A stretch of 52,856 nt of DNA, taken from positions 1-52,856 of the forward strand of contig JAQXZB010000024.1 in NCBI GenBank assembly GCA_029226975.1, written 5' to 3'. The stretch comes from Clostridiales bacterium. Its GTDB lineage: Bacteria; Bacillota; Clostridia; UBA1381. The translations under genes were made by a program, and so were the position numbers. Position 1 is the first letter of the stretch, and the number at the start of each line of letters is the position of its first letter. Under the pieces are notes generated by a model. The model saw nothing but the letters and a program-made list of their open reading frames with translations. It was not told the origin of the DNA and did no database searches. This document shows positions 1-52,856 of this stretch, one piece after another.

Positions 1-1
1 G

Positions 2-2032
2 GAGAGGACAGGCTCTTTAAACGATGAAGTGTTAAGAGAGCTTTTTGACAGGCTTGTTTATCTGCGTTCTCTCGAGGAGAAAAAGGCTGAAATAACCCGT
101 CTTATAGACGAGCAGGGAAAGCTTGACCCGACGCTTCTTAAGAGCATCGAAAACGCGCTCACCCTTTCGGAGCTTGAGGACATATACCGTCCCTACCGCC
201 CCAAGCGGCGCACAAGAGCGACAATAGCAAAGGAAAAGGGACTTTTGCCCCTGTCTGAGCTGATTTTAGAACAGCGCCCGGAGGTTGACCCGGCACTGGA
301 AGCTCAAAAATATATATCCGAGGAGGTATTAAGCATTGATGACGCTCTTTGCGGAGCAATGGACATAATCGCCGAGCAGATAAGCGACAATGCCGATTTC
401 AGAAAAGCTCTGCGCGCCATGACCCTTAAAAATGCCGTAATTTCCTCCCGCGCCGCCACAGACGAGGACAGCGTTTATGCGCAGTATTACGATTTCTCGG
501 AAAATCTCGGCAAAATCGCCGGCTACAAAATACTTGCCATAAACCGCGGCGAGAAGGAAGGCTTTTTAAAGGTTTCCATAGAAGAGGACGAGAGTGCGCC
601 GATTGATTATCTTATAAAGCACACACTAAAGACTCCCCCTACCCCGTCCGGCGAATATGTTCGTCTTTCGGCAGAGGACTCCTACAGACGGCTTATCGCG
701 CCCTCCGTTTGGACCGAAGCGAGGAACATAATGACCGAAGCGGCACAGGAGGCGTCCATAAAGGTGTTTAACAAAAATCTGCGGGGACTGCTTTTGCAGC
801 CGCCCATTAAGGGCAGAGTGGTACTGGGTCTTGACCCCGGCTACCGCACAGGCTGTAAAATCGCGGTAGTAGATGAAACGGGAAAGGTACTCGATACCGG
901 GATTGTTTACTGCACTCTCCCCAATCATGACCGCGAAAAGGCGAAAAATCAGCTTAAGGAGCTTATTTTAAAGCATAACGTTAATGTTATTTCCATCGGA
1001 AACGGTACTGCATCAAAGGAAAGCGAAATACTTGTATCGGAGCTTATCGTCGAACTTGACAGACCCGTAAGCTACGCCATGACAAACGAAGCCGGTGCAT
1101 CGGTTTACAGTGCATCAAAGCTTGCGGCAGAGGAATTTCCCGACTATGACGTGGCACTGCGCTCCGCGGTTTCAATTGCAAGACGGCTTCAGGATCCGCT
1201 TGCGGAACTGGTAAAGATTGACCCCAAATCCATAGGCGTGGGACAGTATCAGCATGATATGAATCAAAAACGCTTGGGCGAGGCTTTGGGCGGAGTTGTG
1301 GAGGACTGCGTAAACAGCGTGGGAGTTGACCTTAACACCGCTTCTCCCTCACTGCTTTCCTATGTTGCGGGAATAAACAAGACCATTGCAAAAAATATCA
1401 CCTCTTATAGGGAGGAAAACGGTAAATTCCATTCGAGAAAGGAGCTTTTAAAGGTTCCCAAGCTGGGAAACAAGACCTTTGAGCAGTGCGCCGGATTTTT
1501 GAGAGTTCCCGAAAGCGACAGCGTTCTTGACAACACCTCTGTGCATCCGGAAAGCTATAAGGCGGCTTTAGGGCTTCTTGATATTCTCGGCTACAGCGAA
1601 AAGGATGTTGCCGAGGGAAAAATTTCGGATATAAAAAAGCGTCTGGGCTATCATAACGTAAAACAGCTGTGTGAGGAGCTTGATGTCGGTGCCATAACCG
1701 TAATCGATATAGCGGACAGTCTGCTAAAGAAAGGCAGAGATCCCAGAGATGAGCTTCCCAAGCCTGTTTTAAGGAGCGACATACTCTCCATGGAGGACTT
1801 AGAGCCGGGTATGGTGCTTACTGGAACAGTCAGAAATGTAATCGATTTCGGCGCTTTTGTGGACATCGGCGTACACCAGGACGGACTTGTGCATATATCC
1901 CAGATATGCCAAAAATTTATAAAGCACCCCTCACAGGTTTTGTCTGTGGGAGATATTGTAAAGGTCAAGGTGCTTGACGTGGATATAAAGAAAAAGCGGA
2001 TTTCACTGTCCATTAAGGAGGCCCAACAATGA
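2..2032 (+). CDS. tex: Tex family RNA-binding transcription accessory protein (5' end outside the window)
   Basis: This is a Tex/YhgF protein, a nucleic-acid-binding factor tied to transcription. The reading frame is open to the left edge (E-R-T-G-S-L-N-D-E before the first GTG at 29), and that peptide is typical Tex sequence, so the true start lies upstream. About 676 residues are visible of a family length near 715-720. Visible parts are the N-terminal helical region with the LEDIYRPYRPKRRTRATIA signature, a YqgF/RNase H-like domain around 'VVLGLDPGYRTGCKIAVVD', helix-hairpin-helix motifs ('GVDLNTASPSLLSYVAGI'), and a C-terminal S1 RNA-binding domain ('LEPGMVLTGTVRNVIDFGAF'). The stop codon overlaps the lgt start by 4 nt (ATGA), so the two are translationally coupled. 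Family assignment is firm; the precise cellular role is only broadly known. Confidence 0.96.
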   Translation, partial: ERTGSLNDEVLRELFDRLVYLRSLEEKKAEITRLIDEQGKLDPTLLKSIENALTLSELEDIYRPYRPKRRTRATIAKEKGLLPLSELILEQRPEVDPALEAQKYISEEVLSIDDALCGAMDIIAEQISDNADFRKALRAMTLKNAVISSRAATDEDSVYAQYYDFSENLGKIAGYKILAINRGEKEGFLKVSIEEDESAPIDYLIKHTLKTPPTPSGEYVRLSAEDSYRRLIAPSVWTEARNIMTEAAQEASIKVFNKNLRGLLLQPPIKGRVVLGLDPGYRTGCKIAVVDETGKVLDTGIVYCTLPNHDREKAKNQLKELILKHNVNVISIGNGTASKESEILVSELIVELDRPVSYAMTNEAGASVYSASKLAAEEFPDYDVALRSAVSIARRLQDPLAELVKIDPKSIGVGQYQHDMNQKRLGEALGGVVEDCVNSVGVDLNTASPSLLSYVAGINKTIAKNITSYREENGKFHSRKELLKVPKLGNKTFEQCAGFLRVPESDSVLDNTSVHPESYKAALGLLDILGYSEKDVAEGKISDIKKRLGYHNVKQLCEELDVGAITVIDIADSLLKKGRDPRDELPKPVLRSDILSMEDLEPGMVLTGTVRNVIDFGAFVDIGVHQDGLVHISQICQKFIKHPSQVLSVGDIVKVKVLDVDIKKKRISLSIKEAQQ

Positions 2033-2817
2033 ATGTAATCTCATTCCCCCGTTTGGGAATACACTTAAATATTTCGCCGGTTGCGTTCCATATAGGCGCA
2101 AAGGAAATTTACTGGTACGCGCTGATTATACTTGCGGGATTTTTCTTAGGCGCGCTGTTTGTGACGCTTACCTGCGAAAAGCGCGGCATAAAAAAAGACA
2201 CCGTATGGGACGTTGCGCTCTACGGGCTGATATTTGGCATAATCGGAGCGCGGATTTACTATGTGCTCTTTGCCCTTGACGAGTTTGACAGCCTGCTTGA
2301 TATGCTCAAAATCTACAACGGCGGGCTTGCCATATACGGCGGTATAATAGGCGCGTTCCTTTCCACCTATGTCTACTGCCGCAAAAAGAAGCTCAGCATG
2401 CTTGCCGTTGCGGACGTATGCGTACCGGGACTGCTTATCGGTCAGGCAGTGGGCCGTTACGGCAATTTCACAAATGCCGAGGTCTACGGCGGTGAAACCT
2501 CCTCGATTTTGGGAATGTCCATAAACGGTGCTGCGCCGGTGCATCCGCTGTTTTTATACGAATCCCTGTGGAATTTGGCAGGGCTTGCACTTATGCTTGC
2601 CTTTAGGGATAAGGCAAAATTCAAGGGACAGACCTTTGTGTTTTATATATTCTGGTATTCCCTTGGGCGGCTGTTTTTGGAGGGAATGCGCGACCCGGCA
2701 TACATTTTGTATCTAATTCCCGGTGTGCTTGGCATCTCGCAGCTTGTTGCCGCCATAGGCGTTATCGGCTCTGTTGTATTTTTCGTCATTATGCTAAAAA
2801 GAAAAAATGGGGTGTAA
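2029..2817 (+). CDS. lgt: Prolipoprotein diacylglyceryl transferase
   Basis: Lgt moves a diacylglyceryl group from phosphatidylglycerol to the lipobox cysteine of prolipoproteins in the membrane. The 262-aa product has the family length, several membrane segments, and the Lgt signature near residues 142-151 (GRYGNFTNAE) with the conserved arginine. The segment 'YNGGLAIYGGIIGA' is also characteristic. The start codon overlaps the tex stop (ATGA), with AAGGAGG 7 nt upstream inside tex. A hairpin right at the stop codon ends the unit. The lipoprotein encoded at 31183-32661 would be one of its substrates. Confidence 0.97.
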   Translation: MNVISFPRLGIHLNISPVAFHIGAKEIYWYALIILAGFFLGALFVTLTCEKRGIKKDTVWDVALYGLIFGIIGARIYYVLFALDEFDSLLDMLKIYNGGLAIYGGIIGAFLSTYVYCRKKKLSMLAVADVCVPGLLIGQAVGRYGNFTNAEVYGGETSSILGMSINGAAPVHPLFLYESLWNLAGLALMLAFRDKAKFKGQTFVFYIFWYSLGRLFLEGMRDPAYILYLIPGVLGISQLVAAIGVIGSVVFFVIMLKRKNGV

Positions 2818-2833
2818 CCGCACCCCCATTTTT
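2802..2833. terminator. Bidirectional intrinsic terminator
   Basis: An inverted repeat (arms 2802-2814 and 2821-2833, AAAAAATGGGGTG against CACCCCCATTTTT with one bulged C) overlaps the lgt stop codon and has A/T runs on both sides. It lies between convergent genes and can serve lgt and the minus-strand gene ending at 2840. Confidence 0.8.
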
Positions 2834-2839
2834 ATATTT

Positions 2840-4102
2840 TCAATAAAACAAATTGTAATAAGCATTTTCACCTACAATTGCAAAACCTATACCATTTGCC
2901 CAATTATAACTACAAGCTTCAAGTAAATTTCTCAAATGTCCGGGAGAACCGGCCCAAACATGAATAACATCTTTTGAAATCTGCCTGTACATTTCTTCAT
3001 CAATAACTCTAATATGACATCTACCATAAATACCACCCAGTTTGAAATTATCAAGTCCGGATTTATCGGTATTTATATCAATTCCCCAGTTTTTGGTCAG
3101 ATTAAGATATTCATTGTAAGACTTATCATAGTTTTCTCCGCCATAATAACCAAGATTTCTACTTTGTACCTGATTTTCAGCATATGCACCTCTTCTCAAA
3201 GGTTCATCAGGCAAATAAGTTCTGTAAAACGGTGCATAGCAGCCTTTTTCATTTTCAAGATTACCGGTGAATTTATGAGCAGTAGGACTATTTCCTTGTC
3301 CATCCCACTCATACCACTCAGGATGCATTACATGGTCTATACCAGCCCAAACAGTTGTATCTGCTAATGTTCCATCCCAATAAGTTGGAGTATTATTTTT
3401 TAAATTTCTTGCCCAACCATTATTGGGGTCAGAATACCACTTGTTAAGTTCATCTGCAAAATAATCACCGATTACTGTACTGAGAATGGGGACAGTCCAA
3501 ATCTCATCATCTTTTCCTCTGTAAGAACTATTACTCAAATCTCTCATTATACAATGTGCAACACCGGCAGATGGATCATAATAAACCTGAGCACCTAACA
3601 ACTCTGCCACATATCTGAAAGGCAACATAGTTCTGTCATTTACAATAATAGGATAAATATCATTAGGGAAATAATAAGATGCTGTATACCATGCCCCATC
3701 ATTTTCTCCATTTGAATATCTGACCATTACCATTTTATTTTCACCCAATCTCAAATAATGAGTGGTATATGTATCTTTTCCGTCTATCCCATAATTCTTA
3801 ATGACAACAACCTTATGAGTATCATCCCAATCAACCTCCGCACCCAAAGCTTCCGCCAAAAATCTTACGGGGACATAGGTTCTTTCGAGGTCTGCGTCCA
3901 ATAAAGGCTCCATGTCGGGGAATGCAATTTCATTGCCGTTTACGGCAACCTTTATCCCGCTCTTTGCCCAATTTCTTTTTTCGTATATTTTACTCGTCAA
4001 TTCACTTGTATTTTCGTTATTATGGGAGGTATTATCTGCCAATACACCAACGGAGCTTGACATAACAAGACCTGCCAACAGTATTGATATTATTTTCTTC
4101 AA
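2840..4102 (-). CDS. Secreted protein with copper-amine-oxidase-like stalk domains and a CAP/SCP-like C-terminus
   Basis: A 420-aa exported protein. Residues 1-22 form a signal peptide (MKKIISILLAGLVMSS...). Residues about 50-190 hold a tandem of the copper amine oxidase N-terminal-like (stalk, PF07833 type) fold: 'RTYVPVRFLAEALGAEVDWD' and then 'RTMLPFRYVAELLGAQVYYD'. This domain is common on Firmicutes surface proteins and does not imply oxidase activity. The last ~200 residues look like a divergent CAP/SCP domain: 'AYAEN' corresponds to the family's EN motif, and 'VWAGSPGHLRNLL...GIGFAIV' matches the W-x-x-SPGH-x-x-N-L/I-L signature. The first CAP histidine is uncertain. The gene has its own promoter (4144-4172) and shares a terminator with lgt. 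Function unknown; wall or surface association is inferred. Confidence 0.75.
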   Translation of the reverse strand: MKKIISILLAGLVMSSSVGVLADNTSHNNENTSELTSKIYEKRNWAKSGIKVAVNGNEIAFPDMEPLLDADLERTYVPVRFLAEALGAEVDWDDTHKVVVIKNYGIDGKDTYTTHYLRLGENKMVMVRYSNGENDGAWYTASYYFPNDIYPIIVNDRTMLPFRYVAELLGAQVYYDPSAGVAHCIMRDLSNSSYRGKDDEIWTVPILSTVIGDYFADELNKWYSDPNNGWARNLKNNTPTYWDGTLADTTVWAGIDHVMHPEWYEWDGQGNSPTAHKFTGNLENEKGCYAPFYRTYLPDEPLRRGAYAENQVQSRNLGYYGGENYDKSYNEYLNLTKNWGIDINTDKSGLDNFKLGGIYGRCHIRVIDEEMYRQISKDVIHVWAGSPGHLRNLLEACSYNWANGIGFAIVGENAYYNLFY

Positions 4103-4143
4103 TGTACATTTTCCTTTCCTTTGCCAAATAGTTTATACATAAA

Positions 4144-4172
4144 ATCATAGCACAATACAACCCAAAAGTCAA
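4144..4172 (-). promoter_or_regulatory. Sigma-A promoter of the stalk/CAP gene
   Basis: On the minus strand TTGACT (4167-4172) is followed by a 17-bp spacer and TATGAT (4144-4149), about 40 nt before the start codon at 4102. It lies immediately downstream of comF, so the gene can be transcribed independently of the operon before it. Confidence 0.75.
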
Positions 4173-4183
4173 GAATGAAAGTC

Positions 4184-4894
4184 TTAGGACTCCGGATTGG
4201 GTACTCTTAAAAGCTGAATGTATCTTTTTCTTTCCTTTTCCTTATGTATCGCATATGTAAACGCCGCAATCTGCACCGCTCCGGCAGCCGCAAGCGCTTC
4301 GGCACAGGCTTCAATGGTGCTGCCTGTGGTGCATATGTCATCTGCTATTATAATCTTCTTTCCCCGCGCTCTGTCCGACGCTTCAAACGCACCCTTTACA
4401 TTGTTTATTCTCTCAAGCCCCGAAAGGCGGCTTTGGCGTTTTGTGCTTCTTACTCTTTTTATAAGCTCCGTATCCGCCTTGGCTCCGGTAAGCCTTTCAA
4501 GCCAATATGCAAGCGGCTCGGACTGATTAAAGCCTCTTTCGCACATACGCTCCCTTGACAGCGGCACCGGCACTGCAAAATCAAAGCCCGAAAATATGTA
4601 AAAGTCCTCCATAAACTCCGCGGCAAGGTTATTTAGTATTTCGCTGTTTACTCTGCAATCATGGAATTTCAAATCCAGGAGCAGTCTTCTTGCCGTACCC
4701 GTATAAAACATGGGCGAAACAACGAAATCTATATGCTTTGTTGCCGGGAAGGTATCTCGTTTGTGGGTAAATTCCACCTTTTTGGCACAATCCGCGCAAA
4801 GTGCCGCTCCCTTATGGATATAAAGCGCATCGCTTTTCACCCTGCCGCATCCGGCGCAGTAGTATTTTTTCTTAAAAATCTCAAATTTTCTCAT
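4184..4894 (-). CDS. comF: ComF family amidophosphoribosyltransferase-like protein
   Basis: A 236-aa ComF/GntX-type protein, linked in the family to DNA uptake and phosphoribosyltransferase folds. Residues 13-38 carry a zinc-finger pair of CxxC motifs ('YYCAGCGR' and 'LCADCAKK'). The C-terminal half has the PRPP-binding signature 'IIIADDICTTGSTIEACAEA'. I take the ATG at 4894 (MRKFEIFKKK): it has an AGAGGAAAA ribosome site, whereas the 22 extra codons upstream run through a hairpin (4909-4932). It is the last gene of the rdgB-to-mazF operon. A com gene beside alr-mazEF is not the most usual arrangement, and competence function is not shown here. Confidence 0.88.
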   Translation of the reverse strand: MRKFEIFKKKYYCAGCGRVKSDALYIHKGAALCADCAKKVEFTHKRDTFPATKHIDFVVSPMFYTGTARRLLLDLKFHDCRVNSEILNNLAAEFMEDFYIFSGFDFAVPVPLSRERMCERGFNQSEPLAYWLERLTGAKADTELIKRVRSTKRQSRLSGLERINNVKGAFEASDRARGKKIIIADDICTTGSTIEACAEALAAAGAVQIAAFTYAIHKEKERKRYIQLLRVPNPES

Positions 4895-4908
4895 TTTTCC
4901 TCTAAGAA

Positions 4909-4932
4909 ATGCACGGCCCTTCGACCGTGCAT
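4909..4932 (-). other. Hairpin between mazF and comF
   Basis: A perfect 8-bp stem (ATGCACGG / CCGTGCAT, 8-nt loop) lies between the mazF stop and the comF ribosome site. There is no real U-run after it on the minus strand, so it could be a weak terminator, an RNA-processing site, or a structure that limits comF expression. Confidence 0.5.
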
Positions 4933-4967
4933 CGTAACCTATATGTAGCCTATGCCACACTGTTGGA

Positions 4968-5318
4968 CTAAACGCTGCCCAGCCCGAAGCTTATCGCCAA
5001 GGCGGCGTCCACATCGGGGATTTTCCCGGGACCGAGTCTGCCTATTTTTTCTCTTAATCTCCGTTTATCGATGGTTCTTATCTGCTCCATTAAAATAACA
5101 GAATCCTTGCTTAAGCCGTATTCCTTTGCAGGAAGCTCAATATGCGTAGGCATTTTTGCCTTATTGATACGGCTGGTTATTGCCGCAGCGATAACCGTAG
5201 GACTGTATTTATTGCCGACGTCGTTCTGGATAATAAGCACCGGACGTACTCCGCCCTGTTCACTGCCCACTACCGGACTGAGGTCGGCATAATAAATATC
5301 TCCTCGTTTCACTATCAC
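4968..5318 (-). CDS. mazF: MazF/NdoA (EndoA) type II toxin, mRNA endoribonuclease
   Basis: A 116-aa toxin of the MazF/PemK family that cleaves mRNA at short sequence sites. It closely follows the Bacillus NdoA pattern from its first residues: '[20 protein letters not shown]', then '[12 protein letters not shown]', and near the end '[16 protein letters not shown]'. The conserved Arg of 'GGVRPV' and the Thr/Ser in the 'AAAITSR' strand are present. The start is GTG at 5318, 3 nt after the stop of the small antitoxin gene, so the two are coupled. The order alr - antitoxin - mazF is the classical Firmicutes arrangement. Confidence 0.95.
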
Positions 5319-5321
5319 AAC

Positions 5322-5474
5322 TTACTCACACTCCGTCAGTTTTTCCTCACAAAGCCTCAAACTCTCGTTTTCAGCCTCCAAACACATCTGTGACCACCAA
5401 AGATTGATATCGGACATTTCCTTATAGCCGTTTTCCAATTCCTTGTTTATATCAGTCTTTTTGTTCTGTGACAA
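5322..5474 (-). CDS. Short MazE-like antitoxin, 50 aa, TTG start
   Basis: A small gene between alr and mazF, 36 nt after the alr stop and 3 nt before the mazF start. I propose TTG at 5474 with a GGAAAGGGG ribosome site before it. The product keeps the toxin-binding tail of NdoAI-type antitoxins: 'LENGYKEMSDINL' corresponds to the GY-x-EM-xx-INL motif that in Bacillus EndoAI follows the ribbon-helix-helix domain, and the acidic end ('EAENESLRLCEEKLTECE') fits too. The DNA-binding ribbon-helix-helix half is absent: the frame upstream is closed by the alr stop with no room for it. An ATG at codon 20 is an alternative start but would remove the key motif. Autorepression by this protein alone seems unlikely. 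Confidence 0.78.
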   Translation of the reverse strand: MSQNKKTDINKELENGYKEMSDINLWWSQMCLEAENESLRLCEEKLTECE

Positions 5475-5510
5475 AGCAATCCAGCCCCTTTCCTGCGTAC
5501 CGATTATCCG

Positions 5511-6674
5511 TCACATTGACAGATAATCAAGTGTTTTCACCGCCTTTCCGTTCCTTAAATAAACCCTTGGGATACGTTTGCTTATCATGCAGGCTATTTC
5601 ATAGTTTATAGTGTCAAGCCACGCCGCCATATCGTCAATCGTGACCTCTTCGCTGCCGAATATGATTACCTCGTCACCCTTGCTTATATTATTGACAGAC
5701 GTGACGTCAATCATACATTGATCCATGCATATTCTTCCGATTATCGGCACTTTTTTGCCGTCGGCAATCATGCATGCCCTGCCCGAAAGCCTCCTTATAT
5801 ATCCATCTGCATAACCAATAGGAACGGTTGCTATTTTCGTTTTGTGATCGGTTATGTATTCCTTGCCGTAGCTTACTCCGCGCCCGGCTTCAACCTCCTT
5901 TATATATGATACACACGCCTTAAGGCTCATTGCATATTTAAGGTCAAGCCTTGATTTATCAACCTCCTGCGAAGGATACATTCCGTAAAGAATAATCCCC
6001 GGCCGCACCATTTCAAGATGCGTGTTGGGATACATCATAATTGCGGCGCTGTTTGCGATATGCCTTATGGGTATATTAAGTCCCCGCGCCCTTAGCTGTT
6101 CGTCAAGTGCCATGAATCTCTTAAACTGCAATTTTGTATATGTCTTATCATATTCGTCGGAGGTGGAAAAATGCGAGAACATTCCCTCAACCTCTATTGC
6201 TTTAAGCTGTGAAATTTTTATAATTTCATCAACTACGGCGCTGTTTTTTAAATCGTCTGCCACAAAGCCGACTCTTGTCATTCCCGTATCGATTTTAATG
6301 TGAATTTTTGCGGTTTTTCCCTTTTTTTGCGCAGTCTGCGACAGCAGCCTTGCAAACTCATAATCACCCACTGCGGGAGTTATATCGTAATCGATTATGT
6401 CCTCTATATCCTCCGCGGGGCTCATGCCCAAAATCAAAATAGGAACGTCTATGCCGCTTTTCCTAAGCTGAATCGCTTCCGCCTTCATTGCCACAGCAAG
6501 TCTGTCGGCGCCGTTTTCCAAAAATGTTTTTGCCGCTTCCAGAAAGCCGTGGCCGTAAGCGTCCGCCTTTACCGTTGCGCATATCTGCGCATTTTTATCC
6601 GTAATTTTCCTTATTTCCCTCATATTATGAGCCAGTGCGTCAAGATCAATTTCTGCCCATGCTCGTCTGTTCAT
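5511..6674 (-). CDS. alr: Alanine racemase
   Basis: A PLP-dependent racemase making D-alanine for peptidoglycan. At 387 aa it has full length. The N-terminal TIM barrel carries the PLP lysine in 'TVKADAYGHG' (about residue 37), and the C-terminal beta domain follows. 'GRGVSYGKEY' carries the family's active-site tyrosine and 'GRICMDQCMIDVT' is the usual C-terminal signature. It sits between nnr and the mazEF pair, with about 50 nt to nnr, and is almost certainly co-transcribed. Confidence 0.97.
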   Translation of the reverse strand: MNRRAWAEIDLDALAHNMREIRKITDKNAQICATVKADAYGHGFLEAAKTFLENGADRLAVAMKAEAIQLRKSGIDVPILILGMSPAEDIEDIIDYDITPAVGDYEFARLLSQTAQKKGKTAKIHIKIDTGMTRVGFVADDLKNSAVVDEIIKISQLKAIEVEGMFSHFSTSDEYDKTYTKLQFKRFMALDEQLRARGLNIPIRHIANSAAIMMYPNTHLEMVRPGIILYGMYPSQEVDKSRLDLKYAMSLKACVSYIKEVEAGRGVSYGKEYITDHKTKIATVPIGYADGYIRRLSGRACMIADGKKVPIIGRICMDQCMIDVTSVNNISKGDEVIIFGSEEVTIDDMAAWLDTINYEIACMISKRIPRVYLRNGKAVKTLDYLSM

Positions 6675-6725
6675 CTTACTGCCCTTCTATCTTATCATAT
6701 TTTATTCATTTATTCCAGATGTAAT

Positions 6726-8264
6726 TTATGGATTTAAAATTTCTTTAAGCGCTTCGGGAATACATTCCAGCAGCTTGGTGGCGCATACGCTTTCCATGCC
6801 GTATTTTTGCGCGGCAATATCTCCCGCCATGCCATGTATATACACAGCCGCCGCAGCCGCCTTTGCGGTATCTGCGCATCTGGGAACCAGTGACGCGACA
6901 ATTCCGGCAAGCACATCTCCGCTGCCGCCCGAAGCAAGCCCCGGATTGCCTGTATTGTTAATATATTGCACACCGTCCGCCGCTGTGACAATTGTATGAT
7001 GTCCCTTTAAAATCACCGCCGCGCCGTTTTCCTGTGCAAACTCACTGCTCACATCAAGCCTGTTGCTTTCAATATATGAAAGGTCAAGTCCCGTAAGCCG
7101 CGACATTTCCACAGCATGAGGTGTAAACACCAAATCACAGGCACAGTTTTTAATTAAATTCGGATTTTTGGAAATACTGTTTATAGCGTCTGCATCGATA
7201 ATAACCGGTACGGAGGAATAATTAAGCACTTGCTCTATAATCTGCATAACGTCCCCGCTTACTCCAAGTCCCGGACCGATTAAAACGGCATCGCATTTTT
7301 CGGCTTTTTCCAAAATTTTTCCGACGCTTTTTTGGGATAAATGTCCCTCCTGCGATTCAAGCGGAAGCGTCATTACCTCTGTAGTTTTTGATTCGAGAGC
7401 GGTGTTTATACAGTCAGGTACAGCCAATGTCACCAGTCCGCTTCCCGACACAAGTGCCGCCTGAGCGCACAGATACGCCGCGCCGGACATTCCCGCCGAA
7501 CCGGCAATAATCAGCAGCTTTCCGTAATCTCCCTTTTGGGAATTATTTTTCCTTTTGGGGAAAATTTTTCTTACAAGCTCTTTATCCGTAACATTTATGC
7601 CATATCTATCCCCATCGGCTATTGTTCGCGGTATCGATATGTCCGAAACCGTAATTTTCCCCGTACAGTCCGCGCCGGGATACATAAACATTCCGACCTT
7701 GTATGCCGCAAAGGTAACGGTTTTATCCGCCCTTATGCACACGCCGCATATCTCGCCGGTATCGGCGTTTAAACCGCTTGGAATATCCACAGACATAACA
7801 TATCGTGCGTTTTTGTTTATTTCATCTATCACCTTTGCCGCAGGGTCTGAAATTTCCCCATGTATGCCTGTTCCGAATATAGCGTCTATAACAATGTCAT
7901 AGGAGCGGATTTCGCAGCCGATGTTCTCACACTCTGCCGCGTCCCTAATATCCGCACCCATATTTTTTATTATCTCATAATTTACCAGTGCGTCGCCCTT
8001 GTAATCGTTTCCGCACACCAAATAAACCGTCACATTTACGCCGCGATTTATCAGCTGTCTTGCTATGGCAAGCCCGTCACCGCCGTTGTTGCCCTTTCCG
8101 CAAAATATCGACACACGTCTTTCCTTTAAATCCGAAAAATCCGAAAAAAGCTCTAAAACGCAGGCAATCGCCGCATTTTCCATAAGAATTATGCTCGGTA
8201 TTCCCGCTTCCTCGGCGGCTCTTTTATCAATCTCCCGCATCTGATGTGAAAAACACGCTTTCAT
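6726..8264 (-). CDS. nnr: Bifunctional NAD(P)H-hydrate repair enzyme (epimerase + dehydratase)
   Basis: A 512-aa fusion that repairs damaged NAD(P)H hydrates. Residues 1-210 form the YjeF N-terminal epimerase domain ('FCGKGNNGGDGLAIARQL' and 'DAIFGTGIHGEI'). Residues about 230-505 form the ribokinase-like ADP-dependent dehydratase (CARKD) with 'VLIGPGLGVSG' and the catalytic 'GNPGLASGGSGDVLAGI'. The length is normal for the fused form. The gene precedes alr as in many Firmicutes. AAAAGGATG stands before the ATG. Confidence 0.96.
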   Translation of the reverse strand: MKACFSHQMREIDKRAAEEAGIPSIILMENAAIACVLELFSDFSDLKERRVSIFCGKGNNGGDGLAIARQLINRGVNVTVYLVCGNDYKGDALVNYEIIKNMGADIRDAAECENIGCEIRSYDIVIDAIFGTGIHGEISDPAAKVIDEINKNARYVMSVDIPSGLNADTGEICGVCIRADKTVTFAAYKVGMFMYPGADCTGKITVSDISIPRTIADGDRYGINVTDKELVRKIFPKRKNNSQKGDYGKLLIIAGSAGMSGAAYLCAQAALVSGSGLVTLAVPDCINTALESKTTEVMTLPLESQEGHLSQKSVGKILEKAEKCDAVLIGPGLGVSGDVMQIIEQVLNYSSVPVIIDADAINSISKNPNLIKNCACDLVFTPHAVEMSRLTGLDLSYIESNRLDVSSEFAQENGAAVILKGHHTIVTAADGVQYINNTGNPGLASGGSGDVLAGIVASLVPRCADTAKAAAAAVYIHGMAGDIAAQKYGMESVCATKLLECIPEALKEILNP

Positions 8265-8297
8265 AATATCAGCATCCTTTTAAGTCCCCGGAATGAA

Positions 8298-8852
8298 TTA
8301 TTCAAAAATAAATACGTTTCTCGGATTGTACTTGCGTATTGTTTCAAGCATCTTTGAGGTGGGCTGGAACAATATTCTCTTGGGCTTGTCATTCATAAGC
8401 ACGTCTGCAAAGTACACAGGGCTAAGCGCCTTGTTTCCGCATACATCAAGCACATCCGTAACGGTTTTGTTGCGGTAATCCGCATTATGCGCATTATCGT
8501 CTATGCAGGCTACTATTTCAGCCGATTTAAAATCGAAGCTGGCAATACGCTTTCTTGCCTTTTTGGACATAATCTTGTCTATATCCATTTCACTGTTGGT
8601 AAGTATGTACTCAAATTCAACGCTTCTCATTCCCACAAGCAGATAGAAGCCGTACCACACGCCCGCAAGCAACAGGAAGCCTATGCTGAATATCCCCTGT
8701 CCTGTCTGCATGGCAGCCGCCACCGAGAACATCAGTATAATCAGCACAAGGGACAAAATCACCGCAAGCACCGCAAGTCCCGTAATTATCATAATATCCT
8801 TTTGGTCCTTCTGCTTCCTTAGCATATACTCCATAAATATATCGTTCATCAT
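8298..8852 (-). CDS. Small membrane protein, likely DUF6106 family
   Basis: A 184-aa protein with two close hydrophobic segments (about residues 20-48 and 53-72), then a soluble part with 'EYILTNSEMDIDKIMSKKARKRI', 'FDFKSAEIVACID' and a C-terminal 'RILFQPTSKMLETIRKYNP'. I recognise this as the clostridial DUF6106 type from memory of that motif; its function is unknown. It starts 4 nt after the rdgB stop and ends 33 nt before nnr, inside the housekeeping operon. The 'ILTNSEMDIDKI' strand is reminiscent of PH-like domains facing the cytoplasm, which is only a suggestion. Confidence 0.7.
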   Translation of the reverse strand: MMNDIFMEYMLRKQKDQKDIMIITGLAVLAVILSLVLIILMFSVAAAMQTGQGIFSIGFLLLAGVWYGFYLLVGMRSVEFEYILTNSEMDIDKIMSKKARKRIASFDFKSAEIVACIDDNAHNADYRNKTVTDVLDVCGNKALSPVYFADVLMNDKPKRILFQPTSKMLETIRKYNPRNVFIFE

Positions 8853-8855
8853 GTC

Positions 8856-9455
8856 TTATTCCTCCTTTGCCGCTATGGCGTCTTTAACAATTTCATACAG
8901 TGCTCTTAATGCTCTTCCCCGGTGGCTGACGCTGTTTTTCTCGTCATCATCGGCGCGGGCAAAGCTTTTTGCAAGCTCGTCCGAGTAGAATATCGGGTCG
9001 TAACCAAATCCGTTTTCGCCGTCCGGCTCGGTAAGAATTTTTCCCAAGACCTCACCTCTGGCGGTTACCTCCGTTCCGTCCGGGAATACCATCGCCGCAC
9101 AGGTTACGAATTTTGCGCTCCGATTTTTTACGCCCTCCATCTCGCCCAAAAGCTTATTTATCCTCTCCGCATCTGACGCGCCCTCGCCCGCATACCGCGC
9201 CGAATGAACGCCCGGTGCGCCGCCTAAGGCCTCCACGCAAAGCCCGGAATCATCCGAAAGCACAATATCGTCCGTCAGCATTGCAACGGCTCTTGCCTTT
9301 ATAAGCGCGTTTTTCTCAAATGTATCTCCGGTTTCCTCGGCGTCAATTTCTATTCCCGCCTGCTCCTGCGATATAACCTTAATACCCAGTTCACCGAAGA
9401 TTTTTTCGATTTCTCTGATTTTGCCCTCATTTTTTGTGGCTGCAATAATATTCAT
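8856..9455 (-). CDS. rdgB: XTP/dITP (non-canonical purine NTP) pyrophosphatase
   Basis: A HAM1/RdgB enzyme that hydrolyses dITP and XTP to monophosphates and keeps deaminated purines out of DNA and RNA. At 199 aa it has family length. Motifs: the substrate-binding 'AATKNEGKIREI' at the N-terminus, 'ADDSGL'-type 'LSDDSGLCVEALGGAPGVHSARYAG', 'GENGFGYDPIF' and 'SHRGRALRAL'. Two ATGs are in tandem (9458 and 9455). The second stands at a better distance from GGAGG and gives MNIIAATKN. It is the first gene of the operon, behind a promoter at 9509-9537. Confidence 0.95.
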   Translation of the reverse strand: MNIIAATKNEGKIREIEKIFGELGIKVISQEQAGIEIDAEETGDTFEKNALIKARAVAMLTDDIVLSDDSGLCVEALGGAPGVHSARYAGEGASDAERINKLLGEMEGVKNRSAKFVTCAAMVFPDGTEVTARGEVLGKILTEPDGENGFGYDPIFYSDELAKSFARADDDEKNSVSHRGRALRALYEIVKDAIAAKEE

Positions 9456-9508
9456 CATTTCCTCCGATTCACACTTCCGTTATTAACCGCTCAGTGTATA
9501 TATTAGAT

Positions 9509-9537
9509 ATTCTACTACAATTTGCGCAATTTTGCAA
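9509..9537 (-). promoter_or_regulatory. Sigma-A promoter of the rdgB-nnr-alr-mazEF-comF operon
   Basis: On the minus strand TTGCAA (9532-9537), a 17-bp spacer and TAGAAT (9509-9514) lie about 55 nt before the rdgB start. The only other candidate for mazEF transcription would be internal, and I see none. Confidence 0.7.
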
Positions 9538-9568
9538 GCCTTTCTTAAAATTTAACCAAAAAACATCG

Positions 9569-9609
9569 AAAAAAATCCGGCGAAGCGCACTGCGCCTTGC
9601 CGGATTTTT
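9569..9609 (-). terminator. Intrinsic terminator after the SLH-clostripain gene
   Basis: A long hairpin with outer arms AAAAATCCGGC (9571-9581) and GCCGGATTTTT (9599-9609) and an inner GCGCA/TGCGC stem, followed by T-rich sequence on the minus strand. It lies 4 nt past the stop at 9613 and separates this gene from rdgB. Confidence 0.88.
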
Positions 9610-9612
9610 GAC

Positions 9613-12474
9613 TTAATTTGTCAATTCACCAAATCTTGACATCATCGCCGCCGTTTCGGCACGTGTTGCATTTGCAAGAGGAAGAAGCTTTCCGTCATTG
9701 CCCTGCATGATCGAATGTCCCACAGCCCAGCTCATGCCGTCTTGGGCATATTCAGGCACCTGTGCATTGTCATTAAACTGCGAAATGTCGCCGGAAATAT
9801 CAGTGTCAAGCTTCTTATAGCCCGAATATCTTCTGAGCATTACCGCCATATCCGCGCGGGTAATGTTCTTATCGGGCGCAAAGCTGTCCTCGCCCACGCC
9901 GGTTACAATACCCATTTCCTCTGCCCAGCCTATTGCCTTTGCATAATAAGCCTCCTTGTCAACATCACCGAAGCTTACCTCTCCGTCAAATCTGGGCTCG
10001 CCGTCAAAGCGATAGAGCATTGCCGCAAACATACCTCTCGTAAGCGGGGTATTGGGCGCAAACTCATTATCCTCAACACCGTTCATATAGCCATTGCAGT
10101 GCATATATGCCACATTGTCAAAGAACCAGTCCTTACCGGAAACATCGCCGAATATATCGCTTACGTCCTTAATTTCAAAGCTGCTCGTTATCTCGCCCTT
10201 TAAATCCTCTGCGTCCACAGTTACCACCGCCGTTGCCGTTCCCTTTTCGGTATTGTTTCTGTAGCTTACCGCAAAGTCCGCACTGCCGTAAAGCTCCTTG
10301 TCATTCCACATAACCGTCACCTGCGGCTCCACGCTTTTTCCGGTATAAATCTGGTCGGGAATGGGCTTTATGGTAAAGTCGTTTATATCCTGTGACAGAA
10401 TAACCGAACATGGCTCCGACAAATGTTCGGCATTCTTCATATCCGTAGCCCTGAAATACATATTGTATTTTACGTTCTTGCTGTTTACAAGCTCCGATTT
10501 TTTGATATTGAGCGCATAATCAACGTCCTCCTCGGAAGTGCTTATGCTTATCGGCGAAAGCACCGTATCATTGCAGGCGTATTTATAGCCTGCCACCTCA
10601 TCATCGCGGTGCTCGATAATGGTTGTGCGGAATTTCAGATTTTCATCGGCGCTGTAGCTTCTGCTCACTTCTCCGTCCGCATCCATATCATAAATAGCTG
10701 CAATATATGCATTTTCCGGCTCCTCATCAACGGCATAAAGCATCATCAGTGAAATGAAATCATTGCCCTCAACCTGTACGGGAATCATATACTGACTGTA
10801 ACCGTTCTGCGGTGTTACATTGCAGGTGAAAAATTCTCCGTCTATACTGTACCACTTTCCGTCAAAGGTTTCCTCAAAATAAACATTGTCCCAATCGGCG
10901 TTTACGTCGGCATTTCCCAAATCGTAAACCGTACTTGTTCCGTCCTCGTTCATTTTTTCGTAATGACATATGAAATCAACACTCTTAAGCGCCGTAGCGT
11001 CCTCCGGGTTTGTAATTTCCATATAGAAATGGCTTGTTTCCGTATTTATTCCGGTTCTTAGCTTACCCGTAAAGGTCTGCAGCTTATCGGTCTTTAAAAG
11101 TACGTCCTTTATATATTTACCGTAGCTTTCGCTTACGGCAATATCGTTGTATTCTTCCGCCATTTTTACGGTGCTGTCGGTATCGGAACCGGTATTTGAT
11201 GCTATTGTCGGATAGAAAAAGCCCATACCTACACATCGGTTAAGGGACGCGCCCGTTCCTCTGTAAAGAACAACCGGCTCCTTGCCCTGTACCTCTCCGA
11301 CAAAATACTCTCTGGTGCTTCCCGGCGGAGTTCCCAGCACTTCCAAAACCTCTGTCGCCGAGGGCAGCAGATCCTTCATATTATTTGCAAAATCATATAA
11401 ATCCATCACGCCGATTATGCCGTTGTAAACCGACTGAATCTCCTCGGCGCGGCGGGCAATCTTTGCATACAGCTCTTTATTGTCCAAAGCCGCAAAAAGC
11501 TCCTCGGACATTTTTGAAAAGGCTTCGTTAAGCTTGGGAATTCTCGACAAATCGGTCAGCGCAAGGGTAAGGTCCGTAGAATCCGACCATTCATCATCTT
11601 GGTTGTAGGTCTTTGCGAAGGCATCTACAATTCTTCTGCCTACATCGGCCGCGGCTGCCGTCTGACCTTTTTTATACGCCTCGTCAAAAACGCTCATCCA
11701 TACATAATTCCAGCCTGTACCCGGCTCAACCTCCTCTGATGCCACCATATAATCTCCGTACTTGGAAAGAACGGTCATTGTTTCAAGATTGGAGGTAAGG
11801 CAGGTGTCAAAGCCGAAAATATCCGTCTTTTTGTTTCTCGCCTCATAAAGCGCCTTTGCAAGCTCGCCATATTCTGTAACAGACATCATATTTTCGGTGT
11901 TTTCATCGCGTTCAAAACCGCCCAATGGGCCGCCGCCGTGATCCCACATTTCAAGCATAAGGTGATCCGAGGGCGCATATGTAAGCGCAAATTCCATAAA
12001 TTCACCGACGGTGCATACATCACCCATATCCAGGTTGCTGTCATATGTATAAATTAGGTTCATTTTATCGTCATCAACGCGGTAAATCTGCGTATGTTCG
12101 TTATCCGGCGTGATATAGGCATTCTCCTTTATCAAGCCCTCCTTAACGGCCTTCTTATCCGCTTCGTGGGGATTCCACGTTTTTGTACCGCCGGTCATTA
12201 CAAGTACGGTTACATTGTCCGGAATGTCCGCCGAAAGCATCTCAATCAAGTCACTTGTGGCAGCTCCGCTGCCGCTTTCAAGGTCTGTACCGCACATATA
12301 AACGCATACCGTCCAGTCGCTTTGCGGCAGTACCTTGATATTCTCTGCCGCGGGAATGGGCGATTCGCCTATTTTAATTGCATCGCTGCTTTTTGCGGCA
12401 AATACGGGCGCCGTTCCCGCCATCATTGCCGATACGGCAAGCAGGGAAACTGCCCTTTTCAAAAATCTTTTCAT
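9613..12474 (-). CDS. SLH-anchored clostripain-family (C11) cysteine protease
   Basis: A 953-aa exported protein. Residues 1-27 are a signal peptide (MKRFLKRAVSLLAVSAMMAG...). Residues about 52-400 form a clostripain (peptidase C11) domain: 'VCVYMCGTDLES', then the catalytic His179 in 'MWDHGGG' and Cys225 in 'GFDTCLTSN', the caspase-like dyad of this family. A beta-rich region follows. The last ~180 residues contain three S-layer homology repeats ('FGDVSGKDWFFDNVAYMHCNGYMNGVEDNEF' and two more), which bind pyruvylated wall polymer. I start at ATG 12474 (AGGAGATG upstream), not at the ATG 10 codons earlier. Role: surface proteolysis after Arg or similar residues, inferred from the family. Own promoter and terminator make it monocistronic. 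Confidence 0.88.
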   Translation of the reverse strand: MKRFLKRAVSLLAVSAMMAGTAPVFAAKSSDAIKIGESPIPAAENIKVLPQSDWTVCVYMCGTDLESGSGAATSDLIEMLSADIPDNVTVLVMTGGTKTWNPHEADKKAVKEGLIKENAYITPDNEHTQIYRVDDDKMNLIYTYDSNLDMGDVCTVGEFMEFALTYAPSDHLMLEMWDHGGGPLGGFERDENTENMMSVTEYGELAKALYEARNKKTDIFGFDTCLTSNLETMTVLSKYGDYMVASEEVEPGTGWNYVWMSVFDEAYKKGQTAAAADVGRRIVDAFAKTYNQDDEWSDSTDLTLALTDLSRIPKLNEAFSKMSEELFAALDNKELYAKIARRAEEIQSVYNGIIGVMDLYDFANNMKDLLPSATEVLEVLGTPPGSTREYFVGEVQGKEPVVLYRGTGASLNRCVGMGFFYPTIASNTGSDTDSTVKMAEEYNDIAVSESYGKYIKDVLLKTDKLQTFTGKLRTGINTETSHFYMEITNPEDATALKSVDFICHYEKMNEDGTSTVYDLGNADVNADWDNVYFEETFDGKWYSIDGEFFTCNVTPQNGYSQYMIPVQVEGNDFISLMMLYAVDEEPENAYIAAIYDMDADGEVSRSYSADENLKFRTTIIEHRDDEVAGYKYACNDTVLSPISISTSEEDVDYALNIKKSELVNSKNVKYNMYFRATDMKNAEHLSEPCSVILSQDINDFTIKPIPDQIYTGKSVEPQVTVMWNDKELYGSADFAVSYRNNTEKGTATAVVTVDAEDLKGEITSSFEIKDVSDIFGDVSGKDWFFDNVAYMHCNGYMNGVEDNEFAPNTPLTRGMFAAMLYRFDGEPRFDGEVSFGDVDKEAYYAKAIGWAEEMGIVTGVGEDSFAPDKNITRADMAVMLRRYSGYKKLDTDISGDISQFNDNAQVPEYAQDGMSWAVGHSIMQGNDGKLLPLANATRAETAAMMSRFGELTN

Positions 12475-12519
12475 ACACTCATCTCCTAATTTTTCAATAT
12501 TCAAAATTATTCCACCTTG

Positions 12520-12548
12520 ATTATATCATATAAAGACCGCCAAAACAA
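12520..12548 (-). promoter_or_regulatory. Sigma-A promoter of the SLH-clostripain gene
   Basis: On the minus strand TTGTTT (12543-12548), 17 bp, then a perfect TATAAT (12520-12525), 45 nt before the start codon. The -35 is weak, the -10 perfect. Confidence 0.7.
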
Positions 12549-12567
12549 TACAAAAATATAAATTTTT

Positions 12568-13467
12568 TCATTTTTTTCCGTAAAATTCCGGAATAAACTC
12601 CTTGTCCGCCGCCGAGCCATCCTGAATGAACACATTTTCCATGCCCCTGTCCATGCAGTAGTTTACCATCGCGTCATAATGCTTTGCATTAAGCTTTCTT
12701 GTAAGCTCCTCAAACTCCGCCGCATTTTTCATGGGCGTGTACTGGCTCATAAGACTTATATAGATATTGTTTCCGTAAGTTTCCCAAAGATAATCCATAA
12801 TCTTTTTTGTATCAAAAAGCAAAGACGGAAGCATCAGATGCCTGACGATTATCCCCCTTGTCATAATCCCATTTTCATTAAATACCGGCTTCCCTGTCTG
12901 TGAATACATTTCGGCAAGCGCCGCCGAGGCAAATTTAAAATACCCGGGAGCACATGAATATTTTTCGGCATACCTGTCCGAGAAATACTTCATGTCCGGC
13001 AAATACACATCCACATAACCCGAAAGAGCCTTAATCGTATCCGTCCGCTCATATCCGCTGCTGTTATAGACCACAGGAAGCTTCATTCCCCGTTCCTTTG
13101 CAATATCCAACGCCGAAATAATCTGCGGCACATAGTGTGTGGGCGTTACAAGATTTATGTTGTTTGCACCCTCCTCTTCAAGGCGCAAAAACTCCTCCGC
13201 CAGTTCCCCAACGCTTATTTCATAGCCCATATTTTGGGTGCTTATGCGGTAATTTTGGCAAAATACGCATTTTAGAGTACAGCCCGAAAAGAAAACCGTC
13301 CCGGAGCCGTTTTTTCCCGATATGCACGGCTCCTCCCAAAAATGCAGTGCGCTTCTTGCAATCCTTATCCTGTCATCCGCGCCGCAAAAGCCCTTTTCTC
13401 CCTCATGCCGCTTTGCGCCGCAGCGGCGGGGGCACAGCTCACATCCCATACAAAACGCCTCACTCAT
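12568..13467 (-). CDS. PflA/PflX-like radical SAM protein
   Basis: A 299-aa iron-sulfur protein of the uncharacterised group annotated as 'putative pyruvate formate-lyase activating enzyme' (COG1313-like). An N-terminal cysteine-rich segment ('CMGCELCPRRCGAKR', then 'GEKGFCG') precedes the radical SAM cluster motif CxxxCxxC ('GCTLKCVFCQN', about residues 61-68). 'FSGCTLKC', 'DVYLPDMKYFSDRYAEKYS' and 'IYISLMSQYTP' match this group. No glycyl-radical enzyme is encoded nearby, so a PFL-activating role is not supported by context. The gene is monocistronic, and its promoter is covered by a perfect palindrome (13475-13491). Confidence 0.85.
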   Translation of the reverse strand: MSEAFCMGCELCPRRCGAKRHEGEKGFCGADDRIRIARSALHFWEEPCISGKNGSGTVFFSGCTLKCVFCQNYRISTQNMGYEISVGELAEEFLRLEEEGANNINLVTPTHYVPQIISALDIAKERGMKLPVVYNSSGYERTDTIKALSGYVDVYLPDMKYFSDRYAEKYSCAPGYFKFASAALAEMYSQTGKPVFNENGIMTRGIIVRHLMLPSLLFDTKKIMDYLWETYGNNIYISLMSQYTPMKNAAEFEELTRKLNAKHYDAMVNYCMDRGMENVFIQDGSAADKEFIPEFYGKK

Positions 13468-13474
13468 GTCTTTT

Positions 13475-13491
13475 TATGGTATGATACCATA
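13475..13491. promoter_or_regulatory. Perfect 17-bp palindrome over the -10 box (candidate operator)
   Basis: TATGGTATGATACCATA is perfectly symmetric around its central base and covers the -10 box of the radical SAM gene, 8 nt before its start codon. Its position is that expected of a repressor operator. Binding protein unknown. Confidence 0.5.
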
Positions 13492-13509
13492 TTTATCCGA
13501 ATTTTTCAA
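13481..13509 (-). promoter_or_regulatory. Sigma-A promoter of the radical SAM gene
   Basis: On the minus strand TTGAAA (13504-13509), 17 bp, TATCAT (13481-13486). The transcript would have a very short leader. Confidence 0.65.
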
Positions 13510-13556
13510 GGCATTACAAAATATTGACCGCATATTTTTTGTACGGCAAAATAAAA

Positions 13557-13608
13557 ATTGCACGAATATGCCGACGCTTTTATACTTAAGCGCGCATATT
13601 CGTGCAAT
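13557..13608 (-). terminator. Intrinsic terminator of the saccharide locus
   Basis: Perfect 15-nt arms (ATTGCACGAATATGC at 13557-13571 and its complement at 13594-13608) with an inner CGCTT/AAGCG stem, followed on the minus strand by AATTTTTATTTT. It lies 15 nt past the stop at 13624 and ends the beta-helix gene. Confidence 0.88.
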
Positions 13609-13623
13609 ATGTGTTCCTGCTGC

Positions 13624-16600
13624 TTAATTAGCCTTAAAATAAGCCCAGCCGTAATCATTGGTACAGTTCATTACTGCCGCAGAGCTACCGTTTAATTCAT
13701 AGCCGTTTTCCTTTACGGTTATAACAGCGCCGTTTGCAACTGTATCCAGTCCCAGCTGTTCATTGTATAAATATCCCTCGCTCAGAATTCTTCCGCTTTG
13801 TCCGGGTACAATATTTTCAAGAGCAATGCCCGCAAAGCTGTCCGCACTGTCCTCAGCCGTCATGGGTCTTGCCTTTCCGTTTTCGATACAAACCGCCGCA
13901 AAGCGTTTTATCGCTGTTGTACTTCCGTTTTCAAGGACTCTTTCCTTATCTGTAAAGGTGGGATAGTATTCGTTTGCGGTAACATTGTATATATCGGCAT
14001 ATCCGTACTCCGAAATTGCCTCATTTATCTTGGCAAGCATATCTTCATTATTTACCGTAAAATAATTTTCATTAAATACGATATTCACTTTTTTTGACGC
14101 ATCGCCGTCAAAAATCAGAGTAAGCTCCTTATTTACATTGCTGCAGTTGTCAAGCCGTCTGCCGATAGTATTATATACATATGTACTTGTATCCGCACCT
14201 ACCAACGAGCCGGAAATATCCCACTCTCCGTAAGTGTATCCGCTTATTCCTCCGCCGCCGGGCTTTGCGGTACTGTTTCCGAACAAGGTCTGTGCCGCTG
14301 TACCGCTTATCTCAACCTGTGAATTGCTTTGGGTAGAATTGCTCACAATCCTGAGCGCTCTGCCCAAATTGTCGGGTTTGTAGCCGAGCGGATCACAGTC
14401 GTTTAAGATTATATCATAATCACGCCTTGTTGCATACTGCGTATGCAAATCCGTATTATTCCACGGGAAATCCGCACTTCTTATAAACAGTCCGTCAAAT
14501 GTACAGTTGTTAAGAACAACCAGGTCATCTGTTGTACTTCCAAGTGATTCAACCGTAATATCCTGTCCCTCTCCTGAAATCATATGACAGTTATTTAAAA
14601 TATTAACCTGACGTCTTGTGAAGTTCTTGTTATTATGTACATACCATGCCCGTTGCACCGACTTGAATGTTGTGTTTTCAAACACCTCTATAACTCCGCT
14701 TGCCGAGCCGTAGCCCCATGCGGTAGTCCACTGCCATACGTCATTGCGGTTTGTTCCGTAGCCGTTATCAATGTAATAATCTGTCGCACCTTTATTGCCG
14801 AAATGCTCTATATGACAGTTCTTAACATATCTCACAATATCCGGATTGCTGCCGCTGCCCTCGTCATGTACGGGATAGCGAAGATTTCTCGCCGTTATGG
14901 TGAGATTTTCCAATCCTCCGGTTGGTTTCATGTTGATTGTGGAGGACTTCATAATCTGATTTCGACCCTGTGCCGTTGCGGAGGTGCTGTCAGGCAGCTC
15001 ACCCTTGATTATACATTCGTCACTGCTTGTTCCTCTCAATGTTACATACGCTTTGGGAGTAAGGTCTATCTCCTCATAAGTACCGGGCGCAATATCTATA
15101 ATGTATCGCTTGTATGCACTGCTGTCGGTTATGGAATTGTTCGCCGCACTTATATTGTCATAGTCGCCGCTGCCGTCCTTGGCAACCTGTATATGCACCT
15201 CATCATAAGGTTCAAGCACTGTTTTGGATGCAATAGGGCAAAACGTGTTCATGTCCCATAAAAATGCCTTTAAACAATAATCGCCGCTGCCGTTATCAGG
15301 CACAGTGAGCTTTGTTTCAAGCGTTTTATATTCTGTATCCGATGCGGCCACATCAACAGCATCCATAGCAATCTCCACAAGTATACCTTCTTTGTACAGT
15401 GATTGAACAAGCGCAAGTTTTATGTCCCTGCCGGAGGTGTTTTGCAGCTTATCCGCAAATGCGCAAATTTCACCCGGCTCTATTGCGCCGCTGTCGGTTA
15501 TATCCCTCTCGGTATACTCTCCTCTGTCCTTTATCATGCGAATAACGGACGGTTTTTCTGCCGCGGCAGACAAATCCGTTACTTTAAAATTATCTATGTA
15601 TATGGGTGTTGCCGCAGCACTGTTGCATATTTCCACATACGGATTCCAGCAGGTTGTAAAGTTCACCGTCTTTTCTATATGTATCCATTGACCGGTTTGG
15701 GTATAGGTTCCCAAATCCTGCGCCCCGTCCCATACGGGATAGAATCTTATATATGCCTTGCCGCCCTCTGCGGTATATACGTCAAATTCAATTAAATATG
15801 TTCTGTTTATGTTATTCCCCTCTATACAGAGATTGTTAATTGATGTGTCCGTCATTTGCAGCTTAGCATTGCCCCATTGCTGTGAAACATCCATTTTAAG
15901 CACATTTTTGCCGTCAAATCCGGTCATAGACAATGTGCTCGCCCATGTTCCCGGCTTAAACAGCATACCGTTATCGCCGACATTTCCTTCTCTTTCAAAG
16001 TCATAGCTGATAACCACATTTTCGGCGGCGGTTGTAAAGGTACTTTCATACGGCTTAACCGCCGACCCGTCCGCACACTTTACCGCATCGGGAACATTTA
16101 TTGTATATGTCTCTGTGCCGTTTAAAGGCTTCTTTGTTTCAAGAGTTACAATCATTCCGTCAGAGTCAACGTTGTTTGTTGTTTCTACCGTTTCACCGTC
16201 TGCAGTTTTCAGACTGATATGTAATGCCGTACTCGAATCAATCGGACTGCTGAAGTAAACCTTTGGATATACGTATGTTGTAACATTCTCTGCGCCGCTT
16301 GCCGGAACTGTCTTTGAAACAGACGCATCCAAAACCTCTGTTATGGTTATTTCATCTATCGCAAAGCTGAGCGTATCACTATACGGCAGTACAAACGCAA
16401 GATAATGAGCTTTATCGGCCGATAATGACACAGTTTTACTGTAGACTGCGGTACCGCTTGCAAAATCCGCCAACATTCCGCCCTTTCGGTTTGTTGTTGT
16501 CTCGTTGGCTTCGTCCGGAACGGGTTTTTCATCAATACCCATTCGCATATACCGTCCGGTTCCGCCGGTTTTCTCCATAGTGAATTTTATCATATAGCTT

Positions 16601-16977
16601 TTCTCGCCGGTTCCCCCTGTTGTGGGAATACACATTCTCATAAAACTGTCTTGTAAAAGATTTACATTAAGCTTGCCGCTCGCTATATTCATTCCCTTTT
16701 CGCTCGGCACTCGTCCGTCACTATCACCGGTTTCACCACGAAACCACCCCGAAGCCCAGCTGCCGTCCGATGTGTAGAGAAAAGGTGCGGTTTGTCCGTC
16801 ATAACAGGAAAACGTCAGATCTCCAACATCTGCGTAGTTTCTCGTAACCTTTGTTTCGCTGTCAAAGGTATACTTTAAAACCTCAGTCCCCTCCGCCGCC
16901 AAAGCGGAGAAACACTGCCAGCTTGCAACAGACATAGCTATTGCGGTCAATGCCGAAATAATTTTATTAAATTTCAT
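13624..16977 (-). CDS. Secreted multimodular protein with a pectinesterase-like beta-helix
   Basis: An 1117-aa exported protein. Order: signal peptide 1-28; carbohydrate-binding-like beta-sandwich about 31-215; Ig-like domain of Big_5 type about 220-317 ('VSKTVPASGAENVTTYVYPKVYFSSPI'); second binding-like module about 320-470; the locus-specific module ending 'CLKAFLWDMNTFCPI' about 475-588; right-handed beta-helix about 594-890 beginning 'VAKDGSGDYDNISAA', the classical pectinesterase (CE8) opening. I do not find the CE8 'DFIFG' active-site motif, so catalysis is uncertain. The last ~110 residues ('FAGIALENIVPGQSGRILSEGYL') resemble phage head-decoration domains. I start at ATG 16977 (GGGAGATAAAT upstream). 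Its first ~590 residues are a tandem duplicate of the upstream gene (17021-18754), 43 nt away. Confidence 0.75.
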   Translation of the reverse strand: MKFNKIISALTAIAMSVASWQCFSALAAEGTEVLKYTFDSETKVTRNYADVGDLTFSCYDGQTAPFLYTSDGSWASGWFRGETGDSDGRVPSEKGMNIASGKLNVNLLQDSFMRMCIPTTGGTGEKSYMIKFTMEKTGGTGRYMRMGIDEKPVPDEANETTTNRKGGMLADFASGTAVYSKTVSLSADKAHYLAFVLPYSDTLSFAIDEITITEVLDASVSKTVPASGAENVTTYVYPKVYFSSPIDSSTALHISLKTADGETVETTNNVDSDGMIVTLETKKPLNGTETYTINVPDAVKCADGSAVKPYESTFTTAAENVVISYDFEREGNVGDNGMLFKPGTWASTLSMTGFDGKNVLKMDVSQQWGNAKLQMTDTSINNLCIEGNNINRTYLIEFDVYTAEGGKAYIRFYPVWDGAQDLGTYTQTGQWIHIEKTVNFTTCWNPYVEICNSAAATPIYIDNFKVTDLSAAAEKPSVIRMIKDRGEYTERDITDSGAIEPGEICAFADKLQNTSGRDIKLALVQSLYKEGILVEIAMDAVDVAASDTEYKTLETKLTVPDNGSGDYCLKAFLWDMNTFCPIASKTVLEPYDEVHIQVAKDGSGDYDNISAANNSITDSSAYKRYIIDIAPGTYEEIDLTPKAYVTLRGTSSDECIIKGELPDSTSATAQGRNQIMKSSTINMKPTGGLENLTITARNLRYPVHDEGSGSNPDIVRYVKNCHIEHFGNKGATDYYIDNGYGTNRNDVWQWTTAWGYGSASGVIEVFENTTFKSVQRAWYVHNNKNFTRRQVNILNNCHMISGEGQDITVESLGSTTDDLVVLNNCTFDGLFIRSADFPWNNTDLHTQYATRRDYDIILNDCDPLGYKPDNLGRALRIVSNSTQSNSQVEISGTAAQTLFGNSTAKPGGGGISGYTYGEWDISGSLVGADTSTYVYNTIGRRLDNCSNVNKELTLIFDGDASKKVNIVFNENYFTVNNEDMLAKINEAISEYGYADIYNVTANEYYPTFTDKERVLENGSTTAIKRFAAVCIENGKARPMTAEDSADSFAGIALENIVPGQSGRILSEGYLYNEQLGLDTVANGAVITVKENGYELNGSSAAVMNCTNDYGWAYFKAN

Positions 16978-17020
16978 ATTTATCTCCCTATTATAAGCTT
17001 TTAATCTGCCATGCACCGAT

Positions 17021-18754
17021 TTAGTTAATTTTTGTAAGCGGATCTAATGTGCTCATATCCCACAAAAACGCCTTTACAGAATAGTCCGAGCCTGCGGGCA
17101 TATCAATCTTTGAATTAAGAGTTTTGTACGATGTGTCGGCTGCCCCAACAGTAATCGGGACTTTAACAGCCTCTACAAGCTTATCGCCGCAGTACACCGC
17201 TTGGATAAGCCAAAATGTTGCATCACTGCCATGGGTGTTTTGTATGTTCTCTGCAGTCGCACTTACTTTGCCATTATCAGCCTTTGTCATGGTTACAGCA
17301 GCTTTTTTAGATATATCAACCACCTTGAAATTATCTATGTATATGGGGCCTGCCGCCACATTGTTGGTTATTTCCACATACGGATTCCAGCATTTTGTAA
17401 ATGTTGCTTTTCTCCATACGTGCATCCATTTATCGGTATTTTTGGCATCTGATACCAATGACTGATTATCACCAAAAGTAGGAACAAATGTTATACTTGC
17501 TCCGCTGCCACTCGGTATATATAAATCAAATTCAATTAAATATGTTCTGTCTATATTATCTCCCTCTATATAGTCATTATTTATATCCTTATCTCTCACA
17601 TATAATTTAGCATTGCCCCCTGGCTGTGAAGCAACAATTTTGAGCACACTACTATGTCTGCTAAATTCAGTCAGGGACAATGTGCTTTCCCATGGAGTAG
17701 CTTGAAGCATCATACCGTTATCGCCCTGGTTTCCTTCCTTCTCAAAGTCATAGCTGACAACCACATTTTCATATGCTGTTTTAAATGTGCTTTTATAGGG
17801 CATAACCGCCAATCCATCCTCACCTTCTACCGTATCGGGGACATCTATTGTATATTTTTTGTTGCCGTTTAACGGTACTTTTGTTTTAAGCGTTACAATC
17901 ATTCCGTCAGAGTCAACGTTGTTTGTTGTTCCTACCTCATTGCCGTTTTCGTCCTTTAATTTGATATTCGACGCTGTGCTCGTATCAATCGGTTTTGCAA
18001 AATAAACCTTCGGATATGCATAGGTTGTCACATTCTCTGCGTCCTTTGCCGGAACTGTCTTTGAAACGAATGCTTGCGAGGATACTTGCGTTACTGTTAA
18101 TTCATCTATAGAAAATTCAAGCGTACCATCGGTCGGCAGTACGAAAGCCAGATAATGTTTAACATCAGACGAAAGTGATACAATTTTGCTGTACGTTACC
18201 GGTCCGTTTTCAAAATTAGCTACCATTCCACCCTTTCTAGCCGTTGTTATATTGTTGTCTTCTCCCGGTTCCGGTGTGCCATCAACACCCAGACGCAAAT
18301 ATTGCCCAACGCCGGTTTGTGTCATGGTAAATTCTATCTTATACTCTTGCTCACCTGTACCCGGGGTTGTGGGAATACGAACTCTCATATAACTGGTTTT
18401 TTGAAGATTTACATTAAGCTTGCTGTCTTGTATCCACATTTCGTTGGCTTTGGGCAATCTGCCTCCGTCTGTTGTTTTCGTATCATAGCTGAAATATCCC
18501 GAAGCCCAGCTGCTGTCCGATGTGTAGAGAAACGGCTCGGTTTGTCCGTCATAACGGGAAAACGTCAAGCTGCCATTGAAGTTCTCTTCCGAATAATTTC
18601 TCGTAACCTTTTCTTCTTCTTCTCTGTCAAAGGTATACTTTAAAATCTCTTTTCCCGCCGGCGTTTCCCCCTCCGCAAAAACGGAGAAACACTGCCAGCT
18701 TGCAACAGACATAGCTATTGCGGTCAATGCTGAAATAATTTTTCTTGATTTCAT
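17021..18754 (-). CDS. Secreted carbohydrate-binding-like / Ig-like protein without enzyme domain
   Basis: A 577-aa exported protein, paralogous along its whole length to the first half of the next gene. The signal peptide is nearly identical ('KIISALTAIAMSVASWQCFS'). A binding-like beta-sandwich (about 35-230), a Big_5 Ig-like domain (about 232-335, 'FVSKTVPAKDAENVTTYAYPKVYF'), a second binding-like module ending 'GPIYIDNFKVVDI', and the C-terminal module ending 'SVKAFLWDMSTLDPL' follow. There is no catalytic domain, so a glycan-binding or adaptor role is the plain inference. First gene after promoter and operator C (18805-18864). Confidence 0.72.
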   Translation of the reverse strand: MKSRKIISALTAIAMSVASWQCFSVFAEGETPAGKEILKYTFDREEEEKVTRNYSEENFNGSLTFSRYDGQTEPFLYTSDSSWASGYFSYDTKTTDGGRLPKANEMWIQDSKLNVNLQKTSYMRVRIPTTPGTGEQEYKIEFTMTQTGVGQYLRLGVDGTPEPGEDNNITTARKGGMVANFENGPVTYSKIVSLSSDVKHYLAFVLPTDGTLEFSIDELTVTQVSSQAFVSKTVPAKDAENVTTYAYPKVYFAKPIDTSTASNIKLKDENGNEVGTTNNVDSDGMIVTLKTKVPLNGNKKYTIDVPDTVEGEDGLAVMPYKSTFKTAYENVVVSYDFEKEGNQGDNGMMLQATPWESTLSLTEFSRHSSVLKIVASQPGGNAKLYVRDKDINNDYIEGDNIDRTYLIEFDLYIPSGSGASITFVPTFGDNQSLVSDAKNTDKWMHVWRKATFTKCWNPYVEITNNVAAGPIYIDNFKVVDISKKAAVTMTKADNGKVSATAENIQNTHGSDATFWLIQAVYCGDKLVEAVKVPITVGAADTSYKTLNSKIDMPAGSDYSVKAFLWDMSTLDPLTKIN

Positions 18755-18804
18755 GTTGATTCTTCCTTTCGTTATAATTTTTGGTTAATATTGTTACTGA
18801 TTTT

Positions 18805-18833
18805 ATTATATAACGTAATAATATTTAAAACAA
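18805..18833 (-). promoter_or_regulatory. Promoter C of the saccharide locus
   Basis: On the minus strand TTGTTT (18828-18833), exactly 17 bp, TATAAT (18805-18810), about 50 nt before the start at 18754. It drives the two tandem multimodular genes and lies directly after operator C. Confidence 0.75.
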
Positions 18834-18864
18834 CTGCAAATTCTTGTATAAAAACTATACTTTT
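18834..18864 (-). promoter_or_regulatory. Operator C: AraC-type site, one strong half
   Basis: The distal half AAAAGTATAG (18855-18864) is identical to operators A and B and lies the same 50 bp from the -10. After 11 bp the proximal half (18834-18843, GAATTTGCAG) is degenerate, matching the AAAAGTTAAG of A and B at only half of its positions. It abuts the -35 as in the other two. Confidence 0.65.
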
Positions 18865-18879
18865 GTGCATAAAGAATTT
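18838..18879 (-). terminator. Possible hairpin terminator of the GH65 gene overlapping operator C
   Basis: AAATTCTT (18872-18879 read on the minus strand) pairs with AAGAATTT (18838-18845), enclosing a GTATA/TATAC stem. It begins directly after the GH65 stop codon. The U-run is poor, so termination would be partial. The same bases carry operator C. Confidence 0.35.
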
Positions 18880-21096
18880 TTACATCGATTTTGTCATCGT
18901 TTTTTCACTGCTTACAAAAGCTTTATTGCCGTTAAAGATTACCTTAACCTCGTCCTTACTGTCTGTAGTCAAGGTATATTCTCCGTTTTTCATCAAAACA
19001 GAGAATTTCGCCCCATGATACATAAAGCTAAACTCAACCTTTTCCCACCACGGCATCATATGCGGATTTATCTCTATATGCTTTTCGCGGCATACAATCC
19101 CCGCAATTCCTCTGAATACCGCATACCATGCGCCCACAAGGCAGCCCGAATGAACTCCCTGCCAGCCGCATTTATGTATATCGTAAACATCTATATACGC
19201 CGTTTCAATAAGATAATTATACGCCGATAACATTCTGCCGTTATCTGCCGAGCATATCGAATGGGGTGCAAACGACAGCGATGATGAGGATTCGCACATC
19301 TTCTCATAATAATCCCAGTTTGCCGCGTAATCCGAATTTTCGGGATTTATATTCAGATAGCTGTACAGAAGCATAACATCGGGCTGTTTGATTATCTGAC
19401 TTTTATGGTAAAGTCCCGACGATTTCATCTGAAAGTTGACTGCGTTATTACCGCCCGCCTCCTCAAGAGAGCGGCTTAGGTCAAAATAACCGTCAAACTG
19501 CGGAATCATACCGTTTTTATCCAAGGGCTGATACAGCTTATCGGCAATCTCACTGTAGTCATTTTCCATACCGAACATTTTTGCATATTCCGTTACCTTG
19601 TCCAATACGAACTTGACAAGGTAATTTGTGTATGCGTCATTATCCACATACGGGTGATGCTCGTCCGTACCTGTCACACAGCGTATCTCATATCTGCCGT
19701 TATGCCACTCAACCCGGCTTTTCCAAAATTCGCACAGTTCCGTAAGCATTTCCATTCCGTAATCACGCAGAAAATCAATATCGCCCGTTACTGTATAATA
19801 ATGAATTATTCCCCAGGCTATATCGGCGTTTATATGAATTTGCATAAACGGGTGACGCGCGTATATCCACACTCTCTCATCGCCCTCAACAGATGAACAG
19901 AATGCATATTTTGCTCCCTTAAAGCCTGCCTCGCACGCGTTTTTCTTTGACTGTTCCAGAAGTCTGTAACGATACATCAAAATCTTTTTTGCCGTTTCAG
20001 GCGCGGTGTATATAAATATCGGAAGCTGATACACCTCGCAGTCCCACCATACAAAATCGTTATACCTTTCTCCGGTCAAGCCCTTTGCGGCAACGGAATG
20101 TATGCTGTCGGTATGGGACGCGGAGATAAGCGAATGGTAATTTGCAAATCTTATGCCCGCGTCCGCCTTTTCATCGCCGCTTATATGAATATCAGCCATT
20201 TCAAACGCCTTGCCGTATTTTTCCATATGCCGGTTAAAATACTCGTCATATCCTAATGTTTCCTCATGGGGAACGGACACATCGCCCTCCCTGGACGATA
20301 CGATATGTACGCATTTTTCAACAGTGTATTCCCTGCCCTTTTCAGACTCAAAGCCTGCAATATTATAAATCAGCCCGTCCTCCGATTTGCCGTTCCATTT
20401 AACCTGTGCCGGAGATATATTTGTAACCGTTGTTATGCCTGTTTCAAAGCCGTATTTCTTTCCCATAAGCGTATGAACATATGTCATATTCTCTTTTACG
20501 CTCTCGCTTAATAAAGAGGTTATTTTCTGACCCCCGGTTTTTACACGCTTATCTATACCGGACATCACCTCCACTCTCTTGCTGTGATTAACCGGTGTAA
20601 TTTTGACCTTTAGGCAATATACATGGTCATCGGCATAGGAGGAAAACCTTTCAAAGGCAAAATCCGTTATATCGCCCTTGCTGTTTTCCCAACGCACATT
20701 TCTTACAAGCCTTGCGGTTTCAGGCTCTATATACCGCTCCCAAAAAATAAGCTTACCTTCCCAGGGATAGAAGGTTTCACCGTCTATGCTTATTCTTATG
20801 AGCAGAAAATCCGGGTTGTTTATAACGCTGTCCTGATACTCAAATTCCTTAAGCTTATCCTCATCGATATAATATTTTTTCATATATTCATTATCGGGAA
20901 ACGGCTCCATAACCTCAATTATTTCGTCTATAACCCCGCGGATATATGCGCCCTGAATTCTTAACGACCCGTATTCCTCAAAGCTTCCCCGCACACCGAT
21001 ATAACCGTTTCCGGTGGTAAAGAGGGAGGCGTTTAGAGCCTCATCCTCAATATGATATTCTTCTTCAATAAATCGCTTTGATGTTGCCTTAAGCAT
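18880..21096 (-). CDS. GH65 family disaccharide phosphorylase
   Basis: A 738-aa cytoplasmic enzyme of glycoside hydrolase family 65 (maltose, kojibiose, nigerose or trehalose phosphorylase type). These cleave alpha-glucosides with phosphate to beta-glucose 1-phosphate. N-terminal beta-sandwich 'TGNGYIGVRGSFEEYG', then the (alpha/alpha)6 barrel with 'FVWWDCEVYQLPI' and general acid Glu479 in 'CVTGTDEHHPYVDNDAYTN', then 'QIIKQPDVMLLYSYL' and 'SFAPHSICSADNG', all family signatures. No signal peptide. ATG at 21096 has a perfect AAGGAGG; the ORF 18 codons longer has none. Specificity cannot be read from sequence. Its stop is followed by the promoter C region. Confidence 0.9.
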   Translation of the reverse strand: MLKATSKRFIEEEYHIEDEALNASLFTTGNGYIGVRGSFEEYGSLRIQGAYIRGVIDEIIEVMEPFPDNEYMKKYYIDEDKLKEFEYQDSVINNPDFLLIRISIDGETFYPWEGKLIFWERYIEPETARLVRNVRWENSKGDITDFAFERFSSYADDHVYCLKVKITPVNHSKRVEVMSGIDKRVKTGGQKITSLLSESVKENMTYVHTLMGKKYGFETGITTVTNISPAQVKWNGKSEDGLIYNIAGFESEKGREYTVEKCVHIVSSREGDVSVPHEETLGYDEYFNRHMEKYGKAFEMADIHISGDEKADAGIRFANYHSLISASHTDSIHSVAAKGLTGERYNDFVWWDCEVYQLPIFIYTAPETAKKILMYRYRLLEQSKKNACEAGFKGAKYAFCSSVEGDERVWIYARHPFMQIHINADIAWGIIHYYTVTGDIDFLRDYGMEMLTELCEFWKSRVEWHNGRYEIRCVTGTDEHHPYVDNDAYTNYLVKFVLDKVTEYAKMFGMENDYSEIADKLYQPLDKNGMIPQFDGYFDLSRSLEEAGGNNAVNFQMKSSGLYHKSQIIKQPDVMLLYSYLNINPENSDYAANWDYYEKMCESSSSLSFAPHSICSADNGRMLSAYNYLIETAYIDVYDIHKCGWQGVHSGCLVGAWYAVFRGIAGIVCREKHIEINPHMMPWWEKVEFSFMYHGAKFSVLMKNGEYTLTTDSKDEVKVIFNGNKAFVSSEKTMTKSM

Positions 21097-21153
21097 ATAA
21101 ATCCTCCTTTTTTGGTTTGTCACCGTTCTGTGCGGTATACAGATCTGCACCTA

Positions 21154-23700
21154 TTACTTATAGATAACGGTACAGTACGGTATTGACCATGAATTACATA
21201 TGAGGAGCTTTGAACAAAAATCTCCCGCATCCTTTCTTGTAATTATATCACTATGTGCTCCGAGGCTTACCATATCTCTTGCATTGGTATCGCATATATA
21301 AACCGGTTTCTCCCAAGTATGTGCAATATACTCATCAAGATTTTGACCTTCACCGGTCTGTATAGGCTTTATCCTCATCAATAATCCATCCATATCAACC
21401 ACTTCTGCCATTATAGAGCTTCTCTCGGCAGAATAATCACCAAGAGCGGTAAGCGCCAGTGATTGTTTTCTTTCGGTATTGCCCGTATAAACAGGCTTGC
21501 CGTCTATAACTCTTGCAATCACCTGGGCAGATTCAATTTCGCCTTTGTCAATTGCCGATGAGTTTACTCGTATTACATCGCCTTTTTGAAGCACGCACAT
21601 CTCCGTTCCGTCTTCTGTAGGAAATTTTTCGTCTTCATCGCTGTCAAGAAATTTTCTTTTACCGTCATGGTAGATAGTAATTCTTCGCACAATGTCATTA
21701 TCATCATTTATGGCAATTGACGTATCGGCTACTATTCCGACATAGTTACCTCCGGAAACGCCAAGACCGGGAGCCTCAAACATTATACCCACATCCGATA
21801 TCATGGAATCGTTTGAAATCGAATAAAGCTCTATCTTATCCGACAATTTATCATTTTCCAGCTCGCTGTATAAGTTTGATACAACCTCAAAATCTTTTTT
21901 TGATGCCGTAACGATCATTTCATCTTCGGGAACCTTAAGCAAGATCGATTTATTATTCTGCAAAACAGCCTTACCTGCCAACATATAATAACCGTTATGT
22001 TCCTTTACATGCAGCTGTGCCAAAGCTCCCTCTGCATATGACGAGTATGTAATATGCAGTGAATCCTTAGTTTCTTCCGTTCCGGGCTCTTTTGTCATAT
22101 CGTTCCTGCTGTTATACGAGGTATCAAGATAGCTGATTTCCTTTTCTCCGTTTATTCTAAACGCCATAAGCTGATAAATGGTTTTTCCCGAATTTGTCAG
22201 CACATTAAGTATTGCCGAATTCTTTTTGTACTGAATCCCGTCAAGTTTAACCTTTTGTGCCAGTTTGTAGGTTACAATATCCTCAGTCTGCACATCATAG
22301 CACTTGATATACACACGATCGTCATCTTCGCCTTCCCAAACCTTTGTGATGTAACCGAAGCTGCATTTTTCCGTTTCTGTTTCAAAAAATACAATCTGCG
22401 ATTTATGGTTAAGGTAGACCGTAACATTATCCCCGGCTTTGGGCATGGCGTCTTGGAAAGATGAATCGAATTTGATTTCATTATCGTTTATCTGTACCCA
22501 TGTTCCGTCACGCTCTATTACCGCTTTAACCGTTCCGGAAATACTGTCATCGGAAATGGTTATGGTGCGGAAGTCGGCACATTCCGTAACCGATACAATA
22601 TTTCCTTTAGCTATATCGTCTACACTTGCCAAAGTCCCGTCCATACGCTTAAAAACAGTATCATCATCGTATTCAATCACATTTGACGTGTCGTTTTTAT
22701 CGTATATCCTCTTAACAATCTTATCAATATTTGATACTGCCAAATATCTGTAGCTTACTACGTTTACCACATCATATTTACCGTCACCGTCAGAATCGTT
22801 GAGCATAACCGTTCCCGATGTCGGCTTCATCATAGCATCGGTGTATTCAGATGCCGGTCTGTAATTGTAAATCACATATGCATCAGCATTAAATGACGCA
22901 GTCTTTGTCTTGCCGTTTAACTCATAGGTATATTTTTTTGAAGCGTACGAAATTATATCTTCCGCATCAATTATCAACACCTTATCGTTCTTTTTCATTT
23001 GCGCATAAAGAAGTGTAGGTATGTCCCCGTCATTATAATCTTTGTAATAATATGTAACCGAGCAGCCTATCAATTCATCGGTGTAAAGACCTTCCGAATA
23101 AAACACCGTATCATCGATTCTTACATAGCCCTCGCGCATTGAATAAGCTTTAGACAAGGCAATCTCACCGCTTGCATAAATCAGACCGTTACCTTTATAA
23201 ATATGCATAACATCCTCAAGATAAATCTTATCAGAAACCACATAATCACCGTTGAAGCAGTCTCTGATTGCTTTTGCATTAAGGGTATTATAGACAAGAA
23301 TAACAGCGTTACCCCAAGTAAGCGCACTGCTTGATGAAGCACCGGAGGTAATACCGAGTTTTGCTGCCTGCTGCATATAAGCAGCCCTGCCGCCTCCCGA
23401 TGACCTTATTATCGGCTCATAACCCAGAATATCCACAAGCGCCATAATCATATCATCGGTACTGACCGAATCACCGCCAAAGGAAATTGCATTCGGGCTG
23501 ATTTCCCCCAGCATATCCATGGCCGCACCCGGATCAACCAACTCCTCCGGCTCAAACTCTATACCGCTGTCCACAACTCCCCAAGCCTTTAAAAGCTCGC
23601 ACTTATTTTCAACAGCGTCATTTTCATCTGCAAAAACAGAAAATGCAACAACAGGACATATCATAACAACCGCCAAAAAAATTGCAATAATTCTTTTCAT
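21154..23700 (-). CDS. Large secreted protein of unknown function (degenerate SLH-like N-terminus)
   Basis: An 848-aa exported protein that I do not recognise as an enzyme. Signal peptide 1-24 (MKRIIAIFLAVVMICPVVAF). The next ~140 residues look like degenerate S-layer homology repeats ('CELLKAWGVVDSG', then 'MIMALVDILGYEPI' and 'AAKLGITSG'). The remaining ~680 residues are beta-rich with recurring short strands ('YYKDYNDGDIPTLLYAQ', 'VNVVSYRYLAV', 'VIERDGTWVQINDNEIKF'), compatible with small OB- or SH3-like repeats. Two ATGs lie 6 nt apart. The first touches AGGAGG, so the second (23700) has the workable spacing and is chosen. It lies 19 nt after the SLH gene. Confidence 0.6.
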   Translation of the reverse strand: MKRIIAIFLAVVMICPVVAFSVFADENDAVENKCELLKAWGVVDSGIEFEPEELVDPGAAMDMLGEISPNAISFGGDSVSTDDMIMALVDILGYEPIIRSSGGGRAAYMQQAAKLGITSGASSSSALTWGNAVILVYNTLNAKAIRDCFNGDYVVSDKIYLEDVMHIYKGNGLIYASGEIALSKAYSMREGYVRIDDTVFYSEGLYTDELIGCSVTYYYKDYNDGDIPTLLYAQMKKNDKVLIIDAEDIISYASKKYTYELNGKTKTASFNADAYVIYNYRPASEYTDAMMKPTSGTVMLNDSDGDGKYDVVNVVSYRYLAVSNIDKIVKRIYDKNDTSNVIEYDDDTVFKRMDGTLASVDDIAKGNIVSVTECADFRTITISDDSISGTVKAVIERDGTWVQINDNEIKFDSSFQDAMPKAGDNVTVYLNHKSQIVFFETETEKCSFGYITKVWEGEDDDRVYIKCYDVQTEDIVTYKLAQKVKLDGIQYKKNSAILNVLTNSGKTIYQLMAFRINGEKEISYLDTSYNSRNDMTKEPGTEETKDSLHITYSSYAEGALAQLHVKEHNGYYMLAGKAVLQNNKSILLKVPEDEMIVTASKKDFEVVSNLYSELENDKLSDKIELYSISNDSMISDVGIMFEAPGLGVSGGNYVGIVADTSIAINDDNDIVRRITIYHDGKRKFLDSDEDEKFPTEDGTEMCVLQKGDVIRVNSSAIDKGEIESAQVIARVIDGKPVYTGNTERKQSLALTALGDYSAERSSIMAEVVDMDGLLMRIKPIQTGEGQNLDEYIAHTWEKPVYICDTNARDMVSLGAHSDIITRKDAGDFCSKLLICNSWSIPYCTVIYK

Positions 23701-23724
23701 ACTCATCCTCCTATATTATCCAAA

Positions 23725-25359
23725 TCAATTAACATCATACAAGCTTGATATGATGACAGCCACCTGAGCACGCGTAGCATATGAATATGGCATAAAGCTT
23801 CCGTCTATACCGTTTACAATTCCGTTTTTTGTCAAAATCTCCACGCTTTCAAGTGCATAATCGGCAATCCCGGACTTGTCGGCAAACTCGGTAATGTTCT
23901 GTCCCTTTGATAAATCTTTTCCGGCAAGCTTTGCTGCGCGGCACGCAATAACCGCCATATCCTGTCTTGTAATATCCTGCCCCGCACCAAATTTATTATC
24001 GCCTATGCCCTGTATAATTCCTGCCTCTACCGCCGCGGCCACATACTCATAATACCATGCATTTTGGCTCACATCGGCAAAATCCGCCTTAGCACCGGAT
24101 TTTTCCAGACCGAATGCAGTCAATATCATTTTTACATATTCTTCCCTTTTTACATTGTTATTCGGAAGAAAAGTTCCGTCGTCATATCCATTTATAACGC
24201 CAAGCTTAAAAAGCTTTTCAATATGCGGTTTTGCCCATGAAACAGAATCAATATCGGTAAGCACAGAGTAAGAATTATATTCCTTAACGGGCGCCTGATG
24301 TATGGATCCGGTGCCTGATGCGGATGACGAACCGGAAGATGAACCGCCCGAACCGCTGCCGCCGGAGCCGCCGGATTGAGGCTGCAATGCCGCCGCAACC
24401 GCCGACTGATACGCTGTTTTAATACCCGCCGAAGATGATATGTTTGCATTTAGCATATTGGAATATACGGTTATTTCATTTGCTGTTGTATTTAATGTAA
24501 TTCCCAAAAAATCTTTATTTTCCTCAACCACTTTCTTCATATCGCCCCAGCCGTTGGCATTGCTTGCCGCCTGTACCAAAACCAATTCCGAAAACTTTGA
24601 CCGAAAATCATCCGCACTTTCCACTTTATTTTTGGAAAATTCATTAAATACTGTTGTTCTTATCCCATCGCTCAACAAATCGGTATATGTTTTATAAGGC
24701 GAATAATCTTGAAGTCTCAGAACTGTTTTATTATTATCAAGCACTGTCTTTAATTCATCCGACGATGCCGCATTATATATCTCGTCAAGGGCAACAGCCT
24801 CTCCTGCCGCAATTTTAAAGGATGCTGTGTCATACTCATTGCCGGATGCAAGAATTTCGCAGATATATCCCAAATCTCTCGATGTGTCCGAAAAAACAGA
24901 ATACATAGATTCATTTTTGTCAAAAAGCACATTGATATTATTGACTGCTGCATTTTTCATATCAGCAGATGACTTGTTCTTTGATGCGGTGTTTATCTGC
25001 CCGATGGCACTGTCCGTACTTCCGTAATAGTCAAGCTTTGTTGAATACGGGATTTTAATATTGCTTTCGCCCACCAAAACATCATATGTGCATGGCTCTC
25101 CCAAGACCTTAAAATTTATATTATATTTCCCGGTATCATCAGATGCTGACTGGTCTTCAAATACAATCTCACCATTCTTTAAAACACGAATGGTTATCTG
25201 TGTATTTTTTTGAGCTGTGCCCGAAACCTCAGCCATATATGTGCTTCGGTCATAGGTACAGCTTGTAATATCAGCATATGCGACTGTGCTAAAAAGCACA
25301 ATCGCCGCTGTCGCTGACAAAATCATCTTACTAATATTCAAGCTTAATTTCTTCAACAT
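23725..25359 (-). CDS. SLH-domain cell-surface protein
   Basis: A 544-aa exported protein. Signal peptide about 1-29; an Ig-like domain about 30-110 ('SCTYDRSTYMAEVSGTAQKNTQITIRVLKNG'); a helical middle region; a Gly/Ser linker around 333-353; and three C-terminal SLH repeats ('SWAKPHIEKLFKLGVINGYDDGTFLPNN', 'AWYYEYVAAAVEAGIIQGIGDNKFG', 'YALESVEILTKNGIVNGIDGSFMP'). It should sit on the S-layer polymer. Its start overlaps the end of the WbsX/GH99-like gene by 29 nt, implying translational coupling. In context it may be the wall anchor or scaffold of the locus, but I see no cohesin or dockerin. Confidence 0.85.
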   Translation of the reverse strand: MLKKLSLNISKMILSATAAIVLFSTVAYADITSCTYDRSTYMAEVSGTAQKNTQITIRVLKNGEIVFEDQSASDDTGKYNINFKVLGEPCTYDVLVGESNIKIPYSTKLDYYGSTDSAIGQINTASKNKSSADMKNAAVNNINVLFDKNESMYSVFSDTSRDLGYICEILASGNEYDTASFKIAAGEAVALDEIYNAASSDELKTVLDNNKTVLRLQDYSPYKTYTDLLSDGIRTTVFNEFSKNKVESADDFRSKFSELVLVQAASNANGWGDMKKVVEENKDFLGITLNTTANEITVYSNMLNANISSSAGIKTAYQSAVAAALQPQSGGSGGSGSGGSSSGSSSASGTGSIHQAPVKEYNSYSVLTDIDSVSWAKPHIEKLFKLGVINGYDDGTFLPNNNVKREEYVKMILTAFGLEKSGAKADFADVSQNAWYYEYVAAAVEAGIIQGIGDNKFGAGQDITRQDMAVIACRAAKLAGKDLSKGQNITEFADKSGIADYALESVEILTKNGIVNGIDGSFMPYSYATRAQVAVIISSLYDVN

Positions 25360-28300
25360 TTACTGTTCCCACCTCATTAGAAAATACTATTTTTATACTG
25401 TCAAGTTCATTTCCCGTCCAATGAACCGGAACATTATACTCAATCACATCTTTGGAATACGGCTTAATATCAAATATGGTTACCGAGCCGCCGCTGTAAA
25501 GAGACTGATCCTTTAACTTGTAATAAATCTTGGCATACTTTGCGCCTGTATTGTTGGCAAATTTAACCTTTACATTTTTAATTCTGCCCGCCTTCATTCC
25601 AAGCTTTGCCGGTGACTCTGCCCATGCCTCATACGCCTTTGTCTTAAGTGTCACAAAATCACCTTTGCCGCGCTTTGAATAAAAGCTTCCGCCGAATTTC
25701 CATTCGTTTAAGGTATCATCTGACGCCCGCCATGTAACATTCTTTATGGTAAAATATGCCGCATTTTCCTCTTCATTGTATTTAGCCTCCTTTGCACCGA
25801 GCGGTTTTACAAAAAATTCAACCGGTGCATAAAGATTATCCCCATACATTTCAAAAGGATTTTCAAGCTCATACTCTACACTGTTAACCGAATATGTCTT
25901 CTCGCCCGCTTTTACCTCGTATATATCCTCTCCGACCGCAAACTTGAGATTGTCATATCCCTTTGTTGTCCAGTCAAACTTTGCGTCTTCTCTGAAATTC
26001 TTGACGACATCCGCAATGTTAACCATTCCGACACCGTTGATATTTGCAACCTCAATCGGGACAATTTCACCGTCTGAAACCACTAACCCTGTCGGGTCTT
26101 CAAGGTCTCCGAGCAGCTCAATGGAATCAATCCATACTTCTCCCTGACCGTCAAAGGGGTCGTAACGCAGCGCATTCATGGTACCTGTCCAAAGCTTATT
26201 TGTGCTTGTCTTTATGTATATGTCCTGAAAATCACCGTCACTCATCATTGCTCTGAAGTTATAGTTCCATACATATTGATTCATTGACGGATTTCTAAAG
26301 AAGAACTCTGTCATTTTTGCAGTTTCCTTGCTTGCCTTTATGCGCACTTTAATGTAAGCAACCTCGTCCATATTGACATTTATGTTGTTTGCAAACATCA
26401 TCGTGTCCTGACCTGTCGACTTGTAATGAAGCGTTCCGTCTTCAATGGAAGGATCCACTTTACTGCTAAAGGTCCATCCGTCAAAGCCCGTATCAAAATA
26501 CCAGCCCTTTATTACCTTTGTAGGGTATTTCGCAGCGGCTCCTCCTGCCGATGTCAAAAAGCCTTCTCTGTCCTGGTCATAAAGCACATGAATTCTTGAA
26601 AGCTGATTTTCCGTCGGCAGCTCGTGCTCATGAGCCACATCCTCACCTCTGTCGCAGAAATATTTTCTGATAGATTCCATTCTGGTCCAACCATATCCGG
26701 ATTTCATCGGGCCTACATAATGTCCCTCGCCTATTTCATTCCAGTTGTCTATCATTACTATCTTTTTGGCACGCTCGCCTTTTGCAATCTTTGGTGCATA
26801 TTCGTTTGCTATCCACTTACACATAGCGTCAAAGGTCTCGACATCGGTCATGATACCTTTTTTTCCAAGCCAAGGCTCTGCATCCATTCCCGTAACGGCA
26901 ATTCCAAGCATATCAAAATCATTTTCGTTACCCTGAAGCATCATGCTCTGCGCATAGCTTAATGTCGTACCCGACGCTCCGTCCAGTCCGTAAGGACAGC
27001 CGCAAACAAAGCCCAGTTCCTTTAACACATCAAATCCGACACCGTTTGAGCCTGTTACCGAAGAAGTCCAAAGCTCAACGCCGTCAAAGCCCTGTCTTAT
27101 ACATTCTTCTTCAAACCATTTAAGCGTTTCCTTGGCTACCGCAACCGTTTCTTCTGTTACTTCCTGATCTCTGTTGCCGCTTAGCTGTCCGATAAAATAT
27201 TTTACCTGGTATATATTTACAACAGGCTTGTTGTTATATTTGTAAAAATTCGGGTCTTTAAAATAATATTCTATCCAGTAGGGTACAACAAAATCCTTGA
27301 ACATTTCGGGAGATTTAATCGACGCTGTCAAGTTTTCAAAAGTAAAGGTATATTTTTGCATATCCTTGTACTTTGACATTTTAAGTCCGTCCTCCAAAGC
27401 ATAGCTCCAGTTAGGCGTTTTAATCGGATTTGCATAAGAGCCGTCGGGCTTAAACCAACAGAACATCTGAAAATCAACGCCATGCTCTGCCATATACTTT
27501 GTTTCCCAGTCATTTACCTCGGGATTGCCCTCATCATAAAATCCCAAAACCGGCTCTCTTTCCGGATAAGGCTTGATCTTATCCCAGCCGTAACCCTGTT
27601 TTCCGCTTCTCCATAGAGAACAGCTCCACATTCCCACCTCAAGAGGTGAGTTTACTTTTTGCGGCTCGCTCACATAGTCCTCCGGTTCGGGGAGCATGGG
27701 ATATATTTGAATATCATCAAGTCCGATATTGATATTTGCTCCGCCAATCGCCTCAAACCGAACCATGTTCCTTGCTTTACCTGCAAGAGGAGCATTTTCC
27801 AGTCTCTTTATATTATTAAGATATACATCGCAAAGTCCCTTGCTGTAATCGGCTATTACTTTTACGTTATACCAAAGATTTTTATAATAATTTGTATAGA
27901 AGGTCTGTCCGTTAAAGGCAAAAGCGTCATTATCCATCGTGATTGTCATACCGTCGCCGAAGCTTGCCTTAAAGCCGCCCTTTTTCTCGGTATCGATAAC
28001 CATATATTCAAACGCCACCAAATCGTCCGTCACATCCAGCTCTCTTGAATAGGAAAGCTCTTTTCCGCTTCCGTCAGACTTAAATCTGATATTTGAAACG
28101 TCCATCCAAAGCTGACTGTTCATTTGCTCAATCGCAATACTTCCGCCGTCCTTAACAGCCTTGAAGGTCTGTGGAAGCGCGTTGCCTATTAGAGATGAAA
28201 CATGAGTTTCATTTACCCAATAGTTACGGTAGCATCTTACAACCGTTATGTATAATTTTCCTGTTCCCTCTTTGGTTGATATAAACTGAATACCGTTAAT

Positions 28301-28900
28301 CACATTATCGGCCATGGGAATGTTTTCACCGCACAGCGCACCGTTTATGTAGATGTTATAAAGCTTTGCGTCAAGATCCATATCAATGCGTACACCTGTG
28401 CCCAATGTATACGGCACCGACGCGCCGGCGTCTTTTACTGCCGTTTTATCATTTTCGCTTATAACCTTATAATCGTAAAGCCATACTTCCTCCCCGTCCG
28501 GCTTTACGGCATAAAGAGAAGTACCCTTTGTTTTTATTGTAACGACAGGCGTTTCGCCGTTTCTTACCATCCATTTAAAGCCATCGATATTTTCTTCAAA
28601 CCAGTAAAGATATTCAAGAGATACTCTGCCCGATGATGTTTCGTTGATTTTTCTTGTCATATCAACATCGGTATACTCGCTTGTGTCCGAAAACCATGTA
28701 CCGCTGCCCCATGTCGATCCGATATCCCCTCCGGCTTCGTGAGAATCCCATCCGTCATTTGCGGCGGTGGCTGTTGCACTGAGCATATCGTCCTCAACAA
28801 GGTACTGCCCGCCGGGCAGCATCCAATCAATCGCATATGCATTTATTCCTATTCCCAAAAATACAAGCAGTAATGCAAAAACACTTAATAGTTTTTTCAT
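25331..28900 (-). CDS. Secreted WbsX/GH99-like multimodular protein (smaller paralogue)
   Basis: A 1189-aa exported protein. Signal peptide 1-24; two LamG/concanavalin-like sandwiches about 27-235 and 240-400 ('WYNVKVIADYSKGLCDVYLNN'); a (beta/alpha)8-type core about 420-775 with 'LGFYDEGNPEVNDWETKYM', 'FKPDGSYANPIKTPNWSYA', 'KPVVNIYQ' and the acidic motif 'NWNEIGEGHY' (719-728), which places it with WbsX/GH99-like domains; a binding-like module about 797-935; a copper-amine-oxidase-like stalk domain about 945-1053; a further sandwich to the end. WbsX domains were named from cytoplasmic O-antigen genes. This one is secreted, so a glycosidase role is the better guess, with the glutamates of NEIGEG as candidate catalytic residues. 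Substrate unknown. Confidence 0.72.
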   Translation of the reverse strand: MKKLLSVFALLLVFLGIGINAYAIDWMLPGGQYLVEDDMLSATATAANDGWDSHEAGGDIGSTWGSGTWFSDTSEYTDVDMTRKINETSSGRVSLEYLYWFEENIDGFKWMVRNGETPVVTIKTKGTSLYAVKPDGEEVWLYDYKVISENDKTAVKDAGASVPYTLGTGVRIDMDLDAKLYNIYINGALCGENIPMADNVINGIQFISTKEGTGKLYITVVRCYRNYWVNETHVSSLIGNALPQTFKAVKDGGSIAIEQMNSQLWMDVSNIRFKSDGSGKELSYSRELDVTDDLVAFEYMVIDTEKKGGFKASFGDGMTITMDNDAFAFNGQTFYTNYYKNLWYNVKVIADYSKGLCDVYLNNIKRLENAPLAGKARNMVRFEAIGGANINIGLDDIQIYPMLPEPEDYVSEPQKVNSPLEVGMWSCSLWRSGKQGYGWDKIKPYPEREPVLGFYDEGNPEVNDWETKYMAEHGVDFQMFCWFKPDGSYANPIKTPNWSYALEDGLKMSKYKDMQKYTFTFENLTASIKSPEMFKDFVVPYWIEYYFKDPNFYKYNNKPVVNIYQVKYFIGQLSGNRDQEVTEETVAVAKETLKWFEEECIRQGFDGVELWTSSVTGSNGVGFDVLKELGFVCGCPYGLDGASGTTLSYAQSMMLQGNENDFDMLGIAVTGMDAEPWLGKKGIMTDVETFDAMCKWIANEYAPKIAKGERAKKIVMIDNWNEIGEGHYVGPMKSGYGWTRMESIRKYFCDRGEDVAHEHELPTENQLSRIHVLYDQDREGFLTSAGGAAAKYPTKVIKGWYFDTGFDGWTFSSKVDPSIEDGTLHYKSTGQDTMMFANNINVNMDEVAYIKVRIKASKETAKMTEFFFRNPSMNQYVWNYNFRAMMSDGDFQDIYIKTSTNKLWTGTMNALRYDPFDGQGEVWIDSIELLGDLEDPTGLVVSDGEIVPIEVANINGVGMVNIADVVKNFREDAKFDWTTKGYDNLKFAVGEDIYEVKAGEKTYSVNSVEYELENPFEMYGDNLYAPVEFFVKPLGAKEAKYNEEENAAYFTIKNVTWRASDDTLNEWKFGGSFYSKRGKGDFVTLKTKAYEAWAESPAKLGMKAGRIKNVKVKFANNTGAKYAKIYYKLKDQSLYSGGSVTIFDIKPYSKDVIEYNVPVHWTGNELDSIKIVFSNEVGTVNVEEIKLEY

Positions 28901-28915
28901 TTACGCAAAACCTCC

Positions 28916-31048
28916 TTATTTTGTAATCGCCTCAACAATAGGCATAATACCGTTTTCGCTGTCCCATATTGTTGCCTTTACCGTATATCCGCTGCCTATA
29001 TCGGACGGGAGTGTAAATTCAAGCTTATCCGAAACCGTATCGCCTGCGGCAACGGTTATAATTTTTTCTGCGGGCGGTACAAGCAGGACTCCGTCCTTTA
29101 TTACAAGAATTTTTAAAACCGGCTTTCTCTGATTCTGTGTATTGTTTTTAAAATCCGCCACATCAAGCCTTACCGTACCCGGACTTGTTTCGGTAAGGGT
29201 ATACGAACCGATAATAAACTCCGGCTCCGTTTCAAAGGAAATCGTATTGGACGTTTCTCTGCCATACACATCCTTCGCCTTTACCGCTAAAGTGTAAGCC
29301 GTTGCGTTAAGCAGCTGTGCATTCAGATTAAGCGTCTTACCGCTGATCGAATACTTGTCCTCGGCAATCTCCCGTTCGTTAAGAGCAATGCTTGTTACCG
29401 CTGCAATTTCGGCATTATAGTTAAGCGTTATTGTTTCATCTGCCGCCACATTTTTTTCGCCGTCCGTCACCGTTGAGGAAATTACATTAAATTCCGCAAC
29501 GGGCGTAAGCTTTATATCATCTATATAGAATGTTCCTGCCGTTCCCCAGAACTGAAGCATAATTCCCCAATGGCTTGTGCCCGCCGGTACGATGAATGTA
29601 CCTTCGCACTGTATGTATTCTCCCACAGGGATTGTTTCGGAAACAGAATTCTGATAGTCCGAACCGGCATAGCTTACCGCCACCTTCATTTTAGTATTTG
29701 CCTGCGCCGCAGAAACCATATAGGAATATTTATACAAAACGCCCGTATCGGCAGTCACCTGTACCTTATAGTTTGACGAGCCGGTCTGAAAAATCATCTT
29801 GGCACTCTTTCCTCGATAGGCATTTTCAGTCACCATTTCAATTGTTGAGTTCCAGTTGGTTGTGTATTCCGGCATATTTTCATCAAAGTCTATAACACAG
29901 CTTGGATCCGCCTGCGCTTCACCGGTTTTAAACGCTATTACGCAAGGCTTTGTTACGTTTGTATTCTTTCCCATAATCCCGCTTACCGAAAGCTCATAGT
30001 GAGTATATCCGTCAAGCTTATCCAAATCTATTACAAGTTTATTGTTAGCTGTTTTTGTTACCGCTTCATTCGGAATTTCAATTCCGTTTAGCGCAAAACA
30101 GCCGTCAAAACTGTTATTTACCACTTCCATTGAAAATGTAAGCGTAATATCCGACAAAACCGACACATCCGATGCATTGTCTGCCGGATTTGACTCTGTA
30201 ATTGTCATTTCAAGCGAATTATCTATTGTTTTAAAAGTAAAATTTCCTATATAATCAAGTCCGCTTACATCTTTTAATCCCGAAACACTTACTGTGTATT
30301 CCGTATTTTGCTCTAAATCGTTTGCAAGAGTTAAAATATAAGTCTTAGAATTTTCTCCCTGCGCTACGGCCGCAATATTGTCAGACGAACCATTAATCAG
30401 GAAATTTTCTGTTTGCGGTGCGGTTTGAGGCTCGCTGTCAAATACAACGGTTATATCCGTATCAAGCGAAACATCAAAGGCACCGTTTGCCGGATTACAT
30501 TCTTTTGCCAAAATTTTAGGCATCTCTCTTTTTCCAAAGCAAAAATCATCAATATAAAATCCTCCGCCGCCGACAGGCTCAAGCAGTATACTCAAACGGC
30601 TTGCATTTGACGGAATAAATCTTGCAATGACCTTTACAAATCCTGTTTCGTCCTCAAAGGAAACAGTCTCAACCTCAACATTATTCCATCTGAGCGATTT
30701 GTAGTATGAATATCCTACCTTTATCCCTGTCACGCCGCTCCCCGCTTGGGGCTTTGCATAAAAACTAACCTCGTACATATCATTTGTATTAAGTATGTTC
30801 TCCACTCCGTCATATTCACTGAGTCTTATTTTGACGGAAGCGTCTTCAGATGCGGCATTCATATAATACGACGCCGCGCCCGAATAACATTCCTCCGAGG
30901 ATATTCCACCCGTCATATTGCTGTAAGTAGCATTATCAAACGGTGTTGATGTACTTTCAAAATCATCATTCACCGCATAGCCGTCCGCATAAGCTATATT
31001 CATTGACACTATGACAACCATAATACAAAATAACAAAATCTTTTTCAT
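28916..31048 (-). CDS. Secreted protein of alternating carbohydrate-binding-like and Ig-like modules
   Basis: A 710-aa exported protein without recognisable catalytic domain. Signal peptide 1-21; binding-like sandwich about 25-170 ending 'GGFYIDDFCFG'; Big_5 Ig-like domains about 180-275 and 285-375 ('CNPANGAFDVSLDTDITVVF' and 'SNPADNASDVSVLSDITLTF'); a second binding-like module about 385-520 ending 'GTFYIDDIKLTPV'; a third Ig-like domain; and the C-terminal module ending 'TVKATIWDSENGIMPIVEA'. I start at ATG 31048 with AAAGGAAC upstream. The stop lies 16 nt before the WbsX/GH99-like gene. Role: probably holds a glycan, inferred. Confidence 0.68.
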   Translation of the reverse strand: MKKILLFCIMVVIVSMNIAYADGYAVNDDFESTSTPFDNATYSNMTGGISSEECYSGAASYYMNAASEDASVKIRLSEYDGVENILNTNDMYEVSFYAKPQAGSGVTGIKVGYSYYKSLRWNNVEVETVSFEDETGFVKVIARFIPSNASRLSILLEPVGGGGFYIDDFCFGKREMPKILAKECNPANGAFDVSLDTDITVVFDSEPQTAPQTENFLINGSSDNIAAVAQGENSKTYILTLANDLEQNTEYTVSVSGLKDVSGLDYIGNFTFKTIDNSLEMTITESNPADNASDVSVLSDITLTFSMEVVNNSFDGCFALNGIEIPNEAVTKTANNKLVIDLDKLDGYTHYELSVSGIMGKNTNVTKPCVIAFKTGEAQADPSCVIDFDENMPEYTTNWNSTIEMVTENAYRGKSAKMIFQTGSSNYKVQVTADTGVLYKYSYMVSAAQANTKMKVAVSYAGSDYQNSVSETIPVGEYIQCEGTFIVPAGTSHWGIMLQFWGTAGTFYIDDIKLTPVAEFNVISSTVTDGEKNVAADETITLNYNAEIAAVTSIALNEREIAEDKYSISGKTLNLNAQLLNATAYTLAVKAKDVYGRETSNTISFETEPEFIIGSYTLTETSPGTVRLDVADFKNNTQNQRKPVLKILVIKDGVLLVPPAEKIITVAAGDTVSDKLEFTLPSDIGSGYTVKATIWDSENGIMPIVEAITK

Positions 31049-31092
31049 ATTAGTTGTTCCTTTCAAGTTCATTTTTAGACCTCATTATAAAT

Positions 31093-31165
31093 GAAAGAAC
31101 GGGAATATTATATATTTATGATTTTCTTTAGACTTTAAAATAATTATGATATTCCCATTCTTTTC
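31093..31165 (-). other. Large imperfect hairpin downstream of the binding-protein gene
   Basis: GAAAGAACGGGAATAT (31093-31108) is complementary, with one mismatch and one bulge, to 31149-31165. The loop is about 40 nt and itself partly paired. No proper U-run follows on the minus strand. It lies between the solute-binding-protein stop and the next gene and may stabilise the 3' end of the upstream message. Confidence 0.55.
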
Positions 31166-31182
31166 TCTGCTACATTATAAAA

Positions 31183-32661
31183 TTATTTATTGTTAGTCGC
31201 CTTCCATTCATTGATTTGCTTTTCGGCCTCTTTTATAAGCTCACCAATTCCGGCATCTTCAAGCCGCTTGGCGGTGTCTGCCATATACGCCTCAAAATCA
31301 GTCATAGCGCCCGCATTCACAACGGTATTCGCTTCCGTTATGATTGAGCTTACATTGGCAACTATCGTACTTACGTTATCCGGCTCAAAAGTAAATCCGC
31401 AAAGCTTGGATACCTGAGCTTTATCATTATAAGCTTTCATCTGCTCAAGAGACTCTCTCGTGTTCCATGTAGAATCCCACTGATCCCATAAAGGACCGAG
31501 GAAGTTATGCCATATAGCCCATTTTTGCTCAGATCCCTCATTGGGAAGTATGGACGGATTGTCTGTGCCCGCGCCGGATACTACGGTATAATCCTCACCC
31601 TCTACACCGTAAGCCAATGTATTTGAAATAACAGGGTCTGCCCAAACAAGGTTAAGCATCTGCATAGCCGCTTCAGGCTGCTTACATGTAATGGGAATAG
31701 CCGTTGCCGCACTTAAAAAGCTCTGAGTGGTTATACGAGGATAAACAACTATGCTTTCCGCGCAGTCAAATCCGTAAAGTGCCGTTGACTTTGAGCCGTC
31801 CTCGGTTGCGGAACCGGCTTGATGCATTACAGCATATCTTCCCGTTTTTGCTTCCGAAGTATATTCTGTTTTTGAAACTGCATCCTTTGCAATGTAGCCC
31901 TTTTGATAAAATTCATTCATTTTACGTCCGTACTCATAAAAAGGCTTGTTTTCGGGCGAAAATGCATTCACAACCTTCTCCGACTCTTCATCATACACAA
32001 CACCGGATGTTATTGGGGTGTATCCTCCGGCATACGGTAAGCCGTCGTTTGCCGTTACAAGCAGCGGAGTTATTCCCGGCTCGTTTTCCTTTAAAGTCTG
32101 CAAAAACGGCTCAAGATCATCTAACGACTTGCAGTTTTCATAATCAAAGTTGTATTTTTCAACAAGCTCCTTTTTGAAAACATAGCTCTGAGGAGATGAA
32201 TAAGACGCATTTGACGGAACTGCCATTATCTGCCCGTCAAAGGTTACCGCCTCCCATGTTCTCGGGTCAACCTTTTTTAGAATATCCTGTCCGTATTCCT
32301 CCAGTAAATCGTTAAGCGGCAAAAATCCGCCGCGTTTTACATTTTCCGACAGCTTATTTGACCAGCTTGATGTAAATATCAGGTCAACCGGCTCTCCCGA
32401 CGCGCTTAAAAGCTTTGCCTTTTGCTCCCAGCTTGCAACGTCTATAAGAGTAAATTTGAGCTTCATATCAAGCTTGCTGCTTATCAGCTCATTCGCTTTA
32501 GCTTCAACGTTTTTCTGATTAGACATATTCTCAATCGGTTTTTGCATATACCAATTTATAACAGTCTGACCTTCAGAGGCTGTCTTTTCGGTTTTTTTAC
32601 CGCATGCTGCAAGCGCGGTTATCATACAGCCCGCCAATATAATTGATATTATTTTTTTCAT
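31183..32661 (-). CDS. Extracellular solute-binding lipoprotein of a CUT1 ABC transporter (LipO-like)
   Basis: A 492-aa family 1 binding protein. The signal peptide ends in the lipobox 'ALAACGKK', so it is lipidated at Cys20 by Lgt. The mature part has the two-lobed fold: 'VDLIFTSSWSNKLSENVKRGGFLPLNDLLEEYG', 'MAVPSNAS', and a C-terminal region of DUF3502 type, as in LplA/LipO partners of the LplB/LplC permeases that are encoded 8 kb upstream on the same strand. It should bind oligosaccharides released outside. The gene is flanked by two hairpins (32684-32719 and 31093-31165), suggesting that its message is processed to give excess binding protein. Confidence 0.92.
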   Translation of the reverse strand: MKKIISIILAGCMITALAACGKKTEKTASEGQTVINWYMQKPIENMSNQKNVEAKANELISSKLDMKLKFTLIDVASWEQKAKLLSASGEPVDLIFTSSWSNKLSENVKRGGFLPLNDLLEEYGQDILKKVDPRTWEAVTFDGQIMAVPSNASYSSPQSYVFKKELVEKYNFDYENCKSLDDLEPFLQTLKENEPGITPLLVTANDGLPYAGGYTPITSGVVYDEESEKVVNAFSPENKPFYEYGRKMNEFYQKGYIAKDAVSKTEYTSEAKTGRYAVMHQAGSATEDGSKSTALYGFDCAESIVVYPRITTQSFLSAATAIPITCKQPEAAMQMLNLVWADPVISNTLAYGVEGEDYTVVSGAGTDNPSILPNEGSEQKWAIWHNFLGPLWDQWDSTWNTRESLEQMKAYNDKAQVSKLCGFTFEPDNVSTIVANVSSIITEANTVVNAGAMTDFEAYMADTAKRLEDAGIGELIKEAEKQINEWKATNNK

Positions 32662-32683
32662 AGTGTCATCCCTTTCCTAAGCA

Positions 32684-32719
32684 GATGATATTTGACAGAA
32701 TAATCTGCCAAATATCATC
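32684..32719 (-). other. Stable intergenic hairpin upstream of the binding-protein gene
   Basis: Arms GATGATATTTG (32684-32694) and CAAATATCATC (32709-32719), plus an inner CAGA/TCTG stem, one mismatch and a 4-nt loop. No U-run follows on the minus strand; the next element is the AGGAAAGGG ribosome site. It fits a processing or stabilising structure better than a terminator. Confidence 0.65.
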
Positions 32720-32726
32720 AATTATA

Positions 32727-35261
32727 TTACGATACCGACGGTTGCGCCTGTTTAGCTTCTATTATAGGCGTCAAATCCTTCAGGCTGTTTAACAGGAACG
32801 CTTTAACCTTGCAGCCTTCCTTATCTGCGGGAAGCGATATCAATGCTTCATTATCCTCTCCTCCGGCACTTGTAGGAGCGGCAAGCTCAAGGGACTGCAG
32901 AACGTCATCCTTATAAACGGCTATAACTCCGATATATTCCGCATTTTCCGGAATATTTTCATACTTAACCGAAGCATTGCTTGCAGCCACAAGCTTTCCG
33001 TCTCTAATCTCCGTACCGTCTCCGTAAAGCGTCATAATGGGTTTATCTGTTTTTTCAACCCTGAAATTATCAATATAGAAGGAGCCCTGTCCTCTTACAA
33101 GCATATAAATTCTCGGTTCATAGATATTCTTGCTTTCGTGTATAACAAATGTCTTTTCAAGGGTTGTAAACTCATCGGCAATCTCATAGTCCTCCGCAAG
33201 CCATGTATATTGACAGTCACTTTTGCCATCAACATAGTAGGCGAGAATAAAGCTTACCTTGGAATTACCTTCGTCATAATTATCCTTCATATCAATCGTC
33301 ATACTGTAAAAATTTTGGCTGTACTGCATTTGATCCATATCCGGAATGTTAAAGTGAATATTGCCGTAGTCTTCCGCTACCGATGCATCGGTATCAACCC
33401 TCAGTGAGTAAAGTCCGCTCGAAGCAGCTTCTGTTGTTCTGTCATAATTTACAGCCCATGCTGAGTGAACACCGTTTGAAATACCCTTGTCACCGTCTAC
33501 TTCGCTTTCAAAACCGTATATGAACAGCTCATTGCCTGTAGCCGCAAAGCTTGCTGTGGTAAAGTATATTACCTGTTCAGCATCAGCAAGAGATTTTCCG
33601 TCCGCATCTGTTATCCCCGAAAGGTCAACTGCGTATCTTGTTGACGGATTAAGTCCGTTATGCGCTAAAGTAACCGTCGGTCTGCCCACTGAATCGGCAT
33701 CTTGAGTAATCGTACAATCAACCTCTTTAGGATTTTCTTCATCTGTGACATCAAGAATGGCTATGCTGTCGGCATTTAAAAGCTCCTTATTAAAGGTTAC
33801 CGTTACAGGTGCATTTGTCATAATATCCACCTGTTCGTTTGCAGGCGATGCCGAAACCACTCTGAGTTCATCAAGATATTCCACCTTGATATTATCTATC
33901 AGAACAATATTTGAGTTTACGCCGACAGGGTTGGCAAATCTAATACCTGCACCGTTCCACAAAGAGGCTGAATCAACCAAAAATTCATAATGTACTTTTC
34001 TCTGGTTGCTGTCATATCGTGCCAGATTTGTCTGATCTTTGTCCGAGTTTGTTTTGCCCCAATAAATGTCTGTCCACGTTCGGCTTGCCGCAGCACCCAT
34101 CATATCAAAGGAAACGATGAATTTTCTTGAAGCGTTTGCATATATTGCTTTCGGGAACGATATCATAGCCCAGTTATACTGTGCCGGAAGTGACAGCTGC
34201 AGCGCATTGCTGCTACTCAGGCTTCCGAGTGAATATGATGCACCCCATCCATTAGTACCGTAAATAAGCTTTAAGTCATCTGCCGTTGCATTATCAAAGT
34301 CATATTCAAGCACCATATTCTTACTGCCTGTTGTGAATTTAAATGTCCCGGTCTCAACAGGCACACCTACCGTATCCTTAACCGTACCCGGAACATTAAT
34401 GGTGTATTCTGTGTTTTCGGCAAGCTTCGACTCCGGAGCTATGGTTACGGTAAGACCGTCTGCCGAAAGCGTATTTGCGGCGGCAACTGTCTTTGTACCC
34501 GTTGTAAGAGTGATGCCTGAAATTGTCGCGGCATCAATGGGCGCATCAAATGTAACAGTCGGCTTTTCATACTGCGGGACGTTTACGGAGCTGTCCGCCG
34601 GTACAACCTTTGTGACAACCGCCGCTCCCATTTCTTCAATTGTTATATCGTCGAATGCGAATGTATAATCACCCACAGGCTTAACTGTAACGCATGAATT
34701 CACAGACGCATCAAATGTACCTGTATATGTGTATGTACTCCAGTTTGATGTCGAGCACTTAAATATTTGTCCGCCCTTTGCGGCATTTACGGCAGCATTT
34801 GTTGTTAAATCTCCCGCTTCGGCATAGGCATATACCCATCCATCTCCCGAAGCTATATCGATAAGCTTCATGGGAACGGTAATTTTATAAGTCTTCATAA
34901 CAGACTCGGTTTCTGTCTTGGGAATGTTAAAATAAATTCTTCCCTTGCTCACCCTTATCTGCAAGCCATAGCTTCCCGACTTGGCAGCCTCCGCCGTTCT
35001 GGTAAACTCCTGCACAACATCACCAACCTTAGGAATCCATCCGTCGGACAGGCAAAACAGATTATCATAGCCGTCCGCATAAAAGTTATGTGTCCCGTTC
35101 CAACCGGTTATTTCTTCCGAAGCCGTAAGCTCCTGTTCAAATGTGTAGTTTCTAACCGTACCAACCACACCTGCAGAAGCGGTCAAGCCCGAAAAGCTGC
35201 TTATGCCGATTGCCAGTCCTGCCGCCAGTGAAATAAGTTTTTTCATTTTTTTCATTTTCAT
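32727..35261 (-). CDS. Secreted carbohydrate-binding-like / Ig-like multimodular protein
   Basis: An 844-aa exported protein with no catalytic domain that I recognise. Signal peptide about 1-30; binding-like sandwich about 32-210 ('GDYTFAFDDITIEEM'); Big_5 Ig-like domain about 215-315 ('VVPADSSVNVPQYEKPTVTFDAPI'); second binding-like module about 320-465; second Ig-like domain about 470-570 ('SASPANEQVDIMTNAPVTVTF'); third binding-like module about 575-735 ending 'GSFYIDNFRV'; and the C-terminal module ending 'KVKAFLLNSLKDLTPI'. Three in-frame ATGs (35261, 35255, 35246) follow GGAGAAAGGA; 35255 has the best spacing. It is the first gene behind promoter A and is followed by the binding-protein gene. 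Confidence 0.68.
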   Translation of the reverse strand: MKMKKMKKLISLAAGLAIGISSFSGLTASAGVVGTVRNYTFEQELTASEEITGWNGTHNFYADGYDNLFCLSDGWIPKVGDVVQEFTRTAEAAKSGSYGLQIRVSKGRIYFNIPKTETESVMKTYKITVPMKLIDIASGDGWVYAYAEAGDLTTNAAVNAAKGGQIFKCSTSNWSTYTYTGTFDASVNSCVTVKPVGDYTFAFDDITIEEMGAAVVTKVVPADSSVNVPQYEKPTVTFDAPIDAATISGITLTTGTKTVAAANTLSADGLTVTIAPESKLAENTEYTINVPGTVKDTVGVPVETGTFKFTTGSKNMVLEYDFDNATADDLKLIYGTNGWGASYSLGSLSSSNALQLSLPAQYNWAMISFPKAIYANASRKFIVSFDMMGAAASRTWTDIYWGKTNSDKDQTNLARYDSNQRKVHYEFLVDSASLWNGAGIRFANPVGVNSNIVLIDNIKVEYLDELRVVSASPANEQVDIMTNAPVTVTFNKELLNADSIAILDVTDEENPKEVDCTITQDADSVGRPTVTLAHNGLNPSTRYAVDLSGITDADGKSLADAEQVIYFTTASFAATGNELFIYGFESEVDGDKGISNGVHSAWAVNYDRTTEAASSGLYSLRVDTDASVAEDYGNIHFNIPDMDQMQYSQNFYSMTIDMKDNYDEGNSKVSFILAYYVDGKSDCQYTWLAEDYEIADEFTTLEKTFVIHESKNIYEPRIYMLVRGQGSFYIDNFRVEKTDKPIMTLYGDGTEIRDGKLVAASNASVKYENIPENAEYIGVIAVYKDDVLQSLELAAPTSAGGEDNEALISLPADKEGCKVKAFLLNSLKDLTPIIEAKQAQPSVS

Positions 35262-35365
35262 CTTCCTTTCTCCGATTAAATTGCCCAAGCATCTTTATGT
35301 ATTGCCGAGAAAAGCGGGACAATACCAACGATGTTTTGTTCAATTCTCACATATTTTACATGTTC

Positions 35366-35394
35366 ATTATACCATCAAGTTGTTATCAACTCAA
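35366..35394 (-). promoter_or_regulatory. Promoter A of the saccharide locus
   Basis: On the minus strand TTGAGT (35389-35394), 17 bp, TATAAT (35366-35371), about 100 nt before the start. The spacer contains AGTTG-ATAA-CAACT, a small inverted repeat. It drives the binding-like protein, the solute-binding lipoprotein and the genes after it to GH65. Confidence 0.8.
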
Positions 35395-35425
35395 CTTAAC
35401 TTTTTGTCTTTTAAGCTATACTTTT
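35395..35425 (-). promoter_or_regulatory. Operator A: 21-bp-period direct repeat
   Basis: Read on the minus strand, AAAAGTATAG (35416-35425), 11 bp, AAAAGTTAAG (35395-35404), the second abutting the -35 of promoter A. Both halves and the spacing are identical to operator B. Two direct half-sites two helical turns apart next to -35 is the usual layout for AraC-family activators. Confidence 0.75.
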
Positions 35426-35460
35426 GGTAATCCCCCCCTTTTGAGAGTTAAATCATAGCC

Positions 35461-38400
35461 CTATTTCATTCCAACCACACTGCTTTGCGGTGTAAAATCC
35501 TGTGTGTTCCATAAAAATGCCTTTATTTCATCATTGGAAGAAGCATCCGCACTAAGAGATGCCGTCAGCTTCTTTTGTTTTAGTCCTTTATCCTCCGAAG
35601 CCTCAATCCTGTCCGTTTTAACGCTTATCAGTCTGCCCTCGTTATATTTCGCAATAACAAGAATATAGCTTTCGCCTTCCCTGTAAAGCTTGTCCGCAAC
35701 TGCCGTGATTTCTCCAGATGTAATATTATCTTCCGTTATATATTCCTCATTATCACTGCCGTATCCCTTTAACATATAAATTTCATTACTAAGTACGCCT
35801 ATGTCATTGTTTGTATAGGACATTTTCAGATTGTCTATATAAAATCCTCCTCCGGCGGCATTGCTTAAAATGTACAGTTGCGGCAGCCATACTCCCGCAG
35901 GCTCATCCTCAATTGAAAAGGTGAATTTATATGTTTCAAAGTCATCCTTCAGCTTGTATAAGTTTGTAATTTGCTTATTTACAAGTCTCCCGTCGGTGTA
36001 ATATGAAATATAGAACGAGAGAGTTTTCGACATACCCGGATACAGCCCCTTCAAATCAAGCGAAACTGTATATGTCCTGTTTTTATACTGCTGATCTTCC
36101 AAAATCGGCAATCCGAATTTGATATTTCCGCCCTCAGGGCTGCCAACCGCAACCTTAAAGCTGTACTCTCCTCCGGACGCGGTCTCATTGGTTCTTTTAC
36201 AGGTAACCAAATACTGACTTAATATTGAATATTCATTTTTTAAAGTATCGGTTGGTTCTTTCTCAAAATCATAGCACATCAGCGCTGTTGAGAAGGGATA
36301 CTCCGCTTCACTTACTGCCGCTCCGTTTTCGCCGCATACCGTATCGGGAACGACTATCCTATAAGATGTATGCTCTGACAATCCGTTTTTCGGAGTTAAT
36401 GTGACGGTTTTTCCGTCCGCCGATAATGTGTTTTGGCTGGGAATTACCACATCTCCCTTTTTTATGACTATCTGAGCTATGCTGCTTTCCGAAACGGCTT
36501 TATCAAAGGTTATATACGGTTTAACATTTGCATTTGCAAGGCTTTCTCCGTATACCGGATATGAAGATACTATCACCGGTGCATTGTAATCAATGCCCGC
36601 GTTATCCCCTACGCTTACCGCATTTTTATTTTCTATGTATGATACTCCGTAAGGCGCTGTTAATTCTCCCAGAAAATCAATCGGTGCATACATAATTCCG
36701 TCCTTTAGCTTAAACGGATGATTTAGCTTGTAAACAACCCCGTTTTTTCTGTATCCCTTCTTGGAGTCACATACCTCATAGGCATCCTTGCCGCACACAA
36801 ACGTCAGTTTTTCTTTTTTGTCCGTTTCCCATTCAAATTTTGCATCTTTAATGGTTTTTGCCGCACTCACAAGCGGAACCATAGGCACAGAGTCAATAAT
36901 TGTCGGCTCTATCGGAATAATCTCATTCTTATATGCTATACTGTTTTGCGGATTGGTAAGATTTCCGATTAAGGTTATTTCATCTATCCACATTTCACCG
37001 CCTTTTCCGTTAAACGGATCAAACCTAATGCCCTTAATCGTTCCTTTCCAATATTCATTTGATGCTACGTTTATATAATAATCCGCCCAGTCGCCCTCCT
37101 GCACAATAAAGCTGTATCGTCTGTTCCAGTCAATTTCCGTATATTCATCGGTCAGGAAATACAGTTCGGCTTTACAAGGCGTCTGTGATGACCTTTTCAG
37201 GCGCAGCTTAATATATGAAACATCCTCTGCGGGTATGGACAAATCCGTTACTTTTATCCACGGGTCATCACCTGCCGCTTTAAGATACCATGCACCGCCC
37301 GTAACAGAGCTTTTTTCAAGATGGTCATTCGTCCATCCCGAATTGGATAATTCAAAATCCCAGCTTTTAACTATATTATCCGAATATCTTTCGGGAACAA
37401 TATTATTTACTTGTTTGTAACCCGTTCTGTTTTGGTCATACATTATCTGTATTCTTTTTGCCTGATTTGCTGTCGGCACTGCATCACTGTGCTCCGGTGC
37501 AGCGGGACATAAATATTTTCTCATTATATCAAGATAATCCCAGCCGTTTCCTTCGGACGGGCATATATAATGACCCTCGCCAATCTCATTCCAGTTATCT
37601 ATCACTACCATATTTTTACCGTATTGACCCACGGCAATATTTGGCATATACTCATTTATCGTCCAGTTAAGCTGTTCTTCAAAGCTTGCCTTTGTTGTCA
37701 TCTGCCCTTTCACGCCATCCCAGGGCTCCTTATCCATACCCATGCCGGGTCCGGTAACCAAATCAATTCCATATCCCGCCATTCTTTCAGACATATTCTT
37801 CATATACAGCGCACTTGCACCGTCGGCTCCGTCCCAACCGTATGGATGCACCGCATCTATTCCCAGCTCCGTCAATCTTGCCGGATCGATATAATTTTCA
37901 TAGCTTGCCGAACAGCTCATAATAACCGCACCGTCAAACCCCGCTTCTTTGCACTTTTCTCTCAGATAATCCAAAACATTCTTTGCGGACGTATAGTGTT
38001 CATCTAACGGCTCCGTATATATTGCATTTACCTGCTGAACAAATTTTTTAAGATTATAAATAGAAATAACGGGCTTATTATCTATTTTATAATATCGTTC
38101 ATCCTTAAAATAATGTTCAATCCAATACGGAACAATATTATTTTTAAAATCGTCTGCGCCCTCAATCGAAGCTGTTAAATTCTCAAACAGGATACAATAC
38201 TTCATCATATCGGAATATTTTGAATTTTTATATCCGTTTTCAAGGGCATAGCTCCAGTTAGGCGTCTTTATCGGAGTATTTTGCGTACCGTTCGGCTTAA
38301 ACCAACAAAACATCTGAAAATCCGCGCCATGCTCCACCATCATTTTTGTTTCCCAGTCCGAAACCTCCGGGTTTCCCTCGTCATAATATCCCAGAAGCGG

Positions 38401-40314
38401 CTTCCTTTCGGGATAAGGCGCTATTCTGTCCCATCCCATCTGTTTTCCCGGTCTCCATAAGGAACAGCTGATTATTCCTACATCCTGCTTGGACTCGGCC
38501 TTATTCGGTTCGGGGACATAATCGGCAGGCTCTTCCAGCATAGGATAAACAAAAATATCATCCAGCATCACATCTGCCGCGTTCTCCTGCGCACATTCAA
38601 ATTTGATGCCCTTATTATTTCCCGAAAAATACATTCCGCCCTTTTGCAAAATATCGTTTACATACAAATCGCAGACCCCTTCTTTAAAGTCGGCTATGAC
38701 CTTAATCCTATACCACAGATTAGTCACATAATTACTGTAAAAAATCTCATCACCGAATTTAAAGCAATTATTATCTGTGGAAATTTTTATTCCGTCGCCC
38801 AAAGAAGCACTGATTTTTGAATTTCCCACGCTGTCGATTACAAAAAACTCAAATGCCGCAGTGTTTTCTTCTATTTCAAAATCATTCTGAAGTGAAATTG
38901 CCTGCTCATTTTCATTTTTTTGCAGTCTTAGGCTATATTGGTCAAACCACAGCTGAGATGAAGAATGTACCACCGAAGCATTTCCGCTTTTTACAAAGTA
39001 TGACGGTACGGTTTCACTTCCGCTTTTTGTTGAAACAAAGGTTTCATTAACATAATAATCGGTATAAACTCTTAGTGGGTATATGTATATACATCCCGTT
39101 TCAGCGTCGCTGCTTGAAAAAAATACATTATCCACACACTCGCCCGACAGCGCAATGTCATCACCGCACAGCTTTCCGTTTATATACACATCGTAGGTTT
39201 TTGTATCGAAATCTCCGAAAATTTTTACTCCGTATTCCGCCTGCGCTCCCGGAGTGTAGTTTTGCGCCAATTGTTCATCAACGGTATAATCACATAAATA
39301 CACGTCTTGTGACGGTGTCTGTGCATAAATAGCTCCGGACATGGTTTTCAGACTTATAACAGGCGTTTCGCCGTTCCTGATCTGCCATTTAAAGCCGTCT
39401 ATATCATCGGTAAAATAGAATCTGTAATCCACTGCAAACCTGCCCGAATCGACGCTTTTAAAATCATGCTTCATATCCACCGAAAGATATTTATTCGTAT
39501 CCTTTAAATAATACCTTCCCCATTGACTGGACACCTCTCCGCCCGCTTCATGGACATCCCAGCCGCTGCCTCCGGGTGTTCCGATGGAGTAAAACATATC
39601 GTCCTCTATCAGATACTGTCCGCCGGGAAGCATAAAATCAAGAGGTGCGGCAGATTCACCTTCCAATTCTTTAACGATAATCTCTTCAATTTTGAAATTC
39701 ACATTTCCTATCGGCTGAAATCTTAACGAATGTTGACCGGGGCTGAGATATACCACCTTTGAATAGGTATGACTTCTTCCGACAGTATCAAAGTACATAT
39801 GCATTCCGCCCGGTCTTGCCTCCGTAACATCCACCGCTTCATATTTGCTTGGGCTTGTTACGCTGGGAAGCTCATCCATTGCTATTTTTAAGCCTTGTCC
39901 GGCAGTCGCCGAATTATGCTTGACCACAAAATTAATCTGATAATGCTTGGCGGTATTTCCTGTTTCGTTCACGGGAATATTGACCGCCAATCTTTCATGG
40001 CCTAACATATTCACACAAAGACTTCCGCCTTCGATATACATCTGCTCGGCATTGGGATACCGGCCGCCGCCCTCACCGTTTTGAAAATATGAATTCCATC
40101 CGGTATGCTGAAACACAAACGGATAGCTCATGCCGTCAAAATACTTAAATTGTGCGGTCGCTCCCGTACTTGTATCATATACATATTCCTGACTGCTTTC
40201 AGAGTCAAAGGTGTATTGCATCACGATTTTTTCAGATGCCGAAAATGCAAACGGCGTCAATACACTCATAAGAATGTTTACAATAACGAACATAGATATT
40301 ATTTTCTTTTTCAT
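35461..40314 (-). CDS. Giant secreted WbsX/GH99-like multimodular protein
   Basis: A 1617-aa exported protein. Signal peptide about 1-26; binding-like sandwich about 28-220; a stretch about 226-1240 that parallels the whole smaller paralogue (25331-28900), from 'FMLPGGQYLIEDDM' through two LamG-like domains, the WbsX/GH99-like core (about 608-960, acidic motif 'NWNEIGEGHY' at 908-917), a binding-like module and a copper-amine-oxidase-like stalk domain; then an added Big_5 Ig-like domain (about 1250-1345), another binding-like module ending 'GGFYIDNLKMSY', and the C-terminal module ending 'IKAFLWNTQDFTPQ'. So the larger protein is the smaller one wrapped in modules of the other locus proteins. 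ATG 40314 has the proper spacing to GAAAGGA; the ATG 6 nt upstream touches it. It lies 33 nt after the permease. Confidence 0.72.
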   Translation of the reverse strand: MKKKIISMFVIVNILMSVLTPFAFSASEKIVMQYTFDSESSQEYVYDTSTGATAQFKYFDGMSYPFVFQHTGWNSYFQNGEGGGRYPNAEQMYIEGGSLCVNMLGHERLAVNIPVNETGNTAKHYQINFVVKHNSATAGQGLKIAMDELPSVTSPSKYEAVDVTEARPGGMHMYFDTVGRSHTYSKVVYLSPGQHSLRFQPIGNVNFKIEEIIVKELEGESAAPLDFMLPGGQYLIEDDMFYSIGTPGGSGWDVHEAGGEVSSQWGRYYLKDTNKYLSVDMKHDFKSVDSGRFAVDYRFYFTDDIDGFKWQIRNGETPVISLKTMSGAIYAQTPSQDVYLCDYTVDEQLAQNYTPGAQAEYGVKIFGDFDTKTYDVYINGKLCGDDIALSGECVDNVFFSSSDAETGCIYIYPLRVYTDYYVNETFVSTKSGSETVPSYFVKSGNASVVHSSSQLWFDQYSLRLQKNENEQAISLQNDFEIEENTAAFEFFVIDSVGNSKISASLGDGIKISTDNNCFKFGDEIFYSNYVTNLWYRIKVIADFKEGVCDLYVNDILQKGGMYFSGNNKGIKFECAQENAADVMLDDIFVYPMLEEPADYVPEPNKAESKQDVGIISCSLWRPGKQMGWDRIAPYPERKPLLGYYDEGNPEVSDWETKMMVEHGADFQMFCWFKPNGTQNTPIKTPNWSYALENGYKNSKYSDMMKYCILFENLTASIEGADDFKNNIVPYWIEHYFKDERYYKIDNKPVISIYNLKKFVQQVNAIYTEPLDEHYTSAKNVLDYLREKCKEAGFDGAVIMSCSASYENYIDPARLTELGIDAVHPYGWDGADGASALYMKNMSERMAGYGIDLVTGPGMGMDKEPWDGVKGQMTTKASFEEQLNWTINEYMPNIAVGQYGKNMVVIDNWNEIGEGHYICPSEGNGWDYLDIMRKYLCPAAPEHSDAVPTANQAKRIQIMYDQNRTGYKQVNNIVPERYSDNIVKSWDFELSNSGWTNDHLEKSSVTGGAWYLKAAGDDPWIKVTDLSIPAEDVSYIKLRLKRSSQTPCKAELYFLTDEYTEIDWNRRYSFIVQEGDWADYYINVASNEYWKGTIKGIRFDPFNGKGGEMWIDEITLIGNLTNPQNSIAYKNEIIPIEPTIIDSVPMVPLVSAAKTIKDAKFEWETDKKEKLTFVCGKDAYEVCDSKKGYRKNGVVYKLNHPFKLKDGIMYAPIDFLGELTAPYGVSYIENKNAVSVGDNAGIDYNAPVIVSSYPVYGESLANANVKPYITFDKAVSESSIAQIVIKKGDVVIPSQNTLSADGKTVTLTPKNGLSEHTSYRIVVPDTVCGENGAAVSEAEYPFSTALMCYDFEKEPTDTLKNEYSILSQYLVTCKRTNETASGGEYSFKVAVGSPEGGNIKFGLPILEDQQYKNRTYTVSLDLKGLYPGMSKTLSFYISYYTDGRLVNKQITNLYKLKDDFETYKFTFSIEDEPAGVWLPQLYILSNAAGGGFYIDNLKMSYTNNDIGVLSNEIYMLKGYGSDNEEYITEDNITSGEITAVADKLYREGESYILVIAKYNEGRLISVKTDRIEASEDKGLKQKKLTASLSADASSNDEIKAFLWNTQDFTPQSSVVGMK

Positions 40315-40346
40315 AGTCATTCCTTTCTCATTTAACAACAACTTCA

Positions 40347-41222
40347 TCATCCCTTAACCGAGCCAACAGTAAGTCCTTGTACAAAATATTTTTGAAAGAA
40401 CGGGAAAATCACAAGCATAGGTCCTACAGCCAACAAGCACATTGCCATTCTCGCCCCCGCCTGCGGCACTTCCTGTCCCGCCTGTACGGCGCCGTACTGC
40501 AGTGCTTCCGCACTGTTTAAAAATTCTATCGAGCTTTGTATCCGCATCATCAGATATTGCAGCTTCACAAGCTTCGGGTCGTCGATATAAAGCATCGAAT
40601 TATACCATTCATTCCACGAGGCAAGCAGATAGAAAAGAGCTATTGTCGCCACTGCCGGTTTTGAAAGCGGTATAACAATCCTGCCGAAAATTTCAAACTC
40701 ATTGGCACCGTCAATCTTTGCAGACTCTATAATTTCATAGGGTATTGAGCTGAAAAATCCCTTCATCAGCAGTATATACCACGATGACACAAGCCCCGGC
40801 AAAATCAGCACCAAAATTGAGTTTTTCAGTCCGAGAAACTGTGTTATGTTTATGTAGCTTGCAACCATTCCGCCGTTTAACAGCATGGGAACAAACATAA
40901 TAAAGGTTAGTACATTTCGATATTTATAATCCTTTCTCGTCATGACGAAAGCACACGAGGATGACATTACAGTTCCCAGTACCACAGATACAGCTGATGT
41001 GAAAATCGTTATTATGTACGATCTTACAAGCGAATCGGGACTTGCCAGTATTGCTTTATATGACGCAAGCGTCGCTTCCTTAGGTATTATCCTGTATCCG
41101 TTACTGATTAAATCATTTTGGCTTTGAAAGGATGAGCCTACTATAATCAAAAACGGAAGTACAAATAAAATTGATGTTATTATCATGATTACATGAATGC
41201 CCATATGCGTTTTCTTTTTCAT
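40347..41222 (-). CDS. CUT1 sugar ABC transporter permease (LplC/YtcP-like)
   Basis: A 291-aa inner-membrane permease with six hydrophobic segments and the EAA loop that docks the ATPase: 'EIIESAKIDGANEFEIFGRIVIPLSKPAVA' (residues about 180-209). The C-terminal 'MRIQSSIEFLNSAEALQYGAVQAGQEVPQAGARMAMCLLAVGPMLVIFPFFQKYFVQGLTVGSVKG' end is typical of the LplC/YtcP subgroup. It pairs with the permease encoded 22 nt upstream and with the lipoprotein at 31183-32661. No ATP-binding subunit is encoded in the window. Confidence 0.94.
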   Translation of the reverse strand: MKKKTHMGIHVIMIITSILFVLPFLIIVGSSFQSQNDLISNGYRIIPKEATLASYKAILASPDSLVRSYIITIFTSAVSVVLGTVMSSSCAFVMTRKDYKYRNVLTFIMFVPMLLNGGMVASYINITQFLGLKNSILVLILPGLVSSWYILLMKGFFSSIPYEIIESAKIDGANEFEIFGRIVIPLSKPAVATIALFYLLASWNEWYNSMLYIDDPKLVKLQYLMMRIQSSIEFLNSAEALQYGAVQAGQEVPQAGARMAMCLLAVGPMLVIFPFFQKYFVQGLTVGSVKG

Positions 41223-41243
41223 TTTATCACCACTTCCTTCTAT

Positions 41244-42173
41244 TTAAAATACCGCGTTTTCATCATCGAGCTTCTTTACAATTCCGTTAGAAATCACAAC
41301 CAGTACAAAGCCCACAACTGACTGATACATTGTTGCCGCCGATGACATACCGATATCGCCGAGGTTTATAAGTGCACGGTATACATATGTATCCAAAACA
41401 TCGGTTGTGCTGTATAACAGCGACGAGTTAAGCGGAAGGTTATAGAACATACCGAAATCTCCGCTGAACATTTTGCCTATGTTCATTATAAGCAGCAGCA
41501 CCACTATTCTCTTAAGGCACGGCAAGGTTATATATTTTAACTTTTGCAGGCCGTTGGCACCGTCAAGATCCGCCGCCTCATAATAGGTTGTATCTATCGA
41601 CATAAGCTCCGTATAGAAAATAATCACGTTATACCCCATGTCTTTCCATATTTTTGCCACGACCAGTATAACCGGCCAATATTTAGGATCACTGTACCAA
41701 AGCACCGGCTCCATTCCCAATTTTCCCAATATATTGTTGATTATTCCGTATTCAACATCGAGAAATCCGGAAAGGGCAAAGCTCGCCACAACCCATGAAA
41801 TGAAATATGGTATAAAGAATATCGTTTGATATGTTTTCACCGCGCGTCTGCCAAGCTGAAAGAGCATAATCGCAAAAGCAATGGCAAATATCAATCCCAT
41901 AATAATAAATATAACATTATACAAAACGGTATTTCTTGTGGCTTTTAAAACATCTTGCCCGGAAAACAGATACTCAAAATTCTTAAATCCCACCCACGGG
42001 CTTTTAAAGAAACCAAGATCATATCTGTAATTCTTAAACGGCAATATAAAACCAAAGTATGGTACATAGTTAAAAATAATCATAAATGTTACTGCCGGCA
42101 GTGCCAGCGCAGTAAGCTGCCAGCTCTTTAAAAAGTCCCCGGCAAATCTTTTTTTCCTTTTTACTCCATTCAT
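41244..42173 (-). CDS. CUT1 sugar ABC transporter permease (LplB/YteP-like)
   Basis: A 309-aa permease, partner of the preceding entry. The N-terminus 'LTALALPAVTFMIIFNYVPYFGFILPFKNY' is typical of the LplB/YteP group, with six membrane segments and an EAA loop 'YYEAADLDGANGLQKLKYITLPCLK'. It is 15 nt downstream of the regulator gene and 22 nt upstream of the other permease, so regulator and transporter form one operon behind promoter B. Confidence 0.94.
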   Translation of the reverse strand: MNGVKRKKRFAGDFLKSWQLTALALPAVTFMIIFNYVPYFGFILPFKNYRYDLGFFKSPWVGFKNFEYLFSGQDVLKATRNTVLYNVIFIIMGLIFAIAFAIMLFQLGRRAVKTYQTIFFIPYFISWVVASFALSGFLDVEYGIINNILGKLGMEPVLWYSDPKYWPVILVVAKIWKDMGYNVIIFYTELMSIDTTYYEAADLDGANGLQKLKYITLPCLKRIVVLLLIMNIGKMFSGDFGMFYNLPLNSSLLYSTTDVLDTYVYRALINLGDIGMSSAATMYQSVVGFVLVVISNGIVKKLDDENAVF

Positions 42174-42187
42174 AATTTCACATCTCC

Positions 42188-44401
42188 TTATACTTTCCTT
42201 CTATTATTTTTTCTAAATTCCGTAGGGGTCATTCCACATTTTTCCTTAAAACGCTTATAGAAATATGTGTCGTTTTCTATGCCTATGCTTTTTGAAATAT
42301 CCTTTATGTTCAAATCACTGTTTAACATAAATTCTTTTGCCTTCTGTATTCTGAAGTCTATCAGATATTCACTGAAGCGCATACCCATTTCTTCCAAAAA
42401 CATCCTGCTCAGTTTTCGGGTAGATATTCCTACGTTTTCAGCCACTATTGTAATGCATAAATTTGCATCGGAAAAATTGTTTTCAACAAAGTCTATGGTT
42501 GTGCGAATTAAATCCGAACTGTTTGAGCCGCCCTTATAGTCTCCCTCTTCCGCTGCAAATTTTAATCGAATGTCCTCTTTTACCATTCCAAGAACATCCA
42601 TGATTGTCAGCTCAACATTGGGATTTACCAGGTTGACCATAATTTCAGGATTTAATTCCAATCTTTCTCCAAGCACTTTAGTGAAACAAATTATTTCAAG
42701 AATGCTTCTTTCATAGGAAAAGTCCATTATCCTTTTAAAAATATTATCTACTACTTCAAGAGTACTTTCCTCGGTAATACACCTTTTGAGTTCTTCCTCA
42801 TATCTTAAGGTGCTGATACCCTCTCCGTCTTCTAAATGCCCCTCCGGATTATCGTTAAATTCAAAGAATTTTCCGCCGCCGAAATTGAACGTAAATTTAA
42901 GATTATTCAATGCCTGAGCCCTCGCCTGGGATATTCCGTCAATTCCGTTGGATACGTCGCTTACGGACATCGAAATAACCGTATTGAAATGTGTAAGCAT
43001 ACATTCGCTTATTCTGCCAAAACAGCTTCGCATTTTTTCTACATAATCTTTCGACGTGACGTTTAGCAGAAGCTCAATATCATCGCCCATAAAGAACTGC
43101 GATTCCATATCATACACTTCTCCTATAATTTCAGTGGAAATATTATACAGCGCATAGCTTATCATGCCATCCTTTTGACCCACATCATCATCTATTCTGT
43201 TTATTCTCAAGATTATAACCGCAAAATTTGAATCTATCGGTATATCAAGATATGAAAAATACCGCTCTATCGTTTTTTCGGACAGTTTATCGCTGTTTCT
43301 CATGATTTCTCTGAAGCTGTAGCCTTTAACAATTTCTTCTTCACTCGAAAGCCTGTCGCTGTATTTTTTATTTTCAATTCTGTATCTTTTTAAGACCTCT
43401 TGTATATATTCTATCTCGTTAATTTCTCCCACCTGTACAGTTGCCACCTCTTTAAATATACCATCTATAGGTTTATAAACCACCTTTATAACATACAGTG
43501 CAATTATTATTCCTATAAAAGCAAACATTATAATAAAAATAATAATGGTCAAAATATACGCCCGCATTTCCGGATATGCCTTTGTTAAAGAAGCAATGCG
43601 GCACATAACGATTCCTATACCACCAAAGTCCTCAAAGCATAAAACGTATTCTTCACCGCCTATTATTTTGTTTTCAAAATCCTTTTCTTTATAATTGTTT
43701 ATTGCTGTTTCATATACATCCACTCCTACGCTTTCCCCTTTGGAAAACAAAATCTGTTTATCCTCATCAAATACCGCCACACTTCCTATATTGTCCTCGA
43801 ATATGGAATTATACAGCCAGTCAAAGTCTATATTTATAATGAAAAAATCCGAATTGTCCGAAAGCGTATTTTCCCCGAACATAAAATACGAAAATACTTT
43901 CTTCTTTTTCAAATCGTTATTTTCATAAAAAGTCATATCTCTTACCATGAGTTTTTTTGGTACAATTCTATGAGCTTCTTCCAGGATTTCATTAAGCTGT
44001 ATTTCTCCTTCGGGCAAAACAGTTCCCACACCAAAGAGCGTTTTTTTATCACTGTCATAGTACTGCACCGAATTCAGATACGGATTTATCGACTGAACAA
44101 CACTGTATATATCTCTGATTTTTCCGTAAACCCTAAAATCTTCATTCTTAAAATTAGCCCTGCTTAACACAATTTCACTTATGTAAATATACTCTGCCAG
44201 ATTTTCCAATGTATCACTTTCAGCCATAAAATTTTGTTTAATCTGTTTTGTGCTTCTGCGATAATCTTCATTTATATAATTTTTCAATATCTTAGACGAA
44301 TACAAATAATTTGTAAAATTTGACAATACTGCCATCAGCACCAACGCAGCAGCAACAATCCAAATTATCCGCCTAAGATATTGCTTCTTTAATTTCTTCA
44401 T
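42188..44401 (-). CDS. Membrane-bound AraC-family regulator (YesN/YtdP type)
   Basis: A 737-aa one-component sensor-regulator. TM1 about 11-29, an extracytoplasmic sensor of about 250 residues, TM2 about 281-307, a cytoplasmic linker, and a C-terminal AraC/XylS double helix-turn-helix about 632-735 ('CITIVAENVGISTRKLSRMFLEEMGMRFSEYLIDFR', then 'IKDISKSIGIENDTYFYKRFKEKCGMTP'). Such proteins sense outside glycans or a loaded binding protein and activate nearby sugar genes. ATG 44401 is preferred: GGGAGA stands 10 nt upstream, inside the longer frame starting at 44419. It is the first gene of the operon behind promoter B, and its own promoter bears the same operator as promoters A and C, suggesting positive autoregulation. 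Confidence 0.9.
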   Translation of the reverse strand: MKKLKKQYLRRIIWIVAAALVLMAVLSNFTNYLYSSKILKNYINEDYRRSTKQIKQNFMAESDTLENLAEYIYISEIVLSRANFKNEDFRVYGKIRDIYSVVQSINPYLNSVQYYDSDKKTLFGVGTVLPEGEIQLNEILEEAHRIVPKKLMVRDMTFYENNDLKKKKVFSYFMFGENTLSDNSDFFIINIDFDWLYNSIFEDNIGSVAVFDEDKQILFSKGESVGVDVYETAINNYKEKDFENKIIGGEEYVLCFEDFGGIGIVMCRIASLTKAYPEMRAYILTIIIFIIMFAFIGIIIALYVIKVVYKPIDGIFKEVATVQVGEINEIEYIQEVLKRYRIENKKYSDRLSSEEEIVKGYSFREIMRNSDKLSEKTIERYFSYLDIPIDSNFAVIILRINRIDDDVGQKDGMISYALYNISTEIIGEVYDMESQFFMGDDIELLLNVTSKDYVEKMRSCFGRISECMLTHFNTVISMSVSDVSNGIDGISQARAQALNNLKFTFNFGGGKFFEFNDNPEGHLEDGEGISTLRYEEELKRCITEESTLEVVDNIFKRIMDFSYERSILEIICFTKVLGERLELNPEIMVNLVNPNVELTIMDVLGMVKEDIRLKFAAEEGDYKGGSNSSDLIRTTIDFVENNFSDANLCITIVAENVGISTRKLSRMFLEEMGMRFSEYLIDFRIQKAKEFMLNSDLNIKDISKSIGIENDTYFYKRFKEKCGMTPTEFRKNNRRKV

Positions 44402-44565
44402 TTCATACTTATCTCCCATAAATTCTGCCGGAATATAACGCCGGTCGAAACAACATTTTTATAGTACTCAATTTCTCCGTTTTTATAACTCCGTTACCTT
44501 GTCATGTATAAAGTCACTTTCGCTTGTCGTTGTTTCTTTCCTAAATTATGTTGTTTTACCATATA

Positions 44566-44594
44566 ATTATAGCACAGCAAAATGCCCAAATCAA
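44566..44594 (-). promoter_or_regulatory. Promoter B of the saccharide locus (regulator/transporter operon)
   Basis: On the minus strand TTGATT (44589-44594), 17 bp, perfect TATAAT (44566-44571). The leader to the regulator start is about 160 nt. The arrangement of -10, -35 and operator is the same as at promoter A. Confidence 0.82.
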
Positions 44595-44625
44595 CTTAAC
44601 TTTTCTTCCTGCCAACTATACTTTT
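44595..44625 (-). promoter_or_regulatory. Operator B: 21-bp-period direct repeat
   Basis: On the minus strand AAAAGTATAG (44616-44625), 11 bp, AAAAGTTAAG (44595-44604), joined directly to the -35 of promoter B. The 11-bp spacer differs from operator A while both 10-bp halves are identical, which argues for selection on the half-sites. Confidence 0.75.
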
Positions 44626-44655
44626 TGTACTTTTGCCGCTGTTTTTTTAATATTT

Positions 44656-44675
44656 CCGCCGACTTGGCGGTTTTT
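44656..44675 (+). terminator. Orphan plus-strand intrinsic terminator
   Basis: CCGCC-GACTT-GGCGG followed by TTTTT. No plus-strand gene lies upstream of it, so it would end antisense or stray transcription from the regulator side before the GH3 promoter, or an unseen small RNA. Confidence 0.6.
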
Positions 44676-44730
44676 ACACAAGAATTCACTTCACCAACTA
44701 AGACGTGCTAAAAAAATATAAATTCCGGTA

Positions 44731-44759
44731 TTGACTTTTTAACATTGTTGTTATATAAT
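44731..44759 (+). promoter_or_regulatory. Sigma-A promoter of the GH3 gene
   Basis: TTGACT (44731-44736), 17 bp, TATAAT (44754-44759). The leader is about 150 nt. The AAAAGTATAG operator is not present at the matching position, so the regulator of the locus need not control it. Confidence 0.82.
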
Positions 44760-44917
44760 GTTAGTAATTCATATACAAGACTCCATGTTTTGTCATAATA
44801 AACCTTGTCATGTTTTATTTATTTTCGCTGTGTTTCTATCCTTTTTAATTTATTATGTTGACTGTGAGAATACTTTCTGACAGAAATATTTAATATCTAA
44901 ATTAAGGAGGACGAGAA

Positions 44918-47683
44918 ATGATATTAGATGGTTTTAGAGAATTTAACAGATTGGCGGCGGCAGAAGGCGCGGTACTGCTAAAAAACGACAAAGAGGTACT
45001 GCCGATACATAATGAAAAAACAGCGGTGTTTGGCAGAGCTCAGATTGATTATTATAAAAGCGGCGCAGGTTCCGGAGGTGCTGTCAATACTATATATGCG
45101 GTGAATATTTTGGATGGTATAAGAAGATGCCCTAAAATAACAGAGGACGAAGATATAGCGTCATGGTACGAGAATGTGCTTAAAACTGCCCCGAACCCGG
45201 TACAAAATCTATGGTCGGATAATTTTGTGGACTGCGAGCCCGAAATAGACGAAGGCATGATACGCACCGCTGCAAAAAGAAACGAAAAGGCAGTAGTCGT
45301 TATAGGCCGTCTTGCCGGCGAATCATACGATATAAAAAATAAGGCGGGAGGCTATTTGCTCACCCCCAATGAGCGCAGGCTGATTTCACTTGTCGGGAAA
45401 TATTTTGATAAGTATGCAGTGTTGTTAAACAGCGGTAATATTATTGATATGAAATGGATTGAAGAAGAGAACGTTCCCTGTGTTATGTATATATGGCATG
45501 GAGGCGAGGAAGGCGGAGATGCGGCGGCCGATGTGCTTTCGGGTGCGGCAGAGCCTGCCGGCAGACTTACCGATACCATTGCAAGAGATTATTCATGTTA
45601 TCCATCATCAGCAAATTTTGCGGGAGAAAGTGAAATTGCCTATTGCGAGGACATATATGTAGGTTACCGTTGGTTTGAAACCTTTGACAAGGACTCGGTT
45701 ATTTATCCGTTCGGTTTTGGGCTTTCATATACAAGCTTTGAAATAATTTGCACCCTGGCAGATAAAAAAGATAATATCATTAATCTTGATTTTGAGGTAA
45801 AAAATACAGGAAAATATGCGGGGCGAGAGGTTATTCAGGTATATATCGAAGGTAAAGGAGCAGCACTGTCAAGACCGGCAAGAGAGCTTGCCGCCTTTGC
45901 CAAAACAGCAACCATAAATCCGGGCGGCACTCAAAAGCTCACCATAAGCATCAATACAGACAAAACAGCCGCTTTTGATGATACAGGCGTCACCGGGTAC
46001 AAATCGGCATGGGTATTGGAGCAAGGTGTGTACAACATATACGCCGGCAAGGATGTAAGAAATTCCGTCAAGGTGTTTTCTTATGAGGTGGCAAAAACCA
46101 TCGTGTTAGAACAGTTGTCACAGCGTATGCCCGTATGCAGAGAACTTGAAAGAGTTATAAACAATAACGGCAAAGCGGAGCATGAAAAGATAACTCCTGC
46201 ATTGAACTTTGCAGGAAAAGACAAAAGTTCTTTTGAGGTCGCCGGCGAGTATAAAGGCAGTTTTGATGAAGCCGTTCGGGACGGAAAAATCAGAGAATTT
46301 GCGGCAAGTCTTACGGATGATGAGCTTATAACTCTTTCACGGGGAGAGGGAATGTTAAGTCCCAAGGTAACACCGGGCGTGGCATCGTGTTTCGGAGGTG
46401 TTTCGGATGAGTTGTGTGGCAGAGGTATACCTCTTGCTGCGACAGCTGACGGACCTTCGGGAATAAGGATGGATAACGGAGAAACAGCTTCAAGCATGCC
46501 CTGCGGTATGCTGCTTGCAAGTACATGGGATACGGATATGGTAGAGCGGTTATATGAATTTGCAGGAAAAGAGTTGGTGCAAAATAAGATAGATATGCTC
46601 TTGGGACCGGGAATGAACATACACCGCAATCCTCTGTGCGGCAGAAATTTTGAATATTTCTCAGAAGATCCGCTGCTTACCGGAATGATGGGTGCAGCCT
46701 GTATCAGAGGCATTGACAAGGGAGGCAGCGCAGGGGTTATAAAGCATTTTGCCTGCAATAACAAAGAGTATAACAGAAGCGCCCTCAATTCGGAAGTATC
46801 CGAGAGGGCTTTGCGTGAGATATATTTAAGAGGCTTTGAAATTGCCGTAAAAACCTCACCGGTATTGGGAATTATGACCTCATACAACTTGATTAATGGC
46901 TTGCACAGTGCGTCAAATTATGATTTGACCTGTGAAATACTAAGAAACGAATGGGGCTATGACGGACTTGTCATGACCGACTGGTGGGCGAAAATGAATT
47001 ATCATCCCGAAGATGAAGGCGACAAAACAAAGCTCGGCGCAATGATTTCAGCCCAAAACGATTTATATATGGTAGTGGAAAACTTTAAGGCACCGGTATG
47101 GAAGGATGACGCTCATGCGGCATTGAAGGAGGGTAAAATCACACGAGATGATCTGCTAAGAAACGCAGTGAATATTTTAAACGTATTATCAAAGCTTTTG
47201 TGCTTTTACAGGAAGTACGGTTTTAAGGCAGACACCAAGCCCAAAAATCCGAAGTGGTTTGAAAAAATTACACAACCAAGAGAATATAACACAATAGAAT
47301 GTCCTATTCCGCAAGGCATAAAGCAAAAGAAGCCATATGTTTATGTAGGAGTAACCAAAGTAAACGAAAAACCGGCGCTCCGCGTAAATACTCAAGGACA
47401 GCCGGGAGATGAGATGAAATTTACCGTTTACACGGAAAAGACCGATTTTGTACGGCTTAATCTGACGGTAAAGTCGGATGCCTCAGAGCTTGCGCAGTTC
47501 GCGGTATATGCAAGGGTGAATGACAAAGAATATCCCATTCCCTTTTGCGGAACAAATAACAGTGAAATACAAATAAACGTTGAATTTGAATTAAGCTTGG
47601 GGTATCATGAGCTTATCCTCGCCTTTGCAAATTCCAACGCCGTTGCTGCAACAATAAGCGAAATCCATATCCACAGCGTGTAA
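44918..47683 (+). CDS. GH3 beta-glucosidase with permuted domain order
   Basis: A 921-aa cytoplasmic glycoside hydrolase family 3 enzyme, no signal peptide. The usual order is reversed. First comes the alpha/beta sandwich (about 10-235, with Glu135 in 'GRLAGESYD' as likely acid/base), then a fibronectin-III-like domain (about 245-395, 'YPFGFGLSYTSFE' and 'GREVIQVYIEG'), then the (beta/alpha)8 barrel (about 455-760, 'TADGPSGIRMD', 'GPGMNIHRNPLCGRNFEYFSEDP', 'KHFACNN') with the nucleophile Asp688 in 'LVMTDWW'. A beta-sandwich of about 115 residues ends the protein. The same swapped order is known from Ruminococcus albus and Butyrivibrio fibrisolvens glucosidases. AAGGAGG stands before the ATG. 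Linkage specificity is not determined. Confidence 0.92.
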   Translation: MILDGFREFNRLAAAEGAVLLKNDKEVLPIHNEKTAVFGRAQIDYYKSGAGSGGAVNTIYAVNILDGIRRCPKITEDEDIASWYENVLKTAPNPVQNLWSDNFVDCEPEIDEGMIRTAAKRNEKAVVVIGRLAGESYDIKNKAGGYLLTPNERRLISLVGKYFDKYAVLLNSGNIIDMKWIEEENVPCVMYIWHGGEEGGDAAADVLSGAAEPAGRLTDTIARDYSCYPSSANFAGESEIAYCEDIYVGYRWFETFDKDSVIYPFGFGLSYTSFEIICTLADKKDNIINLDFEVKNTGKYAGREVIQVYIEGKGAALSRPARELAAFAKTATINPGGTQKLTISINTDKTAAFDDTGVTGYKSAWVLEQGVYNIYAGKDVRNSVKVFSYEVAKTIVLEQLSQRMPVCRELERVINNNGKAEHEKITPALNFAGKDKSSFEVAGEYKGSFDEAVRDGKIREFAASLTDDELITLSRGEGMLSPKVTPGVASCFGGVSDELCGRGIPLAATADGPSGIRMDNGETASSMPCGMLLASTWDTDMVERLYEFAGKELVQNKIDMLLGPGMNIHRNPLCGRNFEYFSEDPLLTGMMGAACIRGIDKGGSAGVIKHFACNNKEYNRSALNSEVSERALREIYLRGFEIAVKTSPVLGIMTSYNLINGLHSASNYDLTCEILRNEWGYDGLVMTDWWAKMNYHPEDEGDKTKLGAMISAQNDLYMVVENFKAPVWKDDAHAALKEGKITRDDLLRNAVNILNVLSKLLCFYRKYGFKADTKPKNPKWFEKITQPREYNTIECPIPQGIKQKKPYVYVGVTKVNEKPALRVNTQGQPGDEMKFTVYTEKTDFVRLNLTVKSDASELAQFAVYARVNDKEYPIPFCGTNNSEIQINVEFELSLGYHELILAFANSNAVAATISEIHIHSV

Positions 47684-47693
47684 AACCGATACA

Positions 47694-47754
47694 CCCCTTA
47701 GAGCAGGCGCTTGAAATAACAAAAATATTTGAACGCCGCACTAAGGGGGTTTTG
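47694..47754. terminator. Shared terminator between convergent GH3 and oxidoreductase genes
   Basis: CCCCTTAG (47694-47701) and CTAAGGGG (47741-47748) enclose a GGCG/CGCC stem and a loop, followed by GTTTT on the plus strand. It lies 10 nt after the GH3 stop and just before the minus-strand stop at 47756. Confidence 0.7.
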
Positions 47755-47755
47755 A

Positions 47756-48955
47756 TTAAAAAATCTCTTTCTCATGAAGAACTACGCCGTTTTGCTTTAA
47801 GACCTTTTGAAGCTCGGTAATATCAAGCGCTAAAAAATCATCCGTCATGGCGGCCGCCGTTCCCGCCGCCTGACCGGTTACCGCACAGCAGGGAATAACT
47901 CTCATAATATCCCACAAGGTTTCATTTACGGACGTACATCTGCCGGCGCAAATCAAATTCTTAACCTGTGAATTGTAAAGCGTTCTAAACGGCACCTCAT
48001 ATACCGGCCCTCTCTTTTTCCAATCCGATACCATGCCTATCGAATCATCAAAGTGCTTGTGCATTTCTTTATCGGAAAGCACATACTCGCCCACTATCTT
48101 TCTTGTCATTCTTATCTGCGGGATTGTCGCTATTGTTACCGGCATCAATTCCGCGTCATTCTTTCTATTCTCTGTTAAATGCTTATATATAGCCTGATGA
48201 GAGAGGAACATCTGCCGGGAAAGCTCCTCACCGTCAAGTCCGCCAAATCTTTTGTCGTCAATCGTTCTTACCTTATTATTCTCTGTTTTTTCTTCGTCAG
48301 GAATATCGGCACAGCCCAGCTCATTCAATTTATAGCCGTTTTTCCCAACGGAATAATACCATGCCGCAAGTACATTTCCTTGTTTGAAGTTATCGGTCGG
48401 AGCATTGGCAAAATTTGCAATATCGCAGTCGCCGGTTGCATCAACAACGGATTTTGTCTTATATGCCCCTCTGCCCGATTTATTTTCGGTAATAATATAA
48501 TCAATTTTACCATCATTTACGTCCACGCCGACAGCATATGTACCGTACAGTATATCAACACCGGCGTCCTTAAGCAGTTTTTCCGCCAGTATCGCAAACA
48601 TCTGCGGGTTATACTGAACCTCAAACCTTCTGTCCTTTTCCCCTCTCGAACCGTTTTGTGTAAGCCAGTTTTCGGGATATTTCCCTTCGGCGGCATGATC
48701 GATTGCCATACGCAGAAGTTCTTCGGCAATACCGAATGACACTTGATGGCCGTATCCGTCGCAAATCGGGAGATAAATCGTCACAATACCCGCTGTTGCA
48801 AGTCCTCCGAGCATAAACTGCCTTTCAATAAGCAAGGTTTTGCTCCCCTGCCTTACAGCGGCAAGAGCCGCCGCAATACCCGCAATCCCGCCGCCGCATA
48901 CGGCTACATCATATTCTTTTATCACCTTTGTTTTTATGTTTTCAAAAATAAACAT
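47756..48955 (-). CDS. FAD-dependent oxidoreductase (FAD_oxidored, PF12831 type)
   Basis: A 399-aa flavoprotein. The Rossmann motif 'DVAVCGGGIAGIAAALAAVRQG' (about 15-36) is followed by an acidic residue in 'LLIERQ', then 'GGLATAG', the second FAD signature 'VVDATGDCDIANFA', and C-terminal 'NLICAGRCTSVNETLWDIMRVIPCCAVTGQAAGTAAAM'. This family is often found beside glycan-degradation genes, where sugar or lactone oxidation is suspected but mostly unproven. Own promoter (49060-49088). Convergent to the GH3 gene, so it may or may not belong to the same pathway. Substrate unknown. Confidence 0.88.
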   Translation of the reverse strand: MFIFENIKTKVIKEYDVAVCGGGIAGIAAALAAVRQGSKTLLIERQFMLGGLATAGIVTIYLPICDGYGHQVSFGIAEELLRMAIDHAAEGKYPENWLTQNGSRGEKDRRFEVQYNPQMFAILAEKLLKDAGVDILYGTYAVGVDVNDGKIDYIITENKSGRGAYKTKSVVDATGDCDIANFANAPTDNFKQGNVLAAWYYSVGKNGYKLNELGCADIPDEEKTENNKVRTIDDKRFGGLDGEELSRQMFLSHQAIYKHLTENRKNDAELMPVTIATIPQIRMTRKIVGEYVLSDKEMHKHFDDSIGMVSDWKKRGPVYEVPFRTLYNSQVKNLICAGRCTSVNETLWDIMRVIPCCAVTGQAAGTAAAMTDDFLALDITELQKVLKQNGVVLHEKEIF

Positions 48956-49059
48956 TGTATCGTTCCCCGCATAATATATTTATCATTTTATCAGAGGGAC
49001 ACCCAAACGAACTGTTTTCTTCGCATTCCCAAGTTTTACCCCTCGCATTTCCTTTTTTT

Positions 49060-49088
49060 AGTATACCACAAGCTGCCGGGATTATCAA
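49060..49088 (-). promoter_or_regulatory. Sigma-A promoter of the FAD oxidoreductase gene
   Basis: On the minus strand TTGATA (49083-49088), 17 bp, TATACT (49060-49065). The leader is about 100 nt. Confidence 0.75.
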
Positions 49089-49148
49089 CCTCATTTTTGA
49101 ATAAATTTATTTTTCGTTGTGTGTTTATGAATACGGTGTAAAATTCAA

Positions 49149-49183
49149 CCACTATATTATGATATTTGTCCACTATTTTACGA
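49149..49183 (+). repeat. Direct repeat of 14 bp with 21-bp period
   Basis: CCACTATATTATGA (49149-49162) and CCACTATTTTACGA (49170-49183), two mismatches, about 75 bp upstream of the -35 of the glycerophosphodiesterase promoter. The two-helical-turn spacing is that of a dimeric activator site; the binding protein is unknown. Confidence 0.45.
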
Positions 49184-49259
49184 ACGATGAATAAATCCTT
49201 TAGTTGGCGATTTAAAAAGCTATCGGAGCGTCCCTGCCGAATACGGTAAATGCGTATCC

Positions 49260-49288
49260 TTGACTTCTTTATATTTGCGTGTTATAAT
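49260..49288 (+). promoter_or_regulatory. Sigma-A promoter of the glycerophosphodiesterase gene
   Basis: TTGACT (49260-49265), 17 bp, TATAAT (49283-49288), about 35 nt before the ATG at 49323. Confidence 0.85.
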
Positions 49289-49322
49289 TTATTATATTGT
49301 AACAGAAAGGAATAAGATAAAA

Positions 49323-50042
49323 ATGGATACTGTAAAATTCAACAAAAAAGATGTGAAAGTAATTGCTCACAGAGGTTTAAGCGGAATTGAAACCGAAAAC
49401 ACAAACTCGGCTTTTGTTGCTGCCGGAAACAGAAGTTATTGGGGAATTGAAACTGATGTGCATAAAACAACTGACGGTGTTTATGTAATCTTTCATGATG
49501 ACAATACCGGAAGGATGACAAATAAAGACCTGGTTGTTGAAGAGGTAACTTATAAGGAGTTATGCGAATTGACACTTAATGATACTAACGGAAAACAAGG
49601 AAGAAGAGATTTGATTATTCCGTTATTGGACGATTATGTAAGCATATGCAAAAAGTATAATAAGCACGCAGTTCTTGAACTGAAAAACAGTTTTACATAT
49701 GAGGACATAAGAGAAATTGTTGAAATAATCGAATCATATGAATATCTTGATGATACTACATTCATATCATTTTGTATTAACAACCTTATTTCTTTAAGGC
49801 AAATTCGTCCAAATCAGAAAGCTCAGTATCTCACATCGGAGTTTTCAAATGAAATACTTGAAAATCTTAAAAAGTATAAACTTGATCTTGATATAGAATA
49901 TCACAGTGTCAACAAAGACATGATTCAAACCTTGAAAGAAAACAATATTCAAGTAAACTGTTGGACGTGCAATGATGACGAGGATGGAGAAAAGCTTGTC
50001 GAATGTGGTGTTGACTATATAACAAGTAACATATTGGAATAA
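49323..50042 (+). CDS. Glycerophosphodiester phosphodiesterase family protein
   Basis: A 239-aa GDPD domain protein, probably cytoplasmic since there is no signal peptide. It hydrolyses glycerophosphodiesters to glycerol 3-phosphate and an alcohol. Signature 'VIAHRGLSGIETENTNSAF' (His and Arg of HR, Glu of ETEN), 'GIETDVHKTTDGVYVIFHDD' (metal-binding Glu/Asp and the second catalytic His), 'HAVLELKN' and the C-terminal 'VNCWTCND'. Starting at 49323 gives MDTVKFN with AAAGGA upstream; the longer frame from 49260 would begin inside the promoter. It is followed by gene debris, and codon use is more A/T-rich than in the neighbours. Confidence 0.9.
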   Translation: MDTVKFNKKDVKVIAHRGLSGIETENTNSAFVAAGNRSYWGIETDVHKTTDGVYVIFHDDNTGRMTNKDLVVEEVTYKELCELTLNDTNGKQGRRDLIIPLLDDYVSICKKYNKHAVLELKNSFTYEDIREIVEIIESYEYLDDTTFISFCINNLISLRQIRPNQKAQYLTSEFSNEILENLKKYKLDLDIEYHSVNKDMIQTLKENNIQVNCWTCNDDEDGEKLVECGVDYITSNILE

Positions 50043-50052
50043 TCTACAATAA

Positions 50053-50280
50053 GATTTTGAGCTGTGCGAGGAAATAAAAACTTTTAAAGCAAACTTTAAG
50101 CTGCAATATGACAAGTATTTAAAAGAGCAGGAGCGTTTTGCTAAAGAACGAGAAATCGAAAATCAGAAGTGAGAACAGGAATATCTCGCAAGGCTAAAAA
50201 AGAAAATTCCGCATGAGGGCATGAACGAAGCATATATAGACTATCGCCTGTACAGTCTGAATCAAAACCACCGGGCTTAG
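50053..50280 (+). pseudogene. Remnant of a small coding sequence
   Basis: Directly after the phosphodiesterase an open frame without start codon reads a charged, coiled-coil-like peptide ('CEEIKTFKANFKLQYDKYL'...'ERFAKEREIENQK'), is interrupted by TGA at 50170-50172, and continues in frame with 'ARLKKKIPHEGMNEAYIDY' to a TAG at 50278. The 'P-x-x-GM-x-E-x-x-ID' element recurs in small hypothetical proteins of Firmicutes, including some from mobile elements; this is recollection, not a match. It has no ribosome site and is most simply a decayed gene. Confidence 0.4.
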
Positions 50281-50295
50281 AGCCGGTGGTTTTGA
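50262..50295. terminator. Strong bidirectional intrinsic terminator
   Basis: TCAAAACCACCGG (50262-50274) pairs with CCGGTGGTTTTGA (50283-50295), with A-run and T-run at both ends. It closes both the plus-strand phosphodiesterase unit and the minus-strand MgtC gene. Confidence 0.9.
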
Positions 50296-50304
50296 TAGTA
50301 ATTT

Positions 50305-50973
50305 TTATAGGTTTGAACTTATCTTACAGTTATAGGCGACACCACAAATTATATCCTGCTCATAAACATTTTCGGGAATTTCTATTATAAAATTATAATT
50401 GCAGCCGTCGTCATCTTTTTCTATATATACGTCATGGACTATAATACCGTCTTTTCTTAGCTGCTCGGTCAAATTCTGCTGATATTTCGGCTCTGTCACA
50501 CCCTTGACCGCCAGTTTTTTTGATTTTGAATTTTTCAGCCAGCGGAAATTTTTGTGCAGCAAAATCTGCGCAATCACAATCATTGCCGATGTTGCTGTTC
50601 CGACTGCATACATTCCCGCACCAATTGCCAGTCCCACACCCGATGTTGCCCAAATGCCGGCAGCGGTAGTAAGTCCCGTAACCGTATTTTTATGCACAAA
50701 AATCATTCCGGCACCCAAAAAGCCAATTCCGCTTACCACCTGTGCGGCAATCCTTGCACCGTCGGATTTTGATACCATATCGCCAAAACCGTACTTTGAA
50801 ATAACCATCATAAGCGCAGATGCACACGCAACCACAAAGTGAGTTCTGACTCCCGCCTCTTTAGAACGATTTTTACGTTCAAGCCCAATAAACATTCCGC
50901 ATATTCCCGCTATAACTATTCTTGCGATATAATAAAGTTGTCTGACATCAAATAAATTCATTATTATGCTCAT
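50305..50973 (-). CDS. MgtC/SapB family membrane protein
   Basis: A 222-aa protein. The first ~140 residues are the hydrophobic MgtC domain with several membrane helices and the family signature: 'MFIGLERKNRSKEAGVRTHFVVACASALMMVIS', 'GARIAAQVVSGIGFLGAGMIF' and 'GLTTAAGIWATSGVGLAIGAG'. The last ~70 residues form a small soluble domain. Members are linked to magnesium limitation or envelope physiology; the Gram-positive role is not well defined. I start at ATG 50973 with AGAGGGG upstream, since the 12 extra codons lack a ribosome site. It lies 85 nt downstream of the kinase gene and may be read from the same transcript. Confidence 0.9.
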   Translation of the reverse strand: MSIIMNLFDVRQLYYIARIVIAGICGMFIGLERKNRSKEAGVRTHFVVACASALMMVISKYGFGDMVSKSDGARIAAQVVSGIGFLGAGMIFVHKNTVTGLTTAAGIWATSGVGLAIGAGMYAVGTATSAMIVIAQILLHKNFRWLKNSKSKKLAVKGVTEPKYQQNLTEQLRKDGIIVHDVYIEKDDDGCNYNFIIEIPENVYEQDIICGVAYNCKISSNL

Positions 50974-51058
50974 TAGCCCCTCTTTACAAAATAAACTCCG
51001 AAAAACCATTTATATTGCCATTTTCTGTTTTTGGTTTATCTTTCGAAAAATTTCAGTG

Positions 51059-52006
51059 TTATATAACGTCCGGATATGATTCTATTGCACCTTGCACTTG
51101 CACGCTTTTTGTGCAATAATCATTCGACGCTTTTACAAATTGCTTTAATTCTTCTATCGGTATTTTATCAAGCGTGTCACGCTCATAGCCGTTTCGATAC
51201 AAATTATACAAAAACGAACCTATAAAAGCATCACCCGCACCCGTTGTATCAACCGCTTTTACCTTGTTTGAGGGAACATATACCTGTGAATTTTTCGTAA
51301 GAGCATACGCCCCTTTGGCTCCGCAGGTACAAAGAACGATTTTTGCATTTTCCAAAAGCATTTTTGAACCGGCTTCAATATCATTTGTTCCCGTTATAAA
51401 TTCAATTTCTTCGTCGGATATTTTGATTATATCCGCAGACGTCAAAAATTCGTCAATTGCCTCTTTCAATTTTTCAGTGTCGTTCCACAAAGGAAATCTG
51501 ATATTCGGATCAAAGCTTATAACAGCACCCTGCGTTTTTGCAAGCCCAATCGCTTTTTTATGCGCTTCTTTCATCGGAAAGTCACCGAGAGAAACGGAAC
51601 AAAAATGGAGCGCAAAGCAATCCTCAAACATTTCTTCCCTGATATTTTCCGCATCATAAAGCATATCGGCAGAGGGATTTCTATAAAACGAAAATGTACG
51701 ATTTCCGTCATTTGCCAAGCTTACAAAAGCAAGTGCGGTATTTGCCAGGTCGGTAAGCAGCACATTATCCAAGCCGATATTAAATCCGGCAAGCTCTTTT
51801 ACAATTTTATCTCCGAACGGGTCATCACCAAGTTGTGTTATCAGCTGCGTCCTGCCTCCCAGCTTTGCAAATGCACCTAACACATTTGCCGGTGCTCCGC
51901 CTATCTTTGGGGAAAATGATTTTACGTCCTTAAAATCACAGCCCGTTTCGCTTGGTATAAAATCAATAAGCGCTTCTCCAATTGCAAATAATGTATTTTT
52001 CATCAT
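51059..52006 (-). CDS. scrK: Fructokinase-like PfkB carbohydrate kinase
   Basis: A 315-aa ribokinase/PfkB-family sugar kinase. 'FAIGEALIDFIPS' and 'GGAPANVLGAFAKLGG' at the N-terminus are typical of fructokinases (ScrK group), 'FSFYRNPSADMLY' fits the substrate lid region, and 'VDTTGAGDAFIGSFLYNL' (near residue 255) holds the catalytic Asp and anion hole. It should phosphorylate fructose to fructose 6-phosphate. It starts 12 nt after a polyol/alcohol dehydrogenase gene; together they suggest polyol to fructose to fructose 6-phosphate, an inference from order. Confidence 0.88.
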   Translation of the reverse strand: MMKNTLFAIGEALIDFIPSETGCDFKDVKSFSPKIGGAPANVLGAFAKLGGRTQLITQLGDDPFGDKIVKELAGFNIGLDNVLLTDLANTALAFVSLANDGNRTFSFYRNPSADMLYDAENIREEMFEDCFALHFCSVSLGDFPMKEAHKKAIGLAKTQGAVISFDPNIRFPLWNDTEKLKEAIDEFLTSADIIKISDEEIEFITGTNDIEAGSKMLLENAKIVLCTCGAKGAYALTKNSQVYVPSNKVKAVDTTGAGDAFIGSFLYNLYRNGYERDTLDKIPIEELKQFVKASNDYCTKSVQVQGAIESYPDVI

Positions 52007-52018
52007 AAAACACTCCTT

Positions 52019-52856
52019 TTACGCATTCGGATTTATTATAAATTTACCTTTACCTCTAAGCTCCTTATCACCCAAAATTTTAGGCAGTTCCTCAAGGCTT
52101 GCAGTCTTATATATCATAGATTTAACATCAATTCTTTTTGAGTCAATCATCTCAATGGCTCTTTGCTGGGTATATGGATTTATGTACGAGGCTTTTATTT
52201 CAATTTCCTTTTTGAATATTTCAAAAGGCTTTATATCTATAGTATCATCAGGCGCCGTAAGTCCGAAAAACATAACTATCGACTTTTTTCCGGCAAGCGC
52301 TATTGCCTGCTTCATAGTCTGCACACGTCCTACACATTCTATTACCTTTGTTACGCGGGTAATATTATTTTCTTTTAAGACCCTTTGAGCATCCTCGCTT
52401 AACGGATCTATACATATATCGGCGCCCAATTTTTTGGCAAGCTCTCTTTTTTCTTTATTCGGTTCAAGCGCAATAAGCCTTGACGCGCCGCCGATTTTGG
52501 CAAGCTGAAGCATTATAAGTCCTATCATTCCGCAGCCGATTACAGCCACTGTATCATCAGTCTTAATATCGCATAAGTCAATGCCGTGCATACAACAGGA
52601 AACAGGCTCTGTCATTGCTGCCTCCTCAAACGAGGTTGTATCGGCAATTTTGTATATCTGACTTTGGGGTACTGCACAGAACTGCTCAAAGCCTCCGTTT
52701 ACAGTCGTCCCTATTCCAATCATATTTTCACAGAAGTGTCCTATTGCACTTTTGCAATAATAACACTCACCGCACAGCTTGTTGGGATCAACGCAAACTC
52801 TGTCGCCTACCGCTATATCTCTTACGTTTTCTCCTACCTCCGTTACAACTCCGGCA
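52019..52856 (-). CDS. Zinc-dependent medium-chain dehydrogenase, polyol or threonine type (5' end outside the window)
   Basis: The 3' part (about 279 codons) of an MDR-family dehydrogenase. The frame is open to the window edge: upstream of the first internal ATG it reads 'GVVTEVGENVRDIAVGDRVCV' and 'DPNKLCGECYYCKSAIGHFC', the latter with the four cysteines of the structural zinc site, so the gene starts outside. 'VSCCMHGIDLC' and the NAD-binding 'VAVIGCGMIGLIMLQLAK' follow. Co-transcription with fructokinase favours a sorbitol/mannitol-type substrate, which is not proven. Confidence 0.88.
   Translation of the reverse strand, partial: AGVVTEVGENVRDIAVGDRVCVDPNKLCGECYYCKSAIGHFCENMIGIGTTVNGGFEQFCAVPQSQIYKIADTTSFEEAAMTEPVSCCMHGIDLCDIKTDDTVAVIGCGMIGLIMLQLAKIGGASRLIALEPNKEKRELAKKLGADICIDPLSEDAQRVLKENNITRVTKVIECVGRVQTMKQAIALAGKKSIVMFFGLTAPDDTIDIKPFEIFKKEIEIKASYINPYTQQRAIEMIDSKRIDVKSMIYKTASLEELPKILGDKELRGKGKFIINPNA

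Follow-up and report, generated by a model that had tools for sequence, protein, structure and literature searches.

A candidate operator shared by promoters of a GH65 and WbsX locus that encodes a putative transmembrane AraC-family regulator

At the E. coli pBAD promoter, activation depends on araI1-I2, a direct repeat with a 21-bp period whose proximal half lies at the –35 box; AraC itself is a soluble protein with an intracellular arabinose domain and also engages in looping with araO2. Beside the sugar transporters of anaerobic Gram-positive bacteria, one commonly finds AraC-type regulators with membrane segments, to which, to our knowledge, operators have rarely been assigned. For Caldicellulosiruptor, a published study describes AraC-family activators of sugar loci whose tandem-repeat sites precede the promoter, and reads the single-component AraC regulators of C. 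bescii, which have such repeats upstream of mapped promoters, as activators (PMC8579813). Here we describe a locus within a stretch of 52,856 nt (the window, that is, the whole of the DNA analysed) in which a membrane-anchored AraC-family activator very likely controls the locus and itself via a AAAAGTATAG-N11-AAAAGTTAAG operator; both binding and activation are what we infer from the sequence.

The gene at the head of the locus (42188–44419, minus strand; start at 44419 or 44401) encodes a regulator of 743 aa. Its C-terminal domain contains the two helix-turn-helix (HTH) motifs characteristic of the AraC/XylS family (PF12833 [HTH_18], E = 5e-20, residues 660–737; PF00165, E = 1.8e-11); HTH domains were the only ones that Pfam recognised in the protein, with no receiver or kinase. 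Hydropathy peaks near residues 18–36 and 288–314 mark membrane segments, the ~250 residues in between are predicted to lie outside and, with its orientation in the membrane predicted in this way, the regulator fits the transmembrane one-component AraC-type class. A structure prediction from two sequences (mean pLDDT 40.6) was confident solely in the HTH segment (~77–89), whose best solved matches are the YesN-type response regulators 3lsg and 6swi. The regulator resembles these proteins in the type of its C-terminal HTH and in its link to ABC sugar transporters, but differs from the YesN-type regulators of CUT1 operons in that sensor and DNA-binding domain would reside in one membrane protein, with neither kinase nor receiver involved. 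Unlike in E. coli AraC, the sensor is here predicted to be extracellular, and no distant site was found.

The locus carries three promoters, all on the minus strand, which we named P1, P2, and P3. Following the regulator gene—and, like it, on the minus strand—are two ABC sugar permease genes (BPD_transp_1; 41244–42173 and 40347–41222) and the gene for a large WbsX-domain protein (PF14307; 1629 aa, with Big_5 and CBM-like domains; 35461–40350). The first gene after P2 encodes a Big_5 surface protein (32727–35288), succeeded by an ABC solute-binding protein (31183–32661; with a DUF3502 C-terminus and matches to solved solute-binding proteins), another Big_5 surface protein (28916–31072), a second WbsX-domain protein (25331–28900), an S-layer homology (SLH) protein (23725–25359), an 850-aa protein with no Pfam domain and a homologue in the G218 locus introduced below (21154–23706), and a GH65 enzyme (18880–21150), whose closest solved relative is kojibiose phosphorylase and which is 73–75% identical to its homologues in G218 and G063. 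P3 precedes a Big_5 protein (17021–18754) and the last gene of the locus, encoding a Big_5/pectinesterase-like repeat protein (13624–17016). The GH65 enzyme suggests alpha-glucobiose phosphorolysis as the substrate route, and the WbsX proteins, together with a GH38 enzyme in G218, suggest alpha-mannosyl links in the substrate. In Caldicellulosiruptor (PMC8579813), PecR, PecR2, and HemR likewise possess an AraC-type HTH, have their genes in a sugar locus alongside a CUT1 ABC transporter, and have large-spacer tandem-repeat sites upstream of the promoter, a likeness of arrangement, whereas the WbsX, GH65, SLH, and Big_5 surface proteins distinguish the present locus from those described there.

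Four gaps of more than 100 bp lie within the locus or at its start (44420–44917, 35289–35460, 31073–31182, and 18755–18879), three of which carry a site, and the terminator-like matches of a minus-strand scan between 13.6 and 44.4 kb all fall within coding regions. Given the gene order, the short gaps, and the lack of clear minus-strand terminators between genes, it is plausible that P1–P3 together would serve all genes between 44.4 and 13.6 kb. A search of the window for RNA families (Rfam) returned none, and the P1 leader folded no better than shuffled sequences. In the gap after the solute-binding protein gene (31073–31182, minus strand), the sequence folds as a long hairpin whose arms measure 15 bp each (z = –2.15) and which may serve in transcript stabilisation or processing.

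P1, located 5′ of the regulator operon, reads TTGATT-17-TATAAT (44566–44594; 10/12 matches, with TG before the –10), P2 reads TTGAGT-17-TATAAT (35366–35394), and P3 reads TTGTTT-17-TATAAT (18805–18833); their –10 boxes start at 44571, 35371, and 18810. Exact copies of the distal half-site AAAAGTATAG occupy 44616–44625, 35416–35425, and 18855–18864, and the proximal half-site AAAAGTTAAG adjoins the –35 at both P1 (44595–44604) and P2 (35395–35404). At these two promoters the halves of the tandem are 8/10 identical and form a direct repeat with a 21-bp period, that is, two similar halves about two helical turns apart, with none downstream of the –35. P3 departs from this pattern in its second half, as the proximal position (18834–18843) is taken by the degenerate GAATTTGCAG, in which five of ten bases are kept. 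The spacers between the half-sites, each of 11 bp, differ in sequence (4/11 identical per pair). As at E. coli pBAD, two direct-repeat halves thus recur with a 21-bp period, and their centres—near –41 and –62, if transcription is assumed to start seven bases past the –10—are close to araI2 and araI1.

Most of this was anticipated in a preliminary description of the same DNA, which had named an AraC-type regulator as the first gene of the locus, AAAAGTATAG at three minus-strand promoters (near 44.57, 35.37, and 18.81 kb), AAAAGTTAAG 11 bp after it and abutting the –35 at two of them, a degenerate second half at the third, spacers that differ while the halves stay the same, and a –35/–10 spacing of 17 bp in all. 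It had also placed AAAAGTATAG at one and the same offset to the –10 at all three promoters, which holds; the distance itself had been put at 50 bp through a counting slip, and measures 54 bp from start to start.

In a chance test, the 93 TATAAT hexamers of the window (both strands) were aligned as –10 boxes and exact words at the same offset were collected from the 100 bp upstream. The pairs among P1, P2, and P3 yielded the three longest matches of 4278 pairs (14, 12, and 11 bp; next 9 bp), and among all triples the match shared by P1, P2, and P3 ranked first in length, at 10 bp (next 7 bp). Throughout the 2.8-Mb genome, the tandem AAAAGTATAG-N11-AAAAGTTAAG was found at P1 and P2 only, with up to two mismatches allowed; one further match surfaced at three mismatches, in an unrelated place and unlike a site. 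The composite AAAAGTATAG-N44-TATAAT had three genomic matches and no other in this genome at one mismatch, and three of the 16 exact genomic copies of AAAAGTATAG—those of P1, P2, and P3—had TATAAT at +54. The other 13, none with TATAAT at this position, were rejected; seven of them (L034, L039, L040, L045, L046, L048, and L049, near position 1501) share a dispersed repeat (ATAAAGCGAAAAAGTATAGCAAATAAGCC...), which may form the end of a mobile element.

The half-sites are A-rich and placed where UP elements lie, as they might be if the likeness of the three promoters came from common A-rich UP elements or from duplicated promoter regions. Yet outside the half-sites, the –35, and the –10, identity among P1–P3 amounts to only 25–38%, arguing that these promoters are not recent copies and that duplication is not the cause. 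As the spacers diverge too, the combination of half-site and –10 is unique in the genome, and the non-A/T half-site core GT..AG is conserved in G218, we find such an origin hardly credible.

Homologues of the regulator were sought in 391 genomes of the class, with a threshold of E ≤ 1e-30, at which the protein was found in G000 and G218 only. The genus, the family, and the order yielded no close relative of it, and a peptide-pattern search for it across 84,980 species gave no match. The homologue in G218, a genome of the same class and a different family, is full length, 23–24% identical, and of the same architecture. Its locus shares with that of the window the permeases (51 and 54% identical), the solute-binding protein (46%), and the GH65 enzyme (73%), as well as relatives of the WbsX, SLH, and 850-aa proteins (25–30%). 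Three G218 promoters bear related sites: AATAGTATAG-ttaaaatgca-AAAAGTACAG-TAGACA-17-TATAAT (contig position 37483) before the genes for the solute-binding protein, the regulator, and the permeases; AAAAGTATAG-taaaaatgca-AAGAGTATAG-TGGACG-17-TATAAT (45890) before a GH38 alpha-mannosidase gene; and AAGAGTACAG-ttaaaatgca-TAAAGTACAG-TAGACA-17-TATAAT (13490) before GDSL-type hydrolase genes, with a GH3 gene further down. While the half-site period is 20 bp in G218 versus 21 bp in the window, the –35 contact, the 17-bp spacing, and TATAAT are kept, and all three promoters, like P1 and P2, combine a tandem of similar direct-repeat halves about two helical turns apart with the class II position, the proximal half adjoining the –35 and none lying downstream.

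A weight matrix built from the six G218 half-sites only was then used to scan both strands of the window at periods of 19–23. Among all tandem positions, P1 and P2 came out on top, while P3 was ninth; once a –10-like hexamer was required 53 or 54 bp away, P1–P3 headed the 2352 positions, each scoring 15.1 bits against 7.2 for the runner-up. With the reverse matrix, derived from the window sites, the top two ranks went to G218 promoters and the remaining G218 promoter came seventh. The conservation of the operator draws on a single comparison locus, G218. The preliminary description had seen in the element an AraC-type direct repeat beside the –35 that is read by the regulator of the locus; it had named a genome-wide motif scan and conservation of the half-sites before orthologous loci as checks, and occurrence at many unrelated promoters as evidence to the contrary. 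The scan confined the tandem to P1 and P2 with no such spread in this genome, the same half-sites abut the –35 at the three G218 promoters, and this conservation, along with the reciprocal matrix scans, supports the proposed assignment. Most G218 half-sites are preceded by AAAATGCA (L094 8491–8462, minus strand, and the two other promoters), with a 20-bp repeat unit TTAAAATGCAAAGAGTACAG, and these upstream bases hint at a half-site longer than 10 bp.

Applied to the 391 genomes of the class, the strict pattern AAAAGTAYAG-N10-11-AAAAGTWNAG matched P1, P2, and the interior of one ABC ATPase gene; the latter, an exact tandem match in G365, was discarded as a promoter site because of its position inside the gene. 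Across 84,980 species, the exact pattern had two matches only, both in Bacteroidota. A further locus, in G063, contains GH65 (74–75%), WbsX, SLH, and permease genes and encodes a 407-aa soluble cupin-type AraC protein instead; no such element was present in the upstream regions examined of this GH65/WbsX locus. With the site in G218 and none in G063, the element goes with the transmembrane regulator rather than with the enzymes. Two looser candidates were rejected. One, a promoter match with a single mismatch in a relative from the same genus (G001, contig C98), is followed by an apparent tRNA gene and was taken as chance. The other consists of tandem AAAAGTACAG repeats in G068 (contig C47; L086 8533–8600), where four AAAAGT(A/T)NAG units, spaced 21, 21, and 12 bp, stand before a solute-binding protein gene whose neighbour encodes a LuxR-type (GerE) regulator and no AraC relative.

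With 48 AraC-type HTH matches in the genome, sequence alone leaves room for another AraC-type regulator, be it a paralogue or a two-component response regulator, that would bind the sites and have the regulator gene of the locus merely as one target; many AraC-type sugar regulators are indeed response regulators, as stated in the Caldicellulosiruptor study (PMC8579813). Nevertheless, we deem this improbable, given that this locus is the only one in the genome with the operator, that the G218 operator again occurs with the homologous transmembrane regulator, in an operon headed by a site, and that neither the window locus nor the G218 locus has another recognisable DNA-binding protein.

Since the same arrangement recurs at three promoters and in the related cluster of a distant bacterium, one switch probably turns on the whole cluster. 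An oligosaccharide or the loaded solute-binding protein is the probable signal for the extracellular part of the membrane-anchored regulator, which would then, through the membrane, render the cytoplasmic domain competent. A regulator dimer, or two DNA-binding domains, could then occupy the two direct-repeat half-sites on one helix face, consistent with the 21-bp period, and because the proximal half touches the –35, RNA polymerase may receive direct assistance, by class II activation of the kind seen at araI1-I2 of araBAD. In this manner, P1 would switch on the regulator, the permeases, and the WbsX protein; P2 the surface proteins, the solute-binding protein, the WbsX, SLH, and GH65 proteins; and P3 two more Big_5 proteins, this promoter—with one good half—being expected to be weaker or to need more regulator. 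The sites are limited to the locus and, in both the window and G218, the regulator gene sits in an operon headed by a site, so that positive autoregulation of the predicted activator fits both loci.

Were the regulator to act there as a repressor instead, the position data alone would be compatible, and some AraC-type proteins do repress without ligand. However, both loci have their sites entirely upstream of the –35, the activating position for AraC-type proteins, and the –35 hexamers are weak—most so in G218 (TAGACA, TGGACG)—and hence fit promoters that need an activator. The same reading was made for all four start-mapped single-component AraC regulators of C. bescii, located upstream of the promoter (PMC8579813), and repression seems to us highly improbable.

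Taking the regulator as an activator, a more far-reaching and rather doubtful scenario would have the half-site word and the –35 contact kept while the regulator diverged to ~24% identity, the period changed from 21 to 20, and a gradation among the promoters arose, with two full sites and one half-site. The regulator would then have to keep three promoters, separated by 9–26 kb, at the membrane and might draw the whole locus towards the cell surface. Irrespective of this, the activator and its operator would constitute a new regulon, solidly supported as a prediction, under a kind of control that is already known. Sequence conservation makes the operator assignable to a named regulator and, with half-site, position, and target list defined, the regulon is directly testable. 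Moreover, the otherwise unannotated WbsX, SLH, and Big_5 surface proteins are grouped with the GH65 enzyme and the ABC transporter as one pathway.

Both flanks of the locus offered minor observations. The divergent GH3 gene (44918–47683, plus strand) encodes its domains in swapped order, with the C-terminal domain at residues 19–271 and the N-terminal catalytic domain at residues 503–755, and has its own strong promoter (TTGACT-17-TATAAT, 44731–44759) with no half-site. Just upstream of the P1 operator, a GC-rich inverted repeat (CCGCCGACTTGGCGG, 44656–44670) is followed by a T-run on the plus strand, and the two read as a plus-strand terminator before the divergent GH3 gene. Past the other end of the locus lies a radical SAM gene (12568–13467, minus strand), of which a 60% identical homologue is found beside the G063 GH65 locus (L096), on the other strand.
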